64,000 nt of DNA, taken from NCBI GenBank assembly GCA_029582155.1, contig CM055895.1, positions 60,489,078 to 60,553,077 of the forward strand. Direction: 5' to 3'. Positions 1-64,000 of the stretch are shown one piece after another. Numbering within the stretch: the stretch's first letter is position 1; every line of letters starts with the position of its first letter. Source of the DNA: Panopea generosa. Lineage: Eukaryota > Mollusca > Bivalvia > Adapedonta > Hiatellidae. The translations under genes were made by a program, and so were the position numbers. Below the pieces are notes generated by a model. The model was not told where the DNA came from, did not search any database, and worked only from the letters and a program-made list of their open reading frames with translations.

Positions 1-94
1 AGGACAAGTTACCATGAAAACAGTTATCTCACATGATTTTGCTACCTGAACCAAAAAGCCATGAATGAATTCTTTTTCTTAGTTTATAATAATT

Positions 95-240
95 TATTTT
101 TAGCTTGATTGCGATGAAAGGTCAGAGCTTATATGAACCTCTCTCGAGTCCGCTTCCTGGGTCCTGTACCAAGTGTTTTTTTATGAGGGGCGTCAGGTTG
201 AGTGGGGGATCGAACCTCTGAGCATAAGCGGCCAACACTT
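95..240 (-). repeat. tRNA-derived SINE, family D, partial
   Basis: A minus-strand copy with a B-box-like segment (gttcgatccccc) and a body containing aagcggactcgagag. Related copies: about 18825-18950, 21285-21460 and 63925-64000 on minus, and 36200-36420 and 50655-50830 on plus. Confidence 0.6.
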
Positions 241-515
241 TATCCGTTCTTTTTCTTGCATAATAATAACTTTGAATAATTATTTTAATCAAATTCATCA
301 CTATCTTTTTTACTATAATTGTTTTTAAGACATCAAATTATATAATTGATAGCATGAATGTATATATTTTATACATGGTGCTACAGATATATACATGTAA
401 TTGTGACCTTGACCTTGAACCCTGACCTGGGTCTTGTGCCACGTTATTTCAAAATCAATTTCAAACATGTTTTGCCACTTGATTTTACTCCTACTATAAT
501 GAACTGTCACCTTAC

Positions 516-597
516 CTTGATAGGGCATTTAGTGAGTAACAATCCCAACAGGCCCATGGCAAGATGGCGGGTGTTGACCTCATGGCCGCTCTCTCCT
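516..597 (-). CDS. ZZEF1: ZZEF1 exon W44, last one visible
   Basis: Acceptor gttacag, donor gtaagg; phase 2 in, 0 out. It reads GESGHEVNTRHLAMGLLGLL, then LTKCPIK. The RHLAMGLLG motif fits the family. The rest of the gene lies beyond base 1. Confidence 0.88.
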
Positions 598-3500
598 CTG
601 TAACAAATATAGCAGTGTATACTTCTTTGTTAGTAGATTTTTTTCCTCCTTTTTTCAATGATGCATCAGTTATATAACAGTGGCCAGCACACCTTATCAT
701 CGTTCCTTGGATCCATCAGGAGATTAACCAGTACTAGACACACCTTGGTGCTGCAAGTCACAACTGCTTACCCACATATTCAGATGTGGGAGACTCATGG
801 CCAATAATCACAGAGGTTGTGGTCGGGTCAGGATTTAAACTCATGACCTCCAAAATTGACAATCAGACATGTTTTTAATGATAACAGTATAAATCAAGCT
901 GTGATTATGATACTTACATTTAATCATTAGCAACATATTAACAAAAAAATACTTAAAGTCACTAAATACTGCCTGGGTTTTTAATTATTTCACTTTTATT
1001 TTTACCTGGATATTTTAAACAGCAACTTTAGGAATTCTTTGGTCATAAAATTATAGCTGGTTCCACTCAGAGGTGCCTGCAATAACAATATACAGAGCAA
1101 TGGTTCAGACAGTTGTACAGATCTTGTTTTAACCACTGGCTTAATTACAGAGATTGCTAGGCTTGTATCAAGTTGATATTAGACAGTTGAAATTTCAGGT
1201 GGCACCTTTGGTACTTCTTTAATAATTCTTCGAATGTTTATCTGAATTATTTACTTTAAATATTATCCCATATCAATTTTATGAAAATATGTAGAAGTTA
1301 ACGGCAGAACTTCTAATCATTATTAAAGGTAGTATGTCAGTGTTATTTCTCTAAATTTTAGAAGTGAAAAGAAAAACACTTTTTTTTTCAATATACCATG
1401 CATGGATAGACTCACTGGGCTCCTGTTGCTATAATGATATCTATTAAAACATGCCAAAATCAGCCCCAACCTGACCTACACACCCAACCTGACCTACACA
1501 CCTAACCTGACCTACACACCTGACCTACACACCTAACCTGACCTACACACAGCCTGACCTACCGACCCAGGTTAGATTAATTAATTCATAATAAAAGCTG
1601 CAATGCATTTTGGGATGTATCAAAAGAGTCACATGAATTCAATTTTATTTAGATTTGATACACCTACATTGATAACATACTGTTAAATTTTGTTATATTA
1701 GATATTTACTACCAAATTTTGTAATTTAATAAAAGTTATTACAGAAGTATACTGAAAGTGTTGACACAAACTCAAATTTCTTTTTCCTATTTGATATTAT
1801 TTAATACTACTTACGTTGTTGTCATGTGGTATCATGGCACCTAACAATCCCATAATCCTCTCCTGAGAGTGGATGGAGAAGGCTTCTTCCTGTCTGCTTT
1901 CCACAGACCGACTGTCATCCAGTAACATCTGCTTGTCTATGGAAATTCAGATTAGAAATCAGCATTCATAAAAATATTCGAACTGGGAATCCAAAGAAAC
2001 TGCATAGAAAAATATAAAAAATATATCGCCAGAACCAGTAGATGCTTCCTGAACAAACGTTTGATTGAGTAGTAGCTGCATTGTTTTTTAAAGAGAAGAT
2101 AAAGGGAAGATTATTTTTGGAATAGATTTTTGGTTCTTCATTCTGCATTTTCACACGTTGACCCCTATGCATGCTCCAATGCTCACTGACTTCCTTTCCA
2201 TACTCTTGAAGATTAAAACAATGATTTGTGGTAATGTACAGACTCAGAGAGCCATAACTCTGTGAAGTCATAAACACAATAACAGTACATACATCTTCAC
2301 TGGGTAGCCCAAACACACTGGCAAACATTAATGAGTGTCAGGTAAATCTTTACGGACAATATGGCTTCACATGACTGAGACACAAAAGAAAAATACTGTC
2401 AAGTTCCTTTGTGAAAAAAGAGAGATTAATGTCTATATTAATCATAGATCATTCAAGTTATGAATCCTAGTGTAGGCAAATGGAGCTGAAATGTTTAACC
2501 CTTTACTTCATAAAGACGTCTTTGGACACCTCTAATATTGAAAGCATTAATTCACCACATATCAGCAATGGGTGAATTATGTTTATATTAACTGACAGAG
2601 TGGAAAACAGTGCAGGAAGTGTTCAGACTGCTCGTTACGAGCAATCTGAACTCTTCCTGCACTGTTTTCAAAGGCCTTCTGTGATTGGTGCGGGAAAACG
2701 CGTATCTATGGAGCTGACATGTTTAACTGATTAATCAGACATTATAGGATTTTCAATAGTAACCCAAAATGGTCCCATGATGGCAAGTTAGCCCAGGGGA
2801 GTTGGATAAGCTGCCTGACTTAATTTTTGTCCAGTCTGTGTTTAATTTTATTTATAAGAGGAACAACAACTATAACACAAAGCAAGTATAATTCTTTGAC
2901 AATTAAAATCCAAAGTTGATCATGGCTGGACTTTTGGTGACAATTTTTCTGCTTAATCAATGTAATAGAATCAACACTAATGAATCCCAATCTGGTTCAT
3001 CGTGAAATGTCCCATAAAGAACTACATCTATCAGCATTCAATGGAACTTAACTAATAACAGTAACTTCTGTACTTATAACATGTGTAGGTAAATAAACCA
3101 ATTGTCATACCTTGTGATCAACTGTACCTTTTTTATAATTAGTAATGCAGAGTGAGAGGGAAATATACAAACCTTTCTCTTGAACTTCAGCTTCTTTCTT
3201 CTCAACAATTCCATTTCTTAAGTTAAGTCTACATTCTGAACATAAAGAATGAATGAATGAATGAATGAATGAATGAATGAATGAATGAATGAATGAATGA
3301 ATGAATGAATTAGGGCTTAATGGTTTACCAACATTCAATTATTTAGTAATGCATATAGAGAGGATCTTACATGAGTGCTTGTTTATTATTGAATTTATTA
3401 AACAAGTTGACCATAAGTGGACTTTGCTAAGCATCATATCATTTTTGCCAACAAATTTGATATATTTCATTCTTTGAAAGATTTCCCTGTAGAATACAAG

Positions 3501-6500
3501 ATCTAGTAGTTGAGCATATGACCCAGGGTTGGGCAGAAATGATTATGATCCTCCACCAAAGTCATAATTATGTGGTGTCCTTGGGCAAGACAAGTTATCC
3601 CCATATGCTGTAGGTTCTACCCAGGAGCAGGTCCCAAATAGCTCAGTCGGTAACATGTCTGACTATCAATCCAGGGGTCGCGAGTTTCAATCTCCGTCAG
3701 GCAATGGTCTCCGTGATATATGACATTGTGTCTCATTATAATTCTTCTCTCACTGCTGATTCAAGTTGGAAAATTTAGTTACTTCTGGAGATGGTGTGTG
3801 CTTGAGTACTTGGAGTACTCAAGATTCCAGGAAACAATGGTTAGGTTAACTGATTATCTGTTAGCCCTAGATGGTGTAACAATTACGCTAAATATTCAAT
3901 AAATCAAGGAAGACTTTGTGAGTGATATGTCTAAGTTATAAGAACATAAATAAAATTAAACTAAAAATTTCCCTTACCTTCTTCATCATCTGGCACCTGC
4001 TGTAGACAATGTGTGGCTATAAAAATGGACTTGTTCTGCAGTTGTGCAGCAAGACTTGTATAGTCATGGTCTATACTGGCTCCCGGCTCTGTGTTATATA
4101 TGATGTCTCCCATAGAGATGGCAAGAAGGGTAAACAGCATCCAAACATGCTGATGTATGTAACCCTGTATCAGGGAGTCTGTCTCCTGGGAAGTCTTTAC
4201 TGTTATAAAATAAGAGATAGAAATGTTTTTACCATAAAATGTATCTTTACCTTGTTAATATTTAAAAAAACAACAAAAAAAAAACTTAGAGTGGATTTGG
4301 GTATGTTTGGACTCCCGAGGCAAGAATTTAAATGAATACTCACAATCATACTGTACAAGCAGTCATTTCAAAAACAAAACAAATGGTTATCATCTTTACA
4401 CCCACTTCCCTTATATTTTATAACATCTTATCTTTTCAACAATGGGAACCAGGAGGGACAACTATCATACTTGGTTTATTTCAAATTCGTCTCTGTCTGG
4501 ACACATTGTCGTGTATACCAGACAAACCAAATAAAATAAATGATGATTGAAGTAAACAATATTGCATGTAAATTGACCCGATGCGAGAATGATTATTGCT
4601 CCGCCTACTGGCCACATAGCATTGTTTGTCCAACTTAAAACAATGTAGTATTTCCTTAGACATTTACAGCTTGTATAAGAAAAATGGCGGTGTAGCGACC
4701 AATATTGATTGCTAATTGGATTATCGATCAACTTGTTTGATTGACATTTTTTACAATGTGTTCGGCTACTATATCATTACTAGTTCTGTGATTGGCCAGT
4801 TTCTTATGGCTTCTATATCATTACCAGTAATGTGACTGGCCAGTTTCTTACAGCTAATATATCATAACCAGTAATGTGATTGGCCAGTTTCTGATGGCTA
4901 ATATATCATTATCAGTATTGATGAGGTGAACTTTGTGCCACGTCATCTATCGAAACAAAAGGTTCAGATCAGTACAACTTTTTTTTATAACAACAATTTA
5001 AGAAACAGTGTGGACAATCTTCTACTCTAACTTGATTACACATGTAAATAATTGATTGTGCATAGTGAATCAATGAATAAAGAGTTAGCTATTGTTATAA
5101 ATAAATTGAATCCAAATAGCTTACGTTTCATCAAGTGGAACTTGGTAATATCATGGTCAGATTTATGCCTGAAATATGAAAGATATAAACAGAATTATTG
5201 TGCTGATAGAAAAGCCTTTAAAAGCCATCAATCAAATCATCAGTACAGTTACATGTAAAAGTAGGTCACAAAAGGTCTCAACAGAGAGAATGGGGAAGGT
5301 TTATACTTACATACGCACACAAGGTGTCATCAGAGAGAATAGGGAAGATTTATACGTATCATATGCACAAAAGGTGTAAACAGAGAGAATATGGAAGGTT
5401 TATAATTATCATATGCACAAACGGTCTCAACAGAGAGAATAGGGAAGGTTTATATTTACCATACGCACAAAAGGTCTCAACAGAGAGAATAGGGAAGGTT
5501 AATACTTACCATACGCACAAAAGGTCTCGACAGAGGGAATAGGGAAGGTTTATAATTATCATACAAACAAAAGGTATCAACAGAGAGAATAGGGAAGGTT
5601 TATAACTATCATACACACAAAATGTGTCAACAGAGAGAATAGGGAAGGTTTAAAACTACATGTATCATACACACAAAAAGTGTCAACAGAGAGAATAGGG
5701 AAGGTTTATAACTATCATACACACAAAAGGTGTCAACAGAGAGAATAGGGAAGGTCTATAACTATCATACACACAAAAGGTCTCAACAGAGAGAATAGGG
5801 AAGGTTTATAACTATCATACACACAAAAGGTGTCAACAGAGAGAATAGGGAAGGTTTATAACTATCATACACACAAAAGGTCTCAACAGAGAGAATAGGG
5901 AAGGTTTATAACTATCATACACACAAAAGGTGTCAACAGAGAGAATAGGGAAGGTTTATAACTATCATACACACAAAAGGTGTCAACAGAGAGAATAGGG
6001 AAGGTTTATAACTATCATACACACAAAAGGTGTCAACAGAGAGAATAGGGAAGGTTTATAACTATCATACACACAAAAGGTGTCAACAGAGAGAATAGGG
6101 AAGGTCTATAACTATCATACACACAAAAGGTGCCATCAGAGAGAACAGGGAAGGTTTATAACTATCATACACACAAAAGGTCTCAACAGAGAGAATAGGG
6201 AAGGTTTATAACTATCATACACACAAAAGGTGTCAACAGAGAGAATAGGGAAGGTTTATAACTATCATACACACAAAAGGTGTCAACAGAGAGAATAGGG
6301 AAGGTTTATAACTATCATACACACAAAAGGTCTCAACAGAGAGAATAGGGAAGGTTTATAACTATCATACACACAAAAGGTGTCAACAGAGAGAATAGGG
6401 AAGGTTTATAACTATCATACACACAAAAGGTGTCAACAGAGAGAATAGGGAAGGTTTATAACTATCATACACACAAAAGGTGTCAACAGAGAGAATAGGG

Positions 6501-9500
6501 AAGGTTTATAACTATCATACACACAAAAGGTGTCAACAGAGAGAATAGGGAAGGTCTATAACTATCATACACACAAAAGGTGCCATCAGAGAGAACAGGG
6601 AAGGTTTATAACTATCATACACACAAAAGGTCTCAACAGAGAGAATAGGGAAGGTTTATAACTATCATACACACAAAAGGTGTCAACAGAGAGAATAGGG
6701 AAGGTTTATAACTATCATACACACAAAAGGTCTCAACAGAGAGAATAGGGAAGGTTTATAACTATCATACACACAAAAGGTGTCAACAGAGAGAATAGGG
6801 AAGGTTTATAACTATCATACACACAAAAGGTGTCAACAGAGAGAATAGGGAAGGTTTATAACTATCATACACACAAAAGGTGTCAACAGAGAGAATAGGG
6901 AAGGTTTATAATTATCATACACACAAAAGTTCTCAACAGAGAATACAGATGGTTTATAACTATCATACACACAAAAGGTCTCAACAGAGAGAAAAAGGAA
7001 GATTTACACTTATCATATGCACAAATGGTCTCAATAGAGAGAATAGGGAAGATTTTTACTTACCATACACACAAAAGGTCTCAACAGAGAGAATAGGGAA
7101 GGTTTATGATTATTATACATACAAAAGGTCTCAACAGAGAGAATAGGGAAGGTTTATAATTATTATACAAGATAAACATCGCAGTCAATCCCAATTATAT
7201 GCCTGTATGACTGTTAATCAAGGGGTGTTATAAATTCAAATCGTCACTCAACCAGTCTCTGTGATGACTGGCCATGAACTATGGCTCTGAACAAGTGGGG
7301 AAACAGTCAGTGGCTAGCAGAAGAAGTTGTGTCTAGTACTTATTTACTGCATAGTAGGTCCAATTAAAATACTGTTGGGAAAAAAGGGTTCCAAACCATG
7401 TACTACTCAATAATAGAATTAGACTTGTTGCATGATGTTTATAGTCACTTTCAACTATTTTTCAGTCATATTACGACGATGTCTACAAGAGACAGTATTC
7501 GGAGGCTGCCAAACTTGATACATGAGGTTTCAACATGTAATGAGGGGTTCTTCGTGGCTGAGTGGTATAAGGCGACATCTCAATATCACTTACCTATCAC
7601 CACTAAGGTCATAGCTGGTTCAAGTCCCGCTTGCTACAAAAACTTTATGTGAGAAAGTTTGCATGTTAGTTGCGAAAGTACAATGGTTCTACTCAGATTC
7701 ATTCTGAGGTATTCCACCACCAATAAAACTGGATATGCTATACATAACCTGAAATGTGTTAAAACTCCCATTAAAAAAACACACATAAAAAAACTTGCAA
7801 TGATTCTTTCAAAAAATCTATCACTTACAATGTATATTCTGGCAGTAACATTACACCCCAAAACTATAACATCCCATATCCTTAAACCCCAAAACCATTA
7901 AATCCCAGTATCATTACACCCCAATACCATTACATCCCAGTATCATTACATCCAAATATCATTGCATCCCAGTATCAACACATCCCAGTATTGTTACACC
8001 CCAGTATCATTGCATCAAATTATCATTACACCCCAATACCATTACATCCAAATATCATTACATCCCAGTATCATTACATCCAAATATCATTGCATCCCAG
8101 TATCATCACATCCCAGTATTGTTACACCCCAGTATCATTGCAACTAAATATCATTACACCCCAATACCATTACATCCCAGTATCATTACATCCCAGTATC
8201 ATTGCATCCAAATATCATTACACCCCAATACCATTACACCCCAATACACTTACATCCCAGTATCATTACATCCAAATATCACTGCATCCCAGTATCATTA
8301 TATCCTAGTATCATTACATCCCAGTATCATTGCATCAAAATATCATTACACCCCAATACCATTACATCCAAATATCATTACATCCCAGTATCATTACACC
8401 CCAATACAATTACATCCCAATATCATTACACCCAAATACCATTACATCTCAGTATCGTTACATGTACATCCCAATATTGTTACATCCCAGTATCATTACA
8501 TCTAAATATCATTACACCCCAATACCATTACATCCAAATATCATTACATCCCAGTATCCTTACACCCCAATACCATTACATCCCAGTATTGCTACATCCA
8601 AATACCACTACATCCCAGTATTGCTACATCCAAATACCATTACATCCAAGTGTCGATACATCCAAATATCACTACATCTCAGTATGTTATATCCATGTAT
8701 CATTATATTTAAATATCATTACACCCCAATACCATTACATCAAAATATCATTACATCCCAGTATCCTAACAACCTAATACCATTACATCCCAGTATCCTT
8801 ACATTCCAATACCATTACATCCCAGTATTGTTATATCCAAATATCATTACATCCCATTTTGTTACATATCGATTTGCTTTTGCCCTAATTTGAAGTCTGT
8901 TGCCCTTTAAAAATATTCCCCTTAAACATGATAACACTTACCCTGGTGGAAGGTTCCCTTTCAGATGACATCCAAGACAAAGGTCAAAGTGCTCACAATC
9001 ATTACAATGAATCTGAGTACCAACAATAAACATGATAACACTTACCCAGGTGGAAGGTTCCCTTTCAGATGACATCCAAGACAAAGGTCAAAGTCCTCAC
9101 AATCATTACAATGAATCCGAGTACCAACAATAAACATGATAACACTCACCCAGGTGGAAGGTTCCCTTTCAGATGACATCCAAGACAAAGGTCAAAGTCC
9201 TCACAATCATTACAATGAATCCGAGTACCAACAATAAACATGATAACACTTACCCAGGTGGAAGGTTCCCTTTCAGATGACATCCAAGACAAAGGTCAAA
9301 GTCCTCACAATCATTACAATGAATCCGAGTACCAACAATAAACGCCTGGCATTTGTTACACTTGTATCTGATTTAGTAAAAAAACATAACAAATGTTCAA
9401 CAAATTGTACAGTATTTTTTTTTCAAATTGTTTTATTATATCAACCCTTGTATTTACTTATAATATTGTAAAAGCAAAAAAAAATTATACTTTAAGTCAA

Positions 9501-12500
9501 TAAATAATCACTATTTTAAATAGTTAAAGAGAGAAAAAAACAACAACCTTTTTAAAGAATATTAACAACCCTTATGCAAACAAAACCAACAACAATGAAA
9601 CAATTTCTATAGAATCCATCTTGGACAATAAAACTGTTTGCTGCAATCTCACAAATAAATGTCCTCCTCGTAACCCCTCTGCCACTCCTCATCTCACCAT
9701 TTTGGAAATGAGAATTTTTATTTTTCAGATCCAAATGAACGACTCTTTAGAAAAATCTATTGGCTGTGTTTTTTTAATGTTGTTGTTTTTTACATTTTTT
9801 TCCCAAAGCAAGCAGATTTATTCATAATCTGTTACCCACTGTAGTGGTTAGCACAGTGGTCAGCACAGTGGTCATTTTATAAAGACTTTTACACACTGGA
9901 GTGACTAATAGTATACAGTTATTTCATGTGTATTTTGGAAACAGTCAAAACCACTGTCCAGAGGTATCGTGGAATGATTTTAAAAACTGTTCAAACAGTT
10001 AAATCCTTAAATAAACATTCAAGTATTTAAGGTTTATTCATATATCACACACAAATTGTCTTGTCTTAAATATTGGACTCCATACCATTTTAGAGGTAAA
10101 GACTGTTAGAAATAAATATTAAAAATTCCAAAAGCTTTCATCGATTGACATGGAATCTTGTCCAAACTAGAACCAATGCTGTAAAATAAAACTCAGTGTA
10201 CAATTTTTCATACAAAAAAATGGTGGTACATACCGATGTTTCATTAAGTTTTCAAATGTTAAAAGGAGTTTTATTTACGTTTTTCAAAACTTCTTAAATG
10301 TATGATAATTTTAGTTAAACACTTGCTTTTTATCATTATGCAATGCAGGGTCTGATTAGCTCAGTCAGTAGCACGTCTGACTATCAATCGAGGGGCCTGA
10401 GTTCAAATTCCCATCTGGTCACAGTCTCTGTGATGAGTGATATACAACACTGCATCTCATTATAATTTGTTTCTCACCACTGATTGAAGTGTGAAAGTTA
10501 TCAGTCATGTGGGGAGATGGGGTGTGCTTGAGTACAAGTTAACCTTCCAGAATACCAGGAAACAGTAGTTAGGTTAACTGATCATCTGTTAGCCCTCGAT
10601 TGCATAAAAATGACGCTATATATCGAATCAAATCAATTATTTATCATGACAGCAAATTTTATGCTGTAAAGTTCATAAACTTAAGAATGTTAGTAAAACA
10701 TGCCCCAGATTCTTTGTCAGAAATAAGACAGCTAATTTCCATTTACTTACACTAGATGTATGATGTCATGCTCATCGGTGTGCTTCTCTGGCTCAACACC
10801 ACCTGCAATCACAATGTATATAAAATGACATGTGATCAAAGTTCATTGATGTGGTTCCTTTTACAAGGTAGAGGTGGTCACAATATATTTACAAATATAT
10901 TTAAAAATTTAAACAAACAATTGAGATTGAATTTCATTAACAAATCTAGCAATTAAGATTGATAGACAGCTGAAAGAGGAACAAACATTTCAAGTATTTG
11001 ATGTTCACTGTACAATTAAAGTATTTACAAGTTCTTTTTTGTTTTTAATATGGTTTAATGCCTATTTCAACACAAGACCCGAGTAAATCCACCATTTTCC
11101 TGCAAGCGACATGGTAAAAATTCTCAAAATTTTTTTTGAATGATTGTTTAACACCATTTTTAACACATTTTAATGATAAATGGTATTTTTACTGAGAAAG
11201 ACCTTAGAATGTATCCGAATAGAACCACCCTCCTGCAAGTAACTGGCAAACTTTCTAATATTAAGTTTTTGGAGCAAGTGGGACCCAATCCTGCAACCTC
11301 AGCAGTGAAAGGTAAATGTTCTTGCTTTTGCAATCTTCCTACTAAATTTACCTGCATAGCACGTGGCACACAGATCCATATCTGTACACTGGGTACACCT
11401 GTACCTGCGTCCTGGCAAGGTGACGTTACATCCATCACAGTTTACCTCTACCTCCAGGAGATCACAGAAACGTGCGATAAACATCTGAACTGCCTGTAAA
11501 CAATTATATTAAATGTACTGTTTTCATTAATAAAATATAGAAATTATATGAAATGAAAAATAAGTTGAAATCCAACTGCATGTAGGTATTAGAATATTTT
11601 TCACCACAGTAACTATAAAATTTGAATTTAAACCATTTGGTACTGTAGATTTTCAAAATTATTGCTATTACGGTTTTTCAAACTTTTATTAGCTGAAATT
11701 TTTTTCTCTAATATATCATGCCTATATATATTCACTGATCCCGTATTGCCAAAAGGATATCTATTTAAATATGACTAAATAATAAATTGGAATGGGGTTT
11801 TCTAACTTGGGTTATGCACCTAGGTTAGACTAAAATAGATTTTCTGCTTAAAAGTACAACATATTTTGTGACCTATTAAATGAGTCACATGATTTCATTT
11901 TAATTTCAATTAGATCAGTTATGCAGTAAACCTAGTAAAAAATGTTTCGTATCTGAAAGAGTTTGAATGACATCAAGCAGTATTTTCTGAAGTATTTAAG
12001 TGCTGTCTATTTTAAGAATGGGGATTATGTTTTAAGTTCACCATTCCAATTTAAATATCGATTTTGTCACCTTTTGGTGGATTTGACATACCAAACCATT
12101 CAGATTTCGTTTATTAATGCTAATAAGATGCTTTTGATTCATTTTAATATTTACCGGCATCATATTTTTTAAAGACATTTGAAGCATTTTTTTCCTGATA
12201 TATTTCCTTTAAATTATAAAAATGTAAGGAATGCACTTCATTTGGTGGATAAGATATGAACCTGTAACAAGCAAAGTTTACATGAACTCCCTTGGGGTTA
12301 ACTGACTTTGCACGTGGTGCATGCATGCTCATATCATTCCTTAGGTACATTTTACATGCATTTAAAGCATACCCTATTTTGTGTTAAAATTAAGCAAGGT
12401 TTGTGCAGATCAATTTTGTGCAGGATGATGTGGCTGCTGGAAACCATCCGCATGAATTTATTTCATAATAACATCCGAAACTAACCAAGTTTAAACACTA

Positions 12501-15500
12501 TAAAGAATAATTTGACTGCTCATAAGAGAAGAACAGCGCATATGCAAAATGAATGTGATCAGTACATGTATATGGGCAAAATGAATGTAAGAAATGCATA
12601 CATGTACAAAATGAATGTGAACAGTGCATGGGCAGAGTGAAAGTAAAAACTACATACTGGTACAAAATGAATGTGAACAGTGCATGTGCAAATTTAATGC
12701 AGAAAGCGCATACATGCACAAAACAAATGGGAAAAATAGATAGGAACTAACTTTTTTCTCCTCATCACCTAGGTCCTCCTTGTTTTTATACCATGTGACA
12801 AAGGAACCACCGCTGCACTCATCAAACCACTTCATGTGCTGCGTGTAATCCTTCAGCTCCTCCGCCTCGTCAAGTTGCTCCAGGCGACAGTCACGCATCT
12901 TCACTGTTTCTTTGGCAACCTCCGAGAAAAGATCTGGTAGTTTCACATTCCACACGAACGAAAGATCGTATTGCTACAAAGGAAATGTTATTACAAACTG
13001 ATACTGTATTTGAAAGATCGTATTGCTACAAAGGAAATGTTATTACAAACTGATACTGTATTTGAAAGATCGTATTGTTACAAAGGAAATATTATTACAA
13101 ACTGATGCTGTATTTGAAAGATCGTATTGCTACAAAGGAAATGTTATTACAAGCTGATGTTGTATTTGAAAGATTGTATTGCTACAAAGGAAATGTTATT
13201 ACAAGCTGATGCTGTATTTGAAAGATCATATTGCCACAAAGGAAATGTTATTACAAGCCGATGCTGTATTTGTAACATGAAAATGAATGTTCCACAAGAT
13301 ACATTCAGCTGCCAGTATTTGAAACCGTTTTTGGTAGTTTTTACTTTTGATATATGCACAGGTTATCACTTAACTTATAACTGATTTTTTAAGCATAAGA
13401 ATCATGTTACCTTGGCAATGAAAGGGAGAAACTGTGTAGTAAGACGTATATTCTTACACTCCGGACAATTAAGCTAGAAATATTAAATGTTTAATGCTCT
13501 ATACGTTATAATGCACCATACTCACCTGCCACTGTATGTCCAGCAGATGTAGCAGACTAGATTGCATGTAATCATACGCTGCATGAAGATTCCTGCAAAA
13601 CACCGCATCAAGATCAGTATCAAAGTATACTTTTATAGTATGTAGGTCATAGAGTGTGACTGCTTGTGCATGTGCAAAGTGACCCCTTGGATCTAGGCCT
13701 TATCACACCATATTTTGACAGATAAGCCTACAATGTTTGAATATTTAGTGTCATTTTTATGCTACTGAGGGCCAACAGACAATTAGTTAACCAAACCACT
13801 GTCTCCTGGGATCCTGGAATTTCAACCAGTACTCAAGCACACCCATATCTGCAAGTAACTGATAACTCACCCCTTTGAATCAGCAGTGAGAGATGAATGA
13901 TAATGAAATGTATTATTATTTATCAATCATCATGGAGACTGCAGCAGGGCGGAGATTCAAACTCACGACTCTGGACTGATAATCAGAGGCACAACAGACT
14001 GAGCGGTTGGCTACAAGGACATGTGACTTGTACAAGTAAAGAACTCGAAACAGCCTTGTTCTTTGTGCGCATCTTCAATCTTAAAGTGGCATTCCCTTGT
14101 TCATAATGTTGCATAGATCCATTGATGTATACGGTACTCTTCTGTACTTATGTCCAAGTTATCAAAATCATAAATACGGGTGGTATTTACTAAGAATTAA
14201 GAATTCTAGTTTTCTAATGGAGGAAACCGTTGAAATGTATAAAAGAAGAACCAATGCCCTTCCACACTTTCCAACAAAATGTTAATACATCAAGCTGGAC
14301 CTCAGTGTTGAGATGCGACTCTTGGATCACTCAGCGATATATGACCCCAGCCCCAACCCCATCCCTGATAAACTAGTTACTAGTTACAATATCTAACACA
14401 GACATACAAAATGATAAATCGGAAAACTACAGAATTTGTTTTACCAGCAAGGCATCAAACACAGAAACTTACTTATCTAATTCATGCCTCTTGTACTTGT
14501 GGAAGGCTTCTGTGAGTTGGCGTATGAGAGTGTAGAATGACTGCCTCACCTTCGTCTCTTGTTCTAATCCACAGCCATCCAGACCCTCTGCATAATGTTT
14601 GGCAAACCCGTCTTGGAAACTAAGCATCTCTTGCAGGAAAAGTACCACCAGTATCTAGTGTGATATTACAAATGAAGTAGGCTCAATCTGCAGTAAGGTC
14701 TGTAGTTATTTTGTTTCCAATATCATGTGATACATATATATGAAAAAAAACACCAGGCAAACAACCATTTATAATATCTACAGTTCAACCTACTGCAACC
14801 AAATGTTAATTCATTTGTTTGAATAGTGGCATTCAGTGCCTTTTTTCAACAGTATTTTAGTAATATAACTGCAATCAACCAGTACTAGACAAATTTTATC
14901 TCTGCAAGTTACTGACTACTGCTCCACACATTCAGAAGTGGGAGACTCGTGGCTTCAAACAGTTCACCAGTACTGGACACACCTTATCTCTGCAAGGCAC
15001 TGACCACTTCCCTACATATCCAGAGGTGGGAGGCTCATGGCCATATAACAAAGTGCATGACCAAAGATCACAAAGACTGTGACCAACCAGGGATTCGGTT
15101 TGTGATTTATAGATTGTTTTTAGTAAGTAAAGAAATACCTGGAATGGATTGTCGTCTGCTAACATTCTAACCATCTCCGTGGCGATCAAGTAGACGTTTG
15201 CTACAGCCTGAGCATGTTGACTCCTCTCTTGTAGTATGTTGTCTACCCTACAATGATTGATTGATTGACTGATTGAATATTTAGCGTCATTATTATGCCA
15301 TCAAGGGCTTACAGACGATCAGTAAACTCAACAGCTCTTTCCTAGGTTCCTCGAATGTTAACTTGTGCTCAAGTACACCCATCTCCGTAAGTAAAAGATA
15401 AATTTCTCACTAGAATCAGTGGTGAGAGATGAATGATAATGAGACATGATGCTGTAAATCAATCATTATGGAGACTATACTCCACAAGCAAATAATACTC

Positions 15501-18500
15501 ATTTGGTTTCAAAAGAGATACCATGTGTTACCAACATTGACAGTGGGATATAAATTATTTGGTTTGGTTGTCCATTTTCTCTATCTATTTGTCTATTTAT
15601 ATGGTGGTTAGTTTAATCAGATTACAAAATCTCTTAAGGTCAATTTTGAATTACATGTACTTCAAAATTGATTAAGGAAAAACAAATGATAAGACAAATG
15701 TCTCGTACAAAGATAGACAAGACGGCAACACCTGCAATATATAACTCACTCGACCGAGATCTGTTGATTATATAACTTCTGTATAAGTTTGGTACAGACT
15801 CAGTATAGGTGCAGGTGCTAGAGTGTACATAATCTGAAGGTTAATAGTAGGTTGGAGAATGGTTGGGTGGATGAACGGAAGAGACGCAGACAAATCAGAG
15901 TAGCTTATCTTGAGCCTTGAGCATTTCTGGAGTACTAGAAATAAAACTTGAAATGTTTCAAATTATAGATGTGGCATTTAAGCTATTTACCTCTCTGTGT
16001 TCCACGCATGATCTTGAACAAATTCCAGCACCAGTCTGAATGAGGGGAACTTTTCTGATATATCAAACTGTAAATATATACACTCTTGTTGTACATGTAC
16101 ACTCTTGTTGTACATGTACATTGTATGTTTATAAACTTTATTTCAACTTTAATTTTTATTATTCATGATTTTAAAGATGCTTAAATTTTGATGGAAAAAC
16201 CTTGGGAAGAACAATTATCTTAATTTTGATCTTTATCAAACCAAACATTGTTACAAAAAATTCGTGTTTTTTTTTTATTGAAAACCACATTTTGTCAAGA
16301 TTTGACATTCAAAATCATTTGTATTTATTTATTAATAATAATAAAATGCTTTGTATTCATTTTAAAAATATTTTATTCTCTTCAGACATTTTAAGTGATA
16401 TTTCCCTGTGTTAGCACATGTAGAAAATTATTTCAGCATGGAGTTTCTGTGTACATTGTAATTATCGTGATTTCAGTGAATGCAGCCAAAGGCATGAGCA
16501 AAGCAAACTCATGTTTACATGCAGAATTCATAACACTTTCTACTTGAAAAACCTTAGTTCCAGAAGTGGATTCATGGGATTTCAATAAAAATACTGTGTA
16601 TTAAAACAATCACTATCAACATTATAAAGTTACTGTAATAATCATGAGAGGATGTAAGAAACTTTAAAAAACTTTTTTTTTCTCCACCCTAAAATGCGTT
16701 GGGGATCTCATTTTGCAGCATAGCATAAACCTGTCTGTTCCGAAAGTACCCGATGACGGGATCGTAAAAACTTATTAGTTCTGCATCTGCACGTTGCATT
16801 TATAGGTTTTACCTATTTCATATTGGATACTATAAAGCATACAATTGGAAAAATATTCCTTTGTCATCAGCCATAAACTGCAATGTAATATTGTAACCTC
16901 AGCTTGAATGGCACAAAAAATATGTGCTATTTCTATTTTTGGTTGATAAAATTGAAAATATGTCAAGACTTCATGTCATGTTATTGATAACACAGTCAAA
17001 ATACGACCACTAAAAAAAGTGGTCATCCTAGTCCATTATAATAAATAAGCAAGGATGAAGTAAAATATCTATTTATAAATTTAGTAACAAATAGCACATG
17101 TGACCACTATCAACCAATGAAAAATGGTGTTGTGTATTGATAGGCCTTTTGACAATTTCATAGCAAGATATGACACTAAAAAGTCAGTGGGTGATTTAAA
17201 GCTGAAGGCACAAAAATTACTCTGCAGATTAAGAAGCCCATGTACAAGTACATCTCTTTTCATTATTAATAAAAATGGTATAAACATGGAGCTACAATGG
17301 TGTATACAAACCTTATGACCAAACCCAGCTATACTGGTGTATGCAAACCTTATGACCAAACCTAGCTTCAATGGTGTATACAAACCTTATGACCAAACCC
17401 AGCTATACTGGTGTATGCAAACCTTATGACCAAACCTAGCTTCAATGGTGTATACAAACCTTATGACCAAACCCAGCTATACTGGTGTATACAAACCTTA
17501 TGACCAAACCTAGCTATACTGGTGTATACAAACCTTATGACCAAACCAAGCTATACTGGTGAATACAAACCTTATGACCAAACCGATCTCCTCTTCTGGT
17601 TGATTTCTTCACCTGTTTGGATGATTTCACTTTTGACAACTGAAAACAATTAATAATATTTTTCCATAAAGTGTTATAGATTCTATTTATAGATTACAGA
17701 GATCTACAGGCTTATACATATATCAAATCAATAAAAGATGCTTAAAATTTTGCATGGTACCTTCAACATTTTTTTAAAGAATTGTCTGAATTTAATAATT
17801 TTGGTACCAAAATAAAGCTGATAAAAATGTTGACAAATTCTTAACATCAATCGTAACATATATATATCTTCTAAATTACAACTGTCTGAATAGAAAATGA
17901 ACAAAGTTGGACACACGTTTTTATAACACAAGTGGTTGGACGACAGCGAGATTGACTTATGGAAGCTTACATGTATCTCAAAACAAAAGCTATAGGATGA
18001 CTGAGAATTAGACAAAAATTTAAATATGCTATAAAAATCTAACCTTAATCTCTAAATATATAAAAGGATATATTTTAACAAAATACAAGCAAAGGTTATT
18101 TGTACTTGACCTTGTGAGTTATTTCTTTAATATTGAACCGACCGGTCAATATCTATTTAAATCTTAAAAGTATTTTCTGAGATATAAACTTTTTAAAACT
18201 TTTATCAAATTTCAAAGTATAAAAGGTGTAATAATTCTGCCTAAAACACAGTCAATCCCACTTGTGTCCTTAATGGTAGTTGACAGTCACGATGTTTCAT
18301 TGACGTATGACTAATAGTTACTTAAATTTAAGCTTGTTACAAAACTTAAAAGTATTAAAGAGATTACGTGACTTGTGTAAGCTACCTAAAGTCATACCCA
18401 AGCTATCCCACTTTGAGTTCTCTTATTAGTAGATAACATACATGTGATGTGTTGTTGATGTATGACTAGTAATTACTAAGATACATGTAGAAGTTTGTTA

Positions 18501-21500
18501 TAAAACTTGAAACCAAATTCTTTAGTAGAAATGTCAACATTTTTGTGAAGAAGAGAGGATATTAATTGATTCATATAATAAAAGGTATATTGTTTCCATC
18601 GTGTTTTATAATTAATTACACAAAAATTTATTTCTATCTTTTTTAATTCCATATCAAAACTGCTATTTACTAAAAGTAGATTAATTAATGTTTAAATTAT
18701 GTAAAAGGAAGGAAAACAGTGTGTCAACTTTCCCTATTTCTTATTTTTTCATTTCATCTGCCAGCGAACTCTTTCGATTTATACCATTTAATTTTAGCCG
18801 GATTACAAACGTGGCTCAAAATTTTTGTGATCTGCTATCAAGTCTATGTGCTGGGTAGAACTGGTACTGGGTATTGTTAATGAGAGGCCTGGGGATCGAT
18901 CCCCGAGAACTCTGATATGGGAGACCAATACCCTATCCACTTCACCACTGCCCCACTTACCTCATGTTTCAGTTGTACCTTAGTCAATCCAGCAAACTTG
19001 AGTAGATACAGGGCCTTGTCTTTGCACGCCATAGCTGCACAATACAATAACACAATAAACTTTATAGAAATTTTTCAAAAATTTAAAATTGAATAATCAC
19101 ATTTTTTTCCAGTATGTTATGTCAATATGAATGTACTCATTAAGATGTACATCCATAAGGATATATATTTAAACATGCCAAAATAATATATTGAAAATGG
19201 ATTTCCTAACTCGGGCTTGATGCCCAGGTTAGACTACCTGGTAAAATAGATTTTCCACTTAAAATGGCAGCATATTTTATATTTACATTTGTGTCATAAC
19301 CTCCTTCAATAAACTTATACAGAACTTTGACATTCATTTCAACATACCTGTGAATGTCATTTTTAGCTTCTAACATATAACGCTATAAAAACAATGTTAA
19401 TGAGATACTAGTATTGTGAAAGTTTATAATGTCAGAAATAACACAAAAATATGAAATCAACACTAAGTACAACCTTTTCCTTTTTATATACAGTATAACT
19501 TCCATATATCGAACTTCAATATATCGAATTTCTCGGTATATCGAACTTTTTCTCAAGTCCCAACTTTTTTCCTTCTAAATCTATATGGAAAAACCGCAAA
19601 TATATCGAAGTTATACATATCGAATTTTTCAGTATATCGAAGTTTTTTCACGACCCCAAAGAGTCCTTTTACACATCATTAACCATTTATGTATCGAATA
19701 TCGATTACCTGTTCAAAATTTCTTGCGGGAGTGATGTACATGTATTTCACACCTGCGGTGCACCATTGCGATAATCGTAGGAACAAAGGCCCCGCTGATC
19801 ATATAGCGTAAAGTCCCTTCGAGTGCTCAGATAAATGTTTGTTAGGAGTCACACTTTAATAAACATTTGATTACTTAAAGGCAGAATGGTGATAATTTAC
19901 TGATAAAAACAATAACTTCGTGTACGCAAACATGGCGGCTGCGTCTGTCAGGATTACAAATACGTGATACGTGATTAAATAACGTACGTGTAAATCGCAC
20001 GCATTGTATGACGTTTAGTTTCGTATCATGTTATCTTACAAGTGTAATTTATGAACATTTATTTATGTTTATTGTACATGTATGTTGATGTTTTATTCAT
20101 GTGTGTTTGTACCAACTGATGTGCTGATGAAATATTCATGTACATGTATGTGCTTATTTTCGTATACTGGAAGTGCTCCATGTAAGTTTTTATGTTTGTA
20201 CATGTTTGTAGTGCTATAGTTATAATGATTTTTAAATGACATGCAGGAATTCAATCAATAATAAACTCGATTTAATTCAGGTTTTTTTTCAACTTACCCT
20301 TACTAGTAAACGTATGACAGGTAGATCTACGGTTATTTACATGTTGCAATCTCATTAACAATCAAACTTTTACCATTACCATCGAGTGATCCAGACATGC
20401 ACATATATCGAAGTCCCGGTATATCGAACTTTTCATGACGGTCCCCTGAACTTCGATATATGGAAGTTATACTGTAGTAGCAAATTCAGATTTAAACCAA
20501 TAAACATGGGAGTACAAAGTAGGTGTTACTTTTGATGTCCAATTAACCAAATTAAAACTATGGATACAACAATTAATTTGCCTCTGTCAGGTGCTGTATA
20601 ATTGATAAATGGGACATACATCTATATACAAGGTGCATCTAAAATATAAATACCGGGTCCAAGGAATAAACTGTATCTGTTGGCCCTCCATGAGATATGA
20701 ACTAACATACAACAAGAAACTCTTCTATGTTCATTTACTTGGCACATGATAGATACATGTACCTAAGTTCACATCTCAGGAAAGATCAACAAATAAATAT
20801 TCTTCATTAAATATCCATTGTAAATTAACCCTTACCTAAATATATATAACTTTAAAAAAGAATCAACTGACTTAAGTAAATATTTTTAACTACTCTGAAT
20901 TTCATTTCACCGGCATTTAACCACCTCCTGGATAAGCACCTAGGTATCAATGTCATTAACGTAGATATGTATATAAACTGATGTCATATACATAATTATA
21001 GACAAATGCTGTAGACAAATATTATGAATCGTGGAAAATGTCTGAGTATGTAATTGAGAGTTAAATTGTGGTATTTCAATAAGAATTAAATAGCAATGAA
21101 CATGGAACATCCCTCATATTTCTTTTTATTTACAATTATCCTCCAGAAATGAATAATTTGAACACAACTCATTTACCATTATCATACACATGCACTACTT
21201 GTTTACACCTCAAACTTGTATATCAAACCCGTAGCTATCTAACAATCTTAATATTTTGAGCTATTCATTTCTAGTTTATACTTATTTTAGCTCGATTGTA
21301 AAGTACATGTAAGCTCAGAGCTTGTGCGAAATGCTCTCGAGTTACTTCTTGGGTAGAACCCGTACCGAGCATTGTTTTCTTTTGTAAGGTCATCAAGTCA
21401 AGTTGGGAATCTTATCCACAATCTCCAGCATGAACGAGAAACACTCTATCCACAGCACTACCACTTAGCATTTTGAACTCTTTGAACAAACCTTATAAAC

Positions 21501-24500
21501 AAAATTTACTGAACATCCCTCATATATTAACTTACATGGGTCGTGCAATTCTTCTTTCTTAACTTTATCATCAGTTTCAGCAATGATTTTCTGTTTCTGA
21601 CTAGCCAGACTGGATCTTACGGACTGTGCGGCATTGTACGCCTGCCCTATCCCATCAGATATCGGGCCCTCCAGCCCACCTTGAACTAAACAAATATGTA
21701 GTATTTATTATTTTACGTGAGTATGCGCTGTATACATGTAGATGTATCTACCAATTAAAAACTGTTAAACATGATGAATACTTCACTGGAATGTTCTACA
21801 TTAGGACATCAGCATTAATTAGAAAAAATCTGTATTTACAAGAACTTGAGTTAATTAATAACTGTTTTACATGTACACGCACATATATACATGGCATATG
21901 TTGTAATATGAAGTATAAGTTAATTAATTTTACATCAATAACAAAAGGCTCATGTTAAAAAAATTCCAGGTAAAACTAAGAATAGTTGATTTTACATGAC
22001 TTTTTCGTATGTAAATAATAAGCATTACAGAATATTTTTCAGGTTATGTATGGCATATCCAGTTTCATTGGTGGAGGAAAACCTCGGAATTAATCTGAAT
22101 AGAACCACAGTCCTTTCGCAGGTAACTAGCAAATGTTCTCACAGGTTTTTTAAGCGAGCCAAATTTGTACCTACAACCTTAACAGTGAGGGGTAAGTGAT
22201 CTGGACACCAAATTTGGTGAAAATCTTTAAAGCAGTTTCAGACAGACAGAAACAAGAGGCCCAAGAGGGCCTGAGGACGCTCTACTGACTTATAGTGGCC
22301 ATAGCACTTTTTGAAAATCTACTATGCAATAGAAACATTGGGGCAGGGTCATTTTTAATTCTAGGGACACCATTTGAACAAATCTAACAAAACTATAGTT
22401 GGTCATCATTACTACATAAACATTTTGAGAATCTGCTGGACCGTTCATGAGAAGAAGATTTTTGGACTATTTTTAGTAATGGTGGCCATCTTGAATTTAA
22501 GATAGAAAAAATAAATCTTTTGTATAGTCTCCTATGCAATAGAAACATCCATGTGAAGTTTCAGTTTAATTGGCCTAGTGCTTTCAGAATAAATGAAAAA
22601 AAAAGAGAATTTTCTGTTTTCCCACATTATCCCTATGTAAAATTCTAAGTCCCCTTACATTTTAGCCCCTAAATTCTTATCTGCAATCAAACCCCTTCAC
22701 ATAGGGATAATTTATGCAAAATATGAACAAATCTGACAAACCGGTTCTTAAGAAAACAAATTTAGTAATTCCCAATTTTTACCCTTTTGGGGCCCCTCCT
22801 GACCCCTTAAGACAGTGGAACCCAGTCATTTTTACAAATCTGAACCTCCTTCACCAAACAATGCTTCTGTGAAGATATAGGCAAAATCATTTCCATTTAA
22901 AAAAAAAAAAAAAAATGACATGTGTCCCCTTATAGAACCCTCAGGGCGGGGTCATATTTAATCCTAGGGACACCATTTGAACAAATCTAACAAAACTATA
23001 GGTGGTCATCATTACTACATAAACATTTTGAAAATCTGTTGGGCCGTTCATGAGAAGAAGATTTTTTAAGTTTTGGACTATTTTTAGAAACGGTGGCCAT
23101 CTTGAATTTCAGATAAAAAAAAAAATCTTCTGTATAGTCTCCTATGCAATAGAAACACCCATGTGAAGTTTCAGTTTAACTGGCCTAGTGGTTTCAGAGA
23201 AAGTGCTGCTAACAGACGACAGACAACAGACGTCAGACGACAGACGACAGACGACGGACGACAGACAATGCACCATCACATAAGCACTTCTGGCCTTTGT
23301 CCAGTAGAGCTAAAAAATGAAATCAATATATAGCATAGCTTACCATATCTCTCTAGGTCATCTCTAAACCAATATATAGAATAGCTTACCATACATGTAT
23401 CTCTCTAGGTCATCTCTAACCCAATTTACTGCATAGCTTACCATATCTCCCTAGGTCATCTCTAAACCAATATATAGCATAGCTTACCATATCTCTCTAG
23501 GTAATCTCTAAACCAATATATAGCACAGCTTACCATATCTCTCTAGGTCATCTCTAAACCAATATATAGCATAGCTTATCATACATGTATCTCTCTAGGG
23601 CATCTCTAAACCAATACATAGCATAGCTTACCATAGCTCTCTAGGTCATCTCTAAACCAATATATAGCATAGTTTACCATATCTCTCTAGGTCATCTCTA
23701 AACCAATATATAGCATAGATTACCATATCTCTCTTGGTCATCTCTAAACCAATATATAGCATAGCATTACCATATCTCTCTAGGTCATCTCTTAACCAAT
23801 ATATAGAATAGCTTAACATATCTCTCTAGGTCATCTCTAAACCAATATATAGCATAGCTTACCATATCTCTCTAGGTCATCTCTAAACCAGTATATAGCA
23901 TAGCTTACCATATCTCTAAACCATTATATAGCATAGCTTACCATATCTCTCTAGGTCATCTCTAAACCAATATATAGCATAGCTGACCATATCTCTCTAG
24001 GTCATCTCTAAACCAATATATAGCATAGCTTACCATATCTCTCTAGGTCATCTCTAAACCAATATATAGCATAGCTTACCATATCTCTCTAGGTCATCTC
24101 TAACCCAATTTACTGCATAGCTTACCATATCTCTGTAGGTCATCTCTAAACCAATATATAGCATAGCTTATCATATCTCTCTAGGTCATCTCTTAACCAA
24201 TATATAGAATAGCTTACCATACATGTATCTCTCTAGGTCATCTCTAACCCAATTTACTACATAGCTTACCATATCTCTCAAGATCATCTCTAAACCAATA
24301 TATAGCATAGCTCACCATATCTCTCTTGGTCATCTCTAAACCAATATATAGCATAGCTTACCATATCTCTCTAGGTCATCTCTTAACCAATATAATATAT
24401 AGCATAGCTTACCATGTCTCTCTAGGTCATCTCTGAACCAATAAATAGCATAGCTTACCATATCTCTCTAGGTCATCTCTAAACCAATATATAGCATAGC

Positions 24501-27500
24501 TTACCATATCTCTCTAGGTCATCTCTAAACCAATATATAGCATAGCTTACCATATCTCTCTAGGTCATCTCTAAACCAATATATAGCATAGCTTACCATA
24601 TCTCTCTAGGTCATCTCTAAACCAATATATAGCATAGCTTACCATATCTCTCTAGGTCATCTCTAAGCTGCTGGGTATGCCAGACAAGAGCACAGAATAT
24701 TGCAACAACAGCCGCATCCACATTCTCCCCACCCACATGTAAACTTTTACTTTGTTCCTTACATCTGAATATACAAGACACTATTAATAACATAAGTACA
24801 TTGCTTCTACTTCTACCACATTCAAAACAAGTATAGACTTTAGATAAAAAGTAGGAAAGTATATACAATGAAATGTTGAAAATAAGATACTTAATAAATT
24901 ATACAAACGTTACAGAGACTTGACTTTTAAAAGACTTAAAAGACCTGGCAAGCACTACATATATCATTTGTTTCAATCATATATGGTTCTAGGAAAAAAA
25001 TACATACACATGTATTTTATGTACTCACATGTTTATGGGCTGATAGCAATAAAGACTAGATAATTCATTATCCCAAACAATAATCAGTCATACCTCAGTC
25101 TACAGTATAACTGTCTCTCGTTTCATTATAACAACTGTCATTCTATCTGGAATCCAATAGTTATATATTTTTGAATTTCTAAGAGTATGTGTGCAGGGCG
25201 CAGTTAGCTCAGTCGGTAGTGCATCTGACTATCAATCCAGATGTCACGAGTTTGAATCTCCACCCATCCACAATTCCAGTGATGACTGATATATGACATT
25301 GTGTCTCATTATCTCTCATTGTGGATTCAAATAGGTAAGTTACTTGAAGATGTGTGTGCTTCAGTACTGGCTAACCTTTCTGAATTCCAGGAAAGAGTGG
25401 TTAGGTTAACTGATTAGTGCTTTGTTAGCCCTTGATGGCATAAAAATGGTGCTAAATATTCAATCAATCAATCAATCAATTTTAAGAGTACGCAAATGAA
25501 TAATATTTTTAAATATCTTAATAAAACATCACCGAGTAAAATTAATATACTCTGATATTTAATAGCAAACCATAAGCCACTGAAAATAAGTATGTATTCA
25601 ATTTGAAACAAAAAAAGTTGTTTCTTTGTATTAATCATGATTACCTAAAGACTTGAATAAAAACAAAAACAGTCACTGGTAGTGAACATTAAGACTGGTT
25701 ACCTTTTCATAAATGTTTGAGCTCTCTCATCACCATTTATAATAGACCATAGGAATTCCAGAACTATTGTGGAATCCTCTGATGCCTGGAATGTTAAATA
25801 ATAATAACATTCACTTTTACAGTATAATTTATGTTACATATCACTCTCTGGTACTGTGAATTTTTTCTATAATAATCTTCTATATTTCAATTTGGATCTT
25901 TTCATTATCATTCTGAAGGTATGTTAATAAGAACTGCGAGAAAACAAGACACTGGAGTATTGCAAGCGATACATAAGTACCCTTTTTACAGGTACTAACC
26001 ACAATTTTTATCCTACTGAAAATATAAAAATGACATGTATTATCTCCTTATTGTCCTTTACCCGTATTCAAAGTTTCACAACCTAGCTAGGATGTTTTTT
26101 AGTAATCTTTACAGATGTAAAGGCAAATCGAGAGAGGGTAAACCCTCCAGTGAAACTGGTAGGGGACCATCAAAGCATAGCCTTATCCCAATAAACATCA
26201 TAATCAATTCAAAATTGGTTGATAGCTGGGCAAGTTCACCATTACTTGTTAAAGGTTAAGTGGGTAATTATTGTTTCTTATACAACCATTTCATACCTGT
26301 ACACCTGTAAAGGTTAAGTGGGTAATTACTGTTTCTTATACAACCAATTTATACCTATACACCTGTAAGGGTAAGGTAGGTAATTACTGTTTCTTATACA
26401 ACCAATTCATACCTGTACACCTGTAAAGGTAAGGTGGGTAATTAATGTTTGTTATACAACCAATTCATACCTATACACCTGTAAAGGTAAGGTGGGTAAT
26501 TACTGTTTCTTATACAACCAATTCATACCTATACACCTGTAAAGGTAAGGTGGGTAATTACTGTTTCTTATACAACCAATTCATACCTATACACCTGTAA
26601 AGGTAAGGTGGGTAATTACTGTTTCTTATATAACCAATTCATACCTGTACACCTGTAAAGGTAAGGTGGGTAATTACTGTTTCTTATACAACAAATTCAT
26701 ACCTGTACACCTGTAAAGGTAAGATGGGTAATTACTGTTTCTTATACAATCAATTCATACCTGTACACCTATACCTGTCTTACCTGTATCAAATAAATGA
26801 AGCCGATATTAAAATGTTTACAACCATTCTCAAGTACACAAAAAAGTACTGTTTATAATGATTCTCATTTATTAATATTAGAAAACAATTATAGTGTTTT
26901 GCTATTAAGGGAATCATTAAAATGTTCTTTGTTTTCCACCTACCAATAACTCAGAATGTCAGAAATGGGTATATAGGTTATCTGGAATGTAGTTCATGGT
27001 AACTTACATATCTGCCTGACAGTGATCTCTGTAGTTTACCAATCATATAGCCACCCCTGAACAGCGTCGTCCACAGTTCACTGCGTAAAATATCCTGCTC
27101 TGCCACTTCCTCCAACTCCATCAACTGATCTCTCGGCAAAACTACAGAAACAAACATGAACAGGCATAATAATTATATTGTTCATCATACAAGAAGACTT
27201 AGATGGAAAGTGTATTGGCCGTTACAATTTAATAAAAAGCCGTAAAACAGTAATTTGTTTTGCACTGCTGGTGAATTAAACTTAATAACAAATCTCACAT
27301 TATGTATACCTAGGTAAAACTTCCCTTAACCCTTTACTTCATAAAGACGCCTTTGGACACCTCTAATATTGAAAGCATTAATTCACCACATATCAGCAAT
27401 GGATGAATTATGATTATATTAACTGACAGAGTGGAAAACAGTGCAGGAAGTGTTCAGATTGCTCGTCACGAGCAATCTGAACTCTTCCTGCACTGTTTTC

Positions 27501-30262
27501 AAAGGCCTTCTGTGATAGGTGCGGGAAAACACGTAACTATGGAGTAAAGGGTTAAGTCAATGTCAATGAATGCTTTACTTTTGAACACGCCAGGCCTGGT
27601 TAGCTCAATCGATTGCATGTCTGACTACCAATCCTGGGGTTGTAAATTCCAATCCTTGACCAGCTACTATGTCTGTGATGATTGATAAATGACATTTCAT
27701 CTCTCTCACAACTGATTTAAGTGGGTAAATTAGTTGTGGAGACGGGTATACTCGAGTAATGGTTAACTTTTCAGGATCCCACAAAAAGAGTGATTAGAAT
27801 TATAGATTGTTTGTTAGCTCTCATTGGCATGAAATGACCCTTCTACTCCATAATACACAGTTGCTTGCTGAAGGAGGGCAACTCTACTAATATTCATGTA
27901 AGCGCATCTTAAGTTTCAGATGATAATACGGATACCATCATATACACTGTGACGTGTTGAAATTGATGAAAAATTATGAAATCATGATCTGTTCCTTCAC
28001 GCTAGAGCCACATACTTTGGTAGAGTATCAGTTCTCTGGTAGTCGTAATATCTGCATAAATATGTTAACATTGGGTTACAATAGTTACAACAATATGTGT
28101 GATCTCATCTACTGACCTTTGTAAAAAGGTTAACACTGGTTTACAATAGTTACAACAATATGTGTGATCTCATCTACTGACCTTTGTAAAAAGGTTTACA
28201 CTGGTTTACAACAGTTACAACAATATGTGTGATCTCATCTACTGATTTTTGTTAATAGGTTAACACTGGTTTACAATAGTAACAACAATATGTGCGATCT
28301 CATCTACTGACCTTTGTAAAAAGCTTTCAGATGTGTGCAGCAAACACTGGAACCCAGTCATCAATTGTACAACAAGAGTTCTCAGAAGACCAACAAAGCT
28401 CGCCTCTGGGTGTCTAAGTCCAAAAAGGGCCATAACTGTGCCAAAATGCAATCCAGAGTTATGGTTCTTCATCTCTGTGTGTTCCATTGATGATGGTAAC
28501 ACACCTGCAAAGTTTCATTCATATCATACGAGTGGTTGCATAGATATCTGAAACTTGTACGCAAAAGTTTAACCTGGGTGTCTACAGACAACGACGCCGT
28601 CGGGGTCATGACAATAGCTCTCCTTGGACTTTGTCCCGGTGAGCTAAAAAGTCCATGTACTAAGAATGTGTTACAAGTATTTCTGTACTACTTGTCTTAT
28701 AAATAAACTAAGAAAACAAGCATAACTACCTGGATTTGCATTGAGTGTTGCTCCACACAGTCTACCCATTAGTTTTGTGAGGCCGAGCTGCAAGTCAAAG
28801 GGCCATGACAGTGGCATATCAGGGCTTCCTCTAGCAGTCACCTGGTAATACAATTTTATGAATATCACAAAGGGTTGTACGGTTTAGAGAAGAGATGTTT
28901 ATTTATAGCACAAATGCATTTCGGTCTGACAACAAATTAAACAAATTGGTTACACATTGATAGAAAAATTTCAAATAATCAGTCAGTGAAGTCACCGTCC
29001 TCTGATCCACACATGAAAACATGCCATGATAGCTTCTCCCAAAATACTTCCTTATCGTCAGTAATTGGTCAGTCCCAATTCACTCTCCATCACACTTGTC
29101 TGATGCAGTATGTGATGCAGTATGTTGGGTCATACACTGGAATTATAGATCAATTTGCGACAATAACATTGCCGAAAGGTATATTTCAGTCTTGACAGGT
29201 CAATATGGAATAGTTTTATAATTTCTGATGGACGGATACACAACTGACAGAAAACATCTAAAACCAATTCTAATTTAAAAATTTAAAAAAAGAAATTGAT
29301 TCATTCAAACAAAAATTGGTCTGAAACTGATCTTGGAAGCCTTTGTAGATGCAATCATTTTCAGAAATAGTTATAAGTCAAAAAAGTTAAAGTAATAACT
29401 GATAAAATGCCTGGTTGGTGGGGTACATATACATACAAAGATTAATAGACAAAATGATTAATGAAATACATTAACATACATATTCTAAAACTGTAAATGC
29501 TGCTTGCAATAGTTTGATAAAGTGGGTCTGAAATTCACGCGGCTTTGTTCTTCCGGTATATGATTCCAATATTGTCATGTGTCACTTTAAATCATTTTGG
29601 TGGTTTAGGAATAAAATTAATGTTGTTATGGTGCTGCCACAATGGAGCTGCCACAATGGAGTATCATGCCACAAACGCATGAAATGCTATCTTACCCAGT
29701 CACATTATATGAACACAGGCTGACCAGACCTACAACTATCCTCTAAATGCTGAGCGTCAAATGAGGAAACTTTTAGTACCATTTTTCAAGTTTTTGGTAT
29801 GACCCGACCAGGGATCAAACCTCCACATGCGAAGGCAGACACTTTTAAGAATAAAATAAGATTTCACAACCAAACAACCAACCTTAAACTTGTATCCCCA
29901 TTCTGTATTACTGCTGTCGGAGTGGAACAGGAAGTGAAGGTGCGCTCCCACAAACTGGATCTGTTTAGGCCACTTTGGTGTACCAACCTTCTGGTCAAAC
30001 CGCATCTGTTGACCCTTTGAGTCAGTAAACACCAGGTAGTCATATCTGCAGGGACATTGGATATACAATGTACAAGTACATTTTTGCTCACAGAAAGAAA
30101 AATTAAATCACGAACAAGACACTGGAGTATTGCAAGCGATACATAAGTCATCTCCCAGTTTACAACTGAAAAAACAACAACCCTACATTATCTCCTCATT
30201 GCCCTCTATCCACATGCACGGTTACACAAACCTAGCTTGAATATGGTTTTATTTATCTTTCC

Positions 30263-30309
<47 letters not shown>

Positions 30310-33300
30310 CTTGCCTTTATATCAAAGGTCATGATAAAGAGGGAGACAGAGCTATATACAAATTCATATATGTAAAATTATTTGGACTGACATTACTTGA
30401 TGTTCCCAATGTACATGTATACCTGGTAATCTAACATAAATTATCTGATAGTAAGAAAATAACTGAAAAAGTCACTCTGCAGCTACAATCGATTGTTATC
30501 AAACACAATTGATTATCGTCAATTTCAACTCAAACCTACCAATTATCAGGCAGTCTGAGACAATCAGAATACCACTTCTTTACATACATGTACATGTAAG
30601 TTCCTATCTCATATATCAATAAAATAATTTCTTTAATGAGATCCTTGCACCTTTTTTTTTTTAGTAAACTTTAATCATTGCAACAAACAACTGTATATAC
30701 ATGTACCTTCCTCTCAGTCTCGCAGCGCAGGTCAAACTCCACAATGAATTTGGTAGCCCCTGGACAGCCGAATACCTGGGTGTAGTGCATGTTATTCTCA
30801 GTAGTTATGGGCAGACTCCACCTCCCAAGTACGCAGGATAATGTCATCAGTGTGCACACTCTGCCAATGATCGCTGCTGATCTGTGGTCATAAAACAGGA
30901 TCAAATCAATACAAAGAAAATATCAAGAGCACACTGGCAGGTGACAGAATAGTAACATACAGGTAAATATTTTACAAGAACTTTTGGAAGCCAGACTGTT
31001 CAATACTCTAAGAAAAGAAGAACAATAAGAGTGCAATGCATTTATCTTTAAAAAATAAAAAACTAATATTTGTTATCAAGTGAACACCAAACAGAAAAAA
31101 AAAATGTTGATTCTGAAATGTGTTCAAGTGGCACCTTGATGTCTCCATTTCAGTTATGCAAAGAAAACAGAAGTCCTTTTTTGAGACCATCACATTGTAT
31201 CATTAATACACCATTAAGAAAAGGATATATGCCCAAAATGATCCAGAAACATTATAAAGGATGTGAATGAAATAACAAGCATCTGAGTTTGGAAAGTCTC
31301 TATTTAAGCAACAGTGACCTTGGCCCTATATTTTTTTTCATGTAAAGAGTACATTACATTTATGATCCTATAAACAAAGAGTATAATAGAGAGAATATGT
31401 GCCCATAATAAGCTAGAAACATTATAAATGATGTATGTAAATGGAATAACAAACTTTAAGCCTTAAATTAAGGAAACTAATGTTATCGAGCTGAAACTAT
31501 TTTTCTATTTTCAGTAACAATGACCTTGACCCTCAATTTACCTCAAAACCAATCTCAAGCTTTCTTTTCCTGCGAAGAGCTTAATATACACTGATTTCAG
31601 AAAAATACTTTAAAGTTATTGAATGGAAACTATTTTTCTATTTTAAGTAACAGTGATTTTCAGTGATCTTGACCCAATATGTACTTTTCCTATTCATTGG
31701 AACTTAGTTACTGAGGGATGATAAAAAAAACAACACAAATGCATGAATATGTGTTTATATTATTTTCTTGCTGCATACCAAATTTTAATGAAATCTGGTT
31801 GAGGCTGTTCGATGGCTTTTCTATTAAACAGTCGACTGTAAATGGACTTACTTTTATTTCAAATATAAAATTAAGGGTGGAGGGTAGAGGAATCAGAAAA
31901 ACCAGAATGAAGCAATTACGGGCATAAATGTCAATTATCATCATGTTTAATTTGAATTGTTTGAAAATATGTGACTAATAACTATGCTTTCCACATGAAG
32001 TTAATTGTTTCAAGGGATCTCAGTAACTCCTCTTGAACAGTCTTTATCAAAGAAAAAATATTCTTTTTGCAATGTTCTGACCCTCTTATTTTGAAAGTTG
32101 ATTGTTAATGATTGGTCATTAGAAACCATGGCAGTCTGTCAGACAACAGCTGGCTTTAAATACATCAGGATTTTTAAAAAAATTCAAAATCATTTAAAAA
32201 TATTTTTTCCAATATATTATGCCTTTATGTCTATTTAAAAATGCCAAAATAGTTTATTGAAAAGGGATTTCATAACTTGGGCTATGCACCTAGACTAGAC
32301 TAAAATAGAATTACTGATTAAAATAACAACATATATTGTGGTGTATTAAATGAGTTGTGTTATTTCAGATTGATTTCAGTTTGATCCGTTATACAGGTTT
32401 AAATGTAGTAAAGATTGTATCATCTTAGATAGAGACCAACTCATGATGTGAAGGTCATCAAGCAGTATTTCAGTGCAGTATTTAAGTACTGTTTTTGTAG
32501 AATAGGGATTTTGTTTCAAGTTTACCAATCCAATTATATCGAATTTGTCACGTTTCGGTGCATTTGAGCAAACAATCGGATTTTATTAATGATAATAAAA
32601 TGCCTTTAATTCATTTTAAAAATAATTTTATATTCAGGATATTTATAGTGATTTTTTCCTGACATGCTCCCTTTCAAGAGCCTTGGCTGTCAATCAGTCA
32701 TTTGGAGCAATTTTCAATGACCATGGCATGTTACGTACATATTGAATTACCTTCAGCTAATCTGAACTGACTAATCATGTATGAGAATAGGTAAAAACAA
32801 CAAGCTCTACTGCTATATGTCATGTGCACCATTGACATCTCTGAGATAACAACATTGTTTTTTAATCGAGCATAAAGTGGAGATTTTCCGATAAATTATG
32901 CAAGGCATAGAATCCAGGTGATACTGATTGTATACATGTAATTGACTACTACAATTCCCTTTCTTTCATCAAAAGGTGGCAAATCCATACATACTTACAT
33001 TAGGGAAAATATCAGGTAGCAGAGCTGCCAGCTTCGTCAGTTCAAGGTTGAGGGGCTTCAAATGCTCCAACAAACTGACTCTCACAGTGGAGCTACAGCT
33101 TGTACACAGGTATGACATCACTAATACCTGGTCAATAAAACAGTGGTATCAAATCCTATTATTTCATGATAAACAAGTCTGAATTCACCCATGAAGCCAG
33201 TAGTGTATAATTATGTGTTAAACAAGATATTTTGCATTCACTTTAATGCTCTCCCTGCACTCAGACCTGATAGCTTTACATGACCTCTGCTTGCTTTCAC

Positions 33301-36300
33301 AGTACCTTACCCCAATAAAGTAGCATATGAGTTGTTTGAAAAGCTAGACAAACTTATCCAACTGATAATCAAGCCTGGGTCTGGAAGCCTGCAAGCTAAC
33401 CACTAGACCACTGCAGCCAACATCTTTATAAACAATATTATCAGCATGATAAAAAACTCAACAATAAATGCATTTTGTTAGAACATGTATTCACAAAAAC
33501 TAAAATGATATTCAACATCATCACAATCACCATGTTAACTGTATATTTCACAATCATCATTGTCTCATCATCATCACCATCAACATGATAACTATATCTT
33601 TCACCATCATCATTGCCTCATCATCATCACCATGATAGCTATATCTTTCACCATCATCATTGTCTCATCAACATCACCATCATAACTATATCTTTCACCA
33701 TCATCATTGCCTCATCATCATCATCATCATCACCATGATAGCTATATTTCACCATCATCATTGTCTCATCATGATCACCATCACCATGATAACTATATCT
33801 TTCACCATCATCATTGCCTCATCATCATCATAACTATATCTTTCACCATCATCATTGCCTTATCATCATCACCATGATAACTATATCTTTCACCATCATC
33901 ATTGCCTCATCATCATCATCATCATCACCATGATAACTATATCTTTCACCATCATCATTGCCTTATCATCATCACCATGATAACTATATCTTTCACCATC
34001 ATCATTGCCTCATCATCATGATCACCATCACCATGATAACCATATATTTCACCATCATCATTGCTTCATCATCATCATCACCACCATGATAGCTATATCC
34101 TTTACCATCATCATCACCATTGTCTCATCATCATCACCATCACAACTAAATTTTTCACCATCATCATTGCCTCATCATCATCACAATGTTAACTATATCT
34201 TTCACCATCATCATTGCCTCATCATCATCACAATGTTAACAATATCTTTCACCATCATCATTGCCTCATCATCATCACAATGTTAACTATATATTTCACA
34301 ATCATCATTGCCTCATCATCATCATCACAATGTTAACAATATCTTTCACCATCATCATTGCCTTATCATCATCACCATGATAACTATATCTTTCACCATC
34401 ATCATTGCCTTATCATCATCACCATGATAACTATATCTTTCACCATCATCATTGCCTCATCATCATGATCACCATCACCATGATAACTATATCTTTCACC
34501 ATCATCATTGCTTCATCATCATCATCACCATGATAGCTATATCCTTCACCATCATCATCACCATTGTCTCATCATCATCACCATCACCATCATAACTAAA
34601 TTTTTCACCCTCATCATTGCCTCATCATCATCACAATGTTAACAATATCTTTCACCATCATCATTGCCTCATCATCATCACAATGTTAACAATATCTTTC
34701 ACCATCATCATTGCCTCATCATCACAATGTTAACTATATATTTCACAATCATCATTGCCTCATCATCATCATCACAATGTTAACAATATCTTTCACCATC
34801 ATCATTGCCTCATCATCATCACAATGTTAACTATATATTTCACCATCATCATTGCCTCATCATCACCATCACAATGTTAACAATATCTTTCACCATCATC
34901 ATTGCCTCATCATCATCACCATGATAACTATATCTTTCACCATCATCATTGCCTATCATCATCCCCATGATAACTATATCTTTCACCATCATCATTTTCT
35001 CATCATCATCACCATCATAACTATATATTTCACCATCATCATTGTCTCATCAACATCACCATCATAACTATATCTTTCACCATCATCATTGCCTCATCAT
35101 GATCACCATCACCATGATAACTATATCTTTCACCATCATCATTGCCTCATCATCATCATCATCACCATGATAACTATATCTTTTCACCATCATCATTGTC
35201 TCATCATCATCACCATCATAACTAAATCTTTCACCCTCATCATTGCCTCATCATCATCACAATGTTAACAATATCTTTCACCCTCATCATTGCCTCATCA
35301 TCATCACAATGTTAACTATATATTTCACCATCATCATTGCCTCATCATCATCATCACAATGTTAACAATATCTTTCACCATCATCATTGCCTCATCATCA
35401 TCACCATGATAACTATATCTTTCACCATCATCATTGCCTCATCATCATCACAATGTTAACTATATATTTCACCATCATCATTGCCTCATCATCACCATCA
35501 CAATGTTAACAATATCTTTCACCATCATCATTGCCTCATCATCATCACCATGATAACTATATCTTTCACAATCATTGCCTATCATCATCCCCATGATAAC
35601 TATATCTCTCACCATCATCATTTTCTCATCATCATCACCATGATAACTATATCTTTCATCATCATCATTGTCTCATCATCATCACCATGTTAACTATATC
35701 TTTCACCATCATCATTGCCTCATCACCATGTTAACTATATCTTTCACAACCATCATCAAATTGGTATTTCAGCTTCTATGTAAAAAAAACCTTACCATCT
35801 GCCTTACAATAGATCCCAGGAAGGAAGCTTCAATCTTGGGTATTAGCTCTTTCTGTGAGAGAATGGAATAAACTGTTTAATATGTTGCTGATGAATTTCA
35901 TGTATGAAGATTTTTAGTGAATTATATTTGATAATTTCACTGTTAAAATATGGAAACTGTAAATGGAAATTTCACTGTTTTCAATTATAAAATGAATGGA
36001 ATAATGATCCTACAGAGGCATAGAATGTTTTTCAGTTAATTCAGATAAAATCCAATCATAGAGCTCTCAAAATTTAAAGGGAAGATAATATTGGAACAAT
36101 CCTTTATCACAATAGTCAATTTATACTAATTTATAATGATTGTGAAGTAAACTCAAAACGTGTATTAACTGTTTATTAGGTAGATCTGGCACTGGGCGCT
36201 TTATTTTAGAGGCCATTAGGTCAAACCTGGTATAAGAGGGACAATAGAGTGTTGGCCGCTCACCCCAACAGTTGCAGGTTTGATCCCCAGCTCGACCCGA

Positions 36301-39300
36301 TGCCTCTCATAAAACAACACTCAGTACTGGTTCTACACTGAAAGCCGATTCAAGAATGGTTCATATAAGCTCTGAGCTTTCACCACTAATCGACCTTAAA
36401 TAAACTAGAAATGCGTCCATGGGACACAGATGCTCCCGCTTTGTAACTATATAGTAGATATCAATAAAGCAAATTATCAAGTTTCATCAAAATCAGTCCA
36501 TCAATAAAGATTTTAGAGGGCTGGAAACCATCAGCCAATCAGAATCCAGATCACCTTATTAATACGCGCCAATTCCATCCATTGTCGAACTTGACCTGGG
36601 TGTTGTTGATTTAAAGCCAAATATAAATTTTTGTCAAAATCTGTCCATAAATAAAGACTTTAGAGGTCGAAAACTATCAGCCAATCAGAGCCCAGAACAC
36701 CTAATTAATATGCAGGGATATTGCAGGAAATCAAACTTGAGCTGTAGTTTATCACCATACATCTTTCTACCAAATATGAATCAAATCCATCCAATCCTTT
36801 AAGAGATATCATGTGGAAACCAATTTCTTGACATTTGTCAATAATCTAAGTCCAAAAAGAGGCATAACTTCGTCAAAAATCATCAGACCGGAACGAATTA
36901 CCAACTTGACCTGTACTACCTGGATGTGAAGTTACACACCAAATTTGGTTTAAATCTGTTCATTGAAACTAAAGATATAAGTCAGGGAACCATTTTGTAC
37001 GTACGTACGTACGGACAGCGGAGATACTACATGTATATGCCCACCCATTGAAAATGGCGGGGGCATAATTAGTATAAACTAACTGGTAATAAACCTGAGA
37101 CCTCTGGCATGACCGGTCAACACTCTATCCACTACACTTGCCACCTGCTTTATTGTTAATTTTGGCATAAAATCTCTCGAATATAACGAAATTTATGAAA
37201 AAATTAAATGAAATATCTCTGCCTACCAGTGTATCTAGGTCCTTTGTTTTTAGTAATTTACATGCATCTGCTGCTTTCTGGGCCACAAGGATGGCATCTG
37301 CAATAAAACAATTAAGTCAGGCATAATACATATGCAAGTCCTTGTTTAATGGGGTTTAATTCTAACAGATTCAGGTTATATATGGCATGTCCAGTTTTAA
37401 TGGTGGAGAAAGACTTCGAAATGAATCTGAGTAGAACAGCCATCCTTTCACATGTAACTGGCAAACTTTCTGACATATAGTTTTTGTGGAGTGAGTTGGA
37501 CTCGAACCTACGACCTTAAAAGTGAGAGGTAAGCGATCTTGAGACGGCACCTTAGACCTGCTCGGCCACGGAGGATCCTCATGCAAGTACAGGCTCAACT
37601 CAAAAACTACTGAACTTCATATAACAAAATAAATATAAATTTCTACCTCAAATCTACATTAATACTTTTAAATTCAAGTTGTGTGTTTCTATACATATGA
37701 ATCCTGGAAAGCTGTGTTTTAGTATGAATTTGAGTTGAGCATGGAACAAAGTTTATAACCAAGTTTCATTAGAAAAGTAAAATTTGTAACAAAACATTGC
37801 GTATATCAACAAGAGACAATGTAGTTGCTTATTGGTGTAATAAAAATGATTTTTATTTAACCCTTTACTTCATATAGACGCCTTTGGACACCTCTAATAT
37901 AGATGCCTTTGAACACCTCTAATATAGAAGGCTTTTGAATTATTGGTTTAATTATGTTTATATTAACAGAGTGGAAAACAGTGCAGGAAGTGTTCAGATT
38001 GCTCGTTACGAGTAATCTGTACTCTTCCTGCACTGTTTTGAAAGGCCTTCTGTGATTGGTGCAAGGAAAACGCGTAACTATGGAGTAAAGGGTTAAAAAC
38101 AAGTGACCTCGATTTAAATACCACTGTATTTATACACATACAAACCCTTTTGACAATTCTTAGCCATGGCACAATGCGTTAAAAAGACAAAAGTTGTGTC
38201 CTTTTTTACCCCCAACTCATTTTGAAGGTACAAACCTGAGAGAATAAACCTGAAAGTAAGTTGCTTGACTTGTATTGTCATTTCTTCTGATGAGGAGCAT
38301 CCGAGTGTACATAGTCCCCATAAACAGTAACAAAGTGACTGGAAATCTGAGCAAATGCTAGGCTTGCCGAAAACATGAATGGATGGTCAGCCTGAACTTA
38401 ATATGCCATCTGACCATCGAGACTAGGGACACAAAAAAAATTCCAACACATGTAACTATTAAACATGGCTCACACATCAATACATGTACATATCTCAGGG
38501 AAAATGTCATTTCAGGACTCCCACCACAGATGAAAGAGGTAGTAGTAAAAATATAGCTCCCCTTTTCTTTTTCTTATATTTTCAGAACTTTATATTGCTG
38601 TGATTTATTTATTCTTACCATGTGTTAAATGGTCAATACTTTAGAAATCACCTCTGTAAATTTGATGCTGATACCAGATTCCTAGAATTTTAGATTTGAT
38701 GGGTGGAATGGTATCAATGACGAATTGTTGACATATTATTACTAGTTGACATATTATTATTAGGTGTCACAAATTCATTGAATTTAAAAAAAAAACCTGA
38801 TCAAGGTACGCTTTTTTTGCTTATAATTCATATCTTGAACCAGTGAAGAATTTGAGCCCAGACAACATTCTGCAGATTTTGATTTTTCAGTGTTGTTAAC
38901 AATAATGATACAATGGCAGTCCTACGGGAAATTAGATAGTTGTGTGGGATGTAAATATCTTCATAAGAACTTACAGCCAGAGGCAGTGTGCATGCCTTTG
39001 ATCTTCATCGTTTCTGAGCTGTCCGTCATCTGCACCCACGCCCATGCCAGAAGTGATGTCTGCAGGGAACTCACAAGTTGCAGAAGGGGCAAAAGTTGGT
39101 CATTTGTCTGCTTCGTTTGAACCACCAGGCTGAACTCATGAAAGGTCACCATTACCATGGTTTCCATGACCTCTAGCACTGGGTTCGGGTCAAACGTCTG
39201 TAATAGTTATGTTTAATAACCATAAATAAATATGTTATTTACTAATACTTCATGATAAAAGATTGGTTTTAATTTTAAAAGATTTGTTTTGCCTACATTG

Positions 39301-42300
39301 GTTTCTTGTTGTAGTATGAATAAAAAAAAAACATATACAGATTTTTTAACTATAATTTTCTAGCAAAGAATGAAGTATTCTAAATGAAGCAATGAGCTCT
39401 GTTGTCATTAAGTGGCAACTGCTCAGTTAGATTGACAAAATGTAAATACATGTACCAATATATTTATCCTCTGATGATAAATGATGGATAACATATGATA
39501 GACAAAGTGATTCTTACATATAATTTTCTATCATACCCATACATAGTGATATAATGCATTCAGAATATGCACTACAAAGTGTAGAAATACTATCATTTTG
39601 CTGCAATAAAATCTAGAATGGAAACTTTAATATTCTTCTTCAATATTTTCTAAATACCTTCCAACTCAATAATTCTCTTTCATTCATTAATTAAATCCAG
39701 GGGTCGTGAGTTTGAATCCCCCGCCCGGCAAAAGTCTCCGTGATGATTGATATACGACATTGCGTCTCATTATCATTCGTCTCTCACCACTGATTCAAGT
39801 GGGAAAGTTATCAGTTACTTGCGGAGACGGGGTGTGCTCGAGTACTGGTTAATCCCAGGAAACAGTGGTTAGGTTAACTGATCGTCTGTTAGCCCTCGAT
39901 GGCATAAAAATGACGCTAAATATTCAATCAATCAATCAATCATTAATTAAAAATTAATTTATTACTAAATAATTCTCTCATCATTCAAAGATTGTCCTTA
40001 TTATTCAGATATTCTTTTTATTATTCAAGGATTCTTTTTATCATTCAAACATGTGGTTATACTTGCAAAATGCATATAAGCATAAAATCTTACGAACAAT
40101 ATAAACATGCTTACATCAGCTGGTGTCTTTGGTAAGTCGAGAAGTCCGCGCGGATCTACACTACTGAAGAACTGACACAGAGATTGGAACACCAGCATCA
40201 CAGAGAGGGTCTCTGACAGTGTCTGTAATTGGGGGGAAGAACTTAAACATAGTGAATCAGTGAAACCTAATCATAAGTGTATCGATTTTAAAAAGGATCA
40301 TATTTTACAGAAACCTGGTAGACCTAGTCCTAGAACTACATGTACAGGTCTTCTGAATGCCGGGCATCAAGTAAGGAAGCTATTAGAGCCATTTCTCTTT
40401 CTATGGAACCCACAGCCTTCCACATGTGAGGCAATTACTCTACCACAGTACCATCTCTGCAGTTGTCCACCATCGATAAAGTGTTGAATTAAGCAAACTG
40501 AACTGAGAGTCCTGTGATAAAGTAAAATCATATCCAAACAGAATTGACAATGGCAGTAGTATACCAGCATCGTGTTTCTTTTTTATTGCCATACATGAAA
40601 TGTCCTGTGTGATATGGTTTAGAATATATCCACTACTTTACATGTATACATGCCTCCTGTGTGTAGAGGTATGTTTATCACAATTGTTTATCAATTATCA
40701 CATCATGTGCAATATATTTTGTATAAATGATGTATGGGTGTCACAATGCCAAGATATGGAGGATACAATATTGGATTGTGATTTGAATTTAGATTACTTT
40801 CATATCTGATTTCATGTATCTTCAGTCCTTATTTGAAAGTGGGTAGTAGCAAAGACATATAAACAGAGGTAGGCAACTGGAGGCACTTGTCTAAATGTCA
40901 GGTGGCACATTTGGCACTTTCTAAATCTTGGAAACACAACTTTCCCTGAACCAAGTAACATATTTTTGTGATTTTGGTATCAAAAGAAAGGGCTTGATTG
41001 TATATTTGGGAGGTGAACTTTTCTTTTTTGAATTTAAAGATATGAAGATTTTTTATGCTTACAGTTCTTTTTTTGTGATCATTTTCTCATTTTTGCCTCA
41101 TTTTTAAAGCAAGAAATGAGAAAAATGTATTTAAATATTCATATGAAATTTTTGCAACCAACAGAAAACTTACTTCATCTTTCTACATAATAATTTTATT
41201 TCTATTGTGTGATGTTAAAACGTATATTCATGCAAGAGTTATCCAACTTGGTTAATGTAGTAGGTTTAATGACCAAGAATTAATGCAGGAAGTTTTGTGT
41301 GAAGTTTCGATCAAATACATTAAGTGATTTTTGAGATATGAACTCACAAAACTTTAACCAGTATTTCTAAGTAAAAAATATTTTTAAAAAAAAACAAAAA
41401 AAACTTTAACCAGTATTTCTAAGTAAAACATATTTATAAAAAAATAAAAATAAATAAATAAAAATTAAAATAAATAAATAAATAAATAAATTAAAAAAAA
41501 GAAAAGTACTCAGTATCTGCATTTTATAATACATGGTGTTAGTTGTAACTATGATCCAAGTATGAGTGTCCTAGTACTAGTACTTATTGAGAAATAGTGT
41601 AAAGATGAAACACTTAACGTTGGAGGTAAATGCAAAATTCAGCATCAAACAATGTCAATGGACCATGAAATGTAGGTCACACTCAGCATCTGCAGTATAT
41701 AATGTGATGCAGGGTGTTAGTTGTATGATCTAAGTATGAGTGTCCTAGCACTTGTACTCGTTAAGAAATAGTATAAAAACGAATCCTTAACGTTGGACCT
41801 AATATAAATGTTTGATGCTGCCGTCGCCGGAAAAGCAACACCTTAGTCTCATCTCTCCTTCGTCGCGGCGAGACGAAAATAAACATTTTGTGAATTTTTT
41901 TTACATTTTTTATTTTCAATACATAATAATTTAGATCAGAAGAAAGTATTGAATAACTGATAACTGGAAATAATCATAATTTCTATCACTTTTTACTTTG
42001 GTTACAAAATTATTTAATTCAGACAAAGATTCAAAGAGTTATAAGAAATACATGTACTAAAGGTGCCACCCGAAATTTCAGCCGTGTACATTGTATTGCT
42101 ATACGCCTGCCAGTCTGTAATTACATCACTGGTAGTACTACACACATACATTTATAACATTATCAGTATGTACATGTACCTCTACTTTGTGCATCATGGA
42201 AAATAACTGCTTCTTTCTGGCCTCCTTGTCTGAGAAAAACACAGCAGCACCTGCAAAATTGGATAACTGAGTGTAAGAAATTATGATTTTACTTGTAAAC

Positions 42301-45300
42301 TACAAAATTTTAATGTGCCTGTTGACATGAATGCCCTGGCTGTGCCTGTGGCCTTATTGTGGCAATGACATTTGACTAACAAGTTTCCACTAATGACAGT
42401 AGTACTACTACAGAGGTAACAATATGCACAACTGATCTTCATACTGATGCTAGCTAACAAGTTTGACTATAATCAGTTTAGGAGCAGTAGTGTTGACAAG
42501 AAGTGTTTACAACCAGTTAAGTCATTTTATCATACAGGTTCATTTTATCAGCTTCTGCTTCATACAGGTTCACTTTATCAGCTTCTGCTTCATACAGGTA
42601 AACTTTATCAGTTTCTGCTTCGTACCGGTTAACTTTATCAGCTTCTGCTTCATACAGGTTCACTTTATCAACTTCTGCTTCATACAGGTTCATTTTATCA
42701 ACTTCTGCTTCATACAGGTTCATTTTATCAGCTTCTGTTTCATACAGGTTCACTTTATCAGCTTTTGCTTCATACAGGTTCATTTTATCAGCTTCTGCTT
42801 CATACAGGTTCACTTTATCAGCTTCTGCTTCATACAGGTTCACTTTATCATCATATGATTTGTTCTGGTTCTACTGAAGATGAGCATTATTTGAATATTG
42901 AATATTTAATGTTATTTTATGCCAGCAAGGGCTAACAGATGATCAGTTCACTTAACCACTCTTCTTGTGATCCTGAAAGGTTAACCAGTACTAGAGCACA
43001 CCCATTTCTGCAAGCCCTGGTTGATTAGTCAGAAGTGCTACTAACTTAAAATACTGAAAACAAGCAATATAGCTACCAATTTAAGATACTTAAAATATAC
43101 AATAATATATACTGAATTAAATAAAAACAAACTTAAATGCTTGCATAAACATCAACACTTTTTAAATTTCCGAGTATCAACTTTATTAATTAAATTAAAT
43201 TGACTTTGTATAATCATGAAATGAATTAATTAACTCTACACCACAACTAACTGAATCTCATTAAGGGAGTTTTATTCCTTTTTTCAACATTAATTATTTA
43301 ATGTTGGTGTTGTATATAATGTTAATCCTTCTGTGAAAATGACCCCTCATTATAGTTAATTTGCCCCCCACCCCTGATTTACCATCAATAAAGATATTTT
43401 TATCTCAGTTTAAGGTCTTTATATCGTTTATGGATGCATCGTTTGATCAATGACTATGGAAAATTACACAAAAATCGCAAAAAAAACAAAATATCACAAA
43501 AAATTACACAAAAATCACATATGTAACCCCATAGCCCACCATTCTATCACCTATGTATGCTCTATTGCAGTTACCACTGTTTGATTATCCCTTCATCCCT
43601 TTGATATTAATGATAAATTATTAGATCACTTCACCACTCATAATCATTGTTTCTAGGATCTGTCAAGCAGCTTATCAGTATAAGATACACATTACATGCA
43701 TATGTGCAAGTAACTGACTACTTCCACACATATTCAGAGGTGACTTCATGCCATTGAATAAAGTTCATGACCAATCATCAGAGATTGTGACTAGGCAGGG
43801 ATTCAACCTTATTTTAAACTTATCTAGTTTACATTATTGTGAAACAAGTTCTTACAACTTAGACAAATCATGCTCAATGTCTTACCTGTGAAGAACCAGC
43901 ACTAAGTACACTCGGGTCCCGTCATAACGCAGACAAATAAGTTTGTGTTTATAATGTGATTAAATACCCGCTGAATATCTATACCTGTCAATCTCTTGGT
44001 TGCATGATCACGTGATCACTCGATGATAACAAAGTTTGCATATGGCTTCCAGTGTTTGGCGCATGTCAGCATTTATTGAATCACTCGGATTATTACAAAC
44101 TGTTGATACTCAATGCTGGCATGAATCAATCACTTAAACTCACTTTTAAACCACCATGAGGTAAAGGTTATAACAGTTTGTTCTAATCAAGGCTAATTGG
44201 TGAGTAGAAGACAAGCGATGATCAAATATAAAACATGGCAACACTTTGTTTGGTTGTCATTTGATCATTTGCCCAGATATTCAAGTTTTATATCATGAAA
44301 TTTCCACTCCGCTGTAAAAATAGGGAGCCAACCAAAAACCACATTATAACAGAATTCGTGTTATATCGGACCGCGTTGTAACGCAACCTGCAGTGTCTGT
44401 ACAGATAAAATCTCTTGCCCAAGGACACCACACATGGCCGTGGCGGATGATCAAACCCACAAAACCAAGTGAAATTCAAACTTGCAACCCCTGGATGGAT
44501 AGTCAGATGCGTTATGGACTAAACTTGCCAGGCCAGGTTTCCAATCTTGTGTTATCACTGATTAAACTGGTAATACTGAAGTGTCTCACCATCAATAATG
44601 AGCTGTTTACAGAGTCTGTAATGGCGACTATTCTTATCTACATCTGGACTGTCCACTGTCTTACACAGGTGCTGGAACAGCGACTCTGCTGACATCTGAA
44701 ATGTGCAATCTCATAAGTAGAACTTCATCTGCATGTGCAAATAATCTGACTTTCTCTATGAATAAGCTCGCTAAATCAAATACATGTAATAGTAAAAATA
44801 AGAAGGATTATTGGTTATTCAATAATCTAATTCATTTAAAGCAAATCGTGGTGTTTTTAATTAGTTCAGTACTTTGCGTCTTTTGATTATTACAAAGTCT
44901 AATTCTACTTCCGGTTTACTTCCCCTTCTGGTTACATTCTGTTGGCAACCAAATAGCCAGAACAGATTCTGAATAATTTTTAAAACAAAACCGATTATCA
45001 TCGAACAAGTTGTTTTGTCAAATGGTTTGCTATCATAAAATAAATAGTTCTATATATCGGTAAAATAAAAAAGCTCAATATATTCCACATGTCACTCTCG
45101 ATGGCATGACTCTTACCTTTGAGTAAAATAGAACAATGCAATCAAGGGAAACAATACTTCCCAGCTGACCTGTTTCATCTCATGTGAATAATTTTATTAC
45201 GTCAGTTTACCTTATCACCTCTCAACGGGATGATCAGCTGATCTGACCAATAAACCTTTAAATATTAAGATACCTCGATTTTAGTTTTATGTGAAACAAA

Positions 45301-48300
45301 CCACAAAATTCACAAATAACATCTACATGTATACATGTAGTATAAAAAGTTCCATACTGAGGGTAACTTTGTGTTCTTACAGACCAGTAGAAAATATACA
45401 TTACCTTGCTCTCCCCAGACAGAGATGTAAAAGTTGGCAACAAACAAAACAACAGTTGCAGTGCCATTAACGAACAAGTCTGCCATTTTTCCTCCTCTCT
45501 GGAAATACAAGATTTATTATACAATGTACTTTGGTATCTGAACCTAGAAGTAGGCCTGTGGGACAATGACAAACTGTTCTAACAATTCCAAATTAATAGT
45601 TCATTTAATACTGACTTTTACCAACAATCAATATGAAGGGGATTCATATAACTACTGTTTGTAGGTAGGTAGATAAATTGTTGGTGGGTGGGTGAATAAG
45701 AAAAATATATTGAAGGGTGTGGGGGGGATGGTTTCTGACAGGCTGGACTGTTGTGAGCTGGCCTGTGTGTAGGTACATAATTTTATACACTGTCTTTTTA
45801 ACCAAATTTGTGGTCTAGTGGAAGACTAACATGAGTTATTGGTTCTTATAAAAAACAGTATACCAAGGGGCATAATTTCTATCTGAACCAAAACAAGCAT
45901 AAATGTTTCTTTTTCTTGCATACCAAACATACTGAATAATTATTTTGATTTAATTCATCATGATATTTTTACCACAATCGCTTATAAGACATCAAATCAT
46001 ACTATATGTGCAGATATTTATGTCAAAGTTTTTATATGTCGCATCAAAAGATGGTTCTAACATCACAGAGGGAGAACCTTGTCCCTGGGGAGAAATAGGA
46101 ATATCAAACTCCGGTAAAAATGCAGATATCCTTATCCAGAATGCAAGTTGCAGTTGATTAATGTTGTTTTTAAAAAAAATTTGAGTCATATCATAAAGAA
46201 TGGACAGACAGTTGCTGTCACATGATCACTTACATTGTTGTTCTTAGGTCATGGGTTTGAGCCCATCTTGGTCCAAAATTTAATGTGAGGAAGTTTGCTT
46301 GCAGTTACAAGCAGAAATATGGTAGTTTTACTCAGATTAGTTTGGAGGTCTTCCTTCACAATAAAACTGAATACAGTATATAAACTTCATTTTGTCAAAA
46401 AAGGAATTAAAGTCAATAAAAAAAAAATAACCTTGCTCTGAAGACATGGTACAGGTTGCACAGCGTATCCAATGGCACCTCTGTAAAATCTAAGTATTCT
46501 GGTCGTGAAGACAACCCTCGACGCTGAGCCTGATCTTGGGACAAATCAACAAGGAACGTAGTAACAAATTGGATAATTTCCACACTTGAACACTCTGGTT
46601 TCTTTTCTGCATTTGGTGGATGTTTTACCTTGCAATGGAAAATGAACAAATGAGGTGGGGTTTGAAAGCATACCAACGTATAAAAAATTATGATGCCACC
46701 AGGTAGGAAAATTCCAGGCTCATTCTCCATGTACAAAAATTGACATGCAAATTGAAAAAAAAATCAACAAATGAACATGACAAAGTAATGAAAAATAGAG
46801 GATTGCACATGAGAGTTCATTTAATATTTAATTTATTAAACCATTTTGCAAAATATAATATGCAAGGCTCTTGTGAGCACTATATAATTTTCGCCAACAA
46901 GTTTAATAAATTCAAAGAGGATCTCCCTGGCTGGTGGTCTAAGGCACTGGCATGTAATAACCACTTATCTCTCACCATTGCGACTTTAAGTGAGAAAATT
47001 TGCCAGTTAAAGATGATGGTTTTACTCAGATTCATTCTGAGGTCTTCCTCCACCAATAAGCCAGGCCCGATTAGCTCAGTCGGTTACGCGTCCGACTTTC
47101 AATCCAGGGGTCGTGAGTTCGCATCCCTCGCCAGGCAACAGTCTCAGTGATGATTGATATACGACATTGTGTCTCATTATCATTCTTCTCTCACCACTGA
47201 TTCAAGTGGGAAAGTTATCAGTAACTTGCGGAGATGGGTGTGTGCTCGAGTTCTGGTAAATCCCAGGAAACAGTGGTTAGGTTAACTATTCCCCCCCCCC
47301 CCCGTTGGCATAAAAATGATGATTAATATTCAATCAATCAATCAATCAATCCTCCACCAATAAAAACAGATATGACATATATAATCAGCTATGTGTAATA
47401 AATGGTGTTAAACCCTATTCAAAATGGATAGGTGGATAAATATGAATCAATCAATAAATTAAATAAATAAAATTAAATAATAAACAGTTACATAACTGCC
47501 TTAACGCTGCATTATTTTGTGAATGAATTATTATATCTCCTGGAAATGCCACCAGAACACAGGGAATGCATCATAGAACCTGGTGGGCTTGCTACATGTA
47601 TGAGACTGATAAATGATCAAGAATGTGAGAATATTTTTATCAAAGAACACATACATACTGTATATTTACCATTTATTTTTCTTCCATCCTTCTGTAACTC
47701 ATGCACAACATACATAATATAGCCATGCTGATCTCCGTAGTACTTACCACCACCTGATCTTCCATGAGAACAGATTTACGATTGAACCCATAAAACTTGA
47801 TACCCACAATTCCCATCTTGCCAGCACTTTCCTGTCTCGTCTCGAGAAACTTCACCAAAACATACTGCAATTTTAAAAATTAATTGATCAAATTAATTAT
47901 TCTGGTTGATAAAAAGAATGGAAGTAGGTTTTTAAGTTTACAGACAATATTTTGAGAGTTGCCTACATACAGAAAAACTGTCCAAAATGAGTTATGGAAA
48001 ATGCGAACTGGCAAGTTGGCCGAACAATTACTCCAAAGTTTCATTGTGATGTTATGCTGAAAACTTGACCTTGACTTTTGAGGTGTTGTATATGACATTT
48101 TATGTTGAGCAATTCATTGAAGTTATTTAAAAATCTCTCCATACATTTGGTAGTTTGAGGGTGGACACGTTCAACAATGCAGTATATGGAAATACAGAGT
48201 CTCCATATGCCCAATTCCTGTATGTGACCTTGACCTTTGTGATAGCTGCCAAGATGTTGGACTTGATATGTTGTCATGTATGCTGAACACTATGGTGAAG

Positions 48301-51220
48301 TTATTTGAAAATCGGTCCTTACATTTAGAAATTACAGGGAGAACACAACCAGCAATGCAGTATATGGGAACATACAGCATCAATTTGCCACAATAAGACC
48401 TGTACATGACATTTGCGGTAGTCACCAAGGTGACCTTTGAGGTAGTCACCCGTGTTTTGTTCTGGAATTGTAGTCAAACTGGCTACTGGCTCAACTTATC
48501 AGGCCTGGCAAATTCATTTTCAATTTTCTATACTAATCCAAGTACTGACCTGACCTTGACCATTGAGATGTTGGACTTGACATGTCATCATATCATGCTG
48601 AACACTTTGGTAAAGTTATTTTAAATGTCTTTACGTTTAGAAATCACAGGGGGGACACAACAGCAATGCAGTGTATGGAAATATACAGCATCCATACACC
48701 AAACCCGAAACTATCCGAGCTAACTAGGCCCGGCAAATTCATTTTGTATTTTCTATACTAATTCAAGTAAAAGTTTCAGATTTTTCCTCCCAATTTCGTT
48801 GACTGTATGGCAAACTTAACAAAAAGTTGATTTCTGCAAATTGATTCTCCCCTTACATTTATATCATTTTCAACTAATGACTTTTTTTTTTTTAAACCTA
48901 AAATCTCTCAAAAGTATACATACCTGACCCACTGGGTACCAGTTAACTGGGATGTCAATTTCATCACTGAAATATTACATGAAACTGATTAACAGTCACT
49001 GAATTATCGTTATAATAGCATAGGAATTTATAACATATTAAATCAACTATGAGATGTTCTCAAACATTCTTGTTACCCACATACATATACATGATAGATA
49101 TTTCTTTTATCTCTATCCAACTGTAGTCCACATAGATAATATGGGGTTGTAAGATTAATCACATAGAAAATAAGAGTGATCAATAGTCCAGTGGTAACAC
49201 CTAGAACTTGTGATCCAGGGGTTGTAAGATTAATCACATAGGAAATAAGAGTGATCAATAGTCCAGTGGTAACACCTAGAACTTGTGATCCAGGGGTTGT
49301 AAGATTAATCACATAGGAAATAAGAGTGATCAATAGTCCAGTGGTAACACCTAGAACTTGTGATCCAGGGGTTGTAAGATTAATCACATAGGAAATAAGA
49401 GTGATCAATAGTCCAGTGGTAACACCTAGAACTTGTGATCCAGGGGTTGTAAGATTAATCACATAAGAAATAAGAGTGATCAATAGTCCAGTGGTAACAC
49501 CTAGAACTTGTGAGCCAGGGGCTGTAAGATTATACTAACTTAACCACAGTGGTGGTCTAATAGGTAGAGCACCTCCTCGCATGCAGATGGTCATGGGTCT
49601 GATCCCCAGTTAGGTCATATCAAAGATTTAAAAATCAAGAAGTCATTGCAGCAATATGGCATAAAAATTGTTGAAAGTGATGTTAAGCACCATACAACAA
49701 CAGGATATTATCTTGTCTTCTACCTTCATTTGCATGAAAAAAAAACCCATATATATTAAGATATTAAAAATGTAAATATTTTAATCAAGTACACACCAGT
49801 CATCTTCAAGAGTGAAATATGCGACAGGATTGTCAGGCTTTCCAGCTATACCAGCATTTCTGTAATGAAAATACACATATCCATAAACTGTAATCATCAT
49901 TGAAATTGACCAATCATATAACACATATAATTACATTTCTGTAATGAAAATATATATATATCCATAAACTGTTATCAAAATGGACCATTCATATAATACA
50001 TATAATTACATTTCTGTAATGAAAATACACATATCCATAAACTGTAATAGAAATTTAACATTCATATTCATATAACACAAGTAATTACATTTCTGTAATG
50101 AAAATACACATATCCACTGTAATGGAAATTTACTGTTCATATAACACATATAATTACATTTCTGTAATGAAAATACACATATCCATAAACTGTAATGGAA
50201 ATTTACCAGTCATATAACACATATTATTACATTTCTAAAATGAAAATACTCATCAACTTAATTGGGAATTTACTGTTCATACATGTATAACACATATCAA
50301 TGAAAATGCACATATAAAATCATTGTTACAGAAGAATTCTGCAAAATAAAATGTCGCTCCAATATTGCTCTATCAGAAAGTAAGATTATGTTGTTGGCTA
50401 ATCCATAGACATCAATATCTTGTGGAAAAATGCTGCACAACTCTGAATATTAAAACATAACTACAGATCAAAACTTTGTAACTGTATTTTTAGTAACACT
50501 GTCGCCTGTAAAATTAAGCAACCTTTAAGCGCATGTTGAAATCATGTCTATGTTACATGTATGTGGAGAGTTTGACAGCAATGATCTGAAAAATAAGAGG
50601 AGTGAACAGGTTTTTTAAAATTTGTATAATGACGGAAAATGGAATTAAATTTTGCAGGACTGTAGTGTAGTGGATAGAGAGTTGGCCCCTCATGCCAGAA
50701 ATTGCGTGTTCAATTCCAAGCTTGACCAGCTGCCCCTCAAAAAACCTCTCTCAGTACTGGTTCCATCCAGGAAGCTGACTCAAAAATGGTTCTGCACTTT
50801 CTTTGCAATCAACCTATAAATTTAGTATCAACTAAGCAATCCAAGTGTGTGCGAAGATTTGCAGGCAACACAAAAAGCAACCCTACCTGACTTGTACACT
50901 GAACTGGTACTCTAGTTTCCCCCAAGAGTCATATCCCTCAAACCTCTCCAAATGGTCTTCCAGTTTAAATTCAGAACTGAAATAAATGTATTTTCAGCAT
51001 TAGCAAAGTATTTTTCTAATGATTGAAAAGTATTTTTCACATGCAATAAATTGAGTTTTGACAGAGAAATAAACCATATTCTTTCTGCAAGTTATTGGCC
51101 AATTGTCCATTAAAACCTATGTGCTGTAAAGTCTAAAACTCTCTATCCATAGTCAGTGCATTTTATCACTTTATAAAACATTTACATTTTGAATGTAACT
51201 AGTTAAAAAGAAACTTTGTA

Positions 51221-51270
<50 letters not shown>

Positions 51271-54200
51271 GGGGGGATCAGAATGTTTGTAGACTTTGCC
51301 ATAACTTATTTATGTCAATTATACAATGCACAATAGTGTAATTGTATTTGAAATAAATGTATATGGGACATATTTTGAAAATTTTAGCATGATACGTCAA
51401 CAATTAAGAAAATAAGGCACTATTCAAAGCATAGCAGTTAGATATGTCGGGACAAAATGACGATGTTGTATTCAACAAAAAACGATGTCAATATTTCAAA
51501 CAGGTGCTTTTTTATCAAATTTACTGGGTCGCTTCTTCTCAAAATACTCTCCTCCATGGTCTATACGTTTTTGCAACCATTTAAACCATTCAGTGAACAT
51601 GTTAACAAAATCAGAAGATGGTATACTGGACACATAATTCTGTAAAACATGCTTTGGTTCCAATTTGTCTTCAAATCGACTTCCCATTTGCTCTTTTTTT
51701 AATGACTAATTCTCGGCCATCTCAAAAACATTAATTTTTTTATATTTAAACACTAGAGACCTTGAAACATTATATTCACCGTATATACTTTTGTTTCTCT
51801 CTATGAGCAGGTGTATTACCTAACATGGAGCAGAACGGAACTAAGGTATTTCGCAAGTTTATCCATTTTCAAGTGCCCCGACGTCATTTTGTTTCAAACA
51901 AAATGGCATACTGTAACATCATAATATTGACGTCATTTTGAGATGCGCATAATTGGTGTCATTTTTTTAAAGGATGTGAACAAGCATACAATACAGCACA
52001 CATTGATGATATTTTTTATTTAAAAATAAAACGCATTTTGGTAACGCTACGCTTGTTTGAATAGTAGCGGTAGGAAAAAAGCAAAAACTGCCCCGACTAC
52101 GTAAATTGACGTTTCCATAGCTACTATAGAATATAAACTAATGATGAAAAATTATAATTTTTTTGCAAAATTACTGTAAATATATAGCGGCACATGATCC
52201 CTGAGAATTATTAGAATACAATGGTAAATAAAAAAGTAATGGCAAAAGTCTACAAACTTTCTGATCCCCCCTCGTATATATATATATTTGTAAATGAGGA
52301 TTAATGCCATTTTCAACACATTTCAGGTCATATATGGCATATCAAGTTTTACTGGTGGAGGAAGACCTCAGAATGAATAAGAGTAGAAAACTTTCTCACA
52401 TAAAGTTTTTGGAGGGAGCGGGACTCAAACCTACAACTTAAGCGGTGAGAGGTTAGTGATCTTATGAGGTAAGAGATGGCGCCTTAGACCAAATGGATAC
52501 GAAAGACCCCTAAAGTTTACATCACATAATTATGATATAAACAGGTAATTTAAAATGTTCTACAAGCAGTGTATTTTATCTAACACTATTGCATTTTATT
52601 TGTATTTCCTTTTACAGCTATTCCAATTCCCAATTCCAATGTCAGAAACAAAAATGTATAAATAAAGTATTAATTTACAAACCTATCTCTGTATATAAAC
52701 ACTAAGCCCCTTTTGGCACCTTTCACCCCTGGAGACACCTAAAATTTGGTAAAAAATGAAAGTACATTATATAGTGTGTTTACAATCAAAATGATTAACT
52801 TCTTATGTAATGTGTGCATCCAGATCTCTAAGGTCACTGACAATGTCTATAGGTCATATACCCTATAGCATGTATACACTGATACAAATTATAAACAGGC
52901 CATCTTTCTTCTGACTTTATATCAGGAATATCAACTAACATTTAATACCGTAATATTTGATAATTGTCTTTTCAATATAAACGGTATTTGAATTGTTAAA
53001 AGATACCATTTTCAACACATTACATGTTATTTCTTGGTGGAGAAAGACTTCAGGATATATCTATTAAAGTAGAACTGATCCTCCTTCTGCAAATAACTGG
53101 CAAACGTTCTCACTCTTTCATATTTTGGATCAAGCTAGGGCAAGAATCCACATTTTCAGTAAGCGAAAATAAGAATCTAACATGGGCTCGAGGTTCAGAT
53201 AAAATATTCTATATCCTGAGGGATAACTGTTTTTGGAGGGAATGTGGCTGTGCCAAGTTCCCACTGAAAACAATTATCCCAAGGGACGGGATTTTCTATA
53301 TGAATGGAATAAGCCATTATTTGTGGAATGTTACTTCAAAATATGTCATGTGGTTTACAAGATATCAGACAAACACAAAGTATTGTACCTATGTCTGAAC
53401 TAGACTGGACAAGATCAGGCACACGTGCACCAGACCATCATTGTGATGACTATGTCAAGCTCACCGCAAACAGCTGGACAATAGGTTTAATTTTACTATT
53501 TTTAAAAGAGTCAGTATCTTCTATCAATTTGTATAATCTCTTATTATTTATTGACAATGTCATTATTACACAGTAACCTTCAGTTGACCACAATTTGTAT
53601 AATATCTAATTATTTATAGACAATATCCTTATTACACATAAACATTCAGTTGACCACAATTTGTATAATCTCTTAATATTTGTAGAACATATCCTTATTA
53701 CATACATGTAGTAACCTTCAGTTTGCCACAATTTGTACAATCTCTTATTATTTATAGACAATATCCTTATTACACAGTAAACTTCAGTTGGCCACACTTT
53801 GTTAATTCTCTTATTATTTTCAAACAATGTCCTTATTACACAGTAACCTTCAGTTGACCACAATTTACATATTGGCAGTGCATGGTACAAGAGGTAAAAA
53901 GTAATTTACAGCTGTTTGTAATATAAAACACTATGGTTTTTTTTCCTACAAGTTTATCTACGTTTTTTGTATTATAAACATCTTGACCAAGCAATATATT
54001 ATATACACAGAAGGTCTATTTTTACAGCAACAAGGAGGTGGGGCAATATTGCAGTCAAGACATGTGTACACAATAGCAGTACTCCTCCAACAATGAGCCA
54101 TGATAAACTGACATTTCATCTTTTATATAAATATAAAAAAATACTATTTATCACTACCATATTATAAGATAAGGAAAAATATGAAGAAGTTGAATACATC

Positions 54201-57200
54201 CACTCTAACCTTTAACTTCAGTTTTGTGACCTGTATGTAACCAGTGGTCTTAAAAATCATGTTTACTTTCATCTTGCCTTCCTCTGATATGTACACTGAA
54301 AAACAAGAATTATTGCCATCAACATAAATTATGTGTGTATAAATTATTTAAACTCTCCTGAAATATTTCAGACTGTTTTTGTTTAAGAATTGTTTCCACA
54401 AACTAGAGAAATAACGTCAGAGGTAAGCAATTGTTTCCATAAACTAGAGACATAAAGACAGAGATAAGCAATTGTTTCCATAAACTAGAGACATAAAGAC
54501 AGAGATAAGCAATTGTTTCCATAAACAAGAGACATAAAGACAGAGATAAGCAATTGTTTCCATAAACTAGAGCCATGAAGACAGAGATAAGCAATTGTTT
54601 CCATAAACTAGAGCCATAAAGACAGAGATAAGCAATTGTTTCCATAAACTAGAGACATAACGACAGAGATAAGCAATTGTTTCCATAAACTAGAGACATA
54701 AAGACAGAGATAAGCAATTGTTTCCATAAACTAGAGACATAAAGACAGAGATAAGCAAGTGCTTGTCTAAATTGTGGCAGACACATTTGGCATTGAAAAC
54801 ACAACTACTCTTAAAATATTATTTTCATTTTGGTATTAAAAAAAAAGGGATTTGCTGTAACTTTGGGTTTTAAAATTTTCTTTTTTAAATTTAAAGTAAT
54901 GAGGACATTTTCTGCTACAGTTATTGTTTTGTGATAATTTTCTCATTTTTTTGTGATAATTTTCTTATTTTTGTTATCACTTTCTCATTTTTTGTCTCAT
55001 TGTCATTTGTCTCTTATTGCTGATTCAAATGGAAAAGGTATTTATTATCTGTGCCAGGCCCTCAGTCAGTAATGTGTCTGACTATCAATCCAGGGGTCGT
55101 GGGTTTGAACCCCTGCCCATGATCACTGATATACAATGTTGAGTCTCACTGTCATTCATCTCTCACTGCTGATAAAAGTGAGAAAGTTATCAGTTACTTG
55201 CGTAGATGTGTGTACTCAAATTCTGTTTAACCTTCCAGGATCCCAGGAAAGAGTGGTTAGGTTAACTGATTGTCTGTTAGTCCTCAATGGCATAAAAATG
55301 ATGCTAAATATTCAATCAATTAATTACAATCCATCCAAAAAATACATATATGGTGTCCATTATTACATTATAGGGTCCTCCATTGCCGAGCGGTTTTAGG
55401 CAATGCCTCAAGATTATTTACCTCCCACTGTTGACCTTGTGGGTATGAGACCAGCTCAACCCAAATTTTATGTGAGAAAATCTGCCAGTTACTTGTGAAA
55501 AAATATCAAATTCATTCTGAGGTCTTCCTCCACAAATACTTGAAAAAAAATGGAAGCCACATTCATGTATATTATGTGATGTAACTCCCTTCAAAAATTA
55601 AAAATGTGTTCATGAGAAAACTGTAAGACATTAAAATTGTAACAATAACACTAAATAATCAGTTGATGGCCATAACTGCGTCCTTCTGTTTTTCTTTGAA
55701 TAGGCATAGGACAATTACGATTGCATGAAGCTAAATGACGCTAATTTTCAGCACATATTCAGCACTCAGCACAGAGTACTGATGGGAGTGTACTAACCTG
55801 GTGATGTTTCCGTCCAGGACGAGGTGAGAACATTCTCTGGTTTAGATTGTTCATCATGATGTCCGCCATCGCAACCACACAAAGTCAACTGTAGCTGGTG
55901 TCCTGTAAACAAATTGTTGATGAATTATAAAAACTATGTTACATTAGTTACGTAATTTATCCTTTTAACTCAAACTTAAATATTTTCTCCCTACAAACCT
56001 TTAAATAAAGATGAAAAATATTTAACAAGTTATTTTTACAAAAATATCACAAAGAATTTTCGTTTTAGATTAAAATTATTTTACACTGACTTTTCAAAAT
56101 TTCTCTCATTTTATAAAAAGCCCTTTTCAGTTAGCTCAGTCACAAACCCATTAGTCACTGTGATGATTTTATAAACATTGAGTCTCATTGTCATTCACCT
56201 CTAAATGCGGATTCAAGTGGGAAAGTTATCGTTTACTTGCAGAGATGGGTGTGTTCGAGTACTGTTTAACCTTCTAGGATCCCACAAAACAGTTGTTAGC
56301 TGAACTGATTGTTTGTTAGCCCTCGGTGACTTCAAACAAAATAAAATCAATGCTCACCTTCAGTATAACCCATACAAATCATATGCTGATAAAGTGAACC
56401 TGTATGAAGCATATACTGATAAAGTGTCTTGCCCAAGGACAAAACACATGGCTGTGTTTCAGATCAAACCCACAAACATCTGACCCAAAGGGAAATTTTT
56501 TATCAAAAACAGACATGTGTCCCATTATATCAATAGAAGATACCACATCTACTGACCTGATCTCACCACATCTACTACCCTAATCTCACCTCATCTACTG
56601 ACCTGATATCACCACATCTACTGACCTACTGACCTGATCTCACCACATCTACTGACCTGATCTCACCACATCTACTGACCTACTGACCTGATCTCACAAC
56701 ATCTACTGACCTACTGACCTGATCTCACCACATCTACTGACTTGATCTCTCCACATCTACTGACCTGATCTCTCCACATCTACTGACCTGATCTTTCCCA
56801 GCAGGAGTCTCGGGCTTTATGCATTTTGTTCATTAAAGGAGTACAGGGCAGTGACAAATCTGGATGGTCTGAAGGAACAAGAAAAACATGTTATGGCTTA
56901 GATAATTCACTTATATCTAGACAGATAAGAAACTTGAATCTTCTGACTAAATGTCAATAGAATAGCATAAGATGTATTAATTATTTTGCAAATTAATCAT
57001 TTGAAATCTGCATACAACTGACTTCTTGTAAAATAAAATTTAAGTTGTATGTTTTGACAATGCAAAATGCTCTTAAATTAAAAAGAGTACAGAAGTGTAG
57101 CAAAACTTCCAAGTCATTTTAGAGACTGTATACAAATTACTGAAAATAGTCTCCTGTAATTCCAACTGGAAAAGTAAAACATTTAATTTATATTTCTGAT

Positions 57201-60200
57201 ATAAATGGAAATTGTGATAATTGAAACATATTTTACCTTCTTACACATTTAACCTACTTCAAAAATTTCACTTTCTTAATCCAAACTGTGACATATGATA
57301 CTGTTGCTTTTTAATGTTTTGATTACATGTACATCTAAGAATGTTTCGTACGTTTTCTTCCAGCATTACTAGATTTGTTCCATTAAGAAGCAAAGTCACT
57401 TGCTCCATCAAGTGATATTCTAAAATTCTAAATTGTATTTGTCATTTGTAATGTTATTGAAGATTCCACATAAATTATGTTTGAAATTTTATTCATCCAA
57501 ACATGTTTCTATCACTTACCTTGGAGTATCTTGAGTGTCCTCAGTAAACCGCCAATATGCCCTCGGGCCAGGTTGAATGACAACAATAATTGCACACCAT
57601 CAGGTAAAACTTCATTCTCCTTACTATAATAGAAGTGCAGTATGTATCACATTATTTACAGTGGAGTGCAGTTATAAACCCATGACATACTTTTATATCA
57701 ACCTGGTGTAATATCACTTCCGATTCATGGCTCTGTGTTTTCCGTATAACACATCTCTCGAACTTAAAATACCGAACTACACTCTGACTTGCATGAATCT
57801 ATAAATGACGTCTATTTGTTATAGTAAAATGACGTTATTTTGAGCCATTATGCCGCACAATGACTGACAGAAACTAATATTCCAAATTCTTTTTCCACGT
57901 AGAGGCGATCTATTAAATAAGTAATGTGACAAAAAGAATCTTACATTCATGCTCATTTATTATCTAATTTATTAAAATTGTTGGCTAAAATAATATAATG
58001 CTCAGCACAGCCTCGCATAGTATAATTTTTGTAAACACGTTCAATAAATTAAACAATAAATGATCACTCGTTTAAGAGCATCTATGTATCATATGATGAG
58101 TACCACAATATACATGCAGAATACATTATTTTTAAGTGATTTTTTTTTTTTTTTTTTTTTTTAAATTATAACACAATTTTCAATGCATCACAGTTTTTAA
58201 TTGGCTACTAGTTTTATTGATGGACAGCCTTGGAAAAATGAACGAATAAAACCACCGGTTTTCAGTAGTAGCAAAATAAAGCCAACATTTTAAAATGAAG
58301 AGGTCATTATTCAGATATGTATTGACTGATCAGACCATGTTTTAATCATGCATGAAGTCGGGCCAGGTTAGTTCAGTTGGTAGCGTGCATTGACTATCAA
58401 TCCTAGGGTCACGAGTTAGAATCGCCGCTTGGCTACAGTCTCCATGATTTTTGATTCATATATACAACATAGCTTCTCATTGTCATTTGTCTCTTATTAC
58501 TGATTCAAGAGAGAAAATTATATTAAAGTTACTTTCGGAGATGGGTGTGCTGAAGTAATGGTTAACCATCGCAGCATCCCAGGAAAGATTGTCCGTTAGC
58601 CCTCAAAGGAATAAAAATGGTGTTAAATATTAAAAAAACTTAATCATGCAATGGTTTAAATACATTTTATATACAATATTATCAGCTAAACATGCACAAT
58701 ATTCACAATATACGAGGTGTGTTAAAAAACTTTTGTAATATTTCAACATTTATTTTAGGACTAGAATCATATATGTACAAACACAAACAAGATAAGCATT
58801 TAATTTAAATTGCCATTTATAAAAAATATTTCCTCTATGCAATTGCAAATTTCTTATCTATATTATATATGTAGCAACAGTTTAGAAAATATGCATGCAG
58901 TCGTTACCCAGAGTAGTCCAATGATGTCAGCGACTTCAAATTTTTGCACAACATTTAACCAGCCAAATCACATCTTGTCTAAGTACCCAGCTGGCTCTTG
59001 GATGCACTTCATACATGTATGTGTCTTTTCACCCATTAACCATACACATCTCTATATCACTCTTCCTTGAACTGTGCAATGATGTAATGAGTTCATGTAG
59101 ATTTGACCGGTTAAACATTGTTTGAATACTTGAGGTCACTGGACTGCTGTGGTAGTCGATATTTGCATTTTTTCTAGCGCTAGGTAACAATATTCAATAT
59201 CAATATGAAATTTCGCATTTGCATTGAGGAAATAATACTTTTTATGGCAATATAATTTCTATTTACAAGCTATGCTCGATTCTGAAAATACTACAAAAGT
59301 CTGCATATTTTTTAAACACACCTTGTATATGATAAGAATGAAAGAATTCTTTGGAGTTCTTCCCCGAATGAATCCTACTTACACAGCAACCTCTGTTACA
59401 AATTTCTCCACCTCCTGTAAGACAAGTTTACTTAGAAATGGTGGTTTATCACTGCTTGCTGGGCTCAGGGACAGTGGCGGGATGTGTTCTAGGGCATGTC
59501 TGAAATAAACAAATTTCCAATCATTAAATCACACAGAAATCAGATGAAAATATAGCCAATAACAGAAAACTTTTTATAATAACATACTATGCTCTCAATG
59601 CAAGATATGTGCGGAGCACGTGGTCCAGTGGTAGAGCATCAAACCCAGGAACAGAGGATCTTGTTTTTGAACCTCCCAAACGGCTACATGTATGTGAGGT
59701 GTCCTTTAGCAAGACCCTTTTTCCACATATGCTTAGCACTGGTTCTGCCAAGGAAGATTTTAAGCTTGATTGGTTGTAACAACTTATTTCACAATCAAAG
59801 TAAAATAAATAAGTTTAACCTTATGCAAGATTTTTCAATAGAATTTATATAGCATCTTTTTTTTATTGTAGTGAAAGACTTCAGACAAAATCTGTCAGAG
59901 TAGAACTACCATCTTTCTGCAAGCAACTGGCAAACTTTCTCTCATTAAGTTTTTTGACCGTGATGGGCTCAAACCCATCACCTTGGCAATGAGAGGTATG
60001 TGATCTTGAGACACTGTCTTTTAACCCTTTACTCCATAGATACACGTTTTCCCGCACCAATCACAGAAGGCATTTGAAAACAGTGCAGGAAGAGTTCAGA
60101 TTGCTCGTAACGAGCAATCTGAACACTTTCTGCACTGCTTTCAACTCTGTCAGTTAATATAAACATAATTCACCCAATAATTCGAAAGCCTTCTATATTA

Positions 60201-60865: not shown

Positions 60866-60869
60866 CTGT

Positions 60870-62540
60870 AAATATAAATATACATGTATGATACCATAGG
60901 AACCATGTGGCAGTCAAAATTCTGACACACTGATACCAGCCTCCTTTACTACATGTACCCTCCTTAACAACTCTGTAAATATAAACATATGTTACCATAG
61001 GAACCATGTGGCAGCTGAATCTGACACACTGATACCAGCCTCCTTAACAACTCTGTAAATATAAACATATGGTACCATAGGAAACACGTGGCAGCTGAAT
61101 CTGACAAACTGATACCAGCCTCCTTAACAACTCTGTAAATATAAACATATGTTACCATAGGAACCATGTGGCAGCTGAATCTAACACACTGATACCAGCC
61201 GCCTTAACAACTCTGTAAATATAAACATATGTTACCATAGGACCCATGTGGCAGCTGAATCTGACACACTGATACCAGCCTCCTTAACAACTCTGTAAAT
61301 ATAAACATATGTTACCATAGGAAACATGTGGCAGCTGAATCTGACACACTGATACCAGCCTCCTTAACTACTCTGTAAATATAAACATATGTTACAATAG
61401 GAACCATGTGGCAGCTGAATCTGACACACTGATACCAGCCTCCTTAACAACTCTGTTAATATATAAACATGTTACCATAGGAACCATGTGGCAGCTGAAT
61501 CTGACACACTGATACCAGCCTTCTTAACTTCCCTGTAAATATAAACATAATTATGTTACCATAGAAAACCATGTGGCAGCTGAATCTGCCACACTTATAC
61601 CAGCCTCCTTAACAACTCTGTTAATATATGAACATATGTTACCATAGGAAACATGTGGCAGCTGAATCTGACACACTGATACCAGCCTCCTTAACAACTC
61701 TGTAAATATAAACATATGTTACCATAGGACCCATGTGGCAGCTGAATCTGACACACTGATACCAGCCTCCTTAACAACTCTGTAAATATAAACTATGTTA
61801 CCATAGGAAACATGTGGCAGCTGAATCTGACACACTGATACCAGCCTCCTTAACTTCCCTGTAAATATAAACATAATTATGTTACCATAGAAACCATGTG
61901 GCAGCTGAAGCTTACACACTGATACCAGCCTCCTTAACTTCCCTGTAAATATAAACATAATTATGTTACCATAGAAACCATGTGGAAGCTGAAGCTTACA
62001 CACTGATACCAGCCTCCTAAACTTCCCTGTAAATATAAACATAATTATGTTACCATAGAAAACATGTGGCAGCTGAAGCTTACACACTGATACTAGCCTC
62101 CTTAACTACTCTGTAGATATAAACATACATGTATGTAATTAAAGGAACCATGTGGCAGTCAAAAATCTGACAAACTGATACCAGCCCCCTTAACAACTCT
62201 GTAAATATAAACATATGTTACCATAGGAACCATGTTGCAGCTGTATCTGGCACATTGATACCAGCCTCCTTAACTACTCTGTAAATATAAACATAATTAT
62301 GTTACCATAGGAAACATGTGGCAGCTGAATCTGACACACTGATACCAGCCTCCTTAACTTCCCTGTAAATATTAACATATGGTAACACAGAAACCATGTG
62401 GCAGCTGAATCTGACACACTGATACCAGCCTCCTTAACTACTCTGTAAATATAAATATACATGTATGATACCGTAGGAACCATGTGGCAGTCAAAATTCT
62501 GACACACTGATACCAGCCTCCTTAACTACATGTACCCTGT
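60870..62540. repeat. 80-bp minisatellite carrying the W1 acceptor and exon start (about 21 copies)
   Basis: Plus-strand unit: ctccttaacaactctgtaaa, tataaacatatgttaccata, ggaaccatgtggcagctgaa, tctgacacactgataccagc. On the coding strand each unit contains an intron end (tatatttacag) plus exon bases for VVKEAGISVSDSAATWF, then breaks off into the next unit. Some units carry a 'cataattatg' variant. Confidence 0.97.
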
Positions 62541-63924
62541 AAATATAAACATAACAATTTCCTTGTGAAATGTTAACATTGGCTTTCAATTTCACAAATA
62601 TTTTCGTAATGGGAATATATCAGGATTTTTCAAATTTCAAAATGACTAAAAACATTTTTTCCCAAAGAAATCATGCCCACACATACCCACTGACCCTGTA
62701 TTGCCAAAAGTATATCTAGTAATAATATATCAACAAGAAATGTCACTGGTAAGTGTCACATGGTTCCCAAATGGTCTGTGAAAATAATGATATATTTTAT
62801 AATAGGCAGGGATTTATATGTATTCATAAATATCAGGAGTAATGGACTGACATTCCAGACTAGACATGCAATTTCAATTTTTTTTACAATAAAGTGTAAC
62901 CTTGATCCTTGTGTAATCTTGACCTTGACATCTGATGTAAAGGTCTTGGTAATTCTACAAGTAAATGCAGGTGACACATCACCATAATATGTTGATCACT
63001 TATGTCAAGCTACTTAAAATCCCTCCATGTATTAGACAAAGTTAAAGACCAGACATGAAATATCAAACAAACTTTTGGGGGGCATAAAAAGGGGTTATCT
63101 AACTTGGGCTATGCGTCAAGGTTAGACTAAAATCGATTTCCCACTTGAAATTGCTACACATTTAGTGATGAATTAAATGAGTCGGGTGATTTCATTTTGA
63201 TTTAAATTTGACCTGTCATACAGGTGACACATAGTAAAATTGTTTCATCTAAGAAATAATCTGAATGATGACAGTAAGATCATCAAGCAGTATCTAAATG
63301 CTGTCTATTTTTAGAATGAGGATTTCGTTCCAGTTTTACCACTCAAATTTAAGTATTGATTTTGTCACGCTTTGGTGGATTTGACATACTAATCCATTAG
63401 GATTTTATTAATTATTGATAATAAGATGCTTGTTATCCATTTTAAAGATAATTTTATTTTTTAAGACATTTATAGCGTTTTTTTCCTGATTTACTCCCTT
63501 TTAGCTACTTAAAATCTTAACTGTAACCAGTTATCTATCTTTTCTGTTTTACCTTCACTTCTGAGGTACAGGTCTGGGTCTTACGTGTGACAAGTCATCA
63601 TATTGATCATTTGTGTCAAGTTTTATTTAATTCCAGAAATGTTTGACAAAGTTACAGGCTGGACACGAAATCTCAGATGAACAGACTGAATCTACGATTA
63701 CTATATCCCCCCTCCTCATTTATTTTTTGGGGTGATGGGGGTGGGGGCATAAAAAACTTGATCATGTTGAAGATTCACTTTAAGAATAACAAAAACAACA
63801 ACAAAGAAATCTGAATCATTTAAAAATCTTGAAATTTTGAAAAATAACATCCAAACGGTTTAATATCTTTAATAAATCAAAGCTATAATTTGATATTATT
63901 AATAGAATTTCTCTGAGTAGATCT
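62541..63924. repeat. Intron stretch with dispersed repeat E, copy 5
   Basis: 62630-62720 and 63085-63500 match repeat E ('gggctatgcgtcaaggttag', 'catcaagcagtatc', 'tttggtggatttgacatac'). The part between (62890-63060) resembles the repeat at 48050-48720. I found no exon of the gene here. Confidence 0.6.
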
Positions 63925-64000
63925 AATACCGAGTGTTGCTTCTGGGAGGTCATTGGGTCAAGCCTAGGAACACACCCTAAAATTCTGGTGTGAGCGGCCA
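63925..64000 (-). mobile_element. tRNA-derived SINE, family D, cut by window edge
   Basis: 'ctctgagtagatctaatacc', 'gaggtcattgggtcaagcct' and 'gtgtgagcggcca' match the minus-strand copies at 95-240 and 18825-18950. Confidence 0.6.

Follow-up and report, generated by a model that had tools for sequence, protein, structure and literature searches.

Probable mirage-type minisatellites across exon edges of a ZZEF1-like gene in Panopea generosa

The window, a stretch of 64,000 nucleotides from the Panopea generosa genome, contains, on the minus strand, a ZZEF1-like animal gene whose N-terminal end lies at high coordinates. When a human ZZEF1 sequence is used as the query, ordered HSPs over residues 381 to 2146 extend across the window, the strongest with E values of 8e-19, 1e-15, and 4e-11. 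Four HSPs depart from collinearity: three that fall in ZZ or CUB-like repeats, and a weak one on the plus strand. The host gene has both the collinear similarity and the ZZ fingers expected of a ZZEF1 orthologue, and blastp of its pieces gives E=3e-97 and 1e-86. Pfam identifies a ZZ domain on the joined ZZ peptides (E=5.9e-13) and a CUB match that lies below the CUB cut-off (E=0.016). Pfam gave no match for five of the seven peptides searched, and the Rfam search returned 0 matches. GC content is 31–38% across the window in 2-kb steps, about 34% for the window as a whole, and 0.451 in exons versus 0.330 in unique intron.

The exon model consists of 44 exons with 4878 coding bases. Joined in order, they are stop-free but for 30707–30881, 29883–30045, and 28730–28841, and the latter two lack stops when read in the phase supported by the human protein. 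Where homology is lacking, exon edges were placed by reading frame and by the scores of the splice sites; the final list was settled by eye with frame, match to the human protein, and repeat-like sequence as criteria. The first gene-finding pass called too many exons, 158 on the minus strand in its last round. A stricter run miscalled eight units of the array at 60811–62554 as exons, and exons wholly inside arrays were therefore barred from the next run. That run yielded 53 predictions, of which 11 were dropped: 60046–60146, 59588–59744, 52435–52460, 45211–45255, 38146–38235, 37508–37609, 28505–28659, 27428–27536, 4578–4633, 139–217, and 42536–42870, the last being a 30-bp array. Two predictions were merged into 30707–30881; edges were altered at 44590, 42250, 30045, 27131, and 15139; and 52683–52738 and 5125–5168, taken from a further run, and 28312–28504, taken from the first pass, were added to give the 44.

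The least certain choices are those around 30.7 kb and 28.3 kb. The conserved exon 30707–30881 has a one-base frame break near 30800, its two halves align to the human protein in separate frames, and its end is out of phase with the next exon; the break may be a sequencing error, a polymorphism, or damage. At 28.3 kb, 28505–28659 and 28312–28504 are protein-like open stretches in different frames that abut at AG/GT, and the gene finder picked one or the other depending on the run.

Tandem Repeats Finder (TRF) reports 65 rows in the window, which after merging give 18 arrays with a score of at least 200. A single extension rule was applied to all 18, and only the 80-bp array grew, from a TRF edge at 60887 to 60811–62554. 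Eight of the 18 arrays (seven without the exon at 17571–17639) cross exactly one exon edge, each by less than one unit, and none of the 18 swallows an exon. The edges crossed are five donors (9254, 17571, 24643, 28312, and 56788) and three acceptors (12973, 49859, and 60865). In each case the array takes in only one of the two junctions of its intron; the opposite junction is clear of it.

The eight arrays and their exons, all on the minus strand, are described here from the N-terminal end of the gene. The most upstream array, at 60811–62554 (TRF 60887–62526, extended), holds about 21 units of 80 bp over acceptor 60865, with 55 bp of exon in the unit; the exon itself, W1 (60734–60865), matches human ZZEF1 at E=7.5e-5. 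Units of 23 bp, and also of 31, 54, and 85 bp, make up the TRF array at 56542–56794, which lies over donor 56788 and takes in 7 bp of exon W4 (56788–56868), an exon in frame on both sides with a coding score and no HSP. The TRF array at 49855–50281 has 73-bp units over acceptor 49859 and includes 5 bp of exon W9 (49797–49859), which is collinear, in frame, and supported by coding score, with an HSP that is not significant (E=4.4). At 28057–28323, TRF finds four units of 65 bp over donor 28312, with 12 bp of an exon (28312–28504) that has no HSP and is placed by coding score and phase, in frame with its neighbours; one gene-finder run extended this exon to 28284 and another preferred 28505–28659.

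The largest copy number belongs to the TRF array at 23320–24666, with 29 units of 46 bp over donor 24643 and 24 bp of exon 24643–24764 (HSP E=0.009). Eight units of 37 bp occupy 17290–17584 by TRF, over probable donor 17571 and with 14 bp of a probable exon at 17571–17639, which is predicted with good sites and in frame. Because this exon is without homology support, the firm count of junction-crossing arrays is seven, and the array at 17571 is a probable eighth case. Six units of 52 bp at 12960–13272 (TRF) lie over acceptor 12973 and include 14 bp of exon W35 (12752–12973; HSP E=3.9e-11). The last array, at 8923–9343 (TRF), has four units of 104 bp, each composed of 90 bp of ZZ-finger exon plus the donor and 14 bp of intron; its exon, W38 (9254–9367), encodes the second ZZ finger, as judged by Pfam ZZ on the joined peptides and an HSP of E=1.2e-7.

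These arrays bear out the initial annotation in its main observation, that at least seven of 44 exons have an array whose unit holds the exon edge and its splice site: TRF and the exon model give seven such arrays, with the probable eighth at 17571. Five of the exons it named (W1, W4, W9, W35, and W38) agree with the present model; its W26 and W29 must be two of the three exons with donors 28312, 24643, and 17571, and our guess is the first two. Donor 17571 may thus fall outside the exons named earlier. The tally of three acceptors holds, whereas that of donors was inconsistent, being given as four donors plus that of W38 although the four names include W38.

Neighbouring copies match at 78–98% across the TRF rows of the eight junction arrays. 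No modal unit length is divisible by three; certain longer spacings are. For no two of the 18 arrays does the similarity exceed what shuffled sequences reach (best score 26, versus a mean shuffle maximum of 26.6 over 60 shuffles), and the arrays therefore look independent in origin, in line with the earlier proposal that they arose separately. The most similar pair, the arrays at 28312 and 56788, has 13 bases in common, donor included. The arrays that contain 28312–28323 and 56788–56794 share AGGTCAGTAGATG over the splice site; shuffled arrays score as high, and the sharing is therefore probably due to chance and donor consensus.

In each case one unit is joined to the unique coding part of the exon and decoy splice sites lie in the intron, an arrangement described earlier that can be read off directly. 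Decoys were scored with site matrices that combine a generic prior with the 38 donors and 41 acceptors of the remaining exons. GT or AG is kept in 63 of the 71 decoys listed by a scan that omits some units; of the eight listed decoys without it, one is probably a misalignment. Many decoys score equal to the real site, and one in the 9254 array scores higher (10.0 versus 7.9). Variation in the splice-site columns (36/1037) is similar to that in the rest of the unit (138/3752, p=0.85); of the eight arrays taken singly, only that at 9254 differs (2/36 versus 2/380, p=0.04, as one of eight tests). Since the decoys are mostly intact and vary like the remainder of the unit, they would fit neutral passengers that are ignored under exon definition.

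Use of the decoys is predicted to be costly. In all five donor arrays, reading on beyond the real donor reaches an in-frame stop in 1–49 nt, before the first decoy. For acceptor decoys, 15 positions were tested, 13 of them with AG, and 12 of these 13 bring a stop in the extension or in the first 45 nt after it. The exception is 13025, the decoy closest to the real acceptor in the 52-bp array, where the read-on is open over the tested stretch and frame-shifted. Decoy use would damage the product, and proximal choice must therefore dominate if the gene works.

Junction-spanning arrays are known as "mirages", for which Canestro et al. 2002 is said to be the source cited. In the amphioxus Adh3 and globin genes, they have been published under that name, with cephalochordates as the range given there (PMC3087553). 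As in the arrays here, the amphioxus unit lies over a 5' or 3' exon–intron boundary, many copies have splice signals, and the authentic copy adjoins the exon. In the present gene, the unit lies over an exon–intron boundary in the eight (or, without 17571–17639, seven) arrays, and the copies have splice signals in 63 of 71 decoys, with the authentic copy adjoining unique exon. Unit sizes of 10 to about 160 bp and an 81–100% likeness among copies of BflGb6, as stated there, are also comparable. Amphioxus copy number is described as haplotype-dependent, and globin RT-PCR and Adh3 data are presented as suggesting that regular splicing is undisturbed (PMC3087553). The same account calls the mechanism unclear and proposes mirages as a source of introns (PMC3087553). 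The present case differs in having seven or eight arrays in one gene, with up to 29 copies. The gene is a new and unusually dense example of the mirage type.

The arrays are thus likely to be mirage-type minisatellites, that is, short tandem duplications whose first unit lay over an exon edge by happenstance and which expanded on the intron side. Duplication over one junction would produce the order exon edge, intron edge, exon edge, intron edge, in which the copy adjoining the unique exon is necessarily left intact, while the remaining copies become intron. Selection needs no special role because duplication of a single junction automatically leaves a working one; the earlier suggestion that selection had kept those duplications that rebuild a junction is therefore superfluous, and a viability filter alone predicts 1.65 junction-crossing arrays, against the eight observed.

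Tolerance of the arrays would follow from how splice sites are paired. Introns above about 250 nt are recognized by exon definition, with a preference for the sites closest across the exon, according to human data and minigenes (PMC9225289). Seven array-bearing introns could be measured, the intron above exon 60734–60865 running out of the model; at 552–4085 bp, all seven exceed this threshold. With long flanking introns, the spliceosome would pair the sites closest across the exon, so that the exon-proximal copy would be used despite the decoys and the mRNA would be unchanged. Decoys invisible to splicing would permit free expansion on the intron side, and the arrays would be tolerated like other intronic repeats. 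They look harmless because only the copy adjoining the real exon should be spliced, and splicing of the array-bearing junctions is probably unchanged.

Whether the number of overlaps is surprising depends on the null. The initial annotation regarded chance overlap as unlikely and proposed shuffled array positions as the test; the first part holds when seed units are placed at random, but not when whole arrays are shuffled. In the seed null, arrays are collapsed and the founding unit is placed randomly in the gene, with units inside exons or over two junctions barred. This null expects 1.65 crossings versus the eight observed among 18 (P=7.8e-5, post hoc and for one gene), or 1.61 versus seven without 17571 (P=5.3e-4). 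Taking the best-scoring TRF period as the unit gives 1.88 versus 8/18 (P=2.1e-4), weighting seeds by GC gives 1.92 (P=2.4e-4), and restricting the model to the 15 exons with an HSP of E<=0.01 gives 0.59 versus four (P=0.0023). A rerun on all 65 TRF rows of period at least 15, in which the best-scoring period served as the unit and the 80-bp array was taken at its extended length, gave 8/18 (P=2.1e-4), 8/21 (5.7e-4), 8/25 (0.0011), and 8/32 (0.0023) at score cut-offs of 200, 100, 85, and 50, respectively; without 17571, seven crossings remain at each cut-off, with P=0.0012, 0.0028, 0.0047, and 0.0085. For scores of at least 50, 2.50 crossings are expected versus 8/32, or 2.45 versus 7/32 without 17571. 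Unextended TRF edges yield 7/18 (P=5.4e-4), or 6/18 without 17571 (P=0.0031), and a hand-picked set of rows scoring at least 85, which left out the arrays at 30263–30309 and 39983–40049, yields 7/23 (P=0.0015), or 6/23 (P=0.0068). All P values are post hoc and for one gene, which the initial annotation had singled out with the pattern already in view.

Shuffling whole arrays, as had been proposed on a genome-wide scale, gives no excess here: 8.1 junction-touching arrays are expected, and at least eight occur with P=0.63. On average, however, 5.95 of the 18 shuffled arrays swallow an exon, versus none observed, and only 1.04 are clean one-edge cases. The lack of excess arises because placements that destroy exons are counted, and the whole-array shuffle was rejected as a null for this reason. 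For questions of this kind, shuffling grown arrays is the wrong null, and the seed unit should be placed at random instead.

One alternative is that neutral arrays fall at random and that this gene drew notice by happening to have many over junctions. We hold this to be rather doubtful. It gains from the choice of one gene after inspection, from thresholds set partly after seeing the data, from the whole-array shuffle, and from the loosest array set without 17571, where P rises to 0.0085. It gains further if the introns were shorter at array birth, with P=0.0085 for twofold and P=0.087 for threefold shorter introns, the latter with 4.95 crossings expected. The seed null speaks against it, as do its versions with best-scoring periods, GC weighting, and HSP-supported exons. 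The longest interspersed intron repeats are only 65–76% identical (30 longest rows) and therefore look older than the arrays, so that the introns were probably not much shorter at that time. Neutrality alone is insufficient to account for the local excess. A better candidate, though still a tentative one, is a mutational bias that makes tandem duplications more frequent at exon edges or close to them, arising for example from replication slippage, co-transcriptional structures, or steps in base composition. Besides the eight crossings versus 1.65, 13 of the 18 arrays lie over a junction or within 100 bp of one versus 4.82 expected (P=7e-5), with the cut-off chosen afterwards and distances taken after array collapse; the array at 7843–8856, for example, counts as 80 bp from a junction after collapse and lies 398 bp away in the window. 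The step in GC between exons and unique intron also accords with such a process, but GC-weighted seeds barely raise the expectation, and the tendency of the 10 off-junction arrays to lie close to exons is not significant (mean rank 0.31, KS p=0.075). Moreover, when exon reach is expressed as a fraction of unit length, its distribution is consistent with uniformity (KS p=0.63, n=8), and nothing therefore points to the splice site itself. The suggestion that duplication favours splice sites loses ground on this account, and the other arrays lean towards exons too. The data weakly favour exon neighbourhoods over the splice site as the target of array birth, and the most likely source of the local excess is that tandem duplications here generally tend to begin within exons or close to them; neither splice-site activity nor array function is the probable cause.

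That the decoys are functional, holding splicing factors or serving as regulated alternative sites, is highly improbable. Most listed decoys do keep GT or AG, and a C. elegans minisatellite is described as over-represented near alternative splicing regions (PMC4039745), but conservation in the site columns does not exceed that elsewhere in the unit, and the stops met in the five donor arrays and in 12 of the 13 tested acceptor decoys with AG argue against use. We give equally little credence to the arrays as traces of intron gain through tandem duplication of exon sequence with splice signals. Zhuo et al. 2007 reportedly trace human introns to tandem arrays that carry splice signals. Cases of such gain are published for potato RdRp (PMC4974935) and Drosophila (PMC2891723), and ATP2A1 and fission yeast are further cases cited in that literature. 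The potato duplication includes splice signals and crosses an intron–exon boundary, as do the units here (PMC4974935). There, however, a new intron resulted, whereas here one site is repeated inside an intron whose other site is elsewhere, and each array covers a junction at one end only. The duplication thus does not supply both splice sites of a new intron in any of these arrays; a far older gain may have used other sites. Human paralogues with internal tandem repeats are similar in their intragenic minisatellite expansion and possible use of cryptic splice sites, but there the exon or intron structure of the paralogues is altered (PMC2812944).

Read in the preferred way, as mirage-type minisatellites that arose over exon edges by happenstance, the case adds three things to the known type: a high density within a single gene, a comparison with a seed null, and an indication that the decoys drift neutrally. 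With seven or eight natural series of nearly identical splice sites in competition, the gene offers a ready test of the closest-across-exon rule for long introns. A broader and rather speculative proposition, which we think unlikely, is that tandem duplications are preferentially born at exon–intron junctions genome-wide through an exon-edge mechanism, and that long introns and exon definition let arrays accumulate as a reserve of splice sites for intron gain and sliding. Among the papers listed by the literature search on such arrays, none concerned a genome-wide excess. If true, such an excess would suggest that exon edges are subject to a mutational bias so far overlooked, and would bear on intron shift or origin.

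Several other repeats occur in the introns. A weaker array at 12545–12723 (score 190, outside the 18) lies 29 bp from the donor of exon 12752–12973, which thus has arrays on both sides, this one and the acceptor array. The long TCATCA-rich 47-bp array at 33518–35756 ends 40 bp from the donor of exon 35796–35852 and has a very strong strand skew, with a GC skew of -0.67 at 34–36 kb. Interspersed self-repeats make up 11528 of the 46853 non-array intron bases. A repeat of about 280–300 bp is present in at least six places (3627–3907, 10354–10639, 13734–14011, 25193–25485, 47062–47374, and 55053–55352) on both strands, with copies about 71–75% alike and a more distant copy at 58367–58659 (65%). 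A second repeat of about 400 bp has three copies, 73–76% alike, at 11757–12210, 32227–32674, and 63087–63501.
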